Assembly: GCA_022072165.1 (NCBI GenBank)
Contig: JAJVIF010000001.1
Span: forward strand, 1,630,575-1,694,574
Origin: a bacterium
GTDB taxonomy: Bacteria > JAJVIF01
Reading direction: 5' to 3'
Length of the DNA stretch: 64,000 nt
Shown: piece after piece, positions 1 to 64,000 of the stretch
Numbering within the stretch: position 1 is the first letter of the stretch
Layout of the letters: each line of letters opens with the position of its first letter
Program-made: the position numbers and the translations under genes
The notes under the pieces: generated by a model
What the model saw: only the letters and a program-made list of their open reading frames with translations
The model's database searches: none
What the model was told of the DNA's origin: nothing

Positions 1-91
1 CGGCAACGAGTTCTACGGCACCTGGGTGACCCCGGGCACGGCACCCCGCCAGGATGTCGTGGTGCGACGCGGGACGTTCCAGTACCTGTAA
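1..91 (+). CDS. 3' end of an unidentified protein (partial)
   Basis: An open frame enters from the left edge and ends at a TAA at positions 89-91, giving only the last 29 residues (it begins GNEFYGTWVTPGTAP and ends FQYL). A strong terminator follows 24 bases later, which supports a real gene end. The fragment is too short to assign a family. The aromatic, Gly-rich and Val-rich character suggests beta structure, but that is only an impression. Confidence 0.6.
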   Translation, partial: GNEFYGTWVTPGTAPRQDVVVRRGTFQYL

Positions 92-115
92 GTCGCCGCC
101 GCTCCTGAACACACC

Positions 116-143
116 ACAGGGCACCCACCGGGTGCCCTGTTTT
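116..143 (+). terminator. Rho-independent terminator after the first partial gene
   Basis: A perfect 11-bp stem (ACAGGGCACCC with GGGTGCCCTGT) closes a 3-base loop and runs into TTTT at 140-143. It lies 24 bases after the TAA of the upstream plus-strand gene. The minus-strand gene that ends at 176 could also use it from the other side, although the T-run favours the plus strand. Confidence 0.85.
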
Positions 144-175
144 AGTGTGGGGAGCGATGGTGATGGAGCCAGAAG

Positions 176-1303
176 TTACACCGGCCCCAGCATCTCCAGC
201 GCCGTTAACGAGCAGCCCCGTTCCGGCGCCTGCTTCAGACGCCCTTCCAGCATCAGATGACCAGTCTCCAGCAGTCGTCCGACATCCTGCGTGTAGATTG
301 CCGCCACGCTGTCGACGTTGGCCAGGTCGCAAAAAGCGATCTGGCCCGACACTCCGGGTCCGACATCAGTCCCTGAAGCCGGGTCCACCACCCGGAGCCG
401 CATCCAGGGCGGCGCGACCAGCCCCTCCGCCGCGACATCACCGCTCACGGCTGCCCGGAGGCTCGCGCCATAGCACTGACTGGAGAGTTCGGTCATGCCG
501 TACTCACTCACCCAGTGACTGGCCTCAATGCCCAGGCGATGCCGGGCGGTCAGGGTTAGTTCAGCGGCGCTGTACCGCGCCACGAAGCCTTTGAAGCCCC
601 CGGTCTCCATCGCCCGGGATCCTGGCGGCAGGGGGGTAGTCCACTTCGACCGCTCGAGCCACCAGGAGAGCGCATAGGACGTCGTGGCGAGGAAGACCGG
701 CTGTCCGGCATCGCAGCAGTCCTGCAGCCGCGCTTCCAGTGCTGCGACATCGACGCCATCGGGGCGCAGGAAAAACGGGTCGGTGGTCGGCCCCAGTTGC
801 TCCGCGATGAGTCCCAGCATATGGGCGAGACTCGACTCCGGAATCACTTGCGGTGATGGCGCGAGATAGACCGGGACCAGACCCGCTGGAGCATCCGGCA
901 GCACACAGGTGCGAAACCAGCTCCAGGCGCTCTGTTCGTACAGCCGCAACTGGTGCATCCAGTGCTTCCCACGCCGTTCACCGGCCGTGGTGCCTGAGGT
1001 CAGAAAGCAGACTGCGGCTTCATCGGTGGGCCAGGTGAAGAGCGTGTGCTGCTTGAAGGCTTCGGCTGGCACCGAGGGAATGGACCGCCAGTCGCCATCC
1101 CACGACTCCGGAGTGATGCCCCGCTCGTCGCAGAGACGCTGGTACGGCACGATGCGGGCGTACTGCCAGGCGAAGAGTTCGCCAGCCAGGGCATTGAACG
1201 CGGTGTCGGGAGCCGGGGCGGGTCCGGGATGCTGGACCAGAAACGCCGCGACGGCTTCGAGCAGGGCTGGTGGTGCCGGGGCGGTCGCGCTGGAGCTGTT
1301 CAT
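176..1303 (-). CDS. LuxE-like acyl-protein synthetase family protein
   Basis: This 375-residue protein resembles the LuxE / acyl-protein synthetase branch of the adenylate-forming superfamily, whose known members activate an acyl group with ATP. Visible motifs in order are the Ser/Thr/Gly-rich phosphate loop LTSGTTAGERRGKH, a METGGFKG segment, the aromatic-EYGMTELSSQ motif typical of adenylating enzymes, and a late TGHLMLEGR that matches the GD-containing hinge region. I start it at the ATG at 1303, not at an earlier in-frame codon, because this ATG overlaps the stop of the upstream aminotransferase gene as ATGA, the usual sign of translational coupling. The paired gene suggests that the substrate is an amino or acyl compound handled by both enzymes. 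The substrate cannot be read from the sequence. No luxCD partner is visible. Confidence 0.75.
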   Translation of the reverse strand: MNSSSATAPAPPALLEAVAAFLVQHPGPAPAPDTAFNALAGELFAWQYARIVPYQRLCDERGITPESWDGDWRSIPSVPAEAFKQHTLFTWPTDEAAVCFLTSGTTAGERRGKHWMHQLRLYEQSAWSWFRTCVLPDAPAGLVPVYLAPSPQVIPESSLAHMLGLIAEQLGPTTDPFFLRPDGVDVAALEARLQDCCDAGQPVFLATTSYALSWWLERSKWTTPLPPGSRAMETGGFKGFVARYSAAELTLTARHRLGIEASHWVSEYGMTELSSQCYGASLRAAVSGDVAAEGLVAPPWMRLRVVDPASGTDVGPGVSGQIAFCDLANVDSVAAIYTQDVGRLLETGHLMLEGRLKQAPERGCSLTALEMLGPV

Positions 1304-2643
1304 ACTGTTGCCAGAACCGCGTCCAGTGTCGCCAGGACCCAGTCCCACTCCTCGTCAGACATGGTGAATGGTGGCGAGAGCGCCAGGACATGCCCTGCAG
1401 TCCCGCAGGGGAGGGTCAGCAGCCCCTGCTGCAGCAAACCTGCCACCAGGGCGTGTGCCCGGGTCCCATCCGGCATCCGGCTCACCGGATCCGCCACCAG
1501 GTCCAGACCCCACATTAACCCGCGACCCCGGACCTCGCCGATGACCGCGTACTTCGTGGCCAGTGCCTGCAGCCGTGGAGCCAGGCGCTCACCCGCCTCT
1601 GCCACTTGCCCTGGCCAGTTTTCGGCTTCCAGCGTCCGCAACATCGCCAGCGCCATCGCGCAGCCCAGCGGATGCCCCAGATAGGTGTATGTGTGGAGTG
1701 CTTCTCCCTGCGACACCGGCCACGCCTCCATCGCGGATGGCGTCCCGACGCAGGCCGACAGCGGAAAACCCCCAGTCAGCGCCTTCCCGACACACAACAG
1801 GTCCGGGATGACATCGTCATGCTCGCAGGCAAACCAGCGACCGGTCCGGCCAAACCCCGTGTAGATTTCGTCGAAAATCAGCAGCGCGCCGAACGCCGAG
1901 CAGAGATCCTTCAGGCCGCTCAGGAATCCCGACGGAGGCAGGATCATCCCGCCCCGTCCCTGCATCGGCTCGACGACCACCGCTCCGCAGGGAGTCCCGG
2001 CGGTCTCCAGATCCAGCATCGCTACCGCCACCGCCGCGAGACAGTCGGTGATGAGCTGATCGAGATCGGCGATCCCCGGCGGCAGACGATAGGGATCGGG
2101 ATACGGCACCCGTGCGACAGGCAGCGTCAGCTGCCGCGCGAAGGGTGCGCGAAAATCATCCCGACCACTCAGCGCCAGAGTCCCGTAGCTCAGGCCGTGG
2201 TAGCCCCCACTGAAAGTCACGACCCCCGGCTTCCCGGTCCGGAGATTGGCGGTCTTCAGCGCGGCTTCAATCGCATCCGCACCGTTGCTGCCCAGAATGC
2301 TGATACTCAGGTCTCCCGGCGCAATACGCGCGAGGGCTTCGAGGAGTTCAATCTTGACGGCACTCGGGTGGACATCTCCCATCCCATGCACCAGCAGCGT
2401 ACTCTGCTCTGCGATGGCCTGTAGCTGGTTCGGGGGACGATGGCCCAGCGCTGCCACGGCAAACGCGGCGGTGAGATCCAGGTAGCGATTGCCATCGACA
2501 TCCCAGACATTGCACCCTTCCGCGCGCTCCCAACAGATGGCACCCTGCTGCGCTGTCACATTGGGCGACTCCACAGCTGCCAGCCGCGCCAGCAGCGCGC
2601 GCGAAGCGGGTCCGGGTGGTGGGGTCACGACTTCAGGCAACAT
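1300..2643 (-). CDS. Class III pyridoxal-phosphate aminotransferase
   Basis: A 447-residue fold-type I aminotransferase of class III (the family of 4-aminobutyrate, ornithine and acetylornithine transaminases). Signatures seen are NGADAIEAALK (phosphate-cup region), GGYHGLSYGTLALSG, the VVVEPMQGRGG strand, DEIYTGFGRTG with the Asp that contacts the pyridine nitrogen, and CVGKALTGGFPLSA, whose Lys forms the PLP Schiff base. Length is normal for the family. It shares an ATGA overlap with the downstream LuxE-like gene, so the two are one transcription unit. The ATG at 2643 lies 7 bases after a TAGAAT hexamer and has no Shine-Dalgarno sequence, so the mRNA is probably leaderless. Closest by feel to GABA-type transaminases; the exact amino donor is inference. 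Confidence 0.9.
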   Translation of the reverse strand: MLPEVVTPPPGPASRALLARLAAVESPNVTAQQGAICWERAEGCNVWDVDGNRYLDLTAAFAVAALGHRPPNQLQAIAEQSTLLVHGMGDVHPSAVKIELLEALARIAPGDLSISILGSNGADAIEAALKTANLRTGKPGVVTFSGGYHGLSYGTLALSGRDDFRAPFARQLTLPVARVPYPDPYRLPPGIADLDQLITDCLAAVAVAMLDLETAGTPCGAVVVEPMQGRGGMILPPSGFLSGLKDLCSAFGALLIFDEIYTGFGRTGRWFACEHDDVIPDLLCVGKALTGGFPLSACVGTPSAMEAWPVSQGEALHTYTYLGHPLGCAMALAMLRTLEAENWPGQVAEAGERLAPRLQALATKYAVIGEVRGRGLMWGLDLVADPVSRMPDGTRAHALVAGLLQQGLLTLPCGTAGHVLALSPPFTMSDEEWDWVLATLDAVLATV

Positions 2644-2650
2644 AGCCGCG

Positions 2651-2656
2651 ATTCTA
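2651..2656 (-). promoter_or_regulatory. -10 hexamer TAGAAT, predicted leaderless promoter of the aminotransferase gene
   Basis: On the minus strand TAGAAT is followed by 7 bases and then the ATG at 2643, so transcription would begin at or next to the A of the start codon. No convincing -35 is seen. The same geometry recurs at other genes of this window. Confidence 0.55.
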
Positions 2657-2696
2657 CCCGCACCCGGTCACAAACCGGCCAGGAGGTCAGGCGCTC

Positions 2697-3113
2697 ATGT
2701 CTCTCTCAGATGCCCAGCGACAGGCCCGCGAAGCCCTCTGTCACGATCTGTATCAGCGCGCACCGCTCTTCGGGGCTCTCCACATCGATCCGCCAGTTTT
2801 GGCGGAGGAGTCCTGCTCGCAGCGCTGGGACTTTAGACCCGAGCATATGGGGATGAACCAGACGCTGCATGGCGGGATGATCACCGTCCTCGCCGACTCC
2901 CTCGCAGCTTTTGTCGTGATGATGGCGCTGGGTCGCGGGCAGATGACGACCACCGACCTGCAGGTGCAGTACCTCCGCCCCATCAACGCCCCGGCCATCG
3001 CCACCGGACGGCTCATCAAAGGGGGGAAAACCTTCGCGACTGTCGCCGTAGAAGTAACCGAAGAGGGGCGGGAAGTCGGAGCGCTGGTGATTCTCAAACT
3101 CCTGCTCCTCTGA
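2697..3113 (+). CDS. PaaI-family hotdog thioesterase
   Basis: A 138-residue single hotdog domain of the PaaI / YdiI type, which hydrolyses acyl-CoA thioesters. The helix motif NQTLHGGMITVLADS carries the HGG of the active site, and TTTDLQVQYLRPI is the usual central strand; both stand in the expected order and the length is typical. The ATG at 2697 is preceded by AGGAGG with a 10-base spacing. It is transcribed divergently from the aminotransferase gene across a 53-bp gap and convergently with dnaA. Substrate range is unknown; the neighbouring acyl-activating enzyme makes an acyl-CoA or acyl-carrier link possible, but that is inference. Confidence 0.9.
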   Translation: MSLSDAQRQAREALCHDLYQRAPLFGALHIDPPVLAEESCSQRWDFRPEHMGMNQTLHGGMITVLADSLAAFVVMMALGRGQMTTTDLQVQYLRPINAPAIATGRLIKGGKTFATVAVEVTEEGREVGALVILKLLLL

Positions 3114-3134
3114 CCGCATCACGCCACTGGTACG

Positions 3135-3169
3135 AACAGCAACGCACCCCGGGGGGGTGCGTTGCTGTT
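3135..3169. terminator. Strong hairpin between convergent thioesterase and dnaA genes
   Basis: A perfect 16-bp inverted repeat (AACAGCAACGCACCCC and its complement) is separated by GGG. It sits between the 3' ends of two convergent genes and would serve both. There is no true T-run on either side, so termination efficiency is uncertain. Confidence 0.75.
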
Positions 3170-3198
3170 GATACGCCAGAACGGTGGTGTACGCCGGG

Positions 3199-4632
3199 CT
3201 ACTTCGAATCAGGGACTTCCTCGCCCAGCAGGAGTCTGCGGACAAACTCCAGTTCCCGCTGCAACGTCTTTTCCATGGTGGCCCGCCCCTGAAAGCGCTC
3301 GATGGCATAGCTGACCGTGGAGTGGTCGCGATTCCCCATGGCACGACCGATCTCCGCCAGGCTCATGTTGGTCAGCTCCCTGGCGAAGAACATCACAATG
3401 TGTCGTGGATGCACGACCGCATTGGTGCGCCCACGGCCCAGCATGTCCGCCGGAGAAACCCGGTAGTGCTGGCAGACCACTTCCATGATGGTGTTGATGT
3501 CGTGATGCACCGAACGTCGGCTGGAAGAGGCGGTCGAGAGGAAGCCCTGGATCAGCTTTTCGATGTCATCCGCGGGGAGCGGGGCACCGCCGCGCAGCCC
3601 CTGCTGCGCCTGGAGCATCCGCAAACACCCCTCCAACGACCGGACATTGCCCGGCAGCCGCGTGGCGATCAGTTCCAGTGTGGAAGGCGCGACATCCAGC
3701 TTCCAGTCATGGGCTTTGGCCTGCAGCATCCGCATCCTCCCTGGCAGGGTCGGGCGACCCAGTTCAGCGAGCAGTCCCCCTTCCAGACGGGAGATCAGAT
3801 GCTCGGGGAAGGAGACCAGGTCCCTGGGACGCCGGTCGGCGGTCAACACCACCTGCCGTCCGCTGTCGAGGAAGCTCTTCAGCAGATGAGTAAACCCTTC
3901 CTGGCAGTTCGGTTTGTTCATCAGAAACTGGAGATCATCGATCAGCAGCAGGGACTGCTGCAGCTGCCGGTCCCGGACCCGCTGCGTGTCGCGGGTGCGG
4001 ATCGATTCGATGTGCTCGTTGGCATAGTCTTCTGCCGAGACGACCTGAACGCTCCCCTGCCCACCACGGGCCAGCCAGGCATTGGCGATGCCGTGGAGGA
4101 GATGCGACTTGCCCAGTCCGGTGGTGCCAAAGAGGTATAACGGGTTGTACATCCGGCCCGGATCCGTCGCTGCGGTCATCGCTGCTGCCAGCGCCAGACG
4201 ATTCGCTTCGTCTTCGACGAATGCCCCGAAGGTCAGATGCGGATTCACCCCCGGCAGCGGCGCAGGGGGCGCACCGTGGACGCCCTCCTGGGACGGCAAC
4301 AGCGTCTGCTTCCGCTGGGAGATGGCGTCCCGCTTGCGGCGGGCGAAGTCATTGAACTGCGCCTCAGGAGCCTGCTCCACCACGAACTCCACCTGCATGG
4401 GAGTCTGCAGCAGCGCGGAGAAGACCTCGCTCAGCCGGGCCCGCTCATCGCGCCCGAAGACTTCGCGCAGGTACTCGTAGGGCAGAGCAATGGTCACCTT
4501 ATCGCTATCAATAGCCTTGAGCTGGGCCATCGCCTGGAGCGCCTGAAACAGGGCATCAGTCGACGTGCCGGCCAACTGATCAAGGGCGGCCTGCCATATA
4601 GCGGCGGCGTTAAGGGGGGAGGGGTCAGCCAT
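3199..4632 (-). CDS. dnaA: Chromosomal replication initiator DnaA
   Basis: A 477-residue DnaA, the AAA+ ATPase that binds DnaA boxes and opens the origin. Domain I occupies roughly residues 1-80 and a Pro-rich linker follows to about 130. Domain III has Walker A GTTGLGKSH (169-177) and Walker B LLLIDD (228-233). Domain IV carries the DNA-recognition signature as MGNRDHSTV, close to the usual GGRDHSTV. The Walker A Ser in place of the common Thr is conservative. Length and domain order are normal. The ATG at 4632 gives a standard domain I start. The upstream gap holds DnaA boxes, so autoregulation and origin function nearby are likely. Confidence 0.98.
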   Translation of the reverse strand: MADPSPLNAAAIWQAALDQLAGTSTDALFQALQAMAQLKAIDSDKVTIALPYEYLREVFGRDERARLSEVFSALLQTPMQVEFVVEQAPEAQFNDFARRKRDAISQRKQTLLPSQEGVHGAPPAPLPGVNPHLTFGAFVEDEANRLALAAAMTAATDPGRMYNPLYLFGTTGLGKSHLLHGIANAWLARGGQGSVQVVSAEDYANEHIESIRTRDTQRVRDRQLQQSLLLIDDLQFLMNKPNCQEGFTHLLKSFLDSGRQVVLTADRRPRDLVSFPEHLISRLEGGLLAELGRPTLPGRMRMLQAKAHDWKLDVAPSTLELIATRLPGNVRSLEGCLRMLQAQQGLRGGAPLPADDIEKLIQGFLSTASSSRRSVHHDINTIMEVVCQHYRVSPADMLGRGRTNAVVHPRHIVMFFARELTNMSLAEIGRAMGNRDHSTVSYAIERFQGRATMEKTLQRELEFVRRLLLGEEVPDSK

Positions 4633-4681
4633 CCTGCGCGTTACCCGTCACCTGGAATGAGTTGAGGTCCGTGGGGAGACC

Positions 4682-4690
4682 TGTGGATTA
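4682..4690 (-). promoter_or_regulatory. Near-consensus DnaA box (TAATCCACA)
   Basis: One mismatch to TTATCCACA, on the minus strand, 50 bases upstream of the dnaA ATG. At this place it could act in dnaA autoregulation. Confidence 0.5.
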
Positions 4691-5044
4691 GTGTTGAGAC
4701 TTCTCCACGAGTTCTGAACACCCGCTTGGCGACTCCCCGTCCTGGCTGACTTCCGCCGATGGTGAAGCCGGGAGGCGGTTCGCTAGAACCGCTTCCCATG
4801 CGGCAATCGGCAAAGGCGCCGCGGGAAGGAGCCCCGAGTCTACACCCCTCCTCCCCCCGGTGCAAGCAACAATGCAGATTCTCTTAAAGCCGGCGGACTC
4901 CTCTCCCTGAAGCGATGCCTCCGCTATGTCTTCCGGCCTGCAGCGGTGGGTCGCAATGGACCTCTTGATCAGCCAACATCAGACTCAATCTCCTGCGGTT
5001 TGCCGCCCTCCGAAAGGCGTCTGACGGAAGGTTGTGGTGCGGAG

Positions 5045-5053
5045 TTATCCACA
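5045..5053 (+). promoter_or_regulatory. DnaA box TTATCCACA (perfect consensus)
   Basis: Exact match to the Escherichia coli type R1 box, 413 bases upstream of the dnaA start codon in the gap. A near-consensus partner in opposite orientation lies at 4682-4690. Confidence 0.75.
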
Positions 5054-5238
5054 GTCTCGGCCCCCCGCACCATACCGCTTTATGTCGCCCCGAGACCCGC
5101 CCTTGACATTCCCTCCCTTCTCTGGTCCCTCGGCTTGTGACCCATCATCTTGCCCGATAGCCATCACCCTGGCTGCCTCTGTAGCACCCCTGTTGTTCTG
5201 ATTAAAACCGCGCCAACCTGCTGCCATTTCATCACGGC

Positions 5239-5244
5239 TATCAT
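5239..5244 (+). promoter_or_regulatory. -10 hexamer TATCAT, predicted leaderless promoter of the 5252 operon
   Basis: TATCAT ends 7 bases before the ATG at 5252 and no Shine-Dalgarno sequence is present. This supports the chosen downstream start for the first gene of the operon. Confidence 0.5.
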
Positions 5245-5251
5245 CCTCCCC

Positions 5252-6268
5252 ATGACCGCGCACCCCCCTGTCCCACGCTATCCGGAGCTCGATCTCTCCG
5301 CCCTGCAACTCCAGCCCATCGCGACCCGGGAGCACAAAGTCCGGGCGGCCGATTTCGTCGATGTCAAGTCCCTGGATCGCGCCGCCGGGGCCTTTCTGTG
5401 GGATGCCCTCCCCGATCAGTTTGCTGGCATCGACCTCCGCGACACCGCCCGCCACCTGGTGGACTGCCTCGCCCATGGCTGGCCGGTGGTCCTGACCACG
5501 GGTGCCCATGTTGTGAAAGTCGGTGTCTCCCCCTATCTGATCGACTGGATCCAGCGGGGGGTCCTCTCGGTCATCGGTGTGAACGGCGCCTTTTTGGTCC
5601 ACGATGTCGAGATTGCCACCTATGGCGAGACCAGCGAATGGGTCGGCAAAACCATTGTCGATGGCCGGTTCGGCATGGCTCAGGAGACGGGCGCGATCCT
5701 GAATGACGCCTTCAACACCGGCGTTCCGGCAGGACTCGGCCTCGGCGAAAGCATTGGCTATGCCCTCGCCAGCGGCGCGGTCCCCACCCCCTTTGGCCAT
5801 CTGTCGGTCCTCCGGGCGGCGTATGAAGCCGGGATGCCCTTCACCGTCCATCTCGCCCTCGGTACCGATGTCTATCACTACTACCCCACCGCCGATGGGG
5901 CGATTCTTGGGGCTGGCACCATGCGGGACTTCCGCATCTTCGCCAAAGTCCTGACACAACTCACCGAGGGTGGACTCCTCTGGAATCTGGGGAGCGCGGT
6001 CATCATGCCGGTCGTGATCGAAAAGGCTCTCGCGGTCGCCCAAAACCTGGGCCATAAGCCAGGACCCATCTGGGGCGTGAATTTCGACATGCAGGTGCAT
6101 TACCGCTCCAATCTCAATCCTGTGACGCGGGCCAAAGAGGTTGGCGGACGCGGGATGCACATCATCGGACATCACGAGCTCCTGGTGCCGTTGCTGTGGC
6201 ATCTGGTGGAGTCTGAGTGCCTCCGGCGTGGCGTCACACCCTCTCCCATCCGCCATAATGCGACCTGA
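5252..6268 (+). CDS. Deoxyhypusine-synthase-like family protein
   Basis: A 338-residue protein with the look of the bacterial branch of the deoxyhypusine synthase fold: an NAD-binding type core with GAHVVKVGVSPYLIDW, VIGVNGAFLVHDVEIA, GLGESIGYALASGA and VHLALGTDVYHYYP. True deoxyhypusine synthases modify eIF5A, which bacteria lack. The usual active-site lysine segment (PDEAVSWGK-like) is not visible, so the reaction is unknown and may differ. I start at the ATG at 5252, which has a TATCAT -10 seven bases upstream; the frame stays open upstream for another 34 codons, but that stretch reads as low-quality sequence. The stop overlaps the next start as TGATG, so it is the first gene of a coupled operon. 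Confidence 0.7.
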   Translation: MTAHPPVPRYPELDLSALQLQPIATREHKVRAADFVDVKSLDRAAGAFLWDALPDQFAGIDLRDTARHLVDCLAHGWPVVLTTGAHVVKVGVSPYLIDWIQRGVLSVIGVNGAFLVHDVEIATYGETSEWVGKTIVDGRFGMAQETGAILNDAFNTGVPAGLGLGESIGYALASGAVPTPFGHLSVLRAAYEAGMPFTVHLALGTDVYHYYPTADGAILGAGTMRDFRIFAKVLTQLTEGGLLWNLGSAVIMPVVIEKALAVAQNLGHKPGPIWGVNFDMQVHYRSNLNPVTRAKEVGGRGMHIIGHHELLVPLLWHLVESECLRRGVTPSPIRHNAT

Positions 6269-7308
6269 TGCTGCCGCCCCTCCCCTCATCGCCAGCGGAC
6301 CTCGTCCCCTGGCTGGAAGCCGCCCTGCCGCTCCTGGAGGGTCTCTCCACCCTGATCTGCGGCGACCTGTTGCTGGATGAATACCTTTATGGCGCAGCGG
6401 ACCGCATTTCACCTGAAGCCCCGGTCCCTGTCGTTCGCCTGACCTCCTCCGAAATGCGCCTTGGTGGCGCCGGCAATGTCGCCCGCAATGTGGCCGCGCT
6501 CGGTGGTGTCCCGCACCTCGTGGGAGTCGTGGGGCCCGACGCCACGGGCACCGACATCGCCACAATCTGGGCAGCAGAATTCGGAGACTCCACAGCCACC
6601 CTCCTCACCGATCCGGAGCGGGTTACCCCCCGCAAAACCCGGGTCCTCGTCGGCACCCAGCAACTCCTCCGCCTCGACCTGGAACCCGCCCAGATCCCGG
6701 AAACCACGGGCTGGAGGGCGATGGCCACCGCCCTGGAGTCCCAGGCGGCCCAGTGCCAGGTCACGCTCTTTAGCGACTATCAGAAAGGGACCCTGGGTCC
6801 GCAGGGCATTCCCGCCCTTGTCGCGGCGGTCACCCGGTCCGGACATCCGGTCCTCGTGAATCCGAAGCCCGCTTCCGCCGCCGCCTTTCGGGGCGCAACC
6901 CTTCTGAGCGTGAACCGGAGCGAAGCTCTGGGACTCCTGCCAGTGGATCAGCGACCCACCGACCCGGTGCTGGCCGGTCCGCAACTGCGGCAGCATCTGG
7001 GCATCGACGCCCTGCTGATCACTCAAGGGGCCGCTGGCATGACACTTTTCACCGACGAGGGGAGCTGGCAGATGCCTTCTGTCGCCAGCGAGGTTTTTGA
7101 TGTCGCCGGTGCCGGCGACACAGTCCTCGCCGCACTCGGGCTCGCCACAGGCGCTGGCTGGCCACTGCCCGCCGGGATGCTCCTCGCGACCTATGCCGCC
7201 GGCGTGGTGGTCCGTAAAGTCGGTGTTGCGACTCCCCAGCCTGCCGAGATCCTGGCCCTGGCGACTCAACGCCCCCTGATCCCGCACTGGGATCCTCATC
7301 GCGCATGA
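6268..7308 (+). CDS. rfaE1: D-glycero-beta-D-manno-heptose-7-phosphate kinase (RfaE domain I type)
   Basis: A 346-residue PfkB-family sugar kinase. The segment DRISPEAPVPVV together with GGAGNVARNVAALGG is diagnostic of the kinase half of RfaE/HldE, which phosphorylates heptose 7-phosphate on the way to ADP-heptose for lipopolysaccharide core. The catalytic GAGDT motif with its Asp base is present near the C terminus (FDVAGAGDTVLAAL). Length fits a stand-alone kinase, so the adenylyltransferase half must be encoded elsewhere. It overlaps the upstream gene by one base (TGATG) and the downstream DUF3084 gene by ATGA. Its presence argues for an outer membrane with a heptose-containing glycolipid. 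Confidence 0.9.
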   Translation: MLPPLPSSPADLVPWLEAALPLLEGLSTLICGDLLLDEYLYGAADRISPEAPVPVVRLTSSEMRLGGAGNVARNVAALGGVPHLVGVVGPDATGTDIATIWAAEFGDSTATLLTDPERVTPRKTRVLVGTQQLLRLDLEPAQIPETTGWRAMATALESQAAQCQVTLFSDYQKGTLGPQGIPALVAAVTRSGHPVLVNPKPASAAAFRGATLLSVNRSEALGLLPVDQRPTDPVLAGPQLRQHLGIDALLITQGAAGMTLFTDEGSWQMPSVASEVFDVAGAGDTVLAALGLATGAGWPLPAGMLLATYAAGVVVRKVGVATPQPAEILALATQRPLIPHWDPHRA

Positions 7309-8549
7309 GCACCTCGTTCCTCTGGCTGGCGGCGATTCTGACGCTGGTAAGCGCGCTGGTGGCCTACCTGGGAGACCTCCTCGGGCGCCATGTCGGCAAA
7401 CGCAAGATCAGCCTCTTCAAGCTGCGCCCCCGCGATTCCGCCATCGTCGTGACATCCCTGACTGGCGGACTCATCACCCTCTTCACGATCGGCGTGCTGC
7501 TGCTGAGTAATGCGTCGCTGCAGCAGATGGCGAAGTCCGCCGATGAGGTCCTCCGCCTCCAGCAGGAGGCCCGGACAAAAATTCGGGAGGCCGAAGCGCA
7601 GATCGCCGAATCCCAGCGGCAGATCCAGGTCGCACAGGATCAGCAGGCTTCGCTGCTAAAGGAAATCGAGCGGATCAACACCACTGCTGAAGAATCACGA
7701 CAGGAACTGGCCCGGCTGGAAGCAGAAAATCAGACGGTCCAGCAGGACAACGCCACCCTCCGCCAGCAATCCACCAGTCTCACCAACCGCATCACAGAAC
7801 TGACCCGTCGCCGCACGCAACTCGCCCGTGAAATCGAGGCGAATTCCAGTTACATCCTCGAGCAGGAAACGGCCATCGCGCAGCTCCGGAAGGAAACCTC
7901 ACAGCTTGCTCAGACTGTTGAAGCGTACAAAGAAGGCGACATCGTCATCACCGATGGCACCACCCTCGCCAGCGAGTACCTCGCGACTGATCTGACGGTC
8001 GCCCAGTTCCAGACTGCGCTCCTCGCCCTGCAAAAGGAAGTCCGGCTCCCGGCACGACTGGCCGCTTCCTGGCCGACCGCCGAAGCGGTGCGGGTCGCCC
8101 ATGAAGCCCTGCTCCACCGTGCTCCGGATCGACGGGCAGCGGTTATCCTCGAGGCCGGACAGAACACCCTCCTGGGGGGGACGGTCCCGATCCGCTTGCG
8201 GGTAGTCCCCGACACGATCGTCTTTGCCCGCGATGACATCATTCATCTGTGGCGGCTTGAAAAGCGTCCGACCTATGAGGAAGCGGATGAAGCCGCCCGC
8301 TTCATCCTCCCCCTGATCAGCGAGAAAGCTATCGCCCGCGGCAGCATTCCCCTCATGGGGGACCGTCGCATCACCCAGTTCGACTCCCTCAGCCTCGCCC
8401 AGTTCCTGCAGGACCTCCTGGCCACCCCCGCCCCGGCGTACATCGCCTTCCAGGCCACCACCGACATCGGCGTGCTGGACCCCCTCCTGGCCGATGTCAA
8501 TCTCACCTGGCGCATCCTCCCGGCCAGTCCCACGGCACCGGCGGAGTGA
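7305..8549 (+). CDS. DUF3084 family membrane-anchored coiled-coil protein
   Basis: A 414-residue protein with two N-terminal membrane segments (about residues 5-24 and 47-68). Between them lies the family signature AYLGDLLGRHVGKRKISLFKLRPR. A long Gln/Glu-rich coiled coil (about 75-210) and a globular C-terminal domain follow. This is the DUF3084 architecture known from cyanobacteria and several deep-branching phyla; its function is not established. The topology suggests a cytoplasmic or periplasmic rod anchored at the inner membrane. It begins with an ATGA overlap on rfaE1 and is part of the same operon. Confidence 0.85.
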   Translation: MSTSFLWLAAILTLVSALVAYLGDLLGRHVGKRKISLFKLRPRDSAIVVTSLTGGLITLFTIGVLLLSNASLQQMAKSADEVLRLQQEARTKIREAEAQIAESQRQIQVAQDQQASLLKEIERINTTAEESRQELARLEAENQTVQQDNATLRQQSTSLTNRITELTRRRTQLAREIEANSSYILEQETAIAQLRKETSQLAQTVEAYKEGDIVITDGTTLASEYLATDLTVAQFQTALLALQKEVRLPARLAASWPTAEAVRVAHEALLHRAPDRRAAVILEAGQNTLLGGTVPIRLRVVPDTIVFARDDIIHLWRLEKRPTYEEADEAARFILPLISEKAIARGSIPLMGDRRITQFDSLSLAQFLQDLLATPAPAYIAFQATTDIGVLDPLLADVNLTWRILPASPTAPAE

Positions 8550-8577
8550 TCGGGCAGGAGGAGTACCATCCCCGGCT

Positions 8578-9492
8578 ATGTCTGACCCCAAAGTCGTCGT
8601 CTCGGTCTCCCTGGGCTCCTCCGACCGGGACAAGGATGTCCGGGCGACCTTCCTCGGACAGGAATTCCTCCTGCGGCGCATTGGCACCGATGGCGATCCC
8701 AATCGCGCCATCGCACTGATTCGCGAACTCGATGGGCAGGTCGACTGTTTTGGGATGGGCGGGACCGACCTCTTTCTCTTTCGGGGACAACACCGCTATG
8801 TCATACAGGATTCCCTGAAGCTCTACCGGGCGGCTCAGAAGTCCCCGATGGTGGATGGCTCCGGGCTGAAGCACTCCTGGGAGCGGGAGGTCGTGCGACG
8901 CATGACCGCGTCCGGACTGCTGAAAGGCGGCATGAAGGGGCTGCTCGTCTCCGGGGTCGACCGCTGGGGGATGGCCGAGGCCCTGGATCAGGCGGGATTG
9001 CGGATGACTTACGGCGATCTGATTTTCGCCCTGGACATCCCCATCGCGCTGCACTCCCTCCGGGCACTCAACACCATGGCTTTCTTTATGCTCCCCATCG
9101 CGACTCGTCTCCCGTTTGAGATGCTCTATCCCACAGGTGACAAGCAGACCAGCCAGCAGAAGAAGTCGAAGCGGGCGCAATACTTTGCCGGCCAGGACCT
9201 TGTCGCCGGGGACTTCCACTACATCCGGCGGTACTTTCCCGATCAGCTCCCCGGCAGCATCGTGCTCACCAATACCACCACTGAGAAAGACGTGGAGTTA
9301 CTGCGCCAGGCGGGAGTCGCGACCCTGGTAACCACTACCCCCCTCATGGATGGGCGCAGTTTCGGCACCAATGTCCTGCAGGGTGTCATGGTCTGCCTCC
9401 TGGGGAAACATCCGGACCAGCTCACCTGGGATGACTACGCCCGGTGCGCCCAGGAGATGGACCTGGCACCGACCATCACCCCCCTGAACTGA
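8578..9492 (+). CDS. Conserved protein, 'quinate 5-dehydrogenase'-labelled family, function unknown
   Basis: A 304-residue soluble protein. It opens with VVVSVSLGSSDRDKDV and has RIGTDGDPNRAIALIRELDGQVD, GMGGTDLFLF, MVDGSGLKHSWER and GVDRWGMAEALDQAG. I recognise the pattern from a family often labelled quinate 5-dehydrogenase in genome annotations. No shikimate/quinate dehydrogenase catalytic Lys-Asp pair is apparent to me, so that name should not be taken as function. The start is the ATG at 8578 with AGGAGGAG 14 bases upstream; the frame is open further upstream but overlaps the DUF3084 gene. It ends with a TGATG overlap into the CPBP protease gene. Confidence 0.6.
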   Translation: MSDPKVVVSVSLGSSDRDKDVRATFLGQEFLLRRIGTDGDPNRAIALIRELDGQVDCFGMGGTDLFLFRGQHRYVIQDSLKLYRAAQKSPMVDGSGLKHSWEREVVRRMTASGLLKGGMKGLLVSGVDRWGMAEALDQAGLRMTYGDLIFALDIPIALHSLRALNTMAFFMLPIATRLPFEMLYPTGDKQTSQQKKSKRAQYFAGQDLVAGDFHYIRRYFPDQLPGSIVLTNTTTEKDVELLRQAGVATLVTTTPLMDGRSFGTNVLQGVMVCLLGKHPDQLTWDDYARCAQEMDLAPTITPLN

Positions 9493-10358
9493 TGCCCCTC
9501 TCCCCGGATCTGCGTCCCCATCGCCTCGCCCCTGATCCCACGCCGCCCTCCCGGATCTGGCCCTCTCTCGCTGCGCCGTTGCTCCTCCCCCTGCTCAGCG
9601 CAATGGGGATAGTGACCTTCTTCGGTTCCCGTCTGACATCGCAGGCGGCCATTGATCAGCTCGTCAGGGAGCCTCCGGCCATTGCGGTCGCCCTGTCACT
9701 GACCCAGTTGATCGCGCTCCTGATGTGTGTCATCGGTGCCCGGGGCTCGAAAGTCCCCGCCGAAGAACGGGTGGCCCTGCTGTCGCCCTGGGGCTCCCGG
9801 CTCCTCCTCACCATCGCCCCCCTGGGAGCCCTGGGAGTGGTGGTGCTCACGACCCTGCTCCACCAGCACTTCTTCCAGGAGCCACCGGAGGAAGCCGCCG
9901 CCATGAGCACCGCGCTCCAGACCACCGGGGGAGCCCTCCGCTGGATTCTGGCGGGACTCATCATGCTCAGCGCACCGGTCACCGAGGAGCTCTTCTATCG
10001 GGGCTTCGTCCTGCGGGGACTCCTCCGCCGGCTCCCCATCGGCTTCGCCATCCTGGTCAGCGGCTGGCTCTTCGCGATGGCGCATGGGTCCGGCAGCTAC
10101 CAGCTGCTCATTCTGCCGCTGGGCTGCTACCTCGGCTGGATCTCGCTGGTCACCCGGTCGATCTGGCCAGCGGTCTGGGCACATATGCTGGTGAATGGGT
10201 TCTATGCGGTTCCGCTGCTGCTCCCGGAGGAGCTGGCCCTGACCCTCTTTGGTCCTGCTGGCACCTGGTCGGCGTTCGATATCCTGGGAGTCGCGACCCT
10301 GCCAGTCGCCTGCTGGCTCCTCCTGAAGACTCATCCCCCGGACCCGCCCAGCGCGTAG
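9492..10358 (+). CDS. CPBP-family intramembrane metalloprotease
   Basis: A 288-residue multi-pass membrane protein of the CPBP (CAAX protease / bacteriocin-processing, Abi) family. The three catalytic motifs are seen in order: EELFYRG (EExxxR), FAMAHG (the second His) and HMLVNGF (HxxxN). Several hydrophobic segments flank them. Known relatives cleave prenylated or membrane-embedded peptides, and others protect against bacteriocins. I start at the ATG at 9492, which overlaps the stop of the previous gene as TGATG. Its substrate is unknown. Confidence 0.85.
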   Translation: MPLSPDLRPHRLAPDPTPPSRIWPSLAAPLLLPLLSAMGIVTFFGSRLTSQAAIDQLVREPPAIAVALSLTQLIALLMCVIGARGSKVPAEERVALLSPWGSRLLLTIAPLGALGVVVLTTLLHQHFFQEPPEEAAAMSTALQTTGGALRWILAGLIMLSAPVTEELFYRGFVLRGLLRRLPIGFAILVSGWLFAMAHGSGSYQLLILPLGCYLGWISLVTRSIWPAVWAHMLVNGFYAVPLLLPEELALTLFGPAGTWSAFDILGVATLPVACWLLLKTHPPDPPSA

Positions 10359-10386
10359 AATCAGCGGGAAAGGACGGTCCTTCCGT

Positions 10387-11529
10387 ATGGCAGTCGCTGT
10401 CGCTCCGCTGGATCAGCTCGCCCAGGCCCCCGATTTCGGGGACATCGCTCCGGTGCGTGACATCCTCGACCGCATCCACGCTGGTGAACGTATCAGTGAT
10501 GACGAGGCCCTCCGGCTCTACTACGAAGCGCCGCTCCATGAGCTCGGCCAGGCAGCGATGGCGGTCCGCTTTCGGCATGTCCCCGAACCGATCGTCACTT
10601 ACATCGTCGACCGCAACATCAACTACACCAACGTCTGCGTGACCTACTGCAAGTTCTGCGCCTTCTACCGTCCACCCGGCCACGAGGAAGGCTATGTCCT
10701 CTCCCGGGAAGAGCTCGGACGCAAAATCGATGAAGCCAAAGCCCTCGGAGCGACCACCATCCTGTTTCAGGGCGGGCATCACCCCGACCTCCGCCTCGCC
10801 TGGTACGAAGAGACCCTCCGGTACATCAAAGCGGAACACCCGATCTACCTCCACGCCTTTTCTCCCAGCGAAATCGAACATCTGGCACATCTGGAAGATC
10901 TCCCGATACGCACGGTCCTGGAGCGGCTCATTGCGGCGGGCCTCGACTCCATCCCTGGCGGCGGGGCGGAAATCCTGGTGGACCAGGTCCGCGACCGGAT
11001 CGCGCCGCTCAAGACCCGGACCGATGTCTGGCTCGAGGTCATGGAGACCGCCCATCAGCTGGGACTGAAAAGCACCGCCACCATGATGTACGGACACTTC
11101 GAGAGCATCGCCGACCGCATCGAGCATCTGCGTCGCCTCCGGGAAGTCCAGGACCGCACCGGCGGCTTCACCGCCTTCATCAACTGGTCCTTCCAGCCCA
11201 AGTACACCGCCATGCAGCGGGTCGACCCCGCCTGGACCTACGAGTACCTCCGTCTGACCGCGGTCGCCCGGTGTTACCTCGACAACTTCCCCCACCTCCA
11301 GTCAAGCTGGGTCACCCAGGGCGACAAGGTCGGACAGCTGGTGCTCCTCTTCGGTGCCGATGACATGGGGGGCACCATGATCGAAGAAAACGTCGTCTCC
11401 AGTGCCGGCACCACCTACTGCATGAACGAAGAGCGCTGCCGCGCCCTGATCCGCCAGGCTGGATTCCACCCCATCAAGCGCAACACGCCCTACGAGCATC
11501 TGGAGCCCCTTCCCGCCGGTCTCGACTGA
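10387..11529 (+). CDS. mqnC: Cyclic dehypoxanthine futalosine synthase MqnC
   Basis: A 380-residue radical SAM enzyme. The segment NINYTNVCVTYCKFCAFYR contains the CxxxCxxC that binds the 4Fe-4S cluster, and its surrounding sequence is that of MqnC, which cyclises dehypoxanthine futalosine in the futalosine route to menaquinone. FQGGHHPDLRLAWYE and the C-terminal GADDMGGTMIEENV are also family-typical. The ATG at 10387 is preceded by AAAGGA. That Shine-Dalgarno sequence lies in a small palindrome (10370-10387) that could mask it. A TAGAAT hexamer at 10356-10361 overlaps the stop of the upstream gene, so mqnC may have its own promoter besides operon read-through. Confidence 0.95.
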   Translation: MAVAVAPLDQLAQAPDFGDIAPVRDILDRIHAGERISDDEALRLYYEAPLHELGQAAMAVRFRHVPEPIVTYIVDRNINYTNVCVTYCKFCAFYRPPGHEEGYVLSREELGRKIDEAKALGATTILFQGGHHPDLRLAWYEETLRYIKAEHPIYLHAFSPSEIEHLAHLEDLPIRTVLERLIAAGLDSIPGGGAEILVDQVRDRIAPLKTRTDVWLEVMETAHQLGLKSTATMMYGHFESIADRIEHLRRLREVQDRTGGFTAFINWSFQPKYTAMQRVDPAWTYEYLRLTAVARCYLDNFPHLQSSWVTQGDKVGQLVLLFGADDMGGTMIEENVVSSAGTTYCMNEERCRALIRQAGFHPIKRNTPYEHLEPLPAGLD

Positions 11530-11541
11530 GCATCAGCTCAG
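11526..11541. terminator. Hairpin containing both stop codons of mqnC and dinB
   Basis: CTGAGC, a 4-base loop ATCA, then GCTCAG. The TGA of mqnC and the TGA of the convergent dinB each fall within one arm. The gap between the genes is only 8 bp. There is no T-run, so it is a weak candidate for termination. Confidence 0.4.
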
Positions 11542-12827
11542 GCCTGCGACGCGACTTCCGGTTGCTGCTCCATCACCCGGGCGACCGCCTGTCGACTCCC
11601 CAGCGCGAAGAGCGACTCGTCATCACTCGTGCGGGCCGCCGCCGGATCAAGGCGCTTCCCGGGTGCCTGCATCGCCTTCCCGTTGGTAATCGCCCCGAAC
11701 CCGAAACGATCCCGAATCGCATCCAGGGTCGTGTAGAACTCCTGCTCGGCAGCCTGCGCCTGGGCATCGAACAGCAATTGCTGCTCGCACCAGGTCAACA
11801 GACCCGATGCCCGAATCCCCAGCAGCCGCACCGGCTGACCCGCCCGGTGCACCTGGTTGAAGAGGTCCTCCGCGACCCGGGCCAGGGCATAGTCCCGGTT
11901 CGTCCCCGCCGGAAGCGTCCGACTCCGGGTGAGGGTCGAGAAGTCCCCTTTCCTGAGCTTCAGTGTCAGCGTCCGCGCGACACACTGATCCTGCCGCAGC
12001 TTGTAGCCCACCTTCGCCGCCAGCTCCCACAACAACGCTTTGAGACGCTCCGGGTCCGCCAGGTCCCTGGGAAAAGTGACCTCATGCCCAACACTCTTCG
12101 CGTCGGCCGCGCTCCCTTCCACCGGCGTATCGGACTCGCCGCGTGCCCGCGTCGCGAGACTCGGTCCGTGACGCCCGAACAGCACCTCCAGATGTGTGGC
12201 CGGCATCGCGGCCAGATCCCCCAGTGTCTGGATGCCCTGGCGTTCCAGGCGACTCGCGGTCACCGGCCCGATCCCTGGCAGCGCACTTACCGGCAGCGGT
12301 GCGAACTGACGTGCTTCCGCCCCGGGTGGGACTTCCCAGAAGCCATTCGGCTTCGCCCAGCGAATCGCCACTTTCGCCACCAGCTTGTTGGTTGCCAGCG
12401 CTGCCGAACAGGGAAGTCCAGTCTCTTTCCGGATCTGCGCGAGGACTCCCTGCAGATAGGGGGCGGGATCCCCCAAGAGCTTGCGCGTGCCGGTGAGATC
12501 CCCATAGAACTCATCGATGCTCGCCTGCTCCACCACAGGGATCGCCTGCTCCAGCAAGCGCCGCACCCGTCGCGACCACTTGACATACTCCGTGAAATGC
12601 CCGTGACAGATGATCAGCTCCGGACAGCGACGCAACGCCTCCGCCATCGGCATGGCGGCGTGGATCCCATACGCCCTGGCTTCGTAGCTGGCAGATGCCA
12701 CTACCCCTCGCCCGCGCGGGGAACCACCAACCACCACCGGCCTTCCTACCAGCCGGGCATCCTGGCGTCGCTCCACCGCAACGAAAAAGCTGTCCATGTC
12801 CAGATGAACGATGGCCCGTGTTGCCAT
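11538..12827 (-). CDS. dinB: Y-family DNA polymerase IV (DinB)
   Basis: A 429-residue Y-family translesion polymerase. The catalytic carboxylates are in HLDMDSFFVAVE (D10) and QASIDEFYGDLTG (the D-E pair). The helix-hairpin-helix segment LPGIGPVTASRLERQGI and the little-finger domain follow. A beta-clamp binding motif QQLLF lies near residue 340, with a further tail of about 90 residues that is longer than in E. coli DinB. The ATG at 12827 gives the normal start (MATRAIVHLDMD); an earlier in-frame codon would add a non-homologous leader. A promoter is visible upstream. ImuB-type proteins lack the acidic triad, so this is an active polymerase by motif. Confidence 0.93.
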   Translation of the reverse strand: MATRAIVHLDMDSFFVAVERRQDARLVGRPVVVGGSPRGRGVVASASYEARAYGIHAAMPMAEALRRCPELIICHGHFTEYVKWSRRVRRLLEQAIPVVEQASIDEFYGDLTGTRKLLGDPAPYLQGVLAQIRKETGLPCSAALATNKLVAKVAIRWAKPNGFWEVPPGAEARQFAPLPVSALPGIGPVTASRLERQGIQTLGDLAAMPATHLEVLFGRHGPSLATRARGESDTPVEGSAADAKSVGHEVTFPRDLADPERLKALLWELAAKVGYKLRQDQCVARTLTLKLRKGDFSTLTRSRTLPAGTNRDYALARVAEDLFNQVHRAGQPVRLLGIRASGLLTWCEQQLLFDAQAQAAEQEFYTTLDAIRDRFGFGAITNGKAMQAPGKRLDPAAARTSDDESLFALGSRQAVARVMEQQPEVASQA

Positions 12828-12877
12828 ACAGCACCCCTGGCGCGACCTCTCTGCCCCCCGGGTCGTCGCCTCGCGAG

Positions 12878-12907
12878 AGGGTAGCAAAAAGACTAAACAT
12901 TTGTCAC
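12878..12907 (-). promoter_or_regulatory. Candidate dinB promoter
   Basis: On the minus strand GTGACA (12902-12907), an 18-base spacer and TACCCT (12878-12883) lie about 50 bases upstream of the dinB ATG. No clear LexA palindrome is seen, although a GAAC half-site like those of SOS boxes lies nearby at about 12918. Confidence 0.4.
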
Positions 12908-12964
12908 CCTTCAGGGCGAACATTCTGAAAAAATCTCAACACCATCCAGTGGCCCACTCTCCCC

Positions 12965-12970
12965 TATCAT
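12965..12970 (+). promoter_or_regulatory. -10 hexamer TATCAT of the aspartyl protease gene
   Basis: It ends 9 bases before the ATG at 12980. No Shine-Dalgarno sequence is seen in between. Confidence 0.4.
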
Positions 12971-12979
12971 CCATCTGCC

Positions 12980-13861
12980 ATGCGACCCCATCCGTTCGTG
13001 CTGCGACAGCGACACATCTATCTTCCCGTCAGCATCGGCGACCCGCCGGTCACCGGCGAGTTCCTCCTCGACACCGGCGCGAGCATGACCTGTGTCTCCA
13101 CCAGCTTTCTCGGGCGGGTCCGGCTCCCGATTGCCGGGGTCCGGGGCGCGACCGCCCACGCCGCCGGGGGGCTCATCGGGCACAGTGTCGAAGGGGTGAT
13201 GCTCCCCTCCCTCACGGTCGCAGGCGAGACCCGAACCGGGGTCCAGATCACCCAGGTCAATGCCAACCCCCTGCGCCAGCAGTTTGGCCATGCCCCCGAT
13301 GGCGTCCTGGGAGTCAACTTTCTGCAGCACTTCGAGGTCGCGCTCCACTTCCCGGCCCGGACCCTCACGCTGACCCCGAGCGATGATGCCCGGGACCCCG
13401 CGGAGTGGTCGCGACTTGAGGCCGCCGATGCAGGGATTCTCAACGCCCATTTGCGGGATGGCTGGCTCTTCGAACTGGAGGCGACCCTGGCCGACCGGGT
13501 CCGGGTCACGACGCTTCTCGATCTAGGAGCGCCCCGCAGCATCCTCAACTGGAACGCCGCCCGCGCTTTAGGCTACACACCGGAATCGCCGGAACTCCGA
13601 CCCGGTCGCACTCCCCTCCTCGGCATGGATGGACGTACGATCACGCCCCTCTATGCGCCCCCCATGTCGCTGGACCTCGGGCCGGTCCGCTGGCCGGCCT
13701 GTGTCTTTGCCATCGCCGATATGCCCATCGCGAAACAGCTCCACATCGGCTTCATGCCCCTGCTGATTCTGGGGACGGACCTGCTGGAGCAATTCGAACT
13801 CGTGCTGAACTACCTCACTGGACGGCTGGGGCTCTTTCTGCCAGGCTCCGATGAAACCTAA
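12980..13861 (+). CDS. Retropepsin-like aspartyl protease, two-domain
   Basis: A 293-residue protein made of two pepsin-like halves. The first has the catalytic FLLDTGASMTCVS and the structural DGVLGVNFL. The second has LLDLGAPRSILN in the DTG position and LILGTDLLEQF. The second motif has Leu in place of the Thr/Ser of DTG, so one active-site loop may be impaired or altered. There is no signal peptide, so the protein is probably cytoplasmic. TATCAT at 12965-12970 lies 9 bases before the ATG, which suggests a leaderless or near-leaderless mRNA. It is divergent from dinB. Relatives include the PerP-type and retroviral-type proteases of bacteria; the substrate is unknown. Confidence 0.75.
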   Translation: MRPHPFVLRQRHIYLPVSIGDPPVTGEFLLDTGASMTCVSTSFLGRVRLPIAGVRGATAHAAGGLIGHSVEGVMLPSLTVAGETRTGVQITQVNANPLRQQFGHAPDGVLGVNFLQHFEVALHFPARTLTLTPSDDARDPAEWSRLEAADAGILNAHLRDGWLFELEATLADRVRVTTLLDLGAPRSILNWNAARALGYTPESPELRPGRTPLLGMDGRTITPLYAPPMSLDLGPVRWPACVFAIADMPIAKQLHIGFMPLLILGTDLLEQFELVLNYLTGRLGLFLPGSDET

Positions 13862-13891
13862 GTCCTCCGGTCTGCGCTTCTCCAAATGAAA

Positions 13892-13918
13892 ACGGGGTGA
13901 CCGACCTGGCCACCCCGT
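13892..13918. terminator. Bidirectional terminator between the protease and moaCB genes
   Basis: A stem ACGGGGTG / CACCCCGT with a further inner CC/GG pairing is flanked on the plus side by GCGGGTTTT (13919-13927) and on the minus side by a run reading GTTTTCATTT. It therefore has T-rich exits on both strands between convergent genes. Confidence 0.75.
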
Positions 13919-13944
13919 GCGGGTTTTCACGATGCGCCGGAGCG

Positions 13945-15390
13945 CTAGCTGGGCAGTGTGAACATCGAGGTGTCATCCGGCTTCGGCGGCTCCGGAGCAG
14001 TCGGCGCGACCGGTGGCGGGATGATCCCGGGCATCGGCGGCGGAGTCGCATCATCCACCGCCGGCATCGGCGGAGCCGGGGCGGGGGCATAGCCGATGGG
14101 CTCACCCGTGTTGGGGTCGAACAACGGGACACTTGGCTGTGGCTCCGGTGTCACCGTCGGGGAGTACAGGGTGCCGCGCCATCCTGGATCCAGATGTGCA
14201 GCAGCCCCGCCATCATTGGCCCCCTGGGGCTCGAAGGGCGCGGCGGCGATCGGGGCAGGGGTCGCATCCAGCGGCGCCCCGGTCACCGGATCAAAGCGCG
14301 GAACTGGTGCGGTGCCGGTGGTCGGAGGCACGACTGGCGCTGGTGCTGGTGCAGGCGCCGCCACGGGCGGTGGTGGCGGTGCGACTGCCGCGATCGGCGC
14401 GGCGGGAGTCATGGCGGGCTGCGCCCCCATCGGAAGGGGATGGTGCTCCTGCGCCGGAGGCTGCTGTGCCGCCGGAGTCGGAGCGGCCGCCTTCGCCAGT
14501 TCGCTCACCGCATGGAGCACGAACGGCAGCAACGCCTCCATGCACTCCTCCACACCCTTGGGCGAACCGGGCAGATTGATGATCATCGTTTTGCCCCGGA
14601 CCCCCACCAGGCCCCGGGTGAACATCGCCAGCGGCTTACGACGCTGCGAATAGTTCCGCATTGCTTCGGCGATGCCCGGAATCTCCCGCTCGATAAGCCC
14701 GGCGGTCGCTTCCACCATGACATCCCGGGGGGCGATGCCCGTGCCACCGCTGGTGAAGATGAAGTCCACCGCGCCGCTGTCGGTCCACGCGGCCAGTTGC
14801 GCGGCGAGCTGCTGGCGATCATCCGGCAGGACCGCATACCCCGCTTCCACACCACGATAGCCCGCGAGGATCTCGCGGATCTTCGCGCCGGAAGCGTCCT
14901 GATAGGTCCCATCGGAGGCCCGATCGCTCGCCACCAAGATGGCGTAGCGGGGCTGCACCTGAGCAAAGAACTGTTCGAACTGGCTCTCGCCCCCCGCCTT
15001 CTGGGTGAGACGGGTCTCTGCAATCACCAGATCAGCTTCCACCGGCTTGAGCAGGTCGTAGAGCGTCAGTGCGGCAACACTCGCAGCGGTGAGCGCTTCC
15101 ATTTCGACGCCGGTTTTCCAGACGGTGCGGGCGTGGGCGGTAATGACAACCCCCTCGGCGGTCTGCTCAAAGGCGATGTCGAGGCCATCCAGAGGAAGGT
15201 TGTGACAATGCGGGATCAGCTCGCTGGTCCGCTTGGCGGCCAGCATCCCGGCAGCCTGACAGATGCCGTAGGGATCTCCTTTGGGGAGAGTACCGGCGGC
15301 AAGATGCTGCCTGCCGGTTGCCCCGATCCGGACCGTGGTCTGGGCCGTCGCGGTGCGTAAGGTGTCGATTTTTCGGGTGACGTCGCGCAT
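13945..15390 (-). CDS. moaCB: MoaC-MoaB/MogA fusion with Pro/Ala-rich tail
   Basis: A 481-residue molybdenum-cofactor protein. Residues 1-132 are MoaC (cyclic pyranopterin monophosphate synthase): RDVTRKIDTLRTA, GTLPKGDP, KRTSELIPHCHNLPL and VEMEALTAASVAALTLYD. Residues 147-300 are a MoaB/MogA-type domain that binds or adenylylates molybdopterin: ASDRASDGTYQDASG, FTSGGTGIAPRD and NLPGSPKG. Residues 301-481 are a low-complexity tail rich in Pro and Ala with two copies of an FDPxTGxP motif. The ATG at 15390 is set by the MoaC N terminus and by TACAAT 6 bases upstream. It lies last in a minus-strand gene run, 44 bases after the hypothetical gene. MoaC-MoaB fusions are known; the long tail is unusual. 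Confidence 0.92.
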   Translation of the reverse strand: MRDVTRKIDTLRTATAQTTVRIGATGRQHLAAGTLPKGDPYGICQAAGMLAAKRTSELIPHCHNLPLDGLDIAFEQTAEGVVITAHARTVWKTGVEMEALTAASVAALTLYDLLKPVEADLVIAETRLTQKAGGESQFEQFFAQVQPRYAILVASDRASDGTYQDASGAKIREILAGYRGVEAGYAVLPDDRQQLAAQLAAWTDSGAVDFIFTSGGTGIAPRDVMVEATAGLIEREIPGIAEAMRNYSQRRKPLAMFTRGLVGVRGKTMIINLPGSPKGVEECMEALLPFVLHAVSELAKAAAPTPAAQQPPAQEHHPLPMGAQPAMTPAAPIAAVAPPPPPVAAPAPAPAPVVPPTTGTAPVPRFDPVTGAPLDATPAPIAAAPFEPQGANDGGAAAHLDPGWRGTLYSPTVTPEPQPSVPLFDPNTGEPIGYAPAPAPPMPAVDDATPPPMPGIIPPPVAPTAPEPPKPDDTSMFTLPS

Positions 15391-15396
15391 GGCCGC

Positions 15397-15402
15397 ATTG
15401 TA
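15397..15402 (-). promoter_or_regulatory. -10 hexamer TACAAT, predicted leaderless promoter of moaCB
   Basis: TACAAT is followed by 6 bases and the ATG at 15390. It would give moaCB its own leaderless transcript inside the gene run. Confidence 0.5.
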
Positions 15403-15434
15403 GCAAGGAGCTTTCGCACGGCTGGCGCCCGGAC

Positions 15435-16163
15435 TCAGGCTAACGCCGGCTGCACTTTGTGGACCCGCCATTGCGTCGCAATGGCCCGCACCGCTGGACG
15501 TCCTGCCCCTTTTCCACCAGCTTCCAGGGTCAGTTGGAACGCTTCGTCTTCGGTCGGCTCCAGTCGTGCGGTGCCGATGCCGGAGTCGCCGGGGTACCCC
15601 CCATCCACGACCTGCTGCCCGCCTGTACCGAGGAGCACATACGTCCCCCGGGGCGCACCGACCGCAATCCGAATTTGCATCCCGTCGTCGCCCGGCAGGG
15701 TCACGACATCCAGCAGCCGCATTTGTTGCAGCATCGTGACCGCCTGCTCCCAGGGGATCGGCGCAGCAAGCGTCAGACTCGCCGCTGGTGCGGTTTCGGG
15801 CTCCGAAACCTGCCGCAACTCCGAAGCCACCAGTTCGCCCTTTTGCGCCGCAATGAAGCGATAGTTCAGTGCGCCCAGCAGCGCAAAAATGCGGCTCGGA
15901 CGCGACTTCTCATACACCGCCCCAGGTGCCAGTCCGGTCGCGAATGGCGTACTCGCCCGTTCCTCGATGCCGGTGATCGGCCCCTGCACGAACCCCAGGT
16001 CCTGCAGCCCACGGACCTCGGCCCCGAGGAGTTGGACGGCACTTCCATCCGCCAGCGTCAGCCAGGCGCGCCAGAAGCCCGGGACATGGCGACGCGCCGG
16101 GGTGTAGTGCGTGGCGGTGATGACCGCATCGACCAGGTCGATGTCAGGAAGCGGCGACAGCAT
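15435..16163 (-). CDS. Hypothetical protein
   Basis: A 242-residue protein that I do not recognise. The ATG at 16163 is 7 bases beyond the stop of the glycosyltransferase gene, so the two are probably co-transcribed. The sequence begins MLSPLPDIDLVDAVITATHYTP and has no signal peptide or membrane segment. It is mixed alpha/beta in composition with a Gly-rich second half (RGTYVLLGTGGQQVVDGGYPG). Codon use matches the neighbours, and the frame is open in a stretch where the alternatives overlap real genes, which supports it as coding. No function is inferred. Confidence 0.65.
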   Translation of the reverse strand: MLSPLPDIDLVDAVITATHYTPARRHVPGFWRAWLTLADGSAVQLLGAEVRGLQDLGFVQGPITGIEERASTPFATGLAPGAVYEKSRPSRIFALLGALNYRFIAAQKGELVASELRQVSEPETAPAASLTLAAPIPWEQAVTMLQQMRLLDVVTLPGDDGMQIRIAVGAPRGTYVLLGTGGQQVVDGGYPGDSGIGTARLEPTEDEAFQLTLEAGGKGAGRPAVRAIATQWRVHKVQPALA

Positions 16164-16170
16164 CCCTGCA

Positions 16171-17301
16171 TTATGCGCCGCGATGCTGCCAGGTCGACGC
16201 CAGCTCCGCATCCAGCTGCGCCAGGAACGCCGCCACCCCGAACGTCTCCGCATGGAGACGGAGTGCACCGGGGTCATAGCGCGATGGCGCGAACTCCCGC
16301 AGCACATCTATCAACGCTCCAATTTCCTGGGTCGCGAAAAACTCTCCGGTCACCCCAGCCCGAACCGTCTCCAGGGCACCTCCACCCGCATACGCCACAA
16401 CTGGCGTCCCGCAGGCATTCGCCTCCAGTGGGGCGAGTCCGAAATCTTCATGCGCAGTAAACAGCAGTGCAGTGGCGTTGGCATACAGTTCTCGCAACGC
16501 CCCCTCATCGACAAACCCGAGGAACTCGACGCATGCAGCATCGCCGGCAGCCGCCCGCACGATGCCCTCTTCGGGTCCCTCGCCCACCACTTTGAGCGGC
16601 AGTCCCAGCTGAGCGCAGGCCGCCACCGCCAGTTCAACCCGCTTGTACGGCACGAAGCGGCTCACCACCAGGAAGTAATCCCGGCTCGGCGAGTCCACTG
16701 GTCGCCATTGATCGGTGAAGACTGGCGGATAGATCACAGCGGCATCCTGGTTGTAAAAACGCTGGATCCGCCCCCGGACTTCCTGCGAAATCGCGATGAA
16801 CCGATCTACCCGGCGGGCTGCTGCAAGATCCGCGCGACGGAGTCCTTTCGACAGGAACTGCAGCGCCAGGGCTTTGTGGCGCGGCAATGCGCTCAGATAC
16901 TCCGCCTGGAGTTCTCCCCACAGATACCGGATCGGCGTGTAGCAGTAGCAGACATGCACCTGATCGGCACGCAGAGTCAGCGCTTTGCTAAACGCATGAC
17001 AGGAACTCAGGACCAGCTCAGCATCCCGCACATCAGATTGCCGAAAGGCCAGTGGCATCAGTGGGAGGTAGTCCCGATACCGACGAACGGCACCTGGCCA
17101 GCGTTGGAGGAACGAGGTCCGGACCCGCTCCACCGGAAACGTAGTACGGAACCTGGCGGCGTCATAAATGCTGGTCGCAATGGGAGCGTCGGGAAAGTGG
17201 GATGCCAGGACCTCAAGGACCCGTTCCGCGCCGCCGAAGCCCGTCAGCCAGTCATGGGTCAGGGCAATCCGGGGCGACAGCGGGGCCTTAGTGATGCCCA
17301 C
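16171..17301 (-). CDS. GT4-family glycosyltransferase
   Basis: A 376-residue GT-B glycosyltransferase of family 4. The N-terminal half begins IALTHDWLTGFGGAERVLEVLA, typical of mannosyl/glucosyl transferases of polysaccharide synthesis. The C-terminal half has VVSRFVPYKRVELAVAA, VVGEGPEE, FLGFVDEGALRELYANATALL and the nucleotide-sugar motif EDFGLAPLEANACGTPVVAY (EX7E type). No ATG fits the start; a GTG at 17301, overlapping the stop of the upstream glycosyltransferase by 14 bases, gives the best N terminus, but this start is uncertain. Likely role: assembly of a cell-surface glycan or lipopolysaccharide. The sugar and acceptor cannot be read. Confidence 0.88.
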   Translation of the reverse strand: MGITKAPLSPRIALTHDWLTGFGGAERVLEVLASHFPDAPIATSIYDAARFRTTFPVERVRTSFLQRWPGAVRRYRDYLPLMPLAFRQSDVRDAELVLSSCHAFSKALTLRADQVHVCYCYTPIRYLWGELQAEYLSALPRHKALALQFLSKGLRRADLAAARRVDRFIAISQEVRGRIQRFYNQDAAVIYPPVFTDQWRPVDSPSRDYFLVVSRFVPYKRVELAVAACAQLGLPLKVVGEGPEEGIVRAAAGDAACVEFLGFVDEGALRELYANATALLFTAHEDFGLAPLEANACGTPVVAYAGGGALETVRAGVTGEFFATQEIGALIDVLREFAPSRYDPGALRLHAETFGVAAFLAQLDAELASTWQHRGA

Positions 17302-18550
17302 CGTCGTGGTGGGCTGCCAGATCGGCCTGGGAGGCTGGGTAGTACCCGGGATCCACCAGTACGCGATACCGCGCAAAGACGTCCTCGTAGAACGCTTCCC
17401 AGGCAGCCCCCAGGGCTTCCCAGTCGAAGCGGGCCGCGTAGCCCGCGGCATTCCCGGCGGGCCAGCCATCAGCGGCAGTCAGCTGGCGGATCGCGCCAGC
17501 CAGGGCGGCACTCTCCTGCGACGGCACGAGCGTCGCAAGGCCGCGCCAGTGTTCGTTGGTAGCGTCGTCCGCTGACTCGGTCGTCAGCACGGGATAGCCC
17601 AGCGACCCCAGGGTGATGGCAGCGCTCCGGCGATCCGAGATGCCATCCACATACGGAAACACCGCCGCGACACCCAGCGGGGGAGTCGCTGGCAGCAGCG
17701 ACAGCGACTGAGCGCCGACAAAGTGCATCCGGTCAATGATCTGGTACTGCGAAATCGCCTCGAGCACCGCTTCCTGTTGTGGATCCGATGCTGGCTCAAA
17801 TGGCCCCAGGTGCAGGACATGCACCTGCGTGGTCTTCTTCAATTCCGCAATCGCTGCTGCCAGGCTCTCCAGCCCTTTATCCCGACGAACAAAGCCAAAG
17901 CTCAGCAACAGCGGGAAGGCATCGGCCGGGACTCCCCAGGCCAGCAACTGCGCGGCCCATTGCTCCTGTGTCGCCGCAGGCACACCATCGGGCGGAACTA
18001 CAGGACCCACCGGAATGACAGCCGCAGGGCGATCCTTGAGACTCCGATGCGTGAAGAGCAGGCCCTCGCGAATAACTTCAGTTGGGACACACACTCCATC
18101 GGCGTCGTTCAGCAGCGGCCAGCTCGCCAGACGTCGGAGCCAGTGCGCCTGCTGCCATTCATGCAGACGGACCACCACGGGTCCCTTGAACTTGCGGAGC
18201 TTGAGAAAGAGGGGCAGATTCACCGGTCCGGTCTGACTGCCAAACGCCCGACCCGGATACTCGATCTGCACCAGATCGGGATCATCCAGGATCAGCTGCT
18301 GCACGAGGGCATGACACCCCGCCCAGTTCCAGGTCCCCACCATCGGACGCACATGCAGCCCGTCCTCCACCAACTCTTCAGCTTCCAGGTGGGTGTAGAT
18401 CGTGACCCGGTGGCCCCGCTGGACCAACGTCCGCGCCAGCGCGAGGGCGTTATCCCCGACCCCACACATCATGGGGGGCATCGCACTGCTGATCAGCGCG
18501 ATGTTCAGGCCAGAAGGATGGTCATGACTGCTATGTCCGTGGTCGCTCAC
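17288..18550 (-). CDS. GT4-type glycosyltransferase with His-rich ends
   Basis: A 420-residue GT-B fold glycosyltransferase. The N-terminal half opens IALISSAMPPMMCGVGDNALALARTL, a sequence seen in polysaccharide glycosyltransferases, and the C-terminal half has SFGFVRRDKGLESLAAAIAEL and a PYVDGISDRRSAAI segment with the donor-site acidic residue replaced. Both ends are His-rich: HGHSSHDH near the N terminus and AAHHDGGHH at the C terminus. The start is a GTG at 18550 with GCGGAGG 4 bases upstream. It overlaps the second glycosyltransferase gene, so the pair probably acts in the same glycan pathway. Substrates are unknown. Confidence 0.85.
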   Translation of the reverse strand: MSDHGHSSHDHPSGLNIALISSAMPPMMCGVGDNALALARTLVQRGHRVTIYTHLEAEELVEDGLHVRPMVGTWNWAGCHALVQQLILDDPDLVQIEYPGRAFGSQTGPVNLPLFLKLRKFKGPVVVRLHEWQQAHWLRRLASWPLLNDADGVCVPTEVIREGLLFTHRSLKDRPAAVIPVGPVVPPDGVPAATQEQWAAQLLAWGVPADAFPLLLSFGFVRRDKGLESLAAAIAELKKTTQVHVLHLGPFEPASDPQQEAVLEAISQYQIIDRMHFVGAQSLSLLPATPPLGVAAVFPYVDGISDRRSAAITLGSLGYPVLTTESADDATNEHWRGLATLVPSQESAALAGAIRQLTAADGWPAGNAAGYAARFDWEALGAAWEAFYEDVFARYRVLVDPGYYPASQADLAAHHDGGHH

Positions 18551-18599
18551 AAGGCCTCCGCGGGTGCTGTGGCATCTCGACCGGGGATGGTACCGCAGC

Positions 18600-19970
18600 C
18601 TACGCTGGCGGGTCCGTTCGGGATGCCTCCAGCAGACTCAGGATGAACTCCACGTTATCAAACTCGCCGTACTCGTTGGCCTCCGGACGCTCTGCGGCGG
18701 GCGGGGGAACCAGCGATCCCACGGGCTGACCTGATTCTGCAGCGTGCGCCACGATTTCCCGCATCTCCGGCTTTTCCCGGACCACCGTCTCACCCAGCCA
18801 GGCGCGCTTTCCCTCGACCATCTGGCCATCTTGCAGCACGACGCCGACCGCCTCCCGGCGCAAGACCGCCCGGTCCTGGGGGACCACCCGAAATCCCAGA
18901 CTGATCCCTTCTTCGAAGAGGAGCGCCAGGAGCGCAGAGATCAATCCGGGAGACGTCAGCACTTCCAGCTGCACACCCGGACGCCCCCCTTTCATGATGG
19001 TCTGGGTCGTGGTGACATCCAGCGCTCCCATCGTGAGCAACTGCGACACCAGCGGCGGATACCGCTCGGGCGACAGATCATCGATGTTGGCGCGCAGCGC
19101 CACGATCGTATCCCGCTCCCAGCGAGTATCGGTCCGCCAGTCGGAGGTCGGGAGCTGGGCGGGGTCCGCCTCGAACAGCGTCAGACGGAGCAAATTCGGG
19201 CGATCCGGCAAGTCAGCGGTCCCGGCACCCCAACCTGTCGCGATCACACGCCCCGGCGGCGGAGGAGCCCCGACAGTCCCGCTGGCATCCAGGAGGGCCA
19301 TCAGGATCGCTGCCCCAGTGGGAGTCGTCAGTTCGAAGCCCGGACGATCCATCACCAGCGGTTGCCCCGCCAGAATCGACAGGGTCGCCGGCGTGGGAAT
19401 GGGGACCACTCCATGCGCGGTCGTCCGGTGGCCGGTCCCGACATGCACAGCATCGCCGTAGACCGCCGCAACGCCGAGCCATTCCAGCGCTGCCATGCTC
19501 CCCACGACATCAATGATCGTGTCCATCGCCCCGATCTCATGCAGATGTAACTCGCTTAGCGGAATCCCATGCAGCGCTGACTCCGCCTCCCCGATGCGTC
19601 GCAACGCATCGAGCGCCAGATGTCGCACCCAGGGAGACAGATGCCCCGCGCTTTCCACCATCGCGACCACTTCTGGATAGTGCCGATGAGGTGCATGACC
19701 CGGCTCGTCCAGCGGCTGATGCCGGTGACTCGGCGGGGAAGGGTGGGAGTGATCGCCCGGCCGATACACCGGATCATCCACATCGACATTGAAGCAGGTG
19801 CCACGCATCCCGCACCGGAGAACCGACTCCTGCAACGGCGTCCAGGGACCGATCGCCAGGGGCTCCAGCACCCCTACCAGCGCGTCCCAGGGGACCCCGG
19901 CATCGAGGCACGCCCCGATGACCATGTTGCCGGAAATGCCGCTGACCGGCTGGAGATAGGCGATCCGCAT
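18600..19970 (-). CDS. larC: LarC, nickel insertion enzyme for the nickel-pincer nucleotide cofactor
   Basis: A 456-residue LarC/TIGR00299-type protein, which inserts nickel into pyridinium-3,5-bisthiocarboxylate mononucleotide to make the cofactor of lactate racemase and other epimerases. Family marks are YLQPVSGISGNMVIGACLDAG at the N terminus, ELHLHEIGAMDTIIDVVG, TPTGAAILMALL, ANIDDLSPE and IMKGGRPGVQLEVL. A His-rich insert (GDHSHPSPPSHRHQ and following) near residues 80-105 may bind nickel. It is a single full-length frame, unlike the split larC1/larC2 of some lactobacilli. The ATG at 19970 follows TATCCT by 7 bases, so it is a predicted leaderless start. No larB, larE or larA is seen in the window. 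Confidence 0.92.
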   Translation of the reverse strand: MRIAYLQPVSGISGNMVIGACLDAGVPWDALVGVLEPLAIGPWTPLQESVLRCGMRGTCFNVDVDDPVYRPGDHSHPSPPSHRHQPLDEPGHAPHRHYPEVVAMVESAGHLSPWVRHLALDALRRIGEAESALHGIPLSELHLHEIGAMDTIIDVVGSMAALEWLGVAAVYGDAVHVGTGHRTTAHGVVPIPTPATLSILAGQPLVMDRPGFELTTPTGAAILMALLDASGTVGAPPPPGRVIATGWGAGTADLPDRPNLLRLTLFEADPAQLPTSDWRTDTRWERDTIVALRANIDDLSPERYPPLVSQLLTMGALDVTTTQTIMKGGRPGVQLEVLTSPGLISALLALLFEEGISLGFRVVPQDRAVLRREAVGVVLQDGQMVEGKRAWLGETVVREKPEMREIVAHAAESGQPVGSLVPPPAAERPEANEYGEFDNVEFILSLLEASRTDPPA

Positions 19971-19977
19971 ACGGCTT

Positions 19978-19983
19978 AGGATA
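19978..19983 (-). promoter_or_regulatory. -10 hexamer TATCCT, predicted leaderless promoter of larC
   Basis: TATCCT is followed by 7 bases and the ATG at 19970. The upstream response-regulator gene ends only 28 bases before larC begins. Confidence 0.5.
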
Positions 19984-19997
19984 CAGGGCGACAACGA

Positions 19998-20366
19998 TCA
20001 GGCGGCAGCGTTCCCAGCAAGGAGTGACAGGACCTCATCCAGTGGGACCGGCTTCCTGAAGATCGCCACGACATCCCCGCGACGGGGATCCTCTTCCAGG
20101 GTCTGAGGAGGGTAGCCACTCATCAACGCGACCGGTGTCCTGTTCCCCGCAGTCCGGGCCTGCGCCAGCACATCCCAGCCGGAGATGTCCGGGAGCCGAA
20201 CATCGATCAACGCCAACTGATACGTCGCCTGGGGCGCGATGAGCGCGGCAATCCCTTCCTGGCCAGTCAGCACCACATCGGCCTCCACCCCGCGACTTTT
20301 CAGCAGTAGCTGCAAAGTCCAGGCAAGAGCCAGGTCATCGTCGATGATCAGCAGTCGATGCGACAT
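19998..20366 (-). CDS. Stand-alone response regulator receiver protein
   Basis: A 122-residue CheY-like receiver with no output domain. It has the acidic pair IIDDD at the N terminus, the phosphorylatable Asp in LALIDVRLPD, the switch Ser in ALMSGYPP and the conserved Lys in IFRKPVPLDE. The ATG at 20366 follows GAAAGAGG with 6 bases between. The cognate kinase is not in the window. A small inverted repeat TGTAG-GCG-CTACA at 20406-20418 lies in the divergent gap with ymdB and could be an operator. Such single receivers usually act by protein contact in signalling relays; the partner is unknown. Confidence 0.92.
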   Translation of the reverse strand: MSHRLLIIDDDLALAWTLQLLLKSRGVEADVVLTGQEGIAALIAPQATYQLALIDVRLPDISGWDVLAQARTAGNRTPVALMSGYPPQTLEEDPRRGDVVAIFRKPVPLDEVLSLLAGNAAA

Positions 20367-20500
20367 CGCGGGCCTCTTTCACGCTGCCATATAGCGCATC
20401 ATAAGTGTAGGCGCTACAGCAAGTCGCCACAAGTCCGGGAGGCATCCTGTACGCTCTGTCGCAGTAGGGTCACTCATCGCACCACTGGATCGAGGCTGGC

Positions 20501-21316
20501 ATGCGCCTGCTCTTCTTCGGAGACATCGTCGGACGCCCCGGCAGGACTGCCCTCCTGCGGGAGCTGAAGGCGATTCGCAAGGACTACCAACCGGATTATC
20601 TGATCGCCAATGCGGAGAACGCTTCCGGCGGGGTCGGTGTCAATCTCCCCAATGCTACGCAGTTGCTGGAAGCCGGATTCGATTGCCTCACCGGGGGCAA
20701 CCACACCTTCCAGGCAAAAGACCACATTCAGATGTTCATGCTCTATCCCCAGGTCCTCCGCCCCGGCAACTATCCCCCGATGCTGGCCGGCTGCGGCCAT
20801 GTGGTCCTGAGCAAACCCGGACAACCGAAGCTCGGGGTGATCAATGTGATGGGGCAGGCGTTCATGGATAACGTCAACGACCCGTTCTCCTATGTTGATG
20901 ACGCCATCGAAGAACTACGCAGAGAGACGCCCTGCATCCTGGTCGACATGCACTGTGAAACGACCAGCGAAAAGTACGGCATGGGCTATCACTGCGACGG
21001 CCGGGTCAGCGCGGTCGTGGGCACTCATACACAGGTCCAGACCGCCGATGAGCGCATCTTTCCCGGCGGCACGGCATTCATCTGCGATACGGGACCAGTG
21101 GCGGTTGATTACTCGGTCATCGGTATGGACCGGGAAAAGGCGCTGGAACGGATGCGGACCAAGCTCCCGATCCGGCTCGAGGTCGCCCGCGGAGCGGTGA
21201 AGGCGCACGGGGTGATCATCGACATCGATCCGTCCACCGGACGCGCCCTCCACATCGAGCGAGTCGCCCGGATGCTCGGCGAAGGCCTCAATGAACCGGA
21301 ACGCCGGGAATCCTAG
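20501..21316 (+). CDS. ymdB: YmdB-family metallophosphoesterase
   Basis: A 271-residue calcineurin-like phosphoesterase of the YmdB/TIGR00282 family, some members of which hydrolyse 2',3'-cyclic AMP. Metal-binding motifs are GDIVGRPGR, ANAENASGG, GGNHTFQ, DMHCETTSEK and VVGTHTQVQTAD, in the expected order and spacing. Length is typical. The ATG at 20501 has a GAGG 8 bases upstream. Its last four bases overlap the 3' end of the convergent AbiE toxin gene. In other bacteria ymdB affects biofilm and sporulation choices; here its role is inferred from family only. Confidence 0.93.
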   Translation: MRLLFFGDIVGRPGRTALLRELKAIRKDYQPDYLIANAENASGGVGVNLPNATQLLEAGFDCLTGGNHTFQAKDHIQMFMLYPQVLRPGNYPPMLAGCGHVVLSKPGQPKLGVINVMGQAFMDNVNDPFSYVDDAIEELRRETPCILVDMHCETTSEKYGMGYHCDGRVSAVVGTHTQVQTADERIFPGGTAFICDTGPVAVDYSVIGMDREKALERMRTKLPIRLEVARGAVKAHGVIIDIDPSTGRALHIERVARMLGEGLNEPERRES

Positions 21317-22353
21317 ATTGCAGTCGAGCCGGGACCAGTGACCGCTTCATTGACGCTATCAGCCAACGCTTGTAGTTGTCCCAACACTTCATCCCAGTGC
21401 GGCGCGTCTTCCGGCAGCAGACCTTCTCGCCTCATTTCCTCAAAGTCTGAGACCAGTTCCAGAGCATGGGTGCCAGCAGGAATCAGACGCAACTGCCCCT
21501 TCACGCAATCAGCGTACTTTGCCGTTTGTGAGTAGAACAATGCCTCTTTGACAGTCACAACTGACTTCAGCAGGTCTAGCCGCTTTAGCGCTGCTCGCCC
21601 CCGCGGCATCTGGCTAATCAGCGCCAGGTCATACCAGTGGCGTGACATCCGGGGTCGAGATCTTTTGTCCGAAGCCTCTTGCTGGCAGCATTCAGCATGG
21701 ATCAATGTCGCCTTTTCCCAAAAAGTCCGCTCCAGCGCCAGCACAGGCACCTCGCACCCGGAAAAGCTGAGCTGGGGAAAGTGCGCCTCCAGATAAGGCC
21801 GGACAATCGCGGTCTCTGATGGCTCAGTGAGATTGCGTCCGCCATACTCCAGCCTGACCTCACTGCTCAGGTACTTCGTGTAGCCCGACAACGCGGCTTC
21901 GTACTGCACCACTATGGTCTCCCGGTTCGCGAGTTCAACAACGATCGGACCCGCTGCGGCAGTCAGCGATGATCCCGCTTCTCGAAGTCGGGGGAGCACA
22001 GACTGTTCTATTTCACTCGCTACCCGTTGAATCAACTGCTCCCCCAGCGCTTTGCGCTGGGTCCTGGAGAGACCCGGGACGCATAGATCGTTATCAGGAA
22101 GCAGATCGCGAAAGTCCCAGGAGAGGTCGATGTCTTCTGAAAATCGCTGGATGACACCGTATGCCTTGGAAAGGCTGGTCCCGCCCTTGAAGGCTTGTCG
22201 GATCCCAGCAGGGACCGCAGCGACCGCCTGTTTTAGTACCCAGCAGACCCAGATGTCCTTTTCCAGGACCTCTGCCCGGCGACCGGTTCGCTGAGCTCCT
22301 GTGTTAAGCAGGGCTCGCTTCTCATCGGGAGGAAGTTCAAAGTAACTGGTCAG
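21313..22353 (-). CDS. abiEii: AbiEii/AbiGii-type nucleotidyltransferase toxin
   Basis: A 346-residue nucleotidyltransferase-like toxin of the AbiEii (DUF1814) family. The nucleotidyltransferase motif FKGGTSLSKAYGVI (GGTSLSK at 57-63) is followed by FSEDIDLSWD with the paired Asp (74 and 76). The later segment LERTFWEKATLIHAE and the RHWYDLALI motif are also typical of the family. Family members transfer nucleotides to RNA, and the pair often acts in phage abortive infection. No ATG, GTG or TTG fits the N terminus. The likely start is a CTG at 22353, overlapping the antitoxin stop as CTGA and preceded by GGAGAG at good spacing. Translation is thus coupled to the antitoxin. Confidence 0.85.
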   Translation of the reverse strand: MTSYFELPPDEKRALLNTGAQRTGRRAEVLEKDIWVCWVLKQAVAAVPAGIRQAFKGGTSLSKAYGVIQRFSEDIDLSWDFRDLLPDNDLCVPGLSRTQRKALGEQLIQRVASEIEQSVLPRLREAGSSLTAAAGPIVVELANRETIVVQYEAALSGYTKYLSSEVRLEYGGRNLTEPSETAIVRPYLEAHFPQLSFSGCEVPVLALERTFWEKATLIHAECCQQEASDKRSRPRMSRHWYDLALISQMPRGRAALKRLDLLKSVVTVKEALFYSQTAKYADCVKGQLRLIPAGTHALELVSDFEEMRREGLLPEDAPHWDEVLGQLQALADSVNEAVTGPGSTAI

Positions 22354-22952
22354 GGGAGTCTCTCCAGCGCAGCTTGATACTGCTCCAGTCGTACACGCAG
22401 CCAGCCGGGGAGCTTCCAGCGTTCCTGCAACAGTGCTTCGAATGCTTCCACAGGGAGATGCTCCCGCACCTGGGCAATCGCGGCCTGATTTGTTTGGGTT
22501 GGCCCCAACGAGCGCAGTGCGACTGCCGCCTCGCCGACTGGTCCGGTCCCCAAAGCAAACCAACCAGCGGACCGATGCAGCAATCGGCAGCGTAACCGAC
22601 CTATGAGCAGTGATCTGGTCGGGCCCGTGGTGTAGTAAGTTGGCACCACTGGTACCTGGTCCGTAAGTCCAAATCGATGTTGCGCGGCGGCCCCCGACGG
22701 CAGCAACAATCCACCAGCCTTGACGCTCAGTATCGCCTCGATGTCCGGTGCCAGTTCTCCCAGCAACGGATGGCGGACCGGCCGGACATACACCCCCGGC
22801 GTAATCCGTCGCAGCTTCCCCGATTTCACGAGGCGGCACAGGGCCTGATCCACCGCAGCACGTGATCCTGTAGGCAGCAGTTCACGACTGGCAAAAGGCT
22901 GGCCAGGGGGGATTGCGGCTATGCGGGAACCGATGGTGGTCAGGGGTTTCAC
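22350..22952 (-). CDS. abiEi: AbiEi/DUF6088-type antitoxin
   Basis: A 200-residue protein lying directly upstream of the AbiEii toxin. Its N-terminal part (about residues 18-60: FASRELLPTGSRAAVDQALCRLVKSGKLRRITPGVYVRPV) is a winged helix-turn-helix of the type found in AbiEi and DUF6088 antitoxins, followed by a globular C-terminal domain. In this class the antitoxin neutralises the toxin without stable complex formation (type IV) and represses its own promoter. The start is a GTG at 22952 with a strong AGGAGGAG just upstream. A large perfect inverted repeat 10 bases before it fits an autoregulatory operator. Confidence 0.85.
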   Translation of the reverse strand: MKPLTTIGSRIAAIPPGQPFASRELLPTGSRAAVDQALCRLVKSGKLRRITPGVYVRPVRHPLLGELAPDIEAILSVKAGGLLLPSGAAAQHRFGLTDQVPVVPTYYTTGPTRSLLIGRLRCRLLHRSAGWFALGTGPVGEAAVALRSLGPTQTNQAAIAQVREHLPVEAFEALLQERWKLPGWLRVRLEQYQAALERLP

Positions 22953-22961
22953 GACTCCTCC

Positions 22962-22994
22962 TTTGTCAGAAAAATATCATGTTTTTCTGACAAA
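22962..22994. promoter_or_regulatory. Palindromic operator of the AbiE operon
   Basis: A perfect inverted repeat: 13-base arms TTTGTCAGAAAAA and TTTTTCTGACAAA around a 7-base centre. It is strikingly AT-rich for this genome and lies just upstream of the antitoxin start. AbiEi antitoxins are known to bind inverted repeats at their promoter, so this is the likely binding site. The minus-strand sequence of the repeat also offers AT-rich -10-like hexamers, so operator and promoter may coincide. Confidence 0.8.
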
Positions 22995-23173
22995 CTGGTG
23001 CAACGCACTGACCTCATCTCAAAAAGAGTTCGCAGCTACACGCCCGACCACCTGCCACAGATGTACACTCCTCATCAGCATGATCCGACACGCCGATGCC
23101 CTCGCACTGCTGGGACTCCCCCTCCTCCGGTAAACTCCCCGGGCGCGTGCGTGTGGCTCTTCCAACACCCATC

Positions 23174-23207
23174 ACAGCCCGGCTCGCGCCGGGCTGTTCG
23201 CATCTTT
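23174..23207 (+). terminator. GC hairpin with TTTT in the leuS leader
   Basis: ACAGCCCGGC, a TCGC loop, GCCGGGCTGT, then TTTT at 23204-23207. It lies between the AbiE operator and the leuS start codon (21 bases before the ATG). It could end read-through transcription or act as an attenuator of leuS. I see no T-box features (no specifier loop or TGGN bulge). Confidence 0.5.
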
Positions 23208-23228
23208 TCCGCAAGGACTCGCTGACTC

Positions 23229-25805
23229 ATGACTGCCGCTGACTCCCCGACCTCCTCTGCCACCCCCCAGGAGCGCGCTGATCGCTACGATGCCGCGGCC
23301 ATCGAGCCGAAGTGGCAGGCACGCTGGCGCGCAACAGCCCCCTTCGCGGTCCCCCCCTCCCGCCTCCCGGCTGCCGACCGCAAGTACTACCTCCTGGAAA
23401 TGTTCCCCTACCCCTCGGGCGAAGGGCTCCACATCGGGCATACCCGGGTCTACACCATTGGCGATGCCCTGGCGAAGTTCCAGCACATGAACGGACGCGA
23501 GGTCATGCGTCCTATGGGCTTCGATGCCTTCGGCCTCCCCGCCGAAAACGCTGCCCTGAAGCATGGCACCCATCCCTGGGACTGGACCGAGCGCAACATG
23601 GCCCGCTTCAAGGAACAGATGGAGGTCATGGGCTGGGCCTACGACTGGTCCCGGGAAGTGGCGACCTGTACTCCCGCCTATTACCGCTGGACCCAGTGGC
23701 TCTTTCTGCAATTCCTGAAACAGGACCTCGCCTATCGCAAGAAGGCCTGGGTCAACTGGTGTCCCTCGTGTAACACCACGCTGGCAAACGAACAGGTAGT
23801 GGACAACGCCTGCGAGCGCTGCAGCACCCTGGTCACCAAACGTGACCTGGAGCAGTGGTTCTATCGCATCACGGCCTATGCCCAGGAACTCCTCGATGGC
23901 CTCGACACCCTGACCCACTGGCCGGACTCCGTGAAGTCCCTGCAGCGCAACTGGATCGGTCGCTCCCACGGCCTGGAAGCGGCTTTCCCGCTGGTCTCCC
24001 GCCACGGCAGTGTCGCCATCTTTACGACCCGTCCTGACACCCTCTACGGCGTCACCTATCTGGTCCTCGCACCGGAGCATCCGCTGGTGGCGGAGCTCAT
24101 TGCCGACAGCCCGGATCCGGCAGCCCTCCGCGCCTTTGTCGATGAGGTGTCGCGCCAGAAGGACTACGAGCGGACGGCTGAAGATGCCCCGAAGCGCGGG
24201 ATGCCCACCGGGGCGTACTGCAAAAATCCCGCCTCCGGCGAGCCGGTTCCGATCTGGGTCGGCACCTATGTGCTGGGGGACTATGGCACCGGCGCGGTGA
24301 TGGCGGTCCCGGCCCACGATCAGCGGGACTACGAGTTCGCCCTTACTTACGACCTCCCTGTCCAGACCGTCATCATCCCCCCCGATGGCGCACCGGCACC
24401 GTCAGATGCCGCCTACACCGAGCCGGGCATCATGGTGGCATCGGGAGACTATGACGGCCTCCCATCAGAGACCTTCAAAGCCCAGATCATGGACCGGGCC
24501 GAGCAGGAAGGGTGGGGCCGGCGCATCGTGCAGTGGCGCCTCCGCGACTGGCTCCTCTCCCGGCAACGCTACTGGGGTTGCCCGATCCCGGTGGTCTACT
24601 GCGACACCCACGGTATGGTGCCGGTCCCCGAAGATCAGCTGCCAGTCCTCCTCCCCCGGGATGTGGAGTTCAAGCCGACCGGCCAGATTTCGCCCCTCGC
24701 GACCGCGCCAGACTTCCTGCACACCACCTGCCCTACCTGTGGCGGGCTGGCGCGACGTGAAACCGACACCATGGACACCTTCGTGGACTCGTCCTGGTAC
24801 TACGTCCGGTACTGCGATCCCACCAACGAGCAGGCGCTGGTCGATCCCGTTCATGCCGCTGCATGGCTGCCCGTGGACTGCTACATCGGTGGCATCGAGC
24901 ACGCCATCCTGCACCTGATGTACTTCCGGTTCTTCACGAAAGCGATGCGCGACATGGGGCTCATTCCCCTGGATGAGCCGGCCCGGGTCCTTCTCACGCA
25001 GGGGATGGTCATTTGGGGCGGCCAGAAGATGAGCAAGTCCAAAGGGAACACGGTCGATCCCCTGGAACTCGTGGCGCTCTTCTCCGCGGATGCGGTCCGG
25101 ACCTTCATCCTCTTCGCTGCTCCGCCGGATGCCCAGATCGACTGGGCGGACCACATCGAGAACGAGCGGCTAGTGGATGGCAAGAAGGTCTTCGACAACA
25201 AGGGGGTTGATGCCGCCCAGAAGTTCCTTAACCGGATCTGGCGGACCATCGCGCCACATGCCGAGCTCCTCGCGACCATGCAGGATCGCCTGGCCGCACC
25301 ATCGCCTGAGTTTGCGAGTCCTGAAGCCGCTGGGGCCTGGCATGCCCTGATTCGTGAAATCACCCTCGACTTCGAGCCGCGTCAGCATCTCAATACCGTG
25401 ATCTCCGGGCTCATGAAGGCGAACAATCTCCTCGGCGACCTGGTGCCGGGACTCCCCGGCACCGCGCCAGATTTCGCGACTGCGGTCGGGGCCTTCCTGC
25501 GGATGCTCGCGCCGGTCGCGCCGCATTTGGCGGAGGACCTGTGGGAATCCTGCGGGATGGCCACTTCGATTTTCGCCGCTCCCTGGCCCGCCTACAACGA
25601 GAGTGTGCTGGCTTCCAGGACTGTCACCTGTGTGGTCCAGGTCAATGGCAAATTACGGGATAACCTTCAGGTGGCACAGGACATCACCGAGGACGCGCTG
25701 ATCGCACTGGCGAAGACCGACAAGGTGACCGCCAGCATCGGCGAGGCCACAATCCGGAAAGTCATCGCCCGGCCCCCGTCCCTTGTGAACTTCGTCGTGG
25801 GGTAA
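23229..25805 (+). CDS. leuS: Leucyl-tRNA synthetase
   Basis: An 858-residue class I synthetase that charges tRNA-Leu. The HIGH motif is in [13 protein letters not shown] near residue 73, and [12 protein letters not shown] near residue 600 is the second signature. The CP1 editing domain between them has the conserved [13 protein letters not shown]. Zinc-type Cys pairs are in [17 protein letters not shown] and NACERCSTL. The C-terminal [10 protein letters not shown] segment is typical of bacterial LeuS. The ATG at 23229 follows AAGGA with a 10-base spacing. The gene stands alone between the AbiE locus and the P1 lipoprotein. Confidence 0.98.
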
Positions 25806-25818
25806 ACCGCAGTCTATG

Positions 25819-25858
25819 TCGACTTCCGAGTCGATGGGCATCGAGGCGTCACGCCTCG
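25819..25858 (+). terminator. Tandem hairpins after leuS
   Basis: Two hairpins in a row: TCGACT-TCCG-AGTCGA (25819-25834) and CGAGGCG-TCA-CGCCTCG (25842-25858), the second followed by GTGCTTTCC. They lie 14 bases after the leuS stop. Confidence 0.55.
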
Positions 25859-25942
25859 GTGCTTTCCCCGTCACACACCCATTCCTCTCCCCACACCCCC
25901 CCTCTCACGACCGCTCCATCTGGAAGCTGGCACAAATCGTGG

Positions 25943-25948
25943 TAAAAT
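25943..25948 (+). promoter_or_regulatory. -10 hexamer TAAAAT upstream of lipoprotein P1
   Basis: TAAAAT lies about 50 bases before the GTG start of P1; the hexamer 17 bases further upstream is only CTGGAA, so the -35 is weak. Confidence 0.35.
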
Positions 25949-25999
25949 TTCACTATCCGATCCCCGGACAGTTCAGCTTCCACCCGCCGGAGGACCACC

Positions 26000-28801
26000 G
26001 TGGCGTTGCCGCGTTGGACATGGGCAGGCGCTATCGGCGTACTGAGTGCGCTGCTTGGCTGTGCCACCGGATCCCCAGTCGCCTCACCCGACCATGCAGC
26101 CCCCACCAGTTCTGCGCTCCCTATCGCCATCACTGCCGAGGGTTACACCGAGTGGCCCGCCCTGACCGCCACCCTGCACCTGGACTCCGCCACCGCGACT
26201 GCCCGCCTCACCGCCCAGCCCCCGCGACAAACCGCCGGCAATGACCAGCTCGCGACGTTAGCCCTCAACGCGTTTCTGACACCTTCGCAGCTCCAGATCG
26301 ATGCAGTCCGCCGGACCGACTCCTCATTGGTCGTGACTCTCCGTGTGACCCACCCGATCCCGGCCCCGCAGCTCTCCCAGCCCGCCTCGGCCAAAAACCG
26401 GGCGGACCTCGGATTCGCTGGCCGGCTACTGGTCCTCGCCGACGTCCCACCGGCCGAGCGCCCCTGGTCCCGCTTCTATGGTGATGCGGTCCGCGCCAAC
26501 CTCTCCCTCCTCTCCGACCCCGATGGCTATCTCGAGCCCCGGGGGCTGCTGCCAACCGACACTTTTGCCAATGCCTTCCCGTACAAACTCCTCATCGATG
26601 AAGCGCGGAACAATCGTATCGGGGTCTCCAATGGCGGCGACCCCAAAGGGAACTATCTGAGCGCAGTCGGTGGCTGGCAGCGACTCAATCTCGGCCCTTC
26701 AGCGAAGCAGTGGACCGGCTTTGGCTATCTCCACGCCGGACAATCCGCCACCATCGACCTTGCGCTGGAACTCACTGCCCTGCAAGCCGGCCCTATCGAC
26801 CTCCCTCTGGCACTACTGGCAACCCATGTGCAGCCCACCGGTGGCGCGACTCCCTGGCTGCATCGACTCCCCAGTGTCCAGGTCAATACCGACACCTTCG
26901 CATACCGGATGCCCTTCGGAGCCATCGATTGCGAGCGGGTAGCAGTCCCGAACCCACCCCGCCTGGCGACCCGTGCCGGAGCCACCACCGCAGTCCAGGT
27001 CCTGGTGCGGGATTGGGATGCCCGGGCTGCCACGTCCACGCTATCTGACTTAAGTCGCGAACCCGACATCACCCGGGTCCCCGCCGGGACTGCCGGCCTC
27101 CCACGGGTCATGGTGGATGCCCCCACCATCGACCCCGGTGGCCCCATCACGCTGGAACTGGCTCCCGTCAGCGGACCTCAGGCCACCGGGCTGCCCGGGA
27201 GCGAGCTCCCCTTCTTTGGGGAACTCATCGCGGCGCAGTCCCTGACGTCTGGCACACACTGGGGACTGGTGCAGGTCACCGATGCCGGTGCCCTGCGCCT
27301 CGATCGCCCCTGGGAACTCCCATTAGCCCCCGACCTGACACTCCTTACGAGCCCTGCAGATCGCCCTGCGCCCATCACCTGGCAGCGGATCGCGATCGCG
27401 GTGGTCCCGGCATCGCAGCCTCCCCGTTGTGAGGACTGCCACCTCTCGACTGGCGAGTACCGGGCCACCAAACCTCCGACACTCCATCTCGCATCGCTGC
27501 AGGATGACTCTCCCGCGCTTGGCCTCCGGGTCCGCCTCGATGGACCGCTGGAAGCCACCACCAGTTGGCTCTCCCTCCCGACCCATGCATGGCAGAATGA
27601 AATCGGCCTGAGCCCCTGGCACGATGGCCGCTTCCTGCAGCTCCTGCCAGCTCTGGCAACCCCGGGCATCTATCAGGTGACAGTCGATCTGGATGATGGC
27701 GACCAGACCACGCATCTTGGTCCCTGGCCCCTCCGGCTGTTGGCTCCCGGCATCTGCCCTGACACGCCTTATCTGGGGCAGGACATCACCACTCCCCCAG
27801 CTTGGGAGTATCGCCACAGCCTGCAGGACCTCATCCCCCATTGGAGCTCTGGTCCCGCTGATCCGCCGCTTCTCGCCCTCGCCGGCGTCCGGACCAGCGA
27901 AGGGGGCCTGATCACCCAGGGACCGGACAATCGATTCTGGTGGGTCGATCCCCTGTCTCAGGACAGCACGTTGCTCTCCGGCCCTGGCTATCCTGGTTCC
28001 GGATGGAGCAGCCGGGCACTCCTGCTGGAGACCGACTCCCGGGGGCGGGTCTTCTGGGTGGCGAGCAACATCGACCAGTCCATCACGCCGGACCCCACCC
28101 TCGATGACATTTACACCCATGCAGGCAGCGTGATCCACATCTTTGACAGCCTCGCCGGAGAAGCGATCGCCGATGCCGGCACCATCGATGCCGGTCGCCC
28201 GATTGTCGCGTTGTGCATCGATGAAGCCGATGCGATCTGGCTGGTCGACAGCAACAATCAGCTGCGACATTTCATCCCCGAAGCGGGCTACACCTACCGT
28301 GAAGAGATCAGCGGCGGGTATTCCCTGGGAGGCTCCACCGCCGGGGGCATCATCGGCGCAGCGGTCTACGACATCGACATCGATTTCCACAATCACGCCT
28401 TCTTCCTGCCGGTCCGGACCCCGGATGAAACCCTGAGCCTCTGGCGCATCGAATGCGATGGCTCACTGGGACAAGTCACAGGACAACCGAATCCCCTCGC
28501 AGACCTGACTGATGGCCCGGTTCGGGATGCCGCCATCGTCATCGACAACTACGGCCCCGCCGGACAGGTCCTCACCGGCTCGCAGGATGCCCAGTTCCTC
28601 CTCGCCATCGAGGACGGCACGGGCGTCCTGGCCATCGCGACCAGCGACCTGCGTCGTACGGTCCGGGTCGATGGCTATCTGGGAGCGAGTCGCCTGGCCC
28701 TGGACTATCGTCGCGATGTCGCCTACTCCCTGCCGGACCAGGCGCAGCCCCTGAGTAGCTGGCAGATCGAAGCGTGGCGCTTGCCCCTCGCCTGGCGCTA
28801 A
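26000..28801 (+). CDS. Large lipoprotein P1, divergent member of the P family
   Basis: A 933-residue lipoprotein. The lipobox LSALLGC places the modified Cys at residue 21. The N-terminal module is a distant version of the one in P2-P8: NRADLGFAGRLLVLADVP, FPYKLLIDEARNNRIGVSNGG, GFGYLHAGQ, FAYRMPFGAID and VRDWDARAATS are all recognisable. Its Asp-rich DDDS segment is missing. The C-terminal part (about 630-933) resembles that of P5, P6 and P8, including a WRIECDGSLG motif and a DNRFWWVD strand. Uniquely in the family it has a CEDCH (C477-C480-H481), the shape of a c-type haem site, which may be chance. The start is a GTG at 26000 with GGAGG 6 bases before it. Probable outer-membrane or surface protein; function unknown. 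Confidence 0.8.
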   Translation: MALPRWTWAGAIGVLSALLGCATGSPVASPDHAAPTSSALPIAITAEGYTEWPALTATLHLDSATATARLTAQPPRQTAGNDQLATLALNAFLTPSQLQIDAVRRTDSSLVVTLRVTHPIPAPQLSQPASAKNRADLGFAGRLLVLADVPPAERPWSRFYGDAVRANLSLLSDPDGYLEPRGLLPTDTFANAFPYKLLIDEARNNRIGVSNGGDPKGNYLSAVGGWQRLNLGPSAKQWTGFGYLHAGQSATIDLALELTALQAGPIDLPLALLATHVQPTGGATPWLHRLPSVQVNTDTFAYRMPFGAIDCERVAVPNPPRLATRAGATTAVQVLVRDWDARAATSTLSDLSREPDITRVPAGTAGLPRVMVDAPTIDPGGPITLELAPVSGPQATGLPGSELPFFGELIAAQSLTSGTHWGLVQVTDAGALRLDRPWELPLAPDLTLLTSPADRPAPITWQRIAIAVVPASQPPRCEDCHLSTGEYRATKPPTLHLASLQDDSPALGLRVRLDGPLEATTSWLSLPTHAWQNEIGLSPWHDGRFLQLLPALATPGIYQVTVDLDDGDQTTHLGPWPLRLLAPGICPDTPYLGQDITTPPAWEYRHSLQDLIPHWSSGPADPPLLALAGVRTSEGGLITQGPDNRFWWVDPLSQDSTLLSGPGYPGSGWSSRALLLETDSRGRVFWVASNIDQSITPDPTLDDIYTHAGSVIHIFDSLAGEAIADAGTIDAGRPIVALCIDEADAIWLVDSNNQLRHFIPEAGYTYREEISGGYSLGGSTAGGIIGAAVYDIDIDFHNHAFFLPVRTPDETLSLWRIECDGSLGQVTGQPNPLADLTDGPVRDAAIVIDNYGPAGQVLTGSQDAQFLLAIEDGTGVLAIATSDLRRTVRVDGYLGASRLALDYRRDVAYSLPDQAQPLSSWQIEAWRLPLAWR

Positions 28802-28827
28802 AGCCAGCCCGCCCTGCCAGCACCCCG

Positions 28828-28833
28828 TATCCT
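28828..28833 (+). promoter_or_regulatory. -10 hexamer TATCCT, predicted leaderless promoter of rsmI
   Basis: TATCCT ends 7 bases before the ATG at 28841 and no Shine-Dalgarno sequence is present. Confidence 0.5.
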
Positions 28834-28840
28834 GTCTGCT

Positions 28841-29695
28841 ATGCCGTCACACACGCTGAGCGTGGTGCCCACTCCCCTGGGACACCTGGGTGACATCACC
28901 CTGCGGGCGCTGGAAACCCTGAAACATGCCGATGCCATCCTGGCGGAGGACACCAGGGTCACCCGGAAGCTCTGCACGCACTACAGCATCACGACCCCCT
29001 TGCGGAGTCATCACGCCTTCAGTGAAGCCTCGCAACTCCCCCGACTCCTCGCCGACCTCCACGCTGGCGCGCACTATGCGCTGGTCTCCGATGCCGGGAC
29101 CCCCGGCATCAGCGACCCCGGGGCCCGCCTGATCGCGGCCGTCCAGGCCGACCCGGCGCTCCACCTGGACATCCTTCCCGGCCCGACCGCCCTGATTACG
29201 GCCCTGCTGGCTTCGGGATTCGCCGGCGCACCGTTTCAGTTTTTGGGCTTTGTTCCCCGCAATAAGGCGGATCAGCAGGCCCTCTGGAGCCAGCTCATGT
29301 CCGCACCTCTGGTGACAGTCCTGTATGAGTCGCCGCAGCGACTCCGTGCGACAGTCCGGGCGGCCGCAAGCGCTTTGGGTCCGGAACGGGAAGGGGCGAT
29401 CGCCAAGGAACTGACAAAAATTCATGAGCGGGTCAGCCGGGGACCGCTGCTGACTTTGGGGCAGGACTGGCCGGAAGAGGCCTGGCGTGGGGAATGTGTC
29501 TTTCTTATCGGACCGGCCGAAGTGGCCCCACCGGACGAAGACCGGGCCCGGGAACTGGCCCGACTCTGCCTGGAGGCTGGTCTTACCCCCCGTACGGCGC
29601 GTACTATGCTCGCGGTGGCGGCACAAGTCAGTCCGTCCCGTGCCTACACTCTGCTTCGGGAGGCTCACACCGATGCGACAACCGAGCCGCGCTAG
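28841..29695 (+). CDS. rsmI: 16S rRNA (cytidine1402-2'-O)-methyltransferase RsmI
   Basis: A 284-residue tetrapyrrole-methylase-fold enzyme. VVPTPLGHLGDITLRALETLK opens the protein, then ILAEDTRVTRKL, VSDAGTPGISDPGARL, the LPGPTALITAL strand-helix and FLGFVPRNKADQ, all diagnostic of RsmI, which 2'-O-methylates C1402 of 16S rRNA with SAM. The C-terminal GLTPRTARTMLAVAAQVSPSRAY helical region is normal. The start codon is fixed by the N-terminal motif and by the leaderless-type -10 upstream. It overlaps the next gene by 23 bases. Confidence 0.95.
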   Translation: MPSHTLSVVPTPLGHLGDITLRALETLKHADAILAEDTRVTRKLCTHYSITTPLRSHHAFSEASQLPRLLADLHAGAHYALVSDAGTPGISDPGARLIAAVQADPALHLDILPGPTALITALLASGFAGAPFQFLGFVPRNKADQQALWSQLMSAPLVTVLYESPQRLRATVRAAASALGPEREGAIAKELTKIHERVSRGPLLTLGQDWPEEAWRGECVFLIGPAEVAPPDEDRARELARLCLEAGLTPRTARTMLAVAAQVSPSRAYTLLREAHTDATTEPR

Positions 29696-31001
29696 TCTGA
29701 TGCGCCTTTGCTGGCTCCTGTTACTCCCCAATCTGCTCCTGAGCATGGGAGCCCGGGGGGAAGGTATCGCGTCGGGCTGCTTCTCTCGTCCGACCTTCGC
29801 CCACAACCGGGGACTCCCGCATCTGAAGGATGCCGTGGTCTTCGCCACCGCCGCGCCCGACACCCTGCAGATCTATTCCATTAGTCAGGCTCGGGTGACC
29901 AATACCCTCAAGACCGCCGACCGTCTGCTCGACATGGAAGTCGCCTCGTCAGACCCCCAGGGACGCCCTTTCCCCAGGGCCTATGTCTCCACGAAATCCG
30001 CCAGAGTCGCCAGCTACGACCTCCTGCGGAACAGCGTGGTCGCCGAAGTGAAGCTGAGTGAAGACCCGGATGCCACCGGCGGCGCGATCGCCGTCTCCCC
30101 GGATGGCAAGTATGTCGCCACCGGCATCGGCGACATCCAGTTCAACATCCGGTCTATCGCCGTCCTGGATGCCGCGAATCTCAGCCGACGCCTCGCGTCC
30201 ATCGAAATTGGGGGCGACCTGCAGGACCTCGTGGCGAATCCGCACCCGAATCGGCCGGAGCTCTACATCATCAACGACCGCGCGGCGAAGGTCCGGATCT
30301 TCGACTTCAACACCCTCACGATGAGCGAAGGGATCTTCGACCTCACCGGCAGCCCCAGCGACTTCGCGGTTAGCCCCGATGGCCGGATGGCGATCGCCAG
30401 CATCAATGCCCGGAACAAGGTCGTTTTCATCGACCTCGAAAAGCGACAGCTGGTCTTCGAGATCGTCCTGCCCGAGGCGAGTCCCCACCGCATCGCCTTT
30501 GCGCCCGATGCCAATACGGCTTACATCACCGACCGTCGGGTCGCCAACAGCATGATCTACCGCATCGATCTCCTCCCCATTCGGGAAGCCATGCGCGACA
30601 GCGACTATTCCCGGCTGAACGCTAAAGACCTGGTAAGCGGCAAGCACCTGCCAGCGCTCCTCGCCCGGGAAGCCTATGTTCCCCACGGCGCGGCGGTCTC
30701 CTCTGATGGGGACTTCCTCTATCTCACTTTCTCGAATCAGACCCGGTTCGCCGTCGTGAATCTCCGGGACATCGACTCGCTGGTCGAAGAGCATCCCCGC
30801 ATGAGCTTCCTGACGCAGATCGCCGCCCAGCAGTGGCCGCTCACCAGCGATGCCTTCAACGATGGCCTCTTTGAGATCCAGGGCTTCAACCTCGCCAAGA
30901 ACCCGGAGACCTTCCACGTCCTGCACGACTCCAATCTCGTCTTTTCGTTCACCTCAGAGGTGGGCAAGAAGGGTGGCCAGCCACCGCCCGTGGCTCCGTA
31001 G
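29673..31001 (+). CDS. Secreted beta-propeller-like protein
   Basis: A 442-residue exported protein. A signal peptide is clear (MRQPSRASLMRLCWLLLLPN and a few more residues, probably cut after GARGEG). The rest shows repeated segments of WD/YVTN type: GGAIAVSPDGKYVATGIG, PSDFAVSPDGRMAIASIN, PHRIAFAPDANTAYITD and HGAAVSSDGDFLYLTFS, each about 45-60 residues apart, consistent with a seven-bladed propeller. I chose the ATG at 29673, inside the end of rsmI, because GGGAGG lies 9 bases upstream and it adds a charged signal-peptide start; the ATG at 29700 is the alternative. The ligand or partner is unknown. The C terminus ends in a Gly/Pro-rich stretch. Confidence 0.75.
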   Translation: MRQPSRASLMRLCWLLLLPNLLLSMGARGEGIASGCFSRPTFAHNRGLPHLKDAVVFATAAPDTLQIYSISQARVTNTLKTADRLLDMEVASSDPQGRPFPRAYVSTKSARVASYDLLRNSVVAEVKLSEDPDATGGAIAVSPDGKYVATGIGDIQFNIRSIAVLDAANLSRRLASIEIGGDLQDLVANPHPNRPELYIINDRAAKVRIFDFNTLTMSEGIFDLTGSPSDFAVSPDGRMAIASINARNKVVFIDLEKRQLVFEIVLPEASPHRIAFAPDANTAYITDRRVANSMIYRIDLLPIREAMRDSDYSRLNAKDLVSGKHLPALLAREAYVPHGAAVSSDGDFLYLTFSNQTRFAVVNLRDIDSLVEEHPRMSFLTQIAAQQWPLTSDAFNDGLFEIQGFNLAKNPETFHVLHDSNLVFSFTSEVGKKGGQPPPVAP

Positions 31002-31042
31002 CCTTAGCAGTCACTCCTGGTCCTTTCACGGAAAAAGCGAAC

Positions 31043-31065
31043 CGGGCGCGATCGGATCGCGCCCG
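31043..31065. terminator. Hairpin between convergent genes at 31001 and 31112
   Basis: CGGGCGCGA, loop TCGGA, TCGCGCCCG. It lacks a T-run but sits between the ends of two convergent genes. Confidence 0.55.
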
Positions 31066-31111
31066 CTTCGCATGAGAGTCGCCTGACGAAGGCAGACCAT
31101 CACTGGAGCCG

Positions 31112-32464
31112 CTACACCCGACCGGCGGACCGCTCCCGTTCCAGTGTCTTGCGGCTGACACCGAGGACTTTCGCCGCCCGGGAGAGATTCCCATCGTGCA
31201 ATTCGACGATGAAGCGGTAGTAGTCCAGTTTGAGTGACTCCACCGTCGGCCAGGGCTCCCGGGCGATAAAGCCACTCGCCTGCGACACCGACTCCGCCAG
31301 CGCTTCAGTCCGGAGCTGCAGGTGCCGTCGCACCATCTCCGACGTCAGCATCTCGCCGTTTTCGAAGATCACGATCCGTTCCAGCACGTTCCGCAGTTCC
31401 CGGACATTCCCCCCCCAGGGATAGAGATAGAGCAACTCCGCCGCCTTGGGGTCAATGCCCTGGAACCGGCGATTGTTCTCTTTGGCGAAGACCGCCAGGG
31501 TTGTCTGTGCCAGCCCCAGGAAGTCCTCGTAGCCCCGCTCCTTAAGCGAGGGGAGCGTGATGACCCCGACATTGAGGCGGAAGTACAGGTCTTCCCGAAA
31601 TGTCCCCTGCCGCACCAGCGCCTCCAGATCACGATGAGTCGCGCAGATCAGCCGGACATCCACCGGAATCGCTTTCTCCGCCCCGACTCGCGTGATCGCT
31701 TTGTCTTCTACTACCTTCAGCAGCTTCGCCTGGAGTTCCAGGGGCATGTCCCCGATTTCATCCAGCAGGAGGGTCCCGCCATCGGCCTGCTCGAAGACGC
31801 CCCGTTTCAGGTGACGGGCATCTGTAAAGGCCCCCTTCTCATGCCCGAAAAGCTCAGTCTCGATCAGCGAGGGCGCAATCGCCGCGCAGTTGGCATCGAC
31901 AAAGTTTCCGCGGCGTCCGGACAACTCGTGTATCTGACGGGCATAGAACGTTTTCCCGCTCCCCGAAGGTCCGCGCAACAGGATTTTGGCCGCAGTGGGA
32001 GCCAGCAGCGACACCTGCGACTCCACCTGACGCATCGCTTCACCCTGCGCCGGCATCAGCCCCGGCTGCCCCTCCCGAATCCGCGCCGCGGTGTATCTCA
32101 GGGTGCTCAGTTCCCGGACTCGTCCCAGCAGCGACACCAGCAGTTCGTGCGTGAATGGTTTGCGCAACACATGAAATGCCCCCTGCGCCATCATTTCGAC
32201 CGCCCGCTCCAGCGTCGCATGACCCGACATCACAATCACCAGTTGCCCCGGATGCCGCTGCAGGGCCTCGGTCAGGAGAGTCTGCCCGTCGCCATCCGGC
32301 AGCGCCAGGTCCAGGAGAATGAGGTCCGGCTCCTGCGCCAGCGCGGCGCGTCCGGCCGCCAGACTCTCAGCCTCGAACACCTCGCACCCGGCGTCACGGC
32401 AATCGGCCCCCAGGCTCCAGCGAATATCCGGGTCATCCTCGACCATCAGGACACGAAGCTTCAT
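31112..32464 (-). CDS. NtrC-family sigma-54-type response regulator with altered GAFTGA loop
   Basis: A 450-residue regulator with a receiver domain (1-118, phospho-Asp D52), an AAA+ sigma-54 interaction domain (about 136-370) and a Fis-type helix-turn-helix at the end (about 426-446). Walker A is GPSGSGKT at 165-172, and the arginine-finger region FREDLYFRLNV is present. The loop that contacts sigma-54, normally GAFTGA, reads GAFTDA at 211-216. That substitution could change or abolish sigma-54 contact, so the protein may also act without it. The start at ATG 32464 is normal. No paired kinase is nearby. The upstream gap shared with dprA has a palindrome that may be its operator. Confidence 0.9.
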   Translation of the reverse strand: MKLRVLMVEDDPDIRWSLGADCRDAGCEVFEAESLAAGRAALAQEPDLILLDLALPDGDGQTLLTEALQRHPGQLVIVMSGHATLERAVEMMAQGAFHVLRKPFTHELLVSLLGRVRELSTLRYTAARIREGQPGLMPAQGEAMRQVESQVSLLAPTAAKILLRGPSGSGKTFYARQIHELSGRRGNFVDANCAAIAPSLIETELFGHEKGAFTDARHLKRGVFEQADGGTLLLDEIGDMPLELQAKLLKVVEDKAITRVGAEKAIPVDVRLICATHRDLEALVRQGTFREDLYFRLNVGVITLPSLKERGYEDFLGLAQTTLAVFAKENNRRFQGIDPKAAELLYLYPWGGNVRELRNVLERIVIFENGEMLTSEMVRRHLQLRTEALAESVSQASGFIAREPWPTVESLKLDYYRFIVELHDGNLSRAAKVLGVSRKTLERERSAGRV

Positions 32465-32551
32465 GCCTGGTTCCTCCCCGCGATCCTTCGCGACGACTGC
32501 TGGCTGGTGCTGCTGCGGCAGGCTGCATCGTACCTAGTTTCGTCGGCAATT

Positions 32552-32566
32552 GCGACATTTTGTCGC
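32552..32566. promoter_or_regulatory. Palindrome GCGACA-TTT-TGTCGC in the divergent regulator/dprA gap
   Basis: Perfect 6-base arms, with TTTT directly after on the plus strand. It could be an operator or a short terminator. It lies about 90 bases upstream of the sigma-54-type regulator start and about 100 bases upstream of dprA. Confidence 0.4.
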
Positions 32567-32665
32567 TTTTGAAAATGCAAAAGAATCTTGCCACGACCGA
32601 GGAATGGGCACACGCAGCGGCATCACTCCTGCCAGTACGCCACCACCAGCAGGATGCCCCCGCTC

Positions 32666-33817
32666 ATGGTTCCCCTCACCAGCGCTCCCGCCGCCCCATC
32701 GCCGCCAGGTTTCAGCTTCACCGAAGAGGACTGGCCCGCCCTCGGTGCCCTGATGCACTCGGGCGCGTTTCGCCGTCACTTCCAGACGCTGTGTCGGTAC
32801 TTTCCCTCGCTCAGAGCGATCCTGGCTGCCACGAGAGAAGAGCTGGAGGCGATCCCGGAGCTCACGACCCGGACTGTCAACAGCCTCTGTGAGCGTCTGC
32901 CAGAGCTAAAGTCCAAAGATCTCCGGGCAGGGCTGGATCGGCTCGAAGCCCGGGCGATTTCCTGGTGGGATGCCGACTATCCCGCAGCGCTCCGCGACAC
33001 GCCCTGGCCCCCGCCGCTCCTCTTCTCGCAGGGGCGACTCCCCTCGGACCTGCGGATGAGCATCGCCATTGTCGGGACACGTCGCGCCACCCATTACGGG
33101 CGCGCCATGGGGGAGCAGTTCGCCCGGGAGCTGGCGGGGCACGGGTTCATGGTGATCTCCGGAGGGGCGTATGGCATCGATGCCGCCGCCCATCGGGGCG
33201 CGCTGCAGGTCTCCGGACGCACCATCGCGGTCTTCGCCGGTGGCCTGGATGTTCCCTATCCCGCCGAGCACAAAGCCCTCTACGCCGCCATCCTGACCGC
33301 AGGCGGCGGCATTCTCACGGAGTTTCCGCCGGGAACGGTTCCGGGTCCACCCCTCTTCCCGCAACGCAATCGCATTGTGGCTGGCCTTTGTCGGGCGACC
33401 CTCGTGGTCGAGGCGCCAGTCCAGAGTGGTGCCCTCATCACCGCCAACTTCGCCCTGGAGGCGAATCGCGAAGTGATGGTGTTGCCAGGTCGCATTTCCG
33501 ATGACGCCGCCAAAGGGAGCAACCAGCTGCTCCGGGATGGCGCCACACTGGTGACCTCGGTGGAGGACCTCATCGAGGCCTGCGGACTGATCCTGGCGAA
33601 GAGTGTTATCACCATCGAAGAAGCCCCGGAGTCGCTGGAGGGGCTGGAACGAGAGGTCTACATCGCCCTTTCCCTGGACCCGGAGCAGGTGGACCTCCTC
33701 GCCCATCGCCTCAATATGGCAGTGCACGACCTGTCAGCCATCCTCATGGTGCTGGAGCTCAAAGGATATGTCCGGAGCCTCCCCGGGCAGCACTTTGTCC
33801 GGGCTCGCGGTGGATAA
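32666..33817 (+). CDS. dprA: DNA processing protein DprA
   Basis: A 383-residue DprA/Smf protein, which loads RecA on single-stranded DNA taken up in transformation. The Rossmann-fold core has AIVGTRRATHYG, VISGGAYGIDAAAHRGAL, FAGGLDVPYPAEHKALY, FPQRNRIVAGL and VEAPVQSGALITANFALEANREVMVLPG. The N-terminal part has the helix-hairpin-helix-like ATREELEAIPELTTRTV, and the C-terminal part a winged helix. I prefer the ATG at 32666, which follows CAGGA by 11 bases; an ATG at 32654 is possible. Its presence hints at natural competence, although no other competence genes are in view. Confidence 0.93.
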   Translation: MVPLTSAPAAPSPPGFSFTEEDWPALGALMHSGAFRRHFQTLCRYFPSLRAILAATREELEAIPELTTRTVNSLCERLPELKSKDLRAGLDRLEARAISWWDADYPAALRDTPWPPPLLFSQGRLPSDLRMSIAIVGTRRATHYGRAMGEQFARELAGHGFMVISGGAYGIDAAAHRGALQVSGRTIAVFAGGLDVPYPAEHKALYAAILTAGGGILTEFPPGTVPGPPLFPQRNRIVAGLCRATLVVEAPVQSGALITANFALEANREVMVLPGRISDDAAKGSNQLLRDGATLVTSVEDLIEACGLILAKSVITIEEAPESLEGLEREVYIALSLDPEQVDLLAHRLNMAVHDLSAILMVLELKGYVRSLPGQHFVRARGG

Positions 33818-33925
33818 CCCGGCCCAAGACCGTCTTTACTTTTGATTCAGAGGAGGAAACTTTCTTTAAGTCGCACCGGACACTACTGATGCCTCCCATA
33901 CAGGGGGCCCCAAGGAGTGCCCGGC

Positions 33926-34327
33926 ATGTCCAGCCACGCGATCACGCTCATTCAGGCCTGTCCCGCCCGACTTCCGGCTATTCCGGAGTCCCGCTGGGAG
34001 GCTATCGAAGCCCAGATTCACGAAGCACTCCAGTTCGGAGCCGATCGCTTCATCCTGGACCTCACCGGTGCCCATGAGATTCGTCCGCTGGACTACTGGA
34101 TGGTCCTGAACCTGGCGATCCTGATTCCGGCCGGCAATCTGGTGCTGGTCGCCGATGAAGAGCAGTTCACCCAGAGTCTGCAGCAGAGCAAGCTGACGCA
34201 GCTCCTGACAGTCGTGCGACATCTCGCCGATGCCTACGCGGCCCTTACCGGCATCGCTGCTGGTCCTGCGGTCCTCGAAGAGCGGACTTTCGCCGAAGCC
34301 CCCTCGCTGCAGGTACCGGAAGCCTGA
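33926..34327 (+). CDS. STAS-like domain protein (anti-anti-sigma-factor fold)
   Basis: A 133-residue protein with the strand-helix pattern of a STAS domain: FILDLTGAHEIRPLDYWMVLNLAIL, then GNLVLVADEEQFTQSLQQSKL and a final helix ending DAYAALTG. In SpoIIAA-type antagonists the loop after the first strand carries a phosphorylatable Ser/Thr (DSSG); here the loop reads HEIRPLDYW and has none. It is therefore more likely a structural or non-phosphorylated variant. The ATG at 33926 follows AAGGAG with 8 bases between; a GTG 9 bases upstream is less well placed. No anti-sigma kinase is adjacent. The assignment rests on fold pattern only. Confidence 0.55.
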   Translation: MSSHAITLIQACPARLPAIPESRWEAIEAQIHEALQFGADRFILDLTGAHEIRPLDYWMVLNLAILIPAGNLVLVADEEQFTQSLQQSKLTQLLTVVRHLADAYAALTGIAAGPAVLEERTFAEAPSLQVPEA

Positions 34328-34406
34328 GCTTCAGTTAGCGCCTTTCCTCCGAACAGCACCTTCGCCCCCACGCCATCTCCTGCCGGATGACGTGGGGACT
34401 CCCTGT

Positions 34407-34412
34407 TAGAAT
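34407..34412 (+). promoter_or_regulatory. -10 hexamer TAGAAT, predicted leaderless promoter of serS
   Basis: TAGAAT ends 7 bases before the serS ATG. A strong imperfect hairpin built on CCCCACG / CGTGGGG (34367-34398) lies just upstream and may end the previous transcript. Confidence 0.55.
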
Positions 34413-34419
34413 CCGGCTC

Positions 34420-35688
34420 ATGCTAGACCTCAAACGCCTCCTCGCCGACCCCGAGGGCCTCCAGGCCCGCCTCCGCTTCCGGGACCCCAGCATCGATCTC
34501 TCCCCTCTCGCCGCCCTCGATGCCGAGCGTCGCGCCGCCATTGCACGGGATGAGCAGCTCAAAGCCGAACAAAAACAGGGTGCACAGGAAATCGGGAAGC
34601 TCCGAAGCAGTGGCGGCGACTCCTCCACCCTCGAAGCCGCCATGCGCGCCCTCAAAGAAGAAGGGGCCGCCCTCGAAGAGCGACGTAAAGCCATCGAGGA
34701 AGAACTCACCCGGTTCCTCGAAGTCCTGCCCAATGTCCCCCACGACAGCGTGCCGCTAAATCTCGACAAAAAGCAGAATCAGGTGATCCGTGAGGGAGGA
34801 CCCCGCCCCTTGCGCGAGTCCGCCCCGACCCACATGGAGATCGCCGAGCGCCTCGGACTCCTCGATTTCGAGGCGGGAGCCCGCATCGCAGGCTCCGGCT
34901 TTCCGGTCTACACCGGCCAGGGTTTCCTTCTGGAATGGGCGCTGGTGAACTACTTCATCGAGCAAAACACGGCGGCAGGCTACCAGCCGATGGGGATGCC
35001 ACTCCTCAACAACGGGGCAAGTCTCTACGCCTCCGGGCAGTTCCCCAAGTTTCGCGACCAGGTCTACCAGGTCCCGGAAGACGATCTCTACCTGATCCCC
35101 ACCAGCGAGGTCGCCCTGTGCAATCTCTGGCGCGACTCCCTGCTGGAAGCGGAGCAGCTCCCCCTGCGGTACACGGCCTACACCCCCTGCTTCCGACGGG
35201 AAGCCGGAGCCCACGGTGCTCATGAACGGGGGCTGATCCGGGTACATCAGTTCAACAAGTGCGAGCTCTTCTGGTTCTGCGCGCCCGACGAGAGCTACGA
35301 CATCCTCGAGCAGATGACCGCCCATGCGGAGTCCCTCGTGGAGGGCCTCGGCCTCCCCTGGCGGACCAGCCTCCTGGTCTCCGGCGATCTGGGGAGTCAG
35401 GCGACCAAAACCTACGATGTCGAGGTCTGGCTTCCCGGCCAGCAGGCCTGGTACGAGGTCTCCTCCTGCTCAAACTGCGAAGATTACCAGGCTCGCCGCG
35501 GCAACATCCGGTATCGCCATCCCGAAACCCGCAAGCCAGCGTTTGTGCATACCCTCAACGGCTCGGGGCTCGCGACCAGTCGGCTCTTTGTCTGCCTGCT
35601 GGAGAACGGAGTCCAGGAGGATGGATCGATCCGGATCCCGGACGCCCTCCGGAAGTGGCTCCCCACTGAGGTCCTTCAGCCCGCCTAA
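34420..35688 (+). CDS. serS: Seryl-tRNA synthetase
   Basis: A 422-residue class II synthetase that charges tRNA-Ser. The N-terminal coiled-coil arm that grips the long variable arm of tRNA spans about residues 27-110. Motif 1 is in MGMPLLNNGASLYASGQFPKF, motif 2 in TPCFRREAGAHGAHERGLIRVHQF and motif 3 in SGLATSRLFVCLLENGVQEDG. The GTEE-like serine site appears as LIPTSEVALCN. I start at the ATG at 34420, where the protein reads MLDLKRLLADPEGL as expected for SerS, and not at an upstream in-frame codon; TAGAAT 7 bases before it supports a leaderless mRNA. Confidence 0.96.
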   Translation: MLDLKRLLADPEGLQARLRFRDPSIDLSPLAALDAERRAAIARDEQLKAEQKQGAQEIGKLRSSGGDSSTLEAAMRALKEEGAALEERRKAIEEELTRFLEVLPNVPHDSVPLNLDKKQNQVIREGGPRPLRESAPTHMEIAERLGLLDFEAGARIAGSGFPVYTGQGFLLEWALVNYFIEQNTAAGYQPMGMPLLNNGASLYASGQFPKFRDQVYQVPEDDLYLIPTSEVALCNLWRDSLLEAEQLPLRYTAYTPCFRREAGAHGAHERGLIRVHQFNKCELFWFCAPDESYDILEQMTAHAESLVEGLGLPWRTSLLVSGDLGSQATKTYDVEVWLPGQQAWYEVSSCSNCEDYQARRGNIRYRHPETRKPAFVHTLNGSGLATSRLFVCLLENGVQEDGSIRIPDALRKWLPTEVLQPA

Positions 35689-35812
35689 CTGCAACCTGTC
35701 GCGACAGCGATGATTCGCGCGACACCAGTCCCCTCCCAGCCCTCTTGTATCAGCAGGGGGCTGGTGGCGTTTATGGCGCGTCGGCGTGGGCTGGGGAAGC
35801 AAAAAACAGCAA

Positions 35813-35848
35813 GACCCCCGGCACATGGGGGGGTGGGGGCCGGGGGTC
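35813..35848 (-). terminator. Terminator of the tRNA cluster
   Basis: On the minus strand GACCCCCGGC and its complement form a 10-bp stem followed shortly by TTTTTT (35801-35806). It lies 16 bases after the 3' end of tRNA-Phe, the last gene of the cluster. Confidence 0.8.
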
Positions 35849-35864
35849 GCTGGTTCTGGAGTGG

Positions 35865-35940
35865 TGGTGCCCAGGGACGGACTTGAACCGCCGACACGGG
35901 GATTTTCAGTCCCCTGCTCTACCAACTGAGCTACCTGGGC
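35865..35940 (-). tRNA. tRNA-Phe (GAA)
   Basis: A 76-base cloverleaf. Acceptor GCCCAGG pairs with CCTGGGC, the T arm has the normal GTTCAAG loop, and the anticodon loop CTGAAAA gives GAA. CCA is encoded at the 3' end. It is the last of five tRNAs transcribed on the minus strand. Confidence 0.95.
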
Positions 35941-35976
35941 AGGCGGCTCTTCCATCCTGGGACTGCAGAGGGGCGC

Positions 35977-36053
35977 TGGCGGGGACGACGGGATTTGAAC
36001 CCGCGACCTCCGGCGTGACAGGCCGGCATCCTGAACCGCTAGACCACGTCCCC
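35977..36053 (-). tRNA. tRNA-Asp (GTC)
   Basis: A 77-base cloverleaf with acceptor GGGGACG / CGTCCCC, anticodon loop CTGTCAC (GTC), discriminator G as expected for tRNA-Asp, and an encoded CCA. Confidence 0.95.
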
Positions 36054-36156
36054 GCGCTCTCTGCATCCCGCATCCGCGGGAGGGACGGACACTATACGTC
36101 CGTCGCCCGGGTCACGCAAGACCCCGGCGCTTGCGCTGCCGGTTCCTGCGCTGTAT

Positions 36157-36231
36157 TGGTACCCGCAACGGGATTTGAACCCGTGCCGCCACCTTGAAAG
36201 AGTGGTGTCCTGACCCCTAGACGATGCGGGC
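36157..36231 (-). tRNA. tRNA-Glu (TTC)
   Basis: A 75-base cloverleaf with acceptor GCCCGCA / TGCGGGT, anticodon loop CTTTCAA (TTC) and encoded CCA. Confidence 0.95.
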
Positions 36232-36278
36232 GCACGTCGACTGGACGCCAGAGCATACCAGTCACGCGATCGATTTTA

Positions 36279-36350
36279 TACGCCGGGCGGGGATTGAACC
36301 CGCGACCACCTGATTAAAAGTCAGATGCTCTACCGCTGAGCTACCGGCGC
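36279..36350 (-). tRNA. tRNA-Lys (TTT)
   Basis: A 72-base cloverleaf with anticodon loop CTTTTAA (TTT). Acceptor GCGCCGG pairs with CCGGCGT, with a G-T at the first pair. CCA is not encoded, unlike in the Phe, Asp and Glu genes beside it. Confidence 0.93.
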
Positions 36351-36372
36351 GTACCTGCTTACCCTGCGACAC

Positions 36373-36457
36373 TGCCGGCGGCCGGGCTCGAACCGGCATG
36401 GCCTGTAAGGCCAGCGGAGTTTAAGTCCGCTGCGTCTGCCAATTCCGCCACGCCGGC
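36373..36457 (-). tRNA. tRNA-Leu (TAA)
   Basis: An 85-base class II tRNA with a long variable arm (TGGCCTTACAGGCCA), anticodon loop CTTAAAC (TAA) and acceptor GCCGGCG / CGCCGGC. CCA is not encoded. It is the first gene of the cluster. Confidence 0.95.
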
Positions 36458-36491
36458 CTGCCTGGGCGGGAACCGCCGGACCGATGAGAAA

Positions 36492-36510
36492 GCCGGCTCA
36501 CCGAGCCGGC
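36492..36510 (-). terminator. Terminator of the small basic protein gene
   Basis: GCCGGCTC, loop ACC, GAGCCGGC; on the minus strand it runs into TTTCTC. It lies 40 bases after the stop at 36550 and separates that gene from the tRNA cluster. Confidence 0.75.
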
Positions 36511-36549
36511 ACCTTCAGGGCGGATACGGAAAACCAGTCAGGCTCTCCG

Positions 36550-36846
36550 CTACCGCCGCAGCTTTTTGCCGCCCAGTTTCGCTTCCCGGGAACGTTTCAC
36601 GTCCAGCAAGCGCTCCTGGCTCTGCTTTTTGTAAGCCCGGAGTTTCTCTTCGAATGTCCGTGGCTCTTTCTTGCTCCGCCGAAAGTTCGGCAGGCCGCGC
36701 TCGTCATTCTCCTCGAGCGCCCCTTCCCCCGGCTGATCGTCGCCCGCGACTGGCGCAGGCATCTCACCACCCGGCGCTGTCGCGGACGCCTCCACCATTG
36801 GCTCCTCCTGCGGAGCCTCCGGAGAGGCGGAGGTCAGATCTGTCAA
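36550..36846 (-). CDS. Small protein, acidic N-terminal half and very basic C-terminal half
   Basis: A 98-residue protein that I cannot assign. The first half is acidic and Pro/Ala-rich (PEAPQEEP, GDDQPGEGALEENDER). The second half is strongly basic and probably helical (RRSKKEPRTFEEKLRAYKKQ, REAKLGGKKLRR). This split charge is common in RNA-binding or ribosome-associated small proteins. The start is a TTG at 36846 with GAGGA just upstream; an internal ATG at 36798 is possible. A terminator follows it and the five-tRNA cluster lies beyond. The basic tail suggests nucleic-acid binding, as inference only. Confidence 0.6.
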   Translation of the reverse strand: MTDLTSASPEAPQEEPMVEASATAPGGEMPAPVAGDDQPGEGALEENDERGLPNFRRSKKEPRTFEEKLRAYKKQSQERLLDVKRSREAKLGGKKLRR

Positions 36847-37415
36847 GTGTCCTCACCACCTTGGCACGAGAAAAGGTCTCGGGTGCATAGGCCACCGGCC
36901 ATGGCAAACCCGGATGCCACTAAGGCATCAGGGGAGAAGTGTAGCAGATGCCCTGACCGCGGGTCAACCAACCAGCCCGGTCCGGACAATGCAAGTCCCC
37001 TGCGACTCCCGATTCCGAGTCCCCAACACTCCGACCGCGTGCGCTGCCTGGAGACGAGCTTTCCCCACCTCGCCGCTGCCCCGCATCTCATGCGGCTTCC
37101 ATCGATGGGCACTCCTGCCAGGGCGTGGATGAACAGCCAGAGAGAGTGGACCACACGCCCCCTGAATCGGACTTAATGCTGACTTCTATGCAATGTACCT
37201 ACTGAGTTGAATTCTCAGATTCTGTCAGTTTTCGTAGATTGTGCACTGAATCCGCATGGATACTGATGTTCCCATAATCAGGCTTGTCAAGTCCTTTATC
37301 ATTGTCAAAAAACTTTCCTGATAAAAGCTCCCGATTTTCATTGGACACCCCTTGACACTTCCCGCACCGCGGGGGAGCATTGTCCCGGTCCCTGCTTCGG
37401 CAGGGTTCGACGCTT
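36847..37415. other. Gene-free gap with an AT-rich island
   Basis: No convincing gene lies in these 569 bases; the short open frames on both strands have no family features. From about 37160 to 37350 the sequence is strikingly AT-rich for this chromosome, with CTTTATCATTGTCAAAAAAC and similar runs, and repeats of a GTCA element. It may be a promoter/regulatory zone for the G5/3D protein, the remnant of a transferred segment, or a structural element. TTGACA at 37351-37356 resembles a -35 but no good -10 follows. Confidence 0.5.
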
Positions 37416-38696
37416 ATGGACCTGCGAGCTTCTCTCCACCGGGCCCAGGCTGCGATCACGCAGTTCCTGCATCAACCCCTCTCCCCCCTCCCCAGCCTAC
37501 TGGCAGGCCTTGGCTGTGCCCTGCTGGGGGGCGGAGGCTGGATCGTCCTGGAGCATTTCGCTCCCCGCGTAACCGTGACAGATTCCGCAGGACTCGTGCG
37601 AGTGGTGCGGACCAGGGGCACGGTCGCCGATGCCCTGCAGCTCGCCCAGATATCCCTCGGTCCCCACGACCTGGTCAGCGCTCCGCTGGCTCAGCCCGTC
37701 CCCAACCTCCATCGCATCCATATACGTCGCGCCCTGCCTGTCACTATCGTGACCGCTGATGGCGAATTCGAGCTCCTCACCACCGCCAGCGACATCGCGG
37801 AACTCAAAAAAGACCCCCGCCTGGCCATGAGCGAGTTTGACCGACTCTGGCCCCGCAGTGGAACCCCCATCCAGCCCCGGATGCGGATCAAGCTCGCCCG
37901 GGTGACCACCTCGGAGTCTATCGAGACCGCCCCGATCCAGCCAGGCGTGAGCTTCACCCACGACCCTGCTCTGCCGCGCGGCGCAACCGCTTTTGTCAGT
38001 CAGGGCGCGCCGGGACTGCAGGAAGTCCGGGTCGTCAACTACTTCAAGGATGGGGTTTTTACCGAGGCGCAGCGGATTCCGGGAGCCATCATCAAAGCCG
38101 CTGTCCCGGAAATCCGCAAAGTTGGGGTCCGGGCGCTGGCGATGAGCCGCTCCGAGCGGGGGAATCGTGTCCTGACCATGGAAGCCACCGCCTACGAGCC
38201 AGGCCCCCGTTCCTGCGGCATCTATGCCTCCGGCTATACCGCTACCGGGCGTCGCGCGACCTATGGCGTCTGCGCGGTCGATCCCCGTGTGATTCCCCTG
38301 GGGACCCGGCTCTTTGTCGAGGGCTATGGTGTGGCGATTGCCGCGGATGTCGGCGGAGCCATCAAGGGCCTGAAGATCGATGTCTGCTTCGACACGGTCG
38401 CGGAAGCGCTCCGCTGGGGGCGACGGCAAGTCAAGGTCTACATTCTTGATGATTTCACCGGGACCATCCCCATCCTCGACCGGGCCGGTAACACCCAAAA
38501 GATTGTGGCAGTCAGCAAGCCCGCTCCTCCGGGGGCTCCGGCCCCTCAGGCGACACCTGAGAATGAGGCGACAACCGTGGTTCCGCAGCCGGAGATCGCA
38601 GCCCCCGAGCCGATGCCCGCTGCTCCGCCGGTGGAAGAATCCAAGCCTATTGATCTGTTGCCGCCTCCGATTGACCTCTTACCTGTCGCGCAGTAG
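37416..38696 (+). CDS. G5- and 3D-domain cell-wall protein (YabE/RpfB-like)
   Basis: A 426-residue protein anchored by one N-terminal membrane helix (about residues 28-50). A DUF348-like ubiquitin-fold region (VRVVRTRGTVADALQLAQISL) and a second similar segment follow, then a G5 domain (around GLQEVRVVNYFKDGVFTEAQRIPG). The 3D domain comes next (MEATAYEPGPRSCGI to VKVYIL), with its three Asp in AVDPRVIPLGT, IAADVGGAIKG and LKIDVCF. A Pro/Glu-rich tail ends the protein. 3D domains are double-psi beta-barrels that cleave peptidoglycan glycan strands in MltA-, RpfB- and YabE-type enzymes, so a wall hydrolase is likely. The ATG at 37416 gives the shortest complete form. Confidence 0.85.
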   Translation: MDLRASLHRAQAAITQFLHQPLSPLPSLLAGLGCALLGGGGWIVLEHFAPRVTVTDSAGLVRVVRTRGTVADALQLAQISLGPHDLVSAPLAQPVPNLHRIHIRRALPVTIVTADGEFELLTTASDIAELKKDPRLAMSEFDRLWPRSGTPIQPRMRIKLARVTTSESIETAPIQPGVSFTHDPALPRGATAFVSQGAPGLQEVRVVNYFKDGVFTEAQRIPGAIIKAAVPEIRKVGVRALAMSRSERGNRVLTMEATAYEPGPRSCGIYASGYTATGRRATYGVCAVDPRVIPLGTRLFVEGYGVAIAADVGGAIKGLKIDVCFDTVAEALRWGRRQVKVYILDDFTGTIPILDRAGNTQKIVAVSKPAPPGAPAPQATPENEATTVVPQPEIAAPEPMPAAPPVEESKPIDLLPPPIDLLPVAQ

Positions 38697-38711
38697 CGGT
38701 TTCCCCTACTC

Positions 38712-38836
38712 CGGACGCCAGGTCTTTAGACCTGGATTCCCCCGATCACAAGATCTGCCCGATGATGCCAGCGCTTACACCCGGCACTCTGCCAGTGAAA
38801 TCCGGCACATGCCGGGTCTAAAGACCCGGCCTCCGG
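38712..38836. repeat. 125-bp element with 25-bp inverted terminal repeats
   Basis: The ends match in inverted orientation at 22 of 25 bases. Each end contains its own palindrome: CCAGGTCT-TT-AGACCTGG at 38719-38736 and CCGGGTCT-AA-AGACCCGG at 38812-38829. The interior repeats short CCGGCAC/TGCCGG words. The structure resembles a REP/BIME or miniature inverted-repeat element. It lies between the ends of convergent genes and may also work as their terminator. No second copy is seen in the window. Confidence 0.5.
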
Positions 38837-38847
38837 GCGCATCCCGA

Positions 38848-40056
38848 CTACCTGAGCTGGAGCGATTCGAACAGCGGGTAGGTCTGCCCTAGCGCTCGAT
38901 CCGAACGGTGGGTCCGACGTTCCTGTCGCAGCAGCTGTGACTGCGCCGCCTCCTCGGACTCCGGGAGCAATCCCAGCGATGTCAGGGTCCGCAGGACCGC
39001 GTTGTTCATCCCCCGGTAGTCCCGGTCGCCATCCAGAATCTTGACCGCAATCCCCAGTCCTTGGCCGGCATACGTCCCGTCCGTGGACCAGCCCGCTCCT
39101 GGCGGGGGCGCGACAATCTGCGGGTACTCCTGCTGCCCGGCCACCCCGATGCCGTAAAAGCCCTCCGCTCCGTTCTTCCCGAAAAAGCGCCCTGCCCCAA
39201 TACTGCAGATATAGGTATTGAGGTGTCCTTCGCCAGCGGTGTACGCCGGACGGGTCCACATTGCGCCGGCGACCTTCCGCGCCCCGTGCAGGAAGACATC
39301 GGTCTCGAACGGCAGCGGCAACCCGAGCTGGGCGGATGCGAGCGGATTCGCCAGCCGTGCGTAGGCGGTCGCTGCCGCCTGCAACGGGAGCCAGTAGGCC
39401 GGGACCCCGCAATTGTCGACCCCGATGTGCAGCTCCTGACGCGGGACATTGCTCAGCGCCGCCATGAGGTCGTGGATCGGCAACTGCACCGGATGATCCG
39501 CCTGCTGGTAGCTTGCCAGGTCGTGTCCCTGTGCTTTCGCCAGCGCCAAAAAAACCGCGTGGTTCCCCGAGCAGTTGTGTACCAGGACATTCGGGGTGCC
39601 CCCCCCTGAGAGCAACGCCACGATCTCGCTCTCCGCCTGCGGGAGATCCGGACCGTTCTTCAGGAGCGCGAAGGGATCGAGCCCCAGTTTCTCGAAGAGC
39701 TTGCGGCCGGCTTCCACATGTCGCGGTTCGCCGAGGTGGCTGCTGACCATCAGCGCCATCTCTTCGGGCGAAAAGAGAAACTCCGCCAGCAACTGGGCGC
39801 GTCCGAAGAGAGGGACCGCCTGGAAGGGCTTGGCCGCCGACCGCAGATACGCCCCCAGTCCCGGGTCTCCCAGCGACGCCACCAGCTGGCCGTGGATGTC
39901 ACAGACCGCAATCGCCCCCAGATGGACCGACTCCACCGCCCCATTGCGGCTCACGGCCACCAGCGGCACGGCGCTGCCCACTTCCCTGGGAGGGCACGGG
40001 GTCGCCAGCGGGTCAAAGCGGGGGTCAGCGAAGGGGGTTTCGGGCAGGAGGGGCAT
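38848..40056 (-). CDS. L-asparaginase II family protein
   Basis: A 402-residue protein of the asparaginase II (PF06089) family, related to the Rhizobium etli thermolabile enzyme, which deaminates asparagine. Signatures are RSAAKPFQAVPL, SSHLGEPRHVEAGRKLFEKLGL, LVHNCSGNHAVFLALA, HPVQLPIHDL and GVDNCGVPAYWLPL. They appear in the normal order and the length fits. I start at the ATG at 40056; TACACT lies 8 bases upstream, so a leaderless mRNA is likely, and an upstream in-frame codon would add an unrelated leader. Confidence 0.88.
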   Translation of the reverse strand: MPLLPETPFADPRFDPLATPCPPREVGSAVPLVAVSRNGAVESVHLGAIAVCDIHGQLVASLGDPGLGAYLRSAAKPFQAVPLFGRAQLLAEFLFSPEEMALMVSSHLGEPRHVEAGRKLFEKLGLDPFALLKNGPDLPQAESEIVALLSGGGTPNVLVHNCSGNHAVFLALAKAQGHDLASYQQADHPVQLPIHDLMAALSNVPRQELHIGVDNCGVPAYWLPLQAAATAYARLANPLASAQLGLPLPFETDVFLHGARKVAGAMWTRPAYTAGEGHLNTYICSIGAGRFFGKNGAEGFYGIGVAGQQEYPQIVAPPPGAGWSTDGTYAGQGLGIAVKILDGDRDYRGMNNAVLRTLTSLGLLPESEEAAQSQLLRQERRTHRSDRALGQTYPLFESLQLR

Positions 40057-40064
40057 GACGCGGG

Positions 40065-40070
40065 AGTGTA
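40065..40070 (-). promoter_or_regulatory. -10 hexamer TACACT of the asparaginase gene
   Basis: TACACT is followed by 8 bases and the ATG at 40056, with no Shine-Dalgarno sequence. Confidence 0.45.
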
Positions 40071-40137
40071 CCGCCCGTACCCTCGCCCGAGATTCGGGAA
40101 CACTCGCATTCCCGGCGCATCCATCCGATCGCTCCAC

Positions 40138-40165
40138 AAAAAACACCCCCGGCGGACCGGGGGTG
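40138..40165 (-). terminator. Terminator of the P2-P3 lipoprotein unit
   Basis: CACCCCCGG, loop TCCG, CCGGGGGTG on the minus strand, followed by TTTTTT (40138-40143). It lies 38 bases after the P2 stop and is the best terminator in the array. Confidence 0.9.
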
Positions 40166-40202
40166 GAGCTGTTGAAAGCGGTACGCTCTCTTGCGAGGCG
40201 GC

Positions 40203-43007
40203 TTACCAGGTGCCGGTGGTGCTGTCCAGCGCGTTGCAGAACGCATCGATGAAGACCCCGGTTCCCAGGCCGACACCTGGACCCGGATCAAAGTCGACAT
40301 TCGCGCTGAGAAAAATCCCGCCCACCCGCAGGGAACCGTTCGGCGCGAGAGCGATCTCATCGACTCCATCGCTGGAGGAACCACCCCAGACCGAGACCCA
40401 TTGTGTGGTCCCGGCAGGATCGAGCTTGATCACCCAGGCATCATCGCTCCCGACGGAGGTAACCGGCCCCAGCCCGAAATCCATGGTTGCTTCGATATCG
40501 CCGCCGACATACAGATTGCCCGCCGCATCAGCCTCCACGGCATAGGCTTCCTGATTGCCGGAGAAATCGAAGTGCCGATCCCAGACATGGGCTCCGGTGG
40601 AGGTGTGCTTCACCACGAAGACATTGCTCGTCCCGCCGCCGCTGCGCAGGCCGCCGCCGTAGTCGATCGATGTGCTGTTGGAATAGCCAGCGATGACCGG
40701 TCCCTGGGACACGGGATCGACCGTGATGTCCCATCCCCATTCCGAAGCGGTGCCGCCAAACTTCTGACTCAGGGTCAGTGCGCCCGCCGGGCTGACGCGC
40801 AGCAGCGGCACATCGTTGCCACCGTTCGAGACCATCGCTCCAAGGCCATAGTCTGCAGTACCGGTGAAGTACCCGGAGACCCAGAGATTGTTGGCCGCAT
40901 CCACTGCGCCGGCATACATGAAGTCTGAGCCAGCTCCGGAGATCGGTGCATCCCACAGGTAGGTCCCGTTGCTGTCGACCTTGATCACCACACTGTCCGA
41001 GCCCTGCGCGACCCGCGGTCCGCCCCCAAAGTCGACCGTTGCCCCAAAGGAGCCCACCAGCAGGATGTTGTTGCTGCTGTCGATGGCCAGGCCCCGGGTG
41101 TTGTCCGTCCCGGAGGTCCCCCCATAGACGCGATCCCAGATGTAGGTGCCTGAAGGGCTCAGCTTCACGATGACGATGTCGTTACCGCCAGCGGAGGTCC
41201 GGACGCCACCACCGAAATCCACCGATCCCCCAAAGAAGCCACCGCCATAGATGTTGCCGGCCGTGTCAGTCACGACCTCCACAATCTGCTGCGCCCCGGC
41301 AGCCGTGATGTGGTAGTCCCACAGGTACGCCCCGGTGGGATCGAGCTTGACGATGTACATGTCGGAAGCCCCACCGTTAGCCCGGGGTCCACCGCCATAG
41401 TTCACCTGCCCCAGACTCGTCGTCTGCTCCGACGAGAAGCCGGTGACGATGGTGTTACCGAATGGATCCACCACCGTGCCATAGATGTACTCCGTCCCGT
41501 TCCCCTGCGGGGCATAGAACCAGCCGCTGAAAGGAGCGGTGACCGTCTCCAGCTCGACCACAAAGGCCTGATAAGTTTCAGGTCGTGGCAGATTGACCGC
41601 CAGCGGCGCGAGGTTCGGGTCCAGGTGGAAGCGCCAGGTACTGGTGTCCAGGCCCGCCTCGACATCAGTCGCCCGCACCAGGCCTGTGTAGGAGCCGGCG
41701 GTTTGCCCGCTGGTGACGGTCTTATCAACGTTGAGGGCGTAGTAGAGGGTATCCCCGGGATGGCCGCTATCGGTCTCCGGATCTCCACCGGGGTCGTTAT
41801 CCACGAGGCTCAGCGCTGGTGCGAAGCTCTGGACCCCCGTCGCATCACCCAGGACCCCGGGGATACAAACGGCCAGCGTGGGGGGGCCAGCCTCCCCAAC
41901 CGCCACAGTCGTGACATCAAGGTCGCCCCCGAGGTCCGCTTCGGCGGTCTCGATCGCCCGGGTATCCCAGTCGGTGACCCGGAAGCTCAGCAGTTGCGTG
42001 GAGCTCTGATCGACGATGAAATTCGCATCGATCCCTTCATAGCTGATCCGCTCGACATCCAGTGCGCCGTGGGGCATCCGGTAGGCGAAGGCCGCAGGAT
42101 CCGGAAAAGCCGGAGGGAGGCGATTCGCTTTCTTCTGCGCGCCAGTCTGGCCCCCCCGGGGGTCGTTGTACTTCGCCAGTATCGCGACATCGAGGCTGAT
42201 GGCACCGCTCCCGAGAGCCGCGATGTTGAGGCTCAGGGTACGTCGAGTCCGCTGTCCCTGGTGCAACACGCCATAGCCAGTCCAGCCGTTGTTGTCAAAG
42301 CCCAACTCATTGCGGGTCCAGCCATCGGACCCAAAGTTCCCCGTCGGCTGTCCACCGTGGGAGATGCCGACCCGGGAGCCATCCAGCCCCGACTCATCCA
42401 CCAGTGCCTGATACGGGAACGTGTTCGCCACTGTAGCGAGATTCAGCAGCCCCTCCGGACGCCAGTACGCATCGGGGTTGGCCACCAGCGCAGTGTTGGC
42501 CACCACCGGATCGCCACCATCCGCAAAGAAGCTATTGCCGGTCGCTGTGGGGACTTCAGCCAAAACCAGCAGGCGACCGGCGATCCCCAGGTCAGCGCGA
42601 TTGGTCCGGCCATTGGGAGTCCCGGTGGGATCCTGCGGAGCCGGGAAGGGGTGCGCCAGTTCCCAGTCGAGATCCAGCGTGCCACCGTTGCGGGTGACCG
42701 ACCGAATCCGGAAGTCCTTTGCACCAAGAAAGCTGTCGATGGAGAGCAGATAAAGGTCATCGGTCTGCGACAGTCCACGGGATGCCAGCAGTTCCGCTGT
42801 GGCAGAGGTCGTAGCCGGGTCCACCGCAATGCGATAGAGCGCCAATGCGCCCTCAGTCAGGCCACTGCTGTCGCGCAGGACTTGTCCCACAGGCAGGGCA
42901 TCCACCGGGGTGGATGATGGTCCAGCGCTGAGGGGCTCTGAAGAAGAGGAGCAACCTGCCAGTGTCAGAATGAACGCCGCCAGGAGAAGGAGCGAGGCAC
43001 GAGACAT
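40203..43007 (-). CDS. Large lipoprotein P2: N-module plus seven-repeat SBBP propeller
   Basis: A 934-residue lipoprotein. The lipobox LTLAGC places the lipidated Cys at residue 19. The shared N-terminal module follows to about residue 490: NRADLGIAGRLLVLAEVP, FPYQALVDES, GISHGGQPTGNFGSDGW, GYGVLHQGQ, FAYRMPHGALDVERI, TDWDTRAIETAEADL, LAVCIPGVLGDA, a DSGHPGDTLYY segment and TYQAFVVEL. The C-terminal part is seven repeats of about 60 residues of SBBP type (pattern GxxxDFGGG...DxxxxKxxxxGxxxW), consistent with a seven-bladed propeller. The last blade has DFDPGPG in place of DFGGG. The protein ends STTGTW. P3 ends 38 bases upstream with no terminator between, so the two form an operon. AAGGA precedes the ATG at 43007. 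Role unknown; surface attachment or recognition is a reasonable guess. Confidence 0.85.
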   Translation of the reverse strand: MSRASLLLLAAFILTLAGCSSSSEPLSAGPSSTPVDALPVGQVLRDSSGLTEGALALYRIAVDPATTSATAELLASRGLSQTDDLYLLSIDSFLGAKDFRIRSVTRNGGTLDLDWELAHPFPAPQDPTGTPNGRTNRADLGIAGRLLVLAEVPTATGNSFFADGGDPVVANTALVANPDAYWRPEGLLNLATVANTFPYQALVDESGLDGSRVGISHGGQPTGNFGSDGWTRNELGFDNNGWTGYGVLHQGQRTRRTLSLNIAALGSGAISLDVAILAKYNDPRGGQTGAQKKANRLPPAFPDPAAFAYRMPHGALDVERISYEGIDANFIVDQSSTQLLSFRVTDWDTRAIETAEADLGGDLDVTTVAVGEAGPPTLAVCIPGVLGDATGVQSFAPALSLVDNDPGGDPETDSGHPGDTLYYALNVDKTVTSGQTAGSYTGLVRATDVEAGLDTSTWRFHLDPNLAPLAVNLPRPETYQAFVVELETVTAPFSGWFYAPQGNGTEYIYGTVVDPFGNTIVTGFSSEQTTSLGQVNYGGGPRANGGASDMYIVKLDPTGAYLWDYHITAAGAQQIVEVVTDTAGNIYGGGFFGGSVDFGGGVRTSAGGNDIVIVKLSPSGTYIWDRVYGGTSGTDNTRGLAIDSSNNILLVGSFGATVDFGGGPRVAQGSDSVVIKVDSNGTYLWDAPISGAGSDFMYAGAVDAANNLWVSGYFTGTADYGLGAMVSNGGNDVPLLRVSPAGALTLSQKFGGTASEWGWDITVDPVSQGPVIAGYSNSTSIDYGGGLRSGGGTSNVFVVKHTSTGAHVWDRHFDFSGNQEAYAVEADAAGNLYVGGDIEATMDFGLGPVTSVGSDDAWVIKLDPAGTTQWVSVWGGSSSDGVDEIALAPNGSLRVGGIFLSANVDFDPGPGVGLGTGVFIDAFCNALDSTTGTW

Positions 43008-43045
43008 GGAGAGACCATCCTTTCGGGTAAGCAAGCGAGAGCGGG

Positions 43046-45898
43046 CTACCAGAGGCCCGTGGTGCTGATGAGCTTGGTGACGTAAGCGTTGTTGTCGCCA
43101 GTCCCCAGGGTCGAAGTGACATCGAAGGTGCCGGGACCAGGATCCAGATCAGCGTGTTCGTTGTAGAACCCGATGACCCAGACATCACCGGCAGGGTTAT
43201 ACGCAGCGCCGTAGCCGCCATTCTGGGCGATTGAGCTGCCACCGGGGTTGTCAACTGAGTGGATAAAGCTGTTCCATTTCAGGGTCCCGGTGGAGGTGTA
43301 CTGCGCCACAAACGTGCTGAGGAAGCTGGTGGGCGACACCGGCCCCAGTCCCAGATCGACCTGCCCCCGGAACCGGCCGGTCCAGGTCACTTCGCCCGAA
43401 GGGTGAACCCCCAGGAACGGCTGGTCATCCTGCAGGTCGCTGGCAAAAATCTTCTTCCAAAGGAGCGCCCCTGTGGGATCCAGTTTCACCAGATAGAGGT
43501 CAGTTGCGAGCGCGCCGCCCCCCGGATTGAGGCCCACCGGACCATCCCCAAAGTTGATACTGAGCGACCGGAAATAGCCCGTCAGGTACCCATTGCCAGC
43601 ACTGTCGACCCCGACATCCAGCCCTTGCTCATTCAGCAGCTCGCCATACTGCTTGTGCCAGAGGAAACTGCCTGCCGTGGAGTATTTCGCGGCCCAGGCA
43701 TCCGAGGCCGAGGTGGCGCTCCCAGGGTAGGTGTTAATGACGCCCCCTCCCAGATCGACATCCCGCGTGAAATACCCGGTCGCCCAGACATTGCCAACGG
43801 CATCGGCAGCTACGCCGTTGATGACATCCGCGCCTAACCCCTGCTGCCGGACATCCCACTGGTAGACACCGGTGGAGGTGCATTTGATGATGGACCCTTC
43901 CGCCGCTGCATCAGCGCCGGTCCTGGTGCCCCCACCAAAATCGATCGTTCCTGACCACTGATTCGCGAAATAGACATTCCCCGCCGGGTCCGTTGTAATG
44001 CCGGTCGCCCGGTCCGTCGCCGATGAAGAACCGTAGTACTTCTGCCAGAGGAAGTTGCCGTTGTTATCGAACTTCACGAAGAAGCTGTCGTTGTTGGTGG
44101 GAGCGCTCATGATCCCGCCACCGAAGTCCAGGTCGCCCCGGATCTGCCCCCCCAGATAAAGATGATCGTTGGCATCCACCGCTACGGCCCAGCCAATCTG
44201 GGCGAACGAGTTGCCGAAGGTCTGGTCCCAGGCGTAGGTCCCATCGGCGTTCAGTTTCAACAGGTAGATATCCGACGAGCCGGCGTTTGCCCGGACCCCG
44301 CCGCCGAAGTTGGTGGCTGCCGCGTAGTACCCCGTGATGTAGGCCGCCCCGGTGCTGTCCACCGCGATGTCATAGGCGAAATCATTGCCGGTCCCACCCC
44401 AGGCGAGACCGAAGCCTGTCGCCGGTGGCGCGGACGGTTCCACGACCACGCTAAACACCTGGTAGGTCTCGGGACGAGGAAAGTTGCCGGCGATCGGCGC
44501 AAGCGAGCCATCCAGGTAGAGTTCCCAGGCGCTGGTGTCAATGCTGAACGCCGCATCCCGGGCCCGCACCAGCCCAGTGTAGGTTCCTGGCGTTTGCCCT
44601 CCGGGCAGCGGGTTATCGATGCTGCGGACAAAGCAGAGGGGGTCCCCCGCAGCACCACTGTCGGCGGCGACATCGCCACCATAGAGGGTGTCGTCATCCA
44701 GGATATCTGTGAGCGGGTCAAAGCTCACCGACACTGACGCATCCCCCAGCACCTCGGGAATGCAGACCGCGAGGGTCGGCAGGCCTGATTCGCCGATGGC
44801 GACCGCGGTGAAGCTGCTGTCGAGGGCGAGGTCGGTCTGGCTCGTCTCGGTCGCCCGGGCATCCCAGTCGGTCACCGCGAAGGCGAGCAATGAGGCAGAC
44901 GCCGTGTTCTCGATGAAGTTGCCAGTGGCTCCCCGAAAGTCCAGACGCTCGACATCCAGTGCGCCATGCGGCATCCGGTAGGCGAACCGCGTGATGTCAG
45001 CATTAGCAGGTGGGAGACGATTCCCCTTTTTCTCAGCAGCAGTGTTGCCGCCCCGGGGGTCGTTGTACTGCGCCAGGACCACCACCTGCAGGGAGAGCGA
45101 CCCAGCCGCTTCCAGTGCGGTGAGGTCGATCTCCAGCTCCCGCTCCGTCACCTGCCCCTGATGCAGGACCCCATAGCCGGTCCACTGGTCCCTGGTCGAG
45201 CCGATTTCCAGGCCCGTCCAGCCATCGTTGCCGTAGTTGCCGGTTGGATTCCCGCCGTTCGAGACCCCCACCCGGCTGCCGTCGCCTGTTTCATCCACGA
45301 GCGTTTGATAAGGAAAGGTGTTGGCGATGCCAGTCGTAGGGAAGAGTGCCCGTGGTCGCCAGTACGCATCCGGATTGCTCACCAGGGCGGTGTTGACCAC
45401 CACCGGGTCCCCTTCTTCGCCGAAGTAGGAGTTCCCCGTCGCGGATGCCACATCGGTCAGATATAGGAGGCGTCCTGCAATCCCCAGATCGGCCCGGTTG
45501 CTGGCACTCGGGACGCCCCCGAGGTCCGCGGGGGCCATAAAGGGATGGGCGAAGCGTTGCAGCAGCGCAATCTTGCCGCTCATCCGCTTCACCGCCCGGA
45601 CCCGGTACGAGTCCGGCCGCAGGAACCCGGAGACCGGCAGGTGATAGAGGTCATCGGTCGCCTGTCCCGAACGGGGAGTCTGTAGCGAGACGGTCGTTTC
45701 CAGCGACTCCAGATCGAGGCTGAGGTCGTAGACCCCCAGCGTGGCTTCGGTCAGTCCATCGGTCCGAAGGAGCACGCCAGTGGCGAGGGCACCCGCCGGT
45801 AACTCTGGAGTGGGAGTTGCGAGTGGGGTGGGGCCAGCGCAGCCAGACATCAGCAACAGACCACAGGGTAGCCACCCCAGGGCGGAACGACGAAGCAT
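43046..45898 (-). CDS. Large lipoprotein P3: N-module plus seven-repeat SBBP propeller
   Basis: A 950-residue lipoprotein with lipobox LMSGC (Cys 20). N-module landmarks include NRADLGIAGRLLYLTDVA, FPYQTLVDETGDGSRVGVSNGG, GYGVLHQGQ, FAYRMPHGALDVERLDF, TDWDARATETSQTDL, GESGLPTLAVCIPEVLGDA, and an Asp/Gly-rich segment DDDTLYGGDVAADSGAAGD. Seven SBBP-type repeats of about 60-70 residues then run to the end, starting at about GTGNDFAYDIAVDSTGAAYITG. The last has HADLDPGPG and the protein ends STTGLW. GGAGG stands 9 bases before the ATG. It is the first gene of the P3-P2 unit and is divergent from tyrS across 205 bp. Confidence 0.85.
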   Translation of the reverse strand: MLRRSALGWLPCGLLLMSGCAGPTPLATPTPELPAGALATGVLLRTDGLTEATLGVYDLSLDLESLETTVSLQTPRSGQATDDLYHLPVSGFLRPDSYRVRAVKRMSGKIALLQRFAHPFMAPADLGGVPSASNRADLGIAGRLLYLTDVASATGNSYFGEEGDPVVVNTALVSNPDAYWRPRALFPTTGIANTFPYQTLVDETGDGSRVGVSNGGNPTGNYGNDGWTGLEIGSTRDQWTGYGVLHQGQVTERELEIDLTALEAAGSLSLQVVVLAQYNDPRGGNTAAEKKGNRLPPANADITRFAYRMPHGALDVERLDFRGATGNFIENTASASLLAFAVTDWDARATETSQTDLALDSSFTAVAIGESGLPTLAVCIPEVLGDASVSVSFDPLTDILDDDTLYGGDVAADSGAAGDPLCFVRSIDNPLPGGQTPGTYTGLVRARDAAFSIDTSAWELYLDGSLAPIAGNFPRPETYQVFSVVVEPSAPPATGFGLAWGGTGNDFAYDIAVDSTGAAYITGYYAAATNFGGGVRANAGSSDIYLLKLNADGTYAWDQTFGNSFAQIGWAVAVDANDHLYLGGQIRGDLDFGGGIMSAPTNNDSFFVKFDNNGNFLWQKYYGSSSATDRATGITTDPAGNVYFANQWSGTIDFGGGTRTGADAAAEGSIIKCTSTGVYQWDVRQQGLGADVINGVAADAVGNVWATGYFTRDVDLGGGVINTYPGSATSASDAWAAKYSTAGSFLWHKQYGELLNEQGLDVGVDSAGNGYLTGYFRSLSINFGDGPVGLNPGGGALATDLYLVKLDPTGALLWKKIFASDLQDDQPFLGVHPSGEVTWTGRFRGQVDLGLGPVSPTSFLSTFVAQYTSTGTLKWNSFIHSVDNPGGSSIAQNGGYGAAYNPAGDVWVIGFYNEHADLDPGPGTFDVTSTLGTGDNNAYVTKLISTTGLW

Positions 45899-46103
45899 GA
45901 GGGAGGTCCTCCAGGCAGGCAGTAACTACGAGAGAGTCGACGGCCAAGAACGGCCTGGCGAGCAGCCACCCCCTGATGGCGGGGGGATTGCCCCTATTGT
46001 TCCACACTCTGTCGTAGTCCGGCACGCCAGGACGCGGGACCGCCCCGGTGTACACTCACTTTCGGCTGATCACTCCGCTGCCACAAAGGAGCCCACTCGT
46101 TCC

Positions 46104-47492
46104 ATGACCGCTCCGGTCCCACCTGCTGACGCGACCCAAGCCCTCCCGCCCGACCTCCAGGGGATGCCTCCGGAGGAGCAGGCAGGCTATGCCGCGCTGC
46201 CAGAGAAGATGAAAGGGCAGCTGCTGAAGGAAATCGACCGCCAGATTTTCCTGATGCAACTCAACGAGGCCACGATTAATCCGGTAGCGGAGCTGCGGCC
46301 CAAGCTCCGGCGCGCTCTGCTGCTGAATCAGCCCCTCCGGGTGAAACTCGGCATCGACCCCTCCCGCCCCGACCTCCACCTGGGGCATACAGTCGTACTG
46401 AACAAGCTCCGGGACCTCCAGGAGCTCGGTCATCAGGCGGTCCTTATCATCGGCGACTTCACGGCCTCCATCGGCGACCCCTCCGGACGCTCCGCCGAAC
46501 GCCCAGCCCTGGACCTCGCGGAAACCAAAGCCCATGCCCAGACCTACTTTGAGCAGGCGGGGCTGGTCATCGACATGCAGCGGGCGGAGGTCCGCTACAA
46601 CTCCGAATGGCTGGAGCATCTCGACCTGACCCGGGTGTTGCAGCTGGCCCGGGTGACGACAGTCGCCCGGATGCTGGAGCGCGACGATTTCTCGAAGCGC
46701 TTCAGCGGCGAAAAGCCGATTTCCATCGCGGAGTTCCTCTATCCCCTGGCGCAGGGCTACGACTCCGTGATGGTGGAAGCGGATATCGAACTGGGCGGCA
46801 CCGACCAGACCTTCAATCTGCTCCTGGGGCGCGAAGTGCAGCGGGCCTGGGGACAGGAGCCGCAGATCACCATCACGTCCCCACTCCTGCCGGGTCTCGA
46901 TGGCAGCGAAAAGATGAGCAAGTCCAACGACAACTATGTCGCGCTGCTGGACTCCCCCTTCGAGAAGTTCTCCAAGGTCATGAGTATTCCGGATTCCGCC
47001 ATGCTCACCTGGTACCGGCTCCTGACCAAGCTGCTCCCGGAGCAGTTCGAAGAACTGGTCGAAGACCTCGCCAGTGGGGCCAAACATCCCAAAGAGGCAA
47101 AGCAGGACATCGCCCGGATGGTGGTCACCCGGTATCACTCCCTGGGGACCGCGGCGGACATGCAGGATCGGTGGGAGGCGCAGTTCTCCCGCAAAGAGAT
47201 CCCCACCGACGTCCCCCTCTTTAATCCCCCTGCGGACATCATGAAAGACGCTGCTCATGCCAAGCTGGTGGATCTGCTGGAGGCAGCGGGCCTGACCCCC
47301 AGCAAGAGCGAGGGACGTCGCCTGATCAAGCAAAAGGGCGTCAAAGTGGATGGCATCGCCATCGAGAACACCGAAGAGGTGCTGGTCCTGGACCGCGAGC
47401 GACTCTTGCAGATCGGGAGTCGCAAGTTCCTGCGGGTCCAGGCGACCGTGAAAGAAGGCGAAGGGGGCGGCGACGCCACCCCCCTCTTCTGA
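46104..47492 (+). CDS. tyrS: Tyrosyl-tRNA synthetase
   Basis: A 462-residue class I synthetase for tyrosine. LGIDPSRPDLHLGHTVVL carries the HIGH motif as HLGH, and SEKMSKSNDNYVALLD carries KMSKS. The tyrosine/tRNA region has GDFTASIGDPSGRSAERP and LGGTDQTFNLLLGR, as in the longer TyrZ-type enzymes. A C-terminal S4 RNA-binding domain begins near residue 395 (TPSKSEGRRLIKQKGVKVDG). About 60 residues precede the catalytic domain. The ATG at 46104 follows AAAGGAG. The gene sits in opposite orientation inside the lipoprotein array, between P3 and P4. Confidence 0.96.
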   Translation: MTAPVPPADATQALPPDLQGMPPEEQAGYAALPEKMKGQLLKEIDRQIFLMQLNEATINPVAELRPKLRRALLLNQPLRVKLGIDPSRPDLHLGHTVVLNKLRDLQELGHQAVLIIGDFTASIGDPSGRSAERPALDLAETKAHAQTYFEQAGLVIDMQRAEVRYNSEWLEHLDLTRVLQLARVTTVARMLERDDFSKRFSGEKPISIAEFLYPLAQGYDSVMVEADIELGGTDQTFNLLLGREVQRAWGQEPQITITSPLLPGLDGSEKMSKSNDNYVALLDSPFEKFSKVMSIPDSAMLTWYRLLTKLLPEQFEELVEDLASGAKHPKEAKQDIARMVVTRYHSLGTAADMQDRWEAQFSRKEIPTDVPLFNPPADIMKDAAHAKLVDLLEAAGLTPSKSEGRRLIKQKGVKVDGIAIENTEEVLVLDRERLLQIGSRKFLRVQATVKEGEGGGDATPLF

Positions 47493-47524
47493 GCTCGTGC
47501 AGATCGCGGGTCAGCACACCGGCC

Positions 47525-50500
47525 TCACCAGAGGCCGTTGCTGTTGATGCGGGAAACGAAGGCCCGATAGATGCCGCTGCCCGGGGTGGACTGGGTAAAG
47601 ACTCCCGGACCCGGCTCGAAATCTTCGGTGCCATCAAACTGTCCGGCGACCCGGCTGCTGCCATCCGGTGCAACCCCAACCCCGAAGGTGTAATCCACCC
47701 CGGTGCCGGTTGCCCAGACTGCGTCCCAGATATACGCTCCCGCGCTGCTGCGCTTACAGAGGAAGCTGCCGAAACTCCCCGGGGCCGTCCGCGGACCGCC
47801 ACCGAAGTTGACCGGTCCGGTATACCCCCCGGCGACCAGCACGTTATTGGCGCTGTCGACCGCGACGCCCCAGGTAGCCCCGCTGCTCATGAACCACCAG
47901 TCCCACTGGTAGACCCCGTTGGCGTCCACCTTCACACAGAACTGATGATCGTCCGGAGCCGTCGTGCTGCCGTAGTTACCATCCCCGAAGGACTTTCCAG
48001 CGAGGATGATGGCGTTGGTGGAATCAATCGCCAGACCCGCGCCCACTTCAGTCTCGCTGCCGCCATACATGTTGACCCACAGCGGGGTCCCCGACGAGTC
48101 CCACTTCATGATGAAGGCGTCGTCATCCAGCTTTGCCGGCTGGGCGCCGAACCCGAAGTCTGGAGTGTTCCGGGTATGCCCTACCACTACCACCGCATTC
48201 GTCGAGTCGAAGGACACATCACCATAAATGTTGATCCCTTGTTCGACATTCCAGACGGGGTCCCAGAGATAGTTGCCGTCGGTGTCGTACTTAACCACGA
48301 ACCGACGGTTGCTTGGGCGTGAGCCGCCGCCGAAGTTCGCGCTGAATGCGAGCTTGCCAGTAAATGCAATCTCAGTCCCGGCGGCATTGGTCCCCAGCCC
48401 CCAACCCCGGTCATCACCACCACTGCTCCAGACCTTGTCCCAGACTGGCACGCCCGTCGGACTCAATTTGACAAGGAAGGCATCACCCCCTGAGCCGCCT
48501 CCAAAGCTCCGGGGCGTCCCAGTGAAGTTGATGTTGCCGCCGAATGCGCCGGTGATGTAGCTGTTTCCCGCAGGATCGATGGTGATGGCCTGAATTTCAT
48601 CGAGGCCAATACTTCCAGTAGTCCAGTGCCACAACAGGGTGCCGTAGGGATCCACTTTGATGACCAGGAGGTCGCCATTGCCAGCGGATGTCACCGGTCC
48701 TGACCCAAAGTCGAACGTCCCCGAGAAGTACCCAGCAGCATAGGTGTTGCCAGCGGAATCGACCACCAGGTCCCAGAAACGACTGGTCCCGATGTCGCCG
48801 CCATAGGACCGGACCCAGCCGGGGATGAACTCCAGCACTTCGAAGTGCTCGTTGTTGCTCCCGACCGGCGGGGTGATGTCGACCGAGATAGTCCCATCAG
48901 AAATGCTCACAGCAAGGGTCCGATAGTCCGGCGCGGGGGGCGTAAAGGTGAAGGTCATGCCGCCATTGGTGCCGGAGTCAAAGGCCAGCGGCCCGGCAGT
49001 CGGAACCGGAATTGGGGCTGTGGTGAAGTCCGGCGTGCCGTCGTCGTTCCAGTCGAAGCTGAGCGTCACGTCATCACCGTCAGCGTCCGCCAGATTGCTG
49101 ACAGTGACCGCGACTACACCGCCGGTCGCGACTTGCGGGCTGGTCACCACAACAGTTGCCGAGGGGGGATCATTGGGGATGGCATTCATGTCGACCCGGA
49201 ACGCCTGGTACGTCACCGGCACCGGGACGTTGGTGGTTACCGGCTGCAGACTGGCATCCAGCGCGATCACCAACCCACCTGCGAGCTGGGTCTCCACATC
49301 GGTGACCCGCACCATGCCCGTGTATGTCCCCGGCGTTTGACCACTGGTCACCGTCTTGGTGACCGTCTTCTCGAAGAAAAGGGCATCGCCCGGCTGCCCT
49401 GAGTCGGGATCGACATCCCCGCCGTAGAGGGAATCATCGTCCAGCAGGGTCCCGGCATCCCAGAGGTCCACCGTACTGCTGTCGCCCAGCACGCCGGGAA
49501 TACAGACCGCCAGCGATGGCACGCCACTTTCGCCGGGGGCGACTTTCGTCACGTCCATGTCCTCAGCGAGATCCTGCTCGGTTGTCTCCATCGCCCGGGC
49601 ATCCCAGTCGATGACCCGGAAGCTGAACGTCTCTGCACTGATGGCGTTGGGCAGGAAGCCTCCGGTCTGATTGATGAGCACGATCCGCTCGACATCCAGA
49701 GCGCCGTGTGGCATCCGGTACGCAAAGAGATTCGCATCAGGGCTCGCTGGTGGCAGGCGGTTCCCCCGCTTCTCGACGCCGGTCCGCCCCCCGCGGGGAT
49801 CGTTGTACTTGGCGATAATCGCGACATCCATCGAGAATGTGTTCCCCGCCTGGAGTGCTGCCAGATCGAGTTGCAGAGTCCGGGATGACGCCTGCCCCTG
49901 ATGAAGCACGCCATAGCCTGTCCAGCCATCGTTCGTCGGACCGAACTCGGCCCGGGTCCAGCCATCGCCACCGAAGTTGCCGGTCGGATTCCCCCCGTTG
50001 GAGATGCCGACACGACTCCCGGTCGCCGTACTCTCGTCGACCAGGGTCTGATAGGGAAAGAGGTTCGCGTTGGTAGTGAGCCCGAGGAGCCCCGCCGGTG
50101 ACCAGTACGCATCGGCATTCCGGACCAGCGCGGTGTTCGCGATCCGGTTGCTGAAGTAGGTGTTGCCGGTCGAGGTCGCGACATCACTCAGAAACAGCAC
50201 CCGTCCCGCAACTCCCAGGTCCGCCCGATTCGTCCGCCCGTTGGGCGTCCCGGTGGGATTCGCCGGTGCCGGGAAGGGATGCCGGAGGGTCCAGTCGAGA
50301 TCGATGGTGGTTGCCGTGCGACGCACCCGGTCGACCCGGAAATCCTCGGCTCCCAGGAAGCTGCTGATGGGAAGCGCGTAGAGGTCATCATTCGCCTGCC
50401 CGGCCCGGGTCTCCCGCAGGCTGACAGTCGCCTGTAGCGCCGCTGGATCAAGCTCCAGCGTGTAGATCGCCATCGCACTTTCGGCGAGGAGCCCGACGGT

Positions 50501-50626
50501 GGTCACGGCTCCCAGCGATGCCGACCCACCGGCCAGATCCGGCGTCAGGGCGGTCGGGCCCGATTGTGTACAGGAGGTCAGGCCCAGGAGGAGGCCTGTG
50601 AGGAGGGGGTACGCGAAGCGGCGCAT
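47525..50626 (-). CDS. Large lipoprotein P4: N-module, PKD-like domain, seven-repeat SBBP propeller
   Basis: A 1033-residue lipoprotein with lipobox LTSC (Cys 19). The shared N-module has NRADLGVAGRVLFLSDVA, GISNGGNPTGNFGGDGW, GYGVLHQGQ, FAYRMPHGALDVERI, IDWDARAMETTEQDL, GESGVPSLAVCIPGVLGD and DDDSLYGGDVDPDSGQPGD. A PKD/cadherin-like domain of about 100 residues follows (NDPPSATVVVTSPQVATGG ... FDWNDDGTPDF). Seven SBBP-type repeats then run to the C terminus; the last blade has EDFEPGPG and the protein ends INSNGLW. AGGAG stands 6 bases before the ATG at 50626, with TACAAT about 80 bases upstream as a possible -10. It is convergent with tyrS; a short hairpin overlaps the final codons. Confidence 0.85.
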   Translation of the reverse strand: MRRFAYPLLTGLLLGLTSCTQSGPTALTPDLAGGSASLGAVTTVGLLAESAMAIYTLELDPAALQATVSLRETRAGQANDDLYALPISSFLGAEDFRVDRVRRTATTIDLDWTLRHPFPAPANPTGTPNGRTNRADLGVAGRVLFLSDVATSTGNTYFSNRIANTALVRNADAYWSPAGLLGLTTNANLFPYQTLVDESTATGSRVGISNGGNPTGNFGGDGWTRAEFGPTNDGWTGYGVLHQGQASSRTLQLDLAALQAGNTFSMDVAIIAKYNDPRGGRTGVEKRGNRLPPASPDANLFAYRMPHGALDVERIVLINQTGGFLPNAISAETFSFRVIDWDARAMETTEQDLAEDMDVTKVAPGESGVPSLAVCIPGVLGDSSTVDLWDAGTLLDDDSLYGGDVDPDSGQPGDALFFEKTVTKTVTSGQTPGTYTGMVRVTDVETQLAGGLVIALDASLQPVTTNVPVPVTYQAFRVDMNAIPNDPPSATVVVTSPQVATGGVVAVTVSNLADADGDDVTLSFDWNDDGTPDFTTAPIPVPTAGPLAFDSGTNGGMTFTFTPPAPDYRTLAVSISDGTISVDITPPVGSNNEHFEVLEFIPGWVRSYGGDIGTSRFWDLVVDSAGNTYAAGYFSGTFDFGSGPVTSAGNGDLLVIKVDPYGTLLWHWTTGSIGLDEIQAITIDPAGNSYITGAFGGNINFTGTPRSFGGGSGGDAFLVKLSPTGVPVWDKVWSSGGDDRGWGLGTNAAGTEIAFTGKLAFSANFGGGSRPSNRRFVVKYDTDGNYLWDPVWNVEQGINIYGDVSFDSTNAVVVVGHTRNTPDFGFGAQPAKLDDDAFIMKWDSSGTPLWVNMYGGSETEVGAGLAIDSTNAIILAGKSFGDGNYGSTTAPDDHQFCVKVDANGVYQWDWWFMSSGATWGVAVDSANNVLVAGGYTGPVNFGGGPRTAPGSFGSFLCKRSSAGAYIWDAVWATGTGVDYTFGVGVAPDGSSRVAGQFDGTEDFEPGPGVFTQSTPGSGIYRAFVSRINSNGLW

Positions 50627-50717
50627 AGCAGCTCCTATGTCTCGATGAACGGGTGAGGCGAAAGGGGAGCTCTGGCGATTTCCTGCCAGCCTCGACACCT
50701 TTTATTGTAGCAAGCCC

Positions 50718-50975
50718 TTAGTCCGGGACGGTTTCCGGCACCCCTGATTCTATGGGGACTTCCTGCGTTAAGACACCATTGAAGAAGAGCCGTGCGATGC
50801 CTGCCTGCAGGTCCACCTGCAGCGTCACCCCCGCCTGATCCTGGAGGGCATCCCGCTGAACTGCCAGCCACCTCTGCAGGGGGGCTTCATGCGCCGGTGC
50901 AACACCATCGCCAGCACCGCTGCAGCCGGATGTCACGAGCAGACTGGTGATGGCGAGCAGTGGCAGACGGTACAT
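50718..50975 (-). CDS. Small lipoprotein inside the P array
   Basis: An 85-residue lipoprotein: MYRLPLLAITSLLVTSGC gives a signal peptide with the lipidated Cys at residue 18. The mature part has a helix (LQRWLAVQRDALQDQAG) and a short beta segment (VTLQVDLQAGIARLFFNG). I recognise no family. I start at the ATG at 50975, which has GGAG 6 bases upstream, not at the ATG 12 bases further up. It is oriented with P4 and P5 and lies between them (91 bp from P4), so it may be co-transcribed with P4. Its place in the array suggests a related function. Confidence 0.65.
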   Translation of the reverse strand: MYRLPLLAITSLLVTSGCSGAGDGVAPAHEAPLQRWLAVQRDALQDQAGVTLQVDLQAGIARLFFNGVLTQEVPIESGVPETVPD

Positions 50976-51043
50976 GGTGGACTCCATGGGAAGCAGATGA
51001 GCACTAGTTTACCGCCGCTTGAGGACGAGAATTCACTTCTGGC

Positions 51044-51073
51044 AAAACGCCCCCCGGCGCGGGCCAGGGGGCG
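51044..51073 (-). terminator. Terminator of P5 (array-type)
   Basis: On the minus strand CGCCCCCTGGC and GCCGGGGGGCG pair with one mismatch, followed by TTTT. Nearly the same sequence is found at 54241-54271 and 57410-57439. Confidence 0.8.
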
Positions 51074-51098
51074 AGAGGATCATGTCAGCACGGTTGAG

Positions 51099-54080
51099 TT
51101 ACTGCCAGCCAGCGGGCGGAGTCCAGTAGAGACGGAACGTGCCGGCGGTGCCATTACTGCGACAGAACGTGTTGTTGTTCTGCGAGATGGCCCCCTTGAT
51201 GCCCGAAGCGCCGACAAAGTCGGACCCGTTGGTGACGACCAGCTCCGAGTTCATGATGTACTCGTCGTCCCAGACGCCTGCCTGGGTGTTCTGCCCAAGC
51301 ACGATGATCTGGACATCACTCTGGGCTCCGAGCTGACCGCCGGACGCGTTCAGGTTGTCGATGAAGATGTCACTTCCGATGCCCTGTACGGATGAGTCCG
51401 TGATGTTCAGCGGGGCCGAGGGATTCGGATTGCCGTTCAGCGACGCCGAGAAAGTCCCGTCGCATTCCACCCGGTAGACCCGACCATCACCAGGATTTGC
51501 ACCAGCGGCGACGCCATTCTCCTCAAGGATGTAGAACGCGCCGTTGTAGTCATCGATCGCCAGTTCGCTCACCTTGTGGTTCGCCGCCCCGGTCCCGGTG
51601 TTCGGCGGCAGACTGATGGGGGGGAGCTTCAGATCGAGGGGGAACGGTGCGGTCGTGTTCTCTGCATAGGTGGTGGCCCCGGTCTTTTCATAGAAGCGGA
51701 GCACCTGCTGCGTGTCGATCCCCCAGATGTTGTTGTCTTTATCCAGGGCAATCGCCACGAGCGGCGCGGCGGTCGTGATGATGTTGATGCTGGCATCTGT
51801 CACCAGCGTGACTCCGTCGAAGTCAAACCAGAGGATCTCCGCAGTGTTGCCGGAGTACGCCACCAACGGGGATCCGGAGATGGAGAAACTGCCGGCATTG
51901 CGTCGGGTGAAGATCACGCGGTTGTTGGAGTCGACCTCGATATCCGACACCTGGCGATTGAACAGGGTCCCGGTGGGATTGGTGTCGAGATTCGAGATGA
52001 TCTGCACCAGCGGCGGATCCGTCACGTCCACGCCAGGAATCAGGCGCACAAACTCGAAGAACAAGTTCGGCGATATCGTGCTGGTCCCCCGGAACTGCCC
52101 CAGCCAGCCGGCCGAGGCACCGGCGAGGGTCGCTCCCCGGAACGCCGCGTAGTTCGAGGGATTGCCGCCCCAGGCCGCCGGCCAGGTGGCCCCGGTCGCG
52201 TCTACTGGGAGAGCCCAGGCAGCGAGGTCCGTCACATCCGTCGGCCACGGAGCTGAGATGTCGGTCGCGGTCTTGGCCGGGACCGGCGAGGGGCACCGTG
52301 TCCCTGGCGGATTTACGGTAAACGTGGCCGACGGCAGCAGATTCACCGGCGGATTCACGCCGTCCGAAATCCGGCAGGGCACCGTGCGCGTGTCAGGAGC
52401 AGAACCACTGAACGTGTACGTAATGGGTGACGTGAAGTTGTTGTTCGCGGGATACGGACTGTTGATGGTCCCCGCGGAGACAAAGGTCCCGGTGTTGCTC
52501 CAGTCCACAAACACTTCGACCGGGTCCGCATCGGGATCCGCCACTGACGTCACATTGATCGTGACGCTGTTGCCGGAGCTGATGCTGGCGGTCGTGGTGG
52601 CATAAGCCGCGCTGGGAGGCAGGTTAACCGTTCCCATCGTGACCGTGAAGGACTGATAGGTGACCGGCAGCGGCGTCACAGTCAGGGGCGTGAGACTGCC
52701 ATCCAGCCCCACCACCAGTCCGGTCTCAGGATCCGTCGCCCGGACCATTCCGGTGTAGATCCCCGCCGACTGGCCCGAGCCAGCGGCTTTCGTCACCGTT
52801 TTGCCGTAATACAGCGCATCACCCGGACGGCCCGAGTCCTGCGCTGCATCGCCTCCGTAGGCGCTGTCGTCATCCTGCAAAGTGGATCCCGTGTCCCAGT
52901 CGTCGGTGAACGACGCATTCCCGAGCACGCCCGGGATGCAGACTGCAAGCGTCGGGGCACCACTCTCGCCCTGGGACACATTGGTGAAGCTGGCATCCAG
53001 CGACAGGTCGGACTCCGTCGTCTCAGTCGCCCGGGCATCCCAGTCCACCACGTGGAAGCGCAGGTCCATGGCGGACACAGCATTCGGCCCAAACGCCCCA
53101 TCGAAGGGAAGGACCGCGATGCTGGCGACATCCAGCGCTCCATGCGGCATCCGGTACGCGAAGAGGCTGGCATCGGGACTCGCCGGTGGGAGCCGGTTCG
53201 CCCGCTTTTGTGTCGCATTGATGCCACCCCGGGGATCCGGGTACTTCGCGATCACGGCAGCATCGAGGCTGAAGCCTCCGCCCAGCGCGCTCTTGTTCAG
53301 ACTTAGCGTGTTCTGCGCTTTTTGGCCACCATGCAGGAAGCCGAAGCCGGTCCAGCCATCGTTGTTCGCGCCGAACTCCGACCGGGTCCAGCCATCGCTG
53401 CCGAAGTTCCCCGTGACATCCCCGCCGTTGGAGACACCGATACGGGCATCGGCCTGCTCATCGACCAGGAGCCGGTACGGGAACGTGTTCGCCGTGCCCG
53501 TAGTGCTGATCAGCCCTCCCGGACTGTAATAGGCGTTGGGATTCGCCACGGTGGACGTGTTGGCCACCCGGTCGGTGAAGTAGGTGTTGCCGGATGCCGG
53601 GGCATCGACCACGAACAGCACCATGCCGGTAATGCTCAGGTCGGCGCGATTGGTCGACCCGTTGGGCGCTCCGGAAGGATTGTTCGGCGCGGGGAACGGA
53701 TGCTCCACCAGGTATTCCACATCAACCGTGGTGGCGGTCGACGTGATGCCGGTCACCCGGAACGAATCGGGCCGCAGGAAGTTGTCGATGGAGAGCAGAT
53801 AGAGATCATCGTTCGCCTGAACCCGTCGCGTCTCCTTGAGTCGCGATGTCGCCTGCAGCGTGGCCGGATCAACATCGATGGTGTAGATCGCGAGGGCACT
53901 GGTGGCAGTCCCACCCGTGATCACCGGAGTTCCGAGGCTCCCACTCGCTGTGACGCTCGCAGGGGCGAGTCCTTCAGCGGAGGGGATAGTTCCTGGCTGC
54001 AGGGGATTAGAACTCCCGCTACTGCAGCCTAATGCGGCCAGGAGGGAAGTTCCCGCCAGCCACCACAGAGATGCACGCAT
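51099..54080 (-). CDS. Large lipoprotein P5: N-module, PKD-like domain, class 2 C-terminal domain
   Basis: A 993-residue lipoprotein with lipobox LAALGC (Cys 19). The N-module is close to those of P7 and P8: ANTFPYRLLVDEQADARIGVSNGG, GFGFLHGGQ, AYRMPHGALDVASI, VDWDARATETTESDL, CIPGVLGNA and DDDSAYGGDAAQDSGRPGD. A PKD-like domain follows (SVADPDADPVEVFVDW). The C-terminal domain of about 400 residues is not SBBP. It has VSDIEVDSNNRVIFTRR, ILWFDFDGVTLVTDASI, KDNNIWGIDTQQVLRFY and YRVECDGT, shared with P6, P8 and more weakly P1, and ends TPPAGWQ. GGAGG lies 7 bases before the ATG at 54080. TATACT with TTGTTT 16 bases upstream (54217-54244) is a possible promoter. Confidence 0.85.
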   Translation of the reverse strand: MRASLWWLAGTSLLAALGCSSGSSNPLQPGTIPSAEGLAPASVTASGSLGTPVITGGTATSALAIYTIDVDPATLQATSRLKETRRVQANDDLYLLSIDNFLRPDSFRVTGITSTATTVDVEYLVEHPFPAPNNPSGAPNGSTNRADLSITGMVLFVVDAPASGNTYFTDRVANTSTVANPNAYYSPGGLISTTGTANTFPYRLLVDEQADARIGVSNGGDVTGNFGSDGWTRSEFGANNDGWTGFGFLHGGQKAQNTLSLNKSALGGGFSLDAAVIAKYPDPRGGINATQKRANRLPPASPDASLFAYRMPHGALDVASIAVLPFDGAFGPNAVSAMDLRFHVVDWDARATETTESDLSLDASFTNVSQGESGAPTLAVCIPGVLGNASFTDDWDTGSTLQDDDSAYGGDAAQDSGRPGDALYYGKTVTKAAGSGQSAGIYTGMVRATDPETGLVVGLDGSLTPLTVTPLPVTYQSFTVTMGTVNLPPSAAYATTTASISSGNSVTINVTSVADPDADPVEVFVDWSNTGTFVSAGTINSPYPANNNFTSPITYTFSGSAPDTRTVPCRISDGVNPPVNLLPSATFTVNPPGTRCPSPVPAKTATDISAPWPTDVTDLAAWALPVDATGATWPAAWGGNPSNYAAFRGATLAGASAGWLGQFRGTSTISPNLFFEFVRLIPGVDVTDPPLVQIISNLDTNPTGTLFNRQVSDIEVDSNNRVIFTRRNAGSFSISGSPLVAYSGNTAEILWFDFDGVTLVTDASINIITTAAPLVAIALDKDNNIWGIDTQQVLRFYEKTGATTYAENTTAPFPLDLKLPPISLPPNTGTGAANHKVSELAIDDYNGAFYILEENGVAAGANPGDGRVYRVECDGTFSASLNGNPNPSAPLNITDSSVQGIGSDIFIDNLNASGGQLGAQSDVQIIVLGQNTQAGVWDDEYIMNSELVVTNGSDFVGASGIKGAISQNNNTFCRSNGTAGTFRLYWTPPAGWQ

Positions 54081-54216
54081 ACACTGACCTCCTGCTATGC
54101 GAGGGCGCATGGTGAAATACGGTGTCGCCCGGCAATACGCCCAATACCCCCCTGCAACAGGGATACTCAGTACGCGGAGCCGTGGCCACTCCTCGGTTGT
54201 ACGGAAGAGTGGTGAA

Positions 54217-54244
54217 AGTATACGCCGTTATGGGTCACAAACAA
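54217..54244 (-). promoter_or_regulatory. Candidate P5 promoter
   Basis: TTGTTT (54239-54244), 16 bases, TATACT (54217-54222), read on the minus strand. It starts inside the T-run of the preceding terminator and would give a leader of about 130 bases. Confidence 0.35.
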
Positions 54245-54271
54245 ACGCCCCCCGGCACATGCCAGGGGGCG
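54241..54271 (-). terminator. Terminator of P6 (array-type)
   Basis: CGCCCCCTGGCA and TGCCGGGGGGCG on the minus strand, followed by TTTGTTTG. It matches the terminators of P5 and P7. Confidence 0.8.
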
Positions 54272-54296
54272 GGAGGTTCATTCCAGCGGTGATGAA

Positions 54297-57271
54297 CTAC
54301 TGCCAGCCGGCTGGGGGCACCCCCCACACCCGGAAAGTCCTGATACCGGACCCCGATCGGCTGATGAGCCAGTTGTTCTGCGTGTTCACGGAGACCAGAT
54401 ACGGGACTGCCGAGTTGACCCCGGCCGTCTTCAGCAGTTGGGTGGTGAGAATCTGATGATCTTGCCCGTGGTTTGAAGCATTACTCATGTACCCCATCAG
54501 GATGATCTGCGCATCCCCCGGAGCACCGATGAGACTCCCCGTAGAGTCCAGCTCATCCAGCGTGATGTCGTGCGGACGGGTCAGGGTGGTCCAGTCCCCG
54601 ACTTGCAGCACCAGCGGATTCGGGTTGCTGGTGGTGGGGATGGGGTTGTTGAGGCTGCCATCGCACTCAATCCGGAAAATGCGATCAACCCCGGTTGTAT
54701 CCTCGGTCACGATGAACGTCGCTCCGTTGTACCGGCTCTGCACAAAGTCGTGGACATACTGCGTCCCAACCGCGATGTTGTAGGGCCCCGCCGCCAGGTT
54801 CAGCGGGAAAGGCGCCGTCATGTCTTCGGCGTAGTTCGCCCCCCGGGTATAGCGACGCAGGATGTTCTGGTTATCGATGAGCAGCAGGTCATCGTTCAGT
54901 CCCACGGCCAGCGCGACCACCCGGTTGGTCGTGGCGACCGTGTTCATCTGGGCATCCGTCGCCAGTGTCGCACCACCATCGGTGTCGAACCAGACAAAGC
55001 CTGTCGAACCGGTCAGGTAGAAACCGTTGTTCGTCGCACCGTTGGTCGGGCCGATCAGTCCTGTGTTCAGGACGCCGGCATCGCGACGGGCAAAGAAGAC
55101 CCGGTTCAGGCTATCAACCTCGATCTGGTGTACTTGCCGCGCTGTCGTGGGGTCACTCCCCAGAGTCGCCGGGGCATTGGTGAGCTGGATCGAAGAGACA
55201 CCACTGGCCAGGGTCGTACTGTCGTTGGCGTAAATGCGATGGATTTCGTAAGTCGGCGTCGTCGTAATCCGCTGCGTGATCCACCCCGCATTCGTGTTGG
55301 GAGCAGGTGAATTGAAGGTCGGGTTGTGGAAGGCCGCGTAGTCGTAGTCCACCTGTCCGGACGCCATGTCAGCAAAGGAGGGCGAGAGTGTCTCGCCAGC
55401 CAGGATCCCCCACCCGACTCCGAAAGTTGTGGGGTTTGTCCAGGGGGCACCACAACCAGCCGTATTCTCGATGACCGTGAAACTCAGGTTGGGATGGGTC
55501 ACCGGCGCAGCGATGTTATCGGTGTAATGCACCCGCACCTGACGATTGTCGGGATTCGTTCCGCTCCAGACATAGGTGATGGGCGAGGTGAAGTTCACTG
55601 CCGGACCACCCGCCCCGTTGAGCATGTTCCCGGTCTCGCCGACATCGGCGAAGTCGTTGTCGTTGTTCCAGTCGATCAGCACCTCGATGGGATCCCCTTC
55701 GGGGTCGCTATACCCGGTCGCCTGGATGGTGATGGTGCCGCCGTCGAGGATGGTGCTGTTGAGCAGGGCGAACGATGCCACCGGCGGGCTGCTCAGCCCA
55801 TTGATCTGCACCGTAAACGCCTGGAATGTCACCGGGGCCGGGACCGGACTCGCCAGCGTGAGGTCCGGGGCCAGCGCGAAATGCCAGCTGCTCGTGTCGG
55901 CCGCCGCTTCCGGATCGATCGCCATCACCAGACCCGTCGCCGGACCTTCTGTCTGCCCCTCGTCAGGCTGTTTGTCAGGGTCCGGGTGTAATAGAGGCTG
56001 TCGCCCGGCTCGCCAGTATCGAGAGCGGCATCCCCACCCCACAGGGTGTCGTCATCCTGCAGGTCTGTCCCGTTGTCCCAGTTGGCCACCCCGGTACCCA
56101 GAATCGCCGGGATACTGACGGCCAGGGTTGGAGCACCGCTCTCCCCTGCGGCAACATTGGTCAGCACGGGATCAGTGGCCAGGTCAGCTTCCACGGTCTC
56201 CGCTACCCAGGCATCCCAGTCGTCCACATGGAAGTGCAGATCGGCCGCCGAAATCTGATTCACCACGAACCCGCTGCCGGTTTCTCCGAGGAAGGTGATG
56301 CGCTCGACATCCAGCGCCCCATGCGGCATCCGGTACGCGAACGCGTTGATGTCGACCGGCGATTTCGGGAGCCGGTTCGCCCGCTTCGTCGCAGCATTGA
56401 GCCCGACGCGCGGATCGTTGTACTTCGCCAGCACAACCGCATCGAAACTCACCGGCCCACCCAGCGCACTCAGGGCGAGTTGCAGGGTGTTGATCGCGGC
56501 CTGCCCCTGATGCAGGACCCCATAGCCGGTCCAGCCATTCCGCTCCGGACCGATATTGTCCTGTTGCCAGCCGCCGGTCCCGGGGGTGTAGTTCCCGGTG
56601 GGCACACCGCCGTTGGAAATCCCGACACGAGCCCCATCTGGACCCCGTTCATCCACCAGCACGCGATACGGGAACGTGTTCGCGGTGGTCGTCAGCCCGG
56701 GAAGCAGGCCGTCGGGACGGTAATACCCATCCGCGTTCACCACCGTACTGGTGTTGGCCACCACATTGGTGACCCCCGCCGCACCAGCGGCAGCGGTCTG
56801 GAAGTACGTGTTGCCGCTGGCGCTGGGAACATCCATCAGGAAACAGACACGTCCGGCTACGCCCAGGTCCGCGCGATTCGCCGCAGTGGCAGGACCCGCG
56901 AGATTCGTGGGGGCCGCAAAGGGATGCGTCACCTGGTAGGTGATGTCCAGTGTGGTGGCAGAACGACTGATGCCCAGAATCTTCAGCGAGTCCCGTCGCA
57001 GGAAATTGCTGATGGACAGATCGTACACATCGTCGTTGGCCTGAGCGGCATGGTCACTGACCAGTGCGACTGTCCCACTCAGCGTGGCCGGATCAATCGC
57101 GATGGTGTACCGCCCGGCCTGCTGCTGTGCGAGCAGCTCGTTGACCAGCACGGGCAGAGCGCTGCTGGAGGGATCGGACTGGACTTGTGTGACGGAGGGG
57201 CTGGGCTGCTGGCAGCCCGCCAGCAGTGACGTCACCAGGAGACCTGGCAACAGCGGGAGCGAGAGGCGCAT
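54297..57271 (-). pseudogene. Large lipoprotein P6, broken by a one-base frameshift
   Basis: The N-module (lipobox SLLAGC, Cys 20; NRADLGVAGRVCFLMDVP, GYGVLHQGQ, FAYRMPHGALDVERI, LAVSIPAILGTG, DDDTLWGGDAALDTGEPGD) is in one frame and stops at 55925. The rest (PKD-like domain SYSDPEGDPIEVLIDW-type, class 2 C-terminal domain, FRIECDGS, ending VPPAGWQ) continues in another frame to 54297. The switch lies at about 55956-55962. There the paralogs read TSGQTPGTYTG or GSGQVAGDYTG, but here the G-run after ACGA seems one base short. Restoring one base gives a 991-residue protein like the others. Total length 2975 is one base short of a multiple of three. It could be a real mutation, a phase-variable tract or a sequencing error. 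The start is the ATG at 57271 with AAAGGA. Confidence 0.85.
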
Positions 57272-57409
57272 GTGCGTGTTCCTTTGGCGAGAGTCAGACA
57301 CCTTGTGCCCCCCGCAATAGCGGAGGTCACGCAACAGGTGTCTGGGGATAACACTAGGATGCCGCAGGGCTGGTCGTTCCGCAACATGAGGTATCCCACA
57401 GCAGGCAAA

Positions 57410-57439
57410 CAAACGCCCCCCGGCGCAGGCCAGGGGGCG
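57410..57439 (-). terminator. Terminator of P7 (array-type)
   Basis: CGCCCCCTGGC and GCCGGGGGGCG on the minus strand, then GTTTGTTTG. Third copy of the array terminator. Confidence 0.8.
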
Positions 57440-57463
57440 GGAAAAGCTCGTGCAGGCGGCAGG

Positions 57464-60400
57464 CTACGGCAGCGGGCAGACCCGGCTGTAGTAGCGACTC
57501 GCCAGTTCGGGCAGACCGATCCAGTTCTTGCCATCGCGAGCCACCAGCCCGATTTCGGTGGGGCTCTTGATCAGGATCGAGCAGCTCGTGCCCAGGAAGA
57601 TCGGAGGCGCACCGCAGGGGAAGCCGGTCGCGACGTTGGCGTCATCGACGACGGCGACCTGGAAGTCCGCAGCGCTGGTCGGGTTGTTGGTCGTGGCATA
57701 GGCCAGCCGGAAGTCAGAGGTCGGCATCGAACCGAAGGAAACGCAGGACGCGCCTGTATCCAGTGGATTGGTGTAGGCAATCACCAGCCGTCCGTTGTGG
57801 TTCTTGATGTCGATATCGGCGAACTGCACCGTACCCATCGCACCATTGGTCGTGGTGGCAAAGGAGATCGGAGCATTGAAGTCTGCCGGGGCGTTCGGGG
57901 CAGCCACATTCGCCAGGTAGAGATTCACACCGATAACCGGCGTGGCGCTCTGGTTGTAGCAGGCGACCGCGAGGCGCGGGCCAGACCCGGAGTTGTACTG
58001 GGTGAGCGAGGCGTTGGAACCATCACTCGCAGGCGCGTTGATCGCGAAGGGGATCGTCCAGTCTGCCGCGCTCGCAGGCGTGAGGGTGGTCGCCCGGGCG
58101 AACTTCACATCCACGCCGGTTGAGTCACGGAAGACAACCGCCAGGCGAGGACTGACGCCATCATCGAAGCTGTGGATATCGCTCCAGAACCCCAGGCTGT
58201 TCGCGTTGTCTTCCAGCACATACGAGTTCCAGTTGCCAGTAGCGGAAGGGGTCCCCGTATTGGCGATGGCAACACGAATGGAGGCTGCCGCACCGGCATC
58301 ACGGAAGCTGACTGCCGGGACGCCGTTGTGCATCGTGGCACCAAAGGTGAGATGAGCGGTCGTCAGGGCGTCGATCTGGTGCGGCACGGGCCAGTCACCT
58401 GACGAAGTCGGGTTGGTGTTGTTCGCGACCACGCACATCAGGCGGTTCAGGGTGTCATCTTTGTAAATGACCACCGGACGTCCGCCAGCATCCAGCAACT
58501 CGATACCGGTGTCCGTGCTGCCAGCGACTTCCGCGGGGAAGTTCGTGATTTCGTGATTGGTCCAGTCGGTCGTGGCGGTAGGATTCGGAGTCGTCGCCCG
58601 CACCATCCGGACCGAAATCGGCAGACCCGCGGTCCCCTGCGTCACGACATGCACGAAGGCAGGATTCCCACCGATGAGGCCGGCGGAGTTGTAGTACCCG
58701 CCCCGACCATCAATCGAGGATGTCGTATCCGGGAAGTGCTCGCTCCAGGTCGCGGTCACGGTGTAGCTGAAGGGGAAGTTCACCGGCGTGCCGCAGCCAT
58801 TGTCGATGGTCACGGAGCCGTTGTATGTCCCGGCCGCACCCAGGGTCACGGACGGGGTCGCGGATGAGGAACTGTTCGGGGTCGTCCCACCGCCGAAGTC
58901 CCAGCCATAGGTCACGGCCGGATCGCCCGTGAAAGCGACGCTGAAGTTGGCGTTCTGACCGGTGCAGCCGATGCTGCCGGAGGGCGACACCACGCCACCA
59001 CTCGGCGGCGTACAGCTGAGCCCCATCGTCACTGTGAAGGCCTGGTAGGTCACCGGCAGGGGAGTCGTGGTGAGGGGGGTCAGATTGGAATCCAGCCCGA
59101 CCCACAGACCACTCTGGACATCCGACGCCCGGACCATGCCGGTGTAGTCCCCGGCGACCTGCCCGGAACCGGCAGCCTTCGTCACACTCTTCGTGTAGTA
59201 GAGCGCATCGCCGGGACGTCCGGAATCCTGCGCCGCATCGCCACCGAACGCGCTGTCATCATCCTGAACCGTGGTCCCAGGATCCCAGTCATCGGTGAAC
59301 GTCGCATCTCCCAGCACGCCGGGGATACAGACGGAGAGTGACGGCAGGCCGGCTTCGCCCTGCGCCACATTCGTGAAGCTGGCATCGTTCGCCAGGTCCG
59401 CTTCCGCCGTCTCGGTCGCCCGGGCATCCCAGTCGGCGACCCGGAAGTTCATGTCGACCGCCGAAATAGCGTTCGGCGTAAAGGGACCACTGGTGCCCAG
59501 CACTTCGATGCTCGCGACATCCAGTGCACCATGCGGCATCCGGTACGCGAAGAGGCTCGCATCCGGGCTCGCGGGAGGCAGGCGATTGGCCTTCTTCTGC
59601 GCCGGAGTCGCGCCACCGCGCGGGTCGTTGTAGACCGCGACAATCGCCACGTCCAGGCTCGCGCCACCAGACAGAGCACTCTTGTTCAGGCTCAGCGTGT
59701 TCGCGACGACCTGACCCTGATGCATGACACCGTACCCGGTCCAGCCAATGTTGCCGGTCCCAAACTCGGCACGTGTCCAGCCATCGCTCCCGAAGTTCCC
59801 GGTCACATCGCCGCCATTGCTGATGCCGAGGGGGACCCAGGGAGACACACGGGGGTCCAGCGTCTCATCCACCAGCTGGCGATACGGGAACGTGTTGGCA
59901 GTGCCGCTGACGCTCAGCAGCCCGCCAGGGCTGAAGTACGCGTCCGCGTTCGCCACCAGTGAGGTGTTCGCCACGCGATCGGTGAAGTACGTGTTGCCAC
60001 TGGCCGGGGCATCCGCCAGGACCATGACCATCCCTGCCACGCCGAGGTCGGCACGGTTCGTCGAGCCGTTCGGGGTCCCGGTGGGATTGTTCGGCGCCGG
60101 GAAGGGATGCTCGACCGTGTAGGTCACATCGATCGTGGTGGCCGTCGCCGCCAGTGCCCGGACGCGGAACGAGTCCGCCCGCAGGAAGCTGTCGATCGAG
60201 AGCAGATACAGGTCGTCATTGGCCTGTCCCTGACGGGTTTCCTTCAGCCGGCTGGTCGCCTGCAGGCTCTCCGGATCCACCTCGAGGGTGTAGATCGCCA
60301 GCGCACTGGCCGACAGATCGCCATTAATGAATGGCGTACCGAGGGAGCCACCGGCATTCTGAGCGGCCTGCGGCAGACCCGCCGGATCGCCGCCGGTCGC

Positions 60401-60490
60401 GGCTGGCATAAGCGGGGTCTTGCCCCCCCCAGAGCAGCCAAGGGTAGCGAGCAGCGCCGAAGCCGCCAGCCACCAGGTAAGATTGCGCAT
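57464..60490 (-). CDS. Large lipoprotein P7: N-module, PKD domain, six-repeat class 3 domain
   Basis: A 1008-residue lipoprotein that begins MRNLTWWLAASALLATLGC, identical to P8 up to the Cys at 19. The N-module has NRADLGVAGMVMVLADAP, GYGVMHQGQ, AYRMPHGALDVASIEVL, ADWDARATETAEADL, CIPGVLGDA and DDDSAFGGDAAQDSGRPGD. A PKD domain follows (VTYGWDFGGGTTPN). The C-terminal domain is unlike any other in the array: six repeats of about 60 residues with the pattern [VR]xxANTxxPTxxxDW, for example VRMVRATTPNPTATTDW and FRLAYATTNNPTSAADF, which looks like another propeller. It ends YYSRVCPLP, without the PPxGWQ or GLW ending. GGAGG precedes the ATG at 60490 by 5 bases. A promoter is predicted about 165 bases upstream. 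Confidence 0.85.
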   Translation of the reverse strand: MRNLTWWLAASALLATLGCSGGGKTPLMPAATGGDPAGLPQAAQNAGGSLGTPFINGDLSASALAIYTLEVDPESLQATSRLKETRQGQANDDLYLLSIDSFLRADSFRVRALAATATTIDVTYTVEHPFPAPNNPTGTPNGSTNRADLGVAGMVMVLADAPASGNTYFTDRVANTSLVANADAYFSPGGLLSVSGTANTFPYRQLVDETLDPRVSPWVPLGISNGGDVTGNFGSDGWTRAEFGTGNIGWTGYGVMHQGQVVANTLSLNKSALSGGASLDVAIVAVYNDPRGGATPAQKKANRLPPASPDASLFAYRMPHGALDVASIEVLGTSGPFTPNAISAVDMNFRVADWDARATETAEADLANDASFTNVAQGEAGLPSLSVCIPGVLGDATFTDDWDPGTTVQDDDSAFGGDAAQDSGRPGDALYYTKSVTKAAGSGQVAGDYTGMVRASDVQSGLWVGLDSNLTPLTTTPLPVTYQAFTVTMGLSCTPPSGGVVSPSGSIGCTGQNANFSVAFTGDPAVTYGWDFGGGTTPNSSSSATPSVTLGAAGTYNGSVTIDNGCGTPVNFPFSYTVTATWSEHFPDTTSSIDGRGGYYNSAGLIGGNPAFVHVVTQGTAGLPISVRMVRATTPNPTATTDWTNHEITNFPAEVAGSTDTGIELLDAGGRPVVIYKDDTLNRLMCVVANNTNPTSSGDWPVPHQIDALTTAHLTFGATMHNGVPAVSFRDAGAAASIRVAIANTGTPSATGNWNSYVLEDNANSLGFWSDIHSFDDGVSPRLAVVFRDSTGVDVKFARATTLTPASAADWTIPFAINAPASDGSNASLTQYNSGSGPRLAVACYNQSATPVIGVNLYLANVAAPNAPADFNAPISFATTTNGAMGTVQFADIDIKNHNGRLVIAYTNPLDTGASCVSFGSMPTSDFRLAYATTNNPTSAADFQVAVVDDANVATGFPCGAPPIFLGTSCSILIKSPTEIGLVARDGKNWIGLPELASRYYSRVCPLP

Positions 60491-60653
60491 GATGTCCTCC
60501 TGGGACTGAACTGACAAAAGTGAGAAGAGCGAGGATGTCGCCAGCTCCTGCAGCAGGTCTGACGATGTGTGCTTGCTCAACCTCCGGCGCAGACGCTCCC
60601 ACCGCCCGACGGTGCTTTGTAAAAGGCGTCGCGATGCCGGGGTAACAGCCCGC

Positions 60654-60683
60654 ATTATCACTGAAATTGCCGGGTAAACGCAA
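60654..60683 (-). promoter_or_regulatory. Candidate P7 promoter
   Basis: TTGCGT (60678-60683), 18 bases, GATAAT (60654-60659) followed by GC, on the minus strand. It predicts a leader of about 155 bases and has the same form as the P8 promoter candidate. Confidence 0.5.
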
Positions 60684-60700
60684 TCCGCCAGCCAGGTGAC

Positions 60701-60735
60701 AACAACATCGCAGCCCCCGTCGGAACGGGGGCTGC
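60701..60735 (-). terminator. Terminator of P8
   Basis: GCAGCCCCCGT, loop, ACGGGGGCTGC: an 11-bp perfect stem, followed on the minus strand by GATGTTGTTG, a weak T-rich exit. It lies 42 bases after the P8 stop. Confidence 0.75.
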
Positions 60736-60776
60736 GGCAAGGTTGGTGGTTCGTAAGAACCGGGGTTATGGAGTGG

Positions 60777-63671
60777 TTACTGCCAGCCGGTGGGCGGGAA
60801 GTTCCCGGCGGTGCCGTGGATGGCGATAATCCCGGTCCCGAAGGAGGGGCCCATCGCGGCATAGAGCCAGTTGTTCAGTCCCACAGAGCCGTTGTTCATG
60901 CCGATGTCGCAGCAGCCGAACGGATCCCAGTTCTGGGACGTGGACTGCGTCAAATCGGCGGTGAAGATCCGGACTTCCGGCTCGGGATCCGTGTTCGGGA
61001 TCATCCGGTTGCCATAGACCACGATCTGCCGGTCGGCGTTGCTCAGTGGCGAGATGGCCGCGCCGGTGGTGTCGCGGGAGTCGATGTGAATGTCACCGTA
61101 CTGGTTCTGAGTGGTGGAGTAATTCAGGGCGAACCCTGCACTCCGCGTAGAGGAAGAACCATCGCAGGCGACCTTGTAGATGTACGCGTTGCTGGCAGCC
61201 GCTTCCTGGCTCTGCGCCAGGATATAGAGGAAGCCACTGTAGGCGTTCACTTCAAAGTCATGGACCTTGATGTTTGTCGCCGGCGTGCCGCCCGTCGGGT
61301 TCATCGGCTGGGAGATGGTCTTCAGGTCGATGGGGAAGGGGCAGCTGGTTTCTTCCGCGTAGGAACCACCAGTCAGCTTGTGGAGGATGTTGTTCTGGTC
61401 GATGTACCAGACATTCCCTGCCGCGTCCACATCCATCGCGATCACCCGGTTCGCACCGGTCGAGATGGTGGTGTGACTCGCGTAGGGAATGACTCCAGTC
61501 AGATCAAAGTACCGAATGTTCGCCGCCCCGCCAGTCGCACCGTAGTTGTACAGCGGGTTATTGCGACCCGTGCCGATCTGCGAGGTGACATATGTCGAGT
61601 AGAAGACGCGGTTGGTCGCACTGACATCAATCTGGTTTACCTGGCTCGTAGCCGGGAATCCTGAAGTGACCGTAAAAATAGAGGCGCCAGCGTTGGGGGC
61701 CGCTGCGGTCGCTACAAACACCACCAGGTCAGCCGTCGCGGCGGCTTTCTGCTGGACGATCACGCCACCGTTGGGATGCACGATCCCTGACTTCATCCCT
61801 TCCATGTCCTGCGGGCAGAAGGTCGCGCTGTAGTTGTAGAACCCGCCCACGCCGGTGTAGCCCAGGCCCGAGGTCAGCGGAGTCGCCACGAATGGAGCAG
61901 TCGGGCAGTTCTGCAGCACCTGAATAGACTGTGTGGGAGTGAGCTGGGTGAAGGTGGTGCCATCATCCAGCCGCACCGGGACCTGGCGGTTGTCCGGGGC
62001 AGGACCATTGAAGGTGAACGTGATGGGCGAGGCAAGCGGCACCGTCGCCGGATACGGCGAGTTGACGGTCGTCGCCAGCGTGTAGGTGCCATCGTTGTCC
62101 CAGTCCACGAGGATGTCGATGGGGTCGCCATCGTCATCGTTCGGGGCCGTGACCGTCAGGCCAAACGCGCAGTTCTCCGCGACCGTTGCCGCGTCCATCG
62201 CGTAAGTCCCGGTGGGGGCGGCATTGTCGGGGAGCATTTCCACGGTGAACGCCTGATAGGTGACGGGATCCGGGGTGCTCGGCAGGGGAGCGAGGGACTC
62301 ATTGAGTCCGATGGTCAGGCCGGTCTGCGGATCGGTCGCGCGGACCATCCCCTTGTAGAACCCAGCTACCTGACCGGAGCCAGCGAGCTTGGTGACCAGG
62401 GTGCTGTAGTACAGCGCATCGCCAGGGCGCCCGCTGTCCTCATCCACATCGCCGCCGACGCCGGAGTCGTCATCGACCACGGTCGAGGCATCCGCCGTCA
62501 CCGTCGCATCACCCAGGACATCCGGGATGCAGACATCGAGGGTCGGGGTGCCCGACTCGCCCTGCGCCACGTTGGTGAAGCTGGAGTCGTTCGCCAGATC
62601 CGCCTCGGCGGACTCGGTCGCCCGGGCATCCCAGTCTTCCACATGGAAGCTCATGGTCTGCGCGGAGATCGTGTTGGCGATGAAGCCAGCGGTTTCGGGC
62701 AGGACGGTGATCTTGCCGGCATCCAGGGCTCCGTGGGGCATCCGATAGGCGAAGAGGCTCGCATCCGGACTTGCCGGAGGCAGGCGATTGGCCTTCTTCT
62801 GCGCCGCCGTCGCACCACCACGCGGATCGTTGTAGACCGCGATGATGGAGACATCGAGGCTGAATCCACCCGTGAGGGCCGCTTTATTCAGGCTCATGGT
62901 GTTGGTGACTGACTGGCCCTGGTGCATGACGCCATAGCCGGTCCAGCCGTTGTTGCCCGTACCGAACTCACTCCGGGTCCAGCCATCGCTGCCGAAGTTG
63001 CCAGTGACATCGCCGCCGTTGGACACGCCCACGCGGGGATCCAGCGACTCATCCACGAGCTGCTTGTACGGGTAGGTGTTGGCGGTGCCGGAGGTCGTCA
63101 GCAGCCCGCCGGGGCTGAAGTACGCATCGGCGTTCGCCACCAGGTCCGTATTCGCCACGCGGTCGGTGAAGTAGGTGTTCCCACTCGCCGGCGCATCGGC
63201 CATGATCAGGACCATCCCCGCCACGCCAAGGTCGGCGCGGTTGGTGGACCCGTTGGGGGTCCCGGTGGGGTTATTCGGGGCCGGGAACGGATGCTTGACC
63301 ACATAGCCCAGGTCGATGGTGGTCGCCGTGGCCGTAATGCCCGTGATCGCGAAGGACCCGGCATTCAGGAAGCTGTCGATCGAGAGCAGATACAGATCGT
63401 CGTTGGCCGCGACCGTCCGGGTCTCCTTGAGCCGGCTGGTCGCCTGCAGCGAGACCGGATCAATATCCAGCGTGTAGATCGCCAGCGCAGCGGTCGCCAG
63501 GTCCCCATTGATAAACGGGGTACCGAGCGCACCACTGGCGCCCAGAGCAGCCTGGGGCAGTGTGGCGGAATCCGGTGCGGTCTGCGGAGCCGTCACCGGA
63601 GAGCCACTCCCCGAGCACCCAAGCGTGGCGAGCAGCGCGGATGCCGCCAGCCACCAGGTGAGATTGCGCAT
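60777..63671 (-). CDS. Large lipoprotein P8: N-module, PKD-like domain, class 2 C-terminal domain
   Basis: A 964-residue lipoprotein. Signal peptide 1-18, lipidated Cys 19. The N-module spans about 55-478: NRADLGVAGM at 144-153, GYGVMHQGQ at 245-253, NDPRGG at 281-286, AYRMPHGALD at 308-317, EDWDARATESAEADL at 345-359, GESGTPTLDVCIPDVLGDA at 371-389, DDDSGVGGDVDEDSGRPGD at 400-418, TYQAFTVEM at 471-479. A PKD-like domain (about 483-587) and the class 2 domain (about 600-964) follow, the latter with VNQIDVSATNRVFYST, NVWYIDQNNILHKL and YKVACDGS, ending PPTGWQ. The upstream AGGAGGACATC is the same as for P7, so P7 and P8 are recent duplicates at the 5' end. Exposed or periplasm-facing location is inferred; no enzyme motif is seen. 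Confidence 0.87.
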   Translation of the reverse strand: MRNLTWWLAASALLATLGCSGSGSPVTAPQTAPDSATLPQAALGASGALGTPFINGDLATAALAIYTLDIDPVSLQATSRLKETRTVAANDDLYLLSIDSFLNAGSFAITGITATATTIDLGYVVKHPFPAPNNPTGTPNGSTNRADLGVAGMVLIMADAPASGNTYFTDRVANTDLVANADAYFSPGGLLTTSGTANTYPYKQLVDESLDPRVGVSNGGDVTGNFGSDGWTRSEFGTGNNGWTGYGVMHQGQSVTNTMSLNKAALTGGFSLDVSIIAVYNDPRGGATAAQKKANRLPPASPDASLFAYRMPHGALDAGKITVLPETAGFIANTISAQTMSFHVEDWDARATESAEADLANDSSFTNVAQGESGTPTLDVCIPDVLGDATVTADASTVVDDDSGVGGDVDEDSGRPGDALYYSTLVTKLAGSGQVAGFYKGMVRATDPQTGLTIGLNESLAPLPSTPDPVTYQAFTVEMLPDNAAPTGTYAMDAATVAENCAFGLTVTAPNDDDGDPIDILVDWDNDGTYTLATTVNSPYPATVPLASPITFTFNGPAPDNRQVPVRLDDGTTFTQLTPTQSIQVLQNCPTAPFVATPLTSGLGYTGVGGFYNYSATFCPQDMEGMKSGIVHPNGGVIVQQKAAATADLVVFVATAAAPNAGASIFTVTSGFPATSQVNQIDVSATNRVFYSTYVTSQIGTGRNNPLYNYGATGGAANIRYFDLTGVIPYASHTTISTGANRVIAMDVDAAGNVWYIDQNNILHKLTGGSYAEETSCPFPIDLKTISQPMNPTGGTPATNIKVHDFEVNAYSGFLYILAQSQEAAASNAYIYKVACDGSSSTRSAGFALNYSTTQNQYGDIHIDSRDTTGAAISPLSNADRQIVVYGNRMIPNTDPEPEVRIFTADLTQSTSQNWDPFGCCDIGMNNGSVGLNNWLYAAMGPSFGTGIIAIHGTAGNFPPTGWQ

Positions 63672-63913
63672 GATGTCCTCCTGCGAAGCAGTCGAGAGTA
63701 AGTGGGACGTAACCAGTCAGTGCCGGGGGCTGCACTGGACCTGGGACACGCGGCGTGACCGGGTGTCGCCAACCCGCCGATCCTGCGTGACGGCAGGCCG
63801 GGGGCGAAGAGTCAGTTCAGCTGGGCACTGGTGCGGTGTCAACCCATAGGCTGCCACACCTCCGACCTCATCTGAGGGCAGAGTACGAATGCGGGACGCT
63901 TAGGGATGTCGGC

Positions 63914-63943
63914 ATTATGCCCGAAAAGCCCTGTCCAATGCAA
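63914..63943 (-). promoter_or_regulatory. Candidate P8 promoter
   Basis: TTGCAT, an 18-base spacer and CATAATGC on the minus strand. The pattern agrees with TTGCGT-18-GATAATGC upstream of P7. Confidence 0.5.
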
Positions 63944-63970
63944 CCGGGAATCAAACGGCAGCGCATCAGC

Positions 63971-63996
63971 AAACCGACCCCCGGGAGTCCCGGGGG
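63971..63996 (-). terminator. Terminator of a gene beyond the right edge
   Basis: CCCCCGGG, loop ACT, CCCGGGGG on the minus strand, then TCGGTTT. It stands upstream of the P8 promoter, so it must serve a minus-strand gene that ends just past position 64000. Confidence 0.6.
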
Positions 63997-64000
63997 CCGT

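Follow-up and report, generated by a model that had tools for sequence, protein, structure and literature searches.

Lipoprotein genes in the window

Within the window, i.e. the whole stretch of 64,000 nucleotides that was analysed, seven lipoprotein genes of about 1000 residues each were confirmed at positions 40203-63671, all on the minus strand. Copy 1 (P0001, 943 aa; 40203-43034) carries the lipobox LTLAGC, an N-terminal module (N-module; ~41526-43013) and a tail formed by an SBBP-type beta-propeller (~40203-41525). Copy 2 (P0002, 950 aa; 43046-45898), with the lipobox LMSGC and its N-module at ~44417-45898, has a C-terminal SBBP propeller as well (PF06739, E=2e-8), and in copy 3 (P0003, 1057 aa; 47525-50698; lipobox GLTSC) the N-module (~49178-50632) is followed by a linker and an SBBP propeller. 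The tail of copy 4 (P0004, 1003 aa; 51099-54110; lipobox AALGC; N-module ~52611-54089) consists of a linker and a propeller-like part and is related to that of copy 7 (P0008, 964 aa; 60777-63671; lipobox ATLGC; N-module ~62208-63671), which comprises a linker and an NHL-like propeller. Copy 6 (P0007, 1008 aa; 57464-60490; lipobox ATLGC; N-module ~59000-60490) likely starts at 60490 and not at 60862, and its tail, which contains a PKD domain (E=1e-6), is unrelated to that of copy 7. A full-length AlphaFold2 model of copy 7 was moderate (pLDDT 70, pTM 0.53) and served solely as support for the predicted NHL-like propeller tail, which matched NHL-2 with a TM-score by target of 0.59 when the model was searched with Foldseek.

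Copy 5 (54297-57412) is broken. It represents one gene in two frames, an N-module ORF (55925-57412) and a C-terminal ORF (54297-56042), with profile positions 8-426 and 419-477 in different frames and the frameshift near 55930-55990, and may be either a real pseudogene or the result of a sequencing error. The initial annotation had described the seven genes as an array. While the genes, their coordinates and their strand all stand, they do not form a single uninterrupted run because the unrelated housekeeping gene tyrS (45741-47492, plus strand; TIGR00234, E=2e-100) separates copies 2 and 3. An eighth copy (951 aa), with its own signal and lipobox (ALLGC) and an N-module at ~26006-27424, is located on the plus strand at 25946-28801. 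Adjoining the array, the plus-strand stretch 37380-38696 shows an EntD-like cell-wall-binding C-terminal domain (E=5e-22).

A beta-rich module outside known families

The N-module is about 450 residues long. The ordered motifs reported in the initial annotation recur in an alignment of 46 modules, in which HP, R.DL, W, R.P, Y..P and D.D vary little or not at all, and a signature composed of HP, R.DL or FDVRG, NADGY, Y..P and D-W-D/Q is found in all versions of the module. The identity among modules falls to about 25%. The versions in two of the related genomes (G001 and G003), together with many distant copies in the source genome, also hold a PC..C pair. In the G001 and G003 modules this pair (PC..CF; alignment A6, residues 91-94, first row) is invariant, and a disulfide or a metal site is possible.

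That the module belongs to no recognised family was borne out by Pfam, NCBIfam, PDB sequences and PDB folds alike. No accepted Pfam or NCBIfam match to the N-modules of the window proteins was obtained, two sets of 46 modules scanned one by one against Pfam gave only scattered single-member matches (E 0.0045-0.1), and two profiles found no match to the N-module among PDB sequences. The HMM search suggested earlier likewise matched no characterised family and recovered the module in every same-class relative examined, and the structure prediction, also suggested earlier, gave a confident all-beta AlphaFold2 model (module of copy 7, 46-row alignment; pLDDT 86.6, pTM 0.85) for which the PDB offers no counterpart across the whole domain. 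Foldseek against the PDB returned nothing at E<=0.001, with a TM-score by query of at most ~0.17 among the matches listed, and a library of viral structures gave two weak matches (TM <= 0.16, rmsd > 22). Partial Ig-like matches to RbmA, sulfite oxidase, NPC2 and complement were rejected, as their TM-scores are too low for a common whole-domain fold. Because the Foldseek search of the PDB gave no whole-module match, the predicted module probably consists of common Ig-like sandwiches whose arrangement has no solved precedent.

Family size in the source genome

The genome (3.26 Mb in four contigs, 99.1% complete) contains far more copies than those in the window. Copy 7 used as a query gave 79 matches in it (E as low as 0), profile A1 gave 145 match pieces with E-values to 1e-195, which rule out an explanation by chance motifs, and profile A2, derived from distant members, gave 142 match pieces. 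An iterated HMM applied to the stretches around the profile matches identified 135 ORFs encompassing 377 kb, or 11.6% of the genome. When split genes are joined and the three loci found by A2 only are added, the family totals about 136 loci, which is a lower estimate because the two profile searches scored part of their first-look candidates only. The seven genes are thus a small sample of the family and the original observation was understated; its claim that the module must matter to the organism is strengthened by the roughly 136 genes, by their share of the genome and by their conservation across the class. The copies are distributed across all four contigs, most of them solitary or in small groups, and the longest runs comprise 5, 5 and 8 members. 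Single internal stops are found in the copies at C4:33652, C2:381351, C1:158428 and C2:420681, and these copies may be pseudogenes or reflect read errors.

Seven complete-looking modules of 408-581 residues stand alone without cargo (C1:1020125, 1278884, 156544, 158416, 160213 and 837536; C2:639142). They count in favour of the platform reading given below, but could also mean that the module itself does the work. Together with the very high gene dosage and the beta-rich architecture, such stand-alone modules would suit a surface coat or lattice in which the modules form the layer and the tails are decorations. This is nevertheless unlikely, as modules sharing as little as about 25% identity are unlike a single S-layer protein and as the cargo includes enzymes (see below).

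Lipoprotein signal and predicted location

A lipobox was recognised by pattern in 125 of the 135 ORFs of the source genome and in 72 of 83 sampled ORFs of its relatives, and the same pattern approach identifies the arrangement typical of a type II signal peptide, a hydrophobic signal followed by the lipobox cysteine. The residue after this cysteine is never Asp, the classical residue for retention in the inner membrane. A BamA homologue is present (E=7e-63, below the family cut-off) and indicates that the organism possesses an outer membrane. A Lol system was not clearly recognised, the match to the LolCE model falling below its cut-off. Because of the lipoprotein motif, the lack of Asp at position +2 and the BamA homologue, the family fits outer-membrane lipoproteins, and we infer an outer-membrane and surface location for it.

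Restriction to one deep lineage

Among the three other genomes compared from the same uncultured bacterial class, 137 (G001), 118 (G002) and 119 (G003) match pieces were found. Outside the class, none of 381 genomes gave a match when two different profiles were used and the best few candidates per genome were scored, nor did 50,697 phage and 72,556 plasmid records searched by tblastn with one module. As only three same-class genomes were compared and the next kin share no rank below the domain, the lineage appears small and deep. The relatives, traced via the rpoB signature IQNHFRKGL, are the metagenome-assembled genomes (MAGs) LacPavin_0920_SED3_MAG_49_9, AUK107 and CSMAG_1386, the last labelled Planctomycetota by its submitters and the other two just 'bacterium'; AUK107, going by its name, probably originates from Auka vent sediments. 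Literature searches retrieved no description of the module family or of these MAGs, and no paper naming AUK107. CSMAG_1386 (L183; DAOVJF010000005.1), although labelled Planctomycetota, was placed in the class of the window genome, with which it has the rpoB signature and the module family in common, and its label may be wrong.

A quick tree of 206 modules, for which the sampling of the relatives was biased, grouped 74 modules of the source genome in a single clade of its own, with the remainder mixed among genomes. Going by this topology, the common ancestor probably possessed several copies already, and a further expansion followed.

Diverse cargo behind a constant module

The informative part of the family is its C-terminal halves, which carry unrelated cargo domains including enzymes. 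The tails mostly comprise 300-900 residues, reaching about 1250 in the relatives, and BLAST clustering separated those of the source genome into 34 largely unrelated groups, the largest with 59 members. Scans for domains covered 69 tails from the source genome and 68 from its relatives, and PKD domains were found in 25 and 22 of these, respectively. Propellers and repeats are represented by NHL, SBBP, LVIVD, DUF5122, BNR, FG-GAP and PQQ, besides Ig-like repeats, and the tails of the relatives include LVIVD (E=2e-104), SBBP and PQQ domains as well as a clostripain-type peptidase (E=7e-32). One tail (L075) contains a MauG-type di-haem peroxidase (PF03150, E=1.6e-49) with two CxxCH motifs, as is characteristic of the MauG/MbnH group, and the short tail at C1:1196350, which also has a CxxCH motif, looks like a small cytochrome c judging by its sequence. 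The zinc motif HExxHxxGxxH/D is found in five tails, with M12/M57-type scores near or below the cut-off except for one M57 match at 28.5 bits (cut-off 21); motifs aside, the metallopeptidase and GH43 matches are weak, and so is a metallo-beta-lactamase match among the tails. Two hydrazine-synthase-like matches, an alpha-like domain in the tail of L106 (C1:1874937-1878428; E=3e-11) and a weak PQQ/hydrazine-synthase-beta-like propeller at 29487-31001 in the window (E=1e-9), probably reflect general propeller similarity, though the two occur in one genome. Since many tails match no family, we infer part of the cargo diversity from the lack of similarity. The proposed role in adhesion or recognition is backed for the propeller, PKD and Ig-like cargo only.

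No domain known for anchoring or sorting stood out among the 25 commonest families of each tail scan. This agrees with a reading in which an undescribed outer-membrane translocation system, dedicated to these approximately 136 proteins as its cargo, recognises them by the N-module, much as type IX secretion does its own cargo by a conserved C-terminal domain. The occurrence of the same conserved module on unrelated proteins, enzymes among them, in all members examined of a single lineage points the same way. Such a system is the closest rival in principle to the interpretation given below, yet it seems doubtful, as a signal of 450 residues at a lipoprotein N terminus would be unusual and as the neighbours of the copies are unrelated housekeeping genes with no conserved partner gene adjoining them. 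In the neighbour comparison, no gene family adjoined more than two or three of the copies, and the recurring cases were unrelated genes which by sequence resemble an aminotransferase, a UvrD-type helicase, a MiaB-type enzyme and an acyl-CoA dehydrogenase.

Mosaic genes and the source of new combinations

Two neighbouring genes just outside the window (C1:1694601 and C1:1698503) have a common block of 1516 nt, 98.5% identical overall and 100% identical through most of the module, which stops 16 nt beyond the module, after which the tails show no BLAST match to each other. Likewise, C1:1016325 and C1:1022273 are 99.9% identical over 2280 nt, followed by a drop to about 52%. Identity of 100% that includes silent sites and then falls suddenly can result from copying or recombination, but not from different selection on the two halves. 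Another pair, at C1:1622303-1625245 and 1627718-1630525, immediately left of the window, represents a distant family member that was recently duplicated as a whole gene; the two are 99.9% identical over 2.8 kb and differ in their upstream DNA. Among 70 pairs from the source genome with N-modules at least 60% identical, the tails gave no match in 28, a clearly weaker or partial one in 40 and a comparable one in 2, and the same trend was seen in the relatives, with no tail match in 18 of 28 pairs (G002) and in 6 of 11 (G001); the between-species control for tail divergence was very small, with four pairs. Recent exchange at high identity is documented in two pairs only, and the remaining contrasts between N-modules and tails stem in part from a module that diverges more slowly under constraint.

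Simple multiplication of a polymer-binding lipoprotein into paralogues, with faster-evolving C-terminal halves and no modular exchange, would be in line with most pairs, which show no recent exchange, and with the 59 members of the biggest tail cluster. It is improbable all the same, since rate differences cannot yield N-module DNA of close to 100% identity that drops abruptly to background, and since the tails belong to unrelated Pfam families. The initial annotation had named antigenic variation as one possibility. In antigenic or phase variation, a subset of the copies would be expressed and recombination would alter the displayed surface. Although recombination among copies, one broken copy and several with internal stops could be read in that way, this now seems very unlikely: instead of one expression site with silent cassettes, nearly every copy has a full-length frame and a signal peptide of its own, and arrays of silent cassettes were not observed. 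Furthermore, the identical part is the N-module and not the tail, the tails differ by domain type and not merely in loops, and the relatives are environmental MAGs that give no hint of a host immune system.

Comparison with known surface protein families

In the type IX secretion of Bacteroidota, cargo proteins carry a conserved C-terminal sorting domain (PMC10202324). The present family resembles type IX cargo in that one conserved module is joined to many unrelated secreted proteins, including peptidases and adhesins, and in being a large, lineage-restricted cargo set. It differs in that the module is N-terminal, about 450 residues long, putatively lipid-anchored and found in another lineage; no Por secretion sorting domain was detected in the window proteins, or among the 25 commonest families of the other tails. 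The PE/PPE proteins of mycobacteria, with more than 100 copies making up about a tenth of the genome, combine a constant N-terminal domain with a variable C-terminal half, and in copy number, genome share and layout the two families are alike. PE and PPE domains are, however, helical and secreted by the type VII system, whereas the module here is predicted to be all-beta and bears a lipobox, and the window N-modules gave no Pfam match of any kind, including to a PE or PPE domain. Copies 1-3 share the combination of a lipoprotein with a C-terminal SBBP propeller with the LipL53 family of Leptospira (NF047494), to which they score 81-87 bits (copy 1, 87) through the propeller part only and short of the cut-off of 400, but tails of the SBBP type are a minority here. 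In Rhs and polymorphic toxin cores, too, recombination links a constant N-terminal part with variable tips, but no Rhs core, toxin or immunity genes were recognised here, where the cargo consists of propellers and Ig-like repeats along with a few enzymes. In its way of working the family resembles both type IX cargo and PE/PPE proteins without belonging to either, and its domain is undescribed.

A putative lipoprotein display platform

We consider the family to be, with fair probability, a lineage-specific platform for the display of lipoproteins whose cargo is swapped by recombination. At the level of sequence this is supported by the lipobox, the constant module, the diversity of cargo, the sharp identity breakpoints, the lineage restriction and the copy number, and at the level of modelling by the predicted all-beta module and propeller tail. 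Because it is constant on so many unrelated cargoes, the module is best seen as the platform itself, be it an anchor, a spacer or a targeting unit. Following the type II signal peptide and lipobox, the first cysteine would be lipidated and the protein likely sorted to the outer membrane, where the compact beta-rich module would hold, space or expose the C-terminal cargo. The probable binding partners of the propellers and of the PKD or Ig-like repeats are polymers, cells or proteins, and the cargo of some genes would be enzymatic (metallopeptidase-like, clostripain-type peptidase or MauG-type di-haem peroxidase). The repertoire would grow as genes are duplicated and as recombination links different cargoes with N-modules that are nearly identical. 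More tentatively, the module may be the targeting or anchoring part of an undescribed, phylum-specific surface-display system of the rank of type IX secretion, which would build most of the surface-exposed enzymes and receptors and gain new ones when other cargo becomes attached to the copy of an N-module.

One undescribed domain, named in none of the databases searched, takes up over a tenth of a 3.3 Mb genome. It defines a dominant family of over 100 copies in every member examined, which annotation of genomes from this class misses, and the module can serve to diagnose the lineage. Should it prove to be a display platform, the cell surface of these bacteria would be built from a constant lipid-anchored base with exchangeable cargo, and the preserved recombination breakpoints would reveal how new surface proteins get assembled.

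What the first reader, a model, noticed from the sequence alone, without database searches (positions are those of the whole stretch)
55940..55980. P6 is split by one missing base in a G-run
The N-module frame and the C-terminal frame overlap at 55925-56042 and join perfectly in the paralog alignment if one base is restored near 55956-55962. The gap falls in an AGGGG tract. The gene may be inactive, phase-variable by slippage, or mis-sequenced.
Basis: seen in the sequence. Interest (0 to 1): 0.55.

Follow-up and report, generated by a model that had tools for sequence, protein, structure and literature searches.

The report
Freshly broken copy in lipoprotein family
One member of a very large family of predicted surface lipoproteins in an unnamed bacterium has its reading frame broken in the stored sequence, most likely because that copy has recently died, although an assembly error cannot be ruled out without the raw reads.

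Summary
The break is real in the stored sequence. P6 (57271..54297, minus strand) is one gene cut into two overlapping frames; paralog matches and a coding model put the switch at about 55949-55963. The G-run reading is not supported: runs of four are ordinary (560 G/C runs in the window, 31 in P6), and 386 runs of 6-9 lie in in-frame coding sequence. The break is not at the module boundary but inside the N-module, before its last three predicted strands, so the truncated product is probably not a working short form. P6 otherwise looks constrained, so the lesion is recent or an assembly error. P6 belongs to a family with 80 matches in a 3.26-Mb genome. Of 78 family loci examined, three others are broken: one frameshift, one in-frame stop, one multiply decayed; two pairs of near-identical young duplicates coexist. 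Best reading: birth and death of gene copies, P6 being a young casualty. Reads and sister strains were not available. The break is ordinary; the unannotated family is the more interesting part.

The parts
55963..57271 (-). P6 upstream part in the N-frame: lipoprotein signal (lipobox LLAGC) and most of the N-module, from the likely ATG start at 57271
   Evidence: ORF; alignment A1; keeps 28 of 28 invariant and 26 of 28 near-invariant columns
55949..55963 (-). interval of the frame break, beside a four-G run
   Evidence: paralog pieces meet at 55949/55961; coding model switches at 55962/55963; alignments
55925..55962 (-). out-of-frame tail of the N-frame up to its stop; the stop TGA (55927-55925) overlaps an ATG of the C-frame (55925-55923)
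54297..55961 (-). P6 downstream part in the C-frame: last strands of the N-module, then a GEVED-like stretch (below cut-off) and further C-terminal sequence, ending PPAGWQ
   Evidence: paralog matches; GEVED 18.1 bits, cut-off 24.4; codon signature retained
40203..63671 (-). cluster of seven family members containing P6; the other six have open frames of 943 to 1132 aa; a plus-strand gene (45741-47492) lies between the second and third from the low end

Best explanation
P6 is a recently inactivated copy (young pseudogene) of a large lineage-specific family of predicted surface lipoproteins. The ancestral gene encoded a lipidated N-module joined to C-terminal domains. A single frame-changing event cut it. 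Translation from the normal start now ends at 55925, leaving a lipoprotein without the last three predicted strands of its own module and without its C-terminal part, so it probably misfolds and is degraded. Shown: the two frames, the place of the break, intact paralogs, other broken copies in the genome, near-identical young duplicates. Inferred: that the event exists in the living cell, that the truncated protein does not function, and that redundancy among about 80 copies made the loss tolerable.
For: The break is seen by homology and by a coding model. Intact homologues run through the junction in one frame (14 aligned). P6 keeps 28 of 28 invariant columns, and its C-frame codon-position differences match those of intact pairs, so it was constrained until recently. 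Of 78 family loci examined (77 ORFs plus one decayed locus), 4 are broken: P6; L031 at about 1719 (frameshift); L034 (in-frame TAA inside the conserved NTFP-QLL stretch); L035 7340-10141 (four frame changes). Two pairs of young duplicates at 99.9% and 98.5% DNA identity show turnover. The break falls before the last three strands of the modelled module.
Against: A fresh lesion and an assembly error look the same without reads. Single frameshifts are not significantly concentrated in the family: two in 223 kb of family ORFs against none recognised in 245 kb of control coding sequence. The intact codon signature that makes the lesion look young also fits no lesion at all. No relative of the same genus or family was available.
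Confidence: 0.57

Rival explanations
1. Assembly or base-calling error: the gene is whole in the cell and one base was lost in the consensus.
For: G000 is a four-contig, 3.26-Mb assembly. P6 shows no other damage. One or two wrong indels in about half a megabase of coding sequence would be enough.
Against: No gene broken across frames recognised in 15 control stretches with 244,607 coding bases (by eye). 386 runs of 6-9 identical bases lie inside in-frame coding segments, where homopolymer errors would strike first. Other broken copies exist, one by a stop codon in a conserved stretch and one with four frame changes.
Confidence: 0.37
2. Phase-variable locus: slippage in the AGGGG tract switches P6 on and off.
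For: Predicted surface lipoprotein in a multi-copy family; the break adjoins a G-run. In a Neisseria study one poly-C tract did alternate between C5 and C6 between strains (PMC5084427, passage), so short tracts can vary.
Against: Only four G, against 5119 runs of four inside coding segments and 186 AGGGG in the window on both strands. In the same study homopolymers of 8 or more were the ones predominantly variable. Longer runs in P6 (seven of five, three of six) are not at the break. The 240 bases around L031's break show no run over five.
Confidence: 0.03
3. Functional split: the break yields a short lipoprotein, and the downstream part is made by programmed frameshifting or by reinitiation at the TGATG overlap at 55927-55923.
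For: The N-frame stop overlaps an ATG of the C-frame, an arrangement that can allow coupled reinitiation (recalled). Short family members with open frames of 461-581 aa exist.
Against: Four of the short members, read by eye, end in the stretch that truncated P6 lacks (L041 and three in L013). A separately started C-part would have no export signal. I saw no canonical X-XXY-YYZ heptamer at the junction (by eye sequence). The 14 intact paralogs aligned show no frame change there.
Confidence: 0.03

Closest known systems
Recent frameshift pseudogenes in expanded bacterial gene families (birth-and-death evolution; recalled concept)
   Same: Single lesion, constrained sequence on both sides, intact paralogs, other broken copies including a decayed one, young near-identical duplicates
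   Different: Reality of the lesion in the cell is unproven; the family's N-module has no Pfam, NCBIfam or PDB sequence match
Homopolymer phase-variable (contingency) genes as in Neisseria meningitidis (PMC5084427, passages read)
   Same: Frame break beside a homopolymer in a predicted surface protein
   Different: Tract of four, shorter than those predominantly found variable; no length variation could be looked for; longer runs in the same genome undisturbed
SBBP beta-propeller lipoproteins, LipL53 family (NF047494)
   Same: Residues 552-900 of window paralog 43034..40206 match profile positions 98-437 of 466, E 1.1e-24
   Different: 87 bits against a cut-off of 400, so not a member; the two P6 pieces have no match to it

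Membership tests
Young frameshift pseudogene | Gene interrupted by a frame change relative to intact homologues | tested here: met
Young frameshift pseudogene | Loss of an essential part of the product | tested here: inconclusive
   Predicted loss of the last three strands of the module and all downstream sequence; function not assayed
Young frameshift pseudogene | Lesion present in the organism's DNA, not only in the assembly | not testable with these tools
   No reads; no sister strain: nearest held genomes are in other families of the class
Phase-variable homopolymer locus | Long repeat tract at the break | tested here: not met
   Four G only; 5119 runs of four inside coding segments, 560 G/C runs of four in the window
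Phase-variable homopolymer locus | Tract length differs between cells or strains | not testable with these tools
   No reads and no related strain
Programmed -1 frameshift gene | Canonical slippery heptamer at the junction | tested here: not met
   Read by eye in the junction sequence; no program used
Programmed -1 frameshift gene | Frame arrangement conserved in homologues | tested here: not met
   14 intact paralogs aligned are single open frames
The P6 lipoprotein family of this genome | Shared N-module with its invariant residues | tested here: met
LipL53-like SBBP lipoprotein (NF047494) | Score above the curated cut-off | tested here: not met
   The two P6 pieces: 0 families; the one match among 6 proteins scanned has 87 of 400 bits

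The most novel reading that the evidence does not exclude
The break is a working change: P6 has become a new short lipoprotein, with its former C-terminal part translated by reinitiation at the TGATG overlap, so the family makes new protein forms by frame breaks as well as by duplication and C-terminal replacement.
Probability: 0.03. Interest if true: 0.5.

Novelty: new member of a known kind. Interest (0 to 1): 0.2.

Why it matters
On its own the break is an ordinary one-copy lesion. It matters as one data point in the turnover of a family whose examined ORFs make up about 7% of a 3.26-Mb genome (223 kb), which also has 73 profile matches in one relative of the same class and an N-module unnamed in Pfam, NCBIfam and PDB sequences. 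Comparing live, dying and dead copies could show which copies the cell needs. It also warns against reading short G-runs as switches in GC-rich genomes.

Tried and rejected
G-run slippage was rejected on run statistics. The idea that the break leaves a natural N-module-only product was rejected because four short natural members, read by eye, carry the end of the module that truncated P6 lacks, and the predicted fold has three more strands there.

The hope of finding orthologues in named genomes failed. Genome contigs gave no relative with P6's N-frame (6 pattern stretches, none confirmed) or with alignment A1 (81 stretches, none confirmed). Viral contigs with A1 gave none (64 stretches, none confirmed). 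Of 40 genomes in the relatives search, 2 matched, G000 itself and G002. Of 4 genomes held for the phylum, 4 matched the profile, but hits outside G000 are too distant for a base-level comparison. The organism is therefore not named here.

Loci L013 and L026, first suspected because of stops or short frames, turned out to be open short members; L026 is not among the 77 ORFs counted. Ten frame switches were flagged. Four are P6, L031 (1720) and two in L035; the other six were read as pairs of different neighbouring genes and dropped. The same judgement for the switches listed is by eye on translated ends, not by family search, and some pairs of unfamiliar proteins (for example L064 8055-12394) could not be named. 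alone missed L031's break, so a break with no paralog match on both sides could be missed in other loci too. In one search a third near-identical pair (L050) was dropped because it is the same DNA read in two overlapping ORFs.

Foldseek listed no PDB match at E 0.001 or better. VIA-align's three best rows have Z 6.5, rmsd 2.5-3.7 and 97-113 aligned residues; the first two span model residues 291-468 and 295-465, the second and third being transglutaminases. The tool says that Z under 8 may mean only a common arrangement. Literature searches found no paper holding all terms; one search listed four papers that were not opened; of the six listed one was read in passages.

Full report
What was checked. 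The finding says that gene P6 is split by one missing base near 55956-55962. On the minus strand the N-frame runs from an upstream TTG at 57412 (likely true start ATG 57271, giving MRLSLPLLPGLLVTSLLAGC) to a stop at 55925. The C-frame ORF runs from GTG 56042 to a stop at 54297. The overlap is as stated. With the closest intact paralog (L049:4178-7171, 998 aa) as query, tblastn gives two colinear pieces in different frames, 57223-55949 and 55961-54300, that meet at paralog residues 458-461; 31 of 77 family queries give such a pair. In alignments to 14 intact paralogs the N-frame matches up to its residues 482-488 (...TRTLTNSLT), and the C-frame resumes at its residues 23-29 (EGQTEGPATGLVMAIDPE) in 13 of 14 and at 67 in one, against paralog stretches such as TNSQTSGQTAGTVTGMVWVRD. 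A three-periodic Markov coding model puts the switch at 55962/55963; it uses no homology, but its 110 training ORFs of 1500 nt or more can include both P6 frames. The break in the stored sequence is certain.

Where the break lies in the protein. It is inside the N-module. Four short family members (L041, 497 aa; L013, 482, 461 and 555 aa, stop to stop) end, read by eye, in a stretch equivalent to P6's PAPVTFQAFTVQI, which in P6 lies in the C-frame about 53 residues beyond the break. An AlphaFold2 model of the module of the window paralog at 50572-49169 (19 aligned family modules, mean pLDDT 78.4, pTM 0.84) has strands at 415-424, 435-438 and 453-462; by my arithmetic the equivalent of the break is near model residue 410. 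VIA-align's best rows, at Z 6.5, are beta-sandwich domains over model residues 291-468 and 295-465; under Z 8 this may be only a common arrangement. The truncated product would lack these strands. It was not folded or assayed.

Is the G-run special? No. The run is four G. The window has 560 G/C runs of exactly four and 214 longer ones, and P6 alone has 31 of four, seven of five and three of six. In 529,918 bases of coding segments there are 5119 runs of four, and 386 of six to nine (30 bases at each segment end were left out, which removes the run at P6's break itself). In a meningococcal study, homopolymers of 8 or more were the ones predominantly variable, but one poly-C tract did alternate between C5 and C6, C5 being below that study's cut-off (PMC5084427, passages read). 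I saw no canonical -1 slippery heptamer (by eye).

How old is the lesion? P6's N-frame keeps 28 of 28 columns that are invariant in the other 23 modules and 26 of 28 near-invariant ones. In the C-frame its differences from intact paralogs show the same codon-position pattern as intact pairs: the mean of positions 1 and 2 over position 3 is 0.61-0.81 for P6 against 7 paralogs and 0.67-0.83 for 18 intact pairs, and GC3 is 0.78 against 0.76-0.82 in four intact members. At the 33-47% protein identity of these C-part comparisons the test sees only long neglect. The lesion is recent or absent from the cell.

Assembly error or mutation? In 15 control stretches (300 kb, 244,607 coding bases) I recognised no gene broken across two frames; the listed switches read as different neighbouring genes, judged by eye. 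The family has 77 ORFs in the fetched sequence (223,176 bases) plus one decayed locus. Of these 78 loci 4 are broken. They are P6; L031, where a 714-aa N-frame passes to a downstream frame of 572 aa at about 1719; L034, with an in-frame TAA within the conserved NTFP-QLL stretch and open sequence on both sides; and L035 7340-10141, with four frame changes. Two single frameshifts in the family against none in controls of similar size is not a significant difference. The copy with an in-frame stop and the decayed copy, which a homopolymer error would not readily produce, suggest that copies do die in this lineage. I weigh true lesion against assembly error at about 0.57 to 0.37.

The family. One search finds 80 matches to P6's N-frame in the 3.26-Mb genome. 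A 24-module profile finds 126 matches there, 73 in G002, 4 in G001 and 2 in G003, the only other genomes held of the phylum. The N-module has no match in Pfam, NCBIfam or PDB sequences. Among C-terminal parts, P6 and 63671..60777 have GEVED matches below the cut-off, 50698..47525 has an SBBP match above it (22.2 against 20.5 bits), and 43034..40206 resembles NF047494 below its cut-off. Two pairs are young duplicates: L024, 99.9% over 2225 nt of ORFs of 3714 and 3624 nt; L029, 98.5% over 1516 nt of ORFs of 3051 and 3645 nt. No further match of 150 nt or more at 88% was listed in either pair, so the front parts were copied more recently than the rest, or the rest was replaced. Duplication, C-terminal replacement and loss fit birth-and-death evolution, and P6 fits as a recent loss.

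What would change this. Reads, an independent assembly or sister strains would decide between a true lesion and an error; none was available. The functional-split reading (short lipoprotein plus reinitiation at the TGATG overlap) is not excluded but has little in its favour.

Noticed in passing
G000 whole genome; window 40203-63671 and 26000-28801: A lipoprotein family with 80 close and 126 profile matches in one 3.26-Mb genome; its 77 examined ORFs make up about 7% of the bases. The N-module is unknown to Pfam, NCBIfam and PDB sequences; 73 profile matches in one relative of the class.
   Followed up: partly
L031:74-3720 (G000:C1 1864073-1867719): Second family member whose N-frame and downstream frame are separated by a frame change at about 1719.
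   Followed up: partly
L034:1625-1627 (G000:C2 381924-381926): Family member with an in-frame TAA inside the conserved NTFP-QLL stretch, otherwise open on both sides.
   Followed up: partly
L035:7340-10141 (G000:C2 418839-421640): Decayed family member with four frame changes and a stop.
   Followed up: partly
L024:826-4539 and 6774-10397; L029:602-4246 and 4504-7554: Near-identical front parts (99.9% over 2225 nt; 98.5% over 1516 nt) on ORFs with no further listed match at 88% or more, suggesting duplication with C-terminal replacement or gene conversion.
   Followed up: no
window 40206-43034: C-terminal half of this paralog resembles the SBBP beta-propeller lipoprotein LipL53 family (87 bits, cut-off 400).
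   Followed up: no
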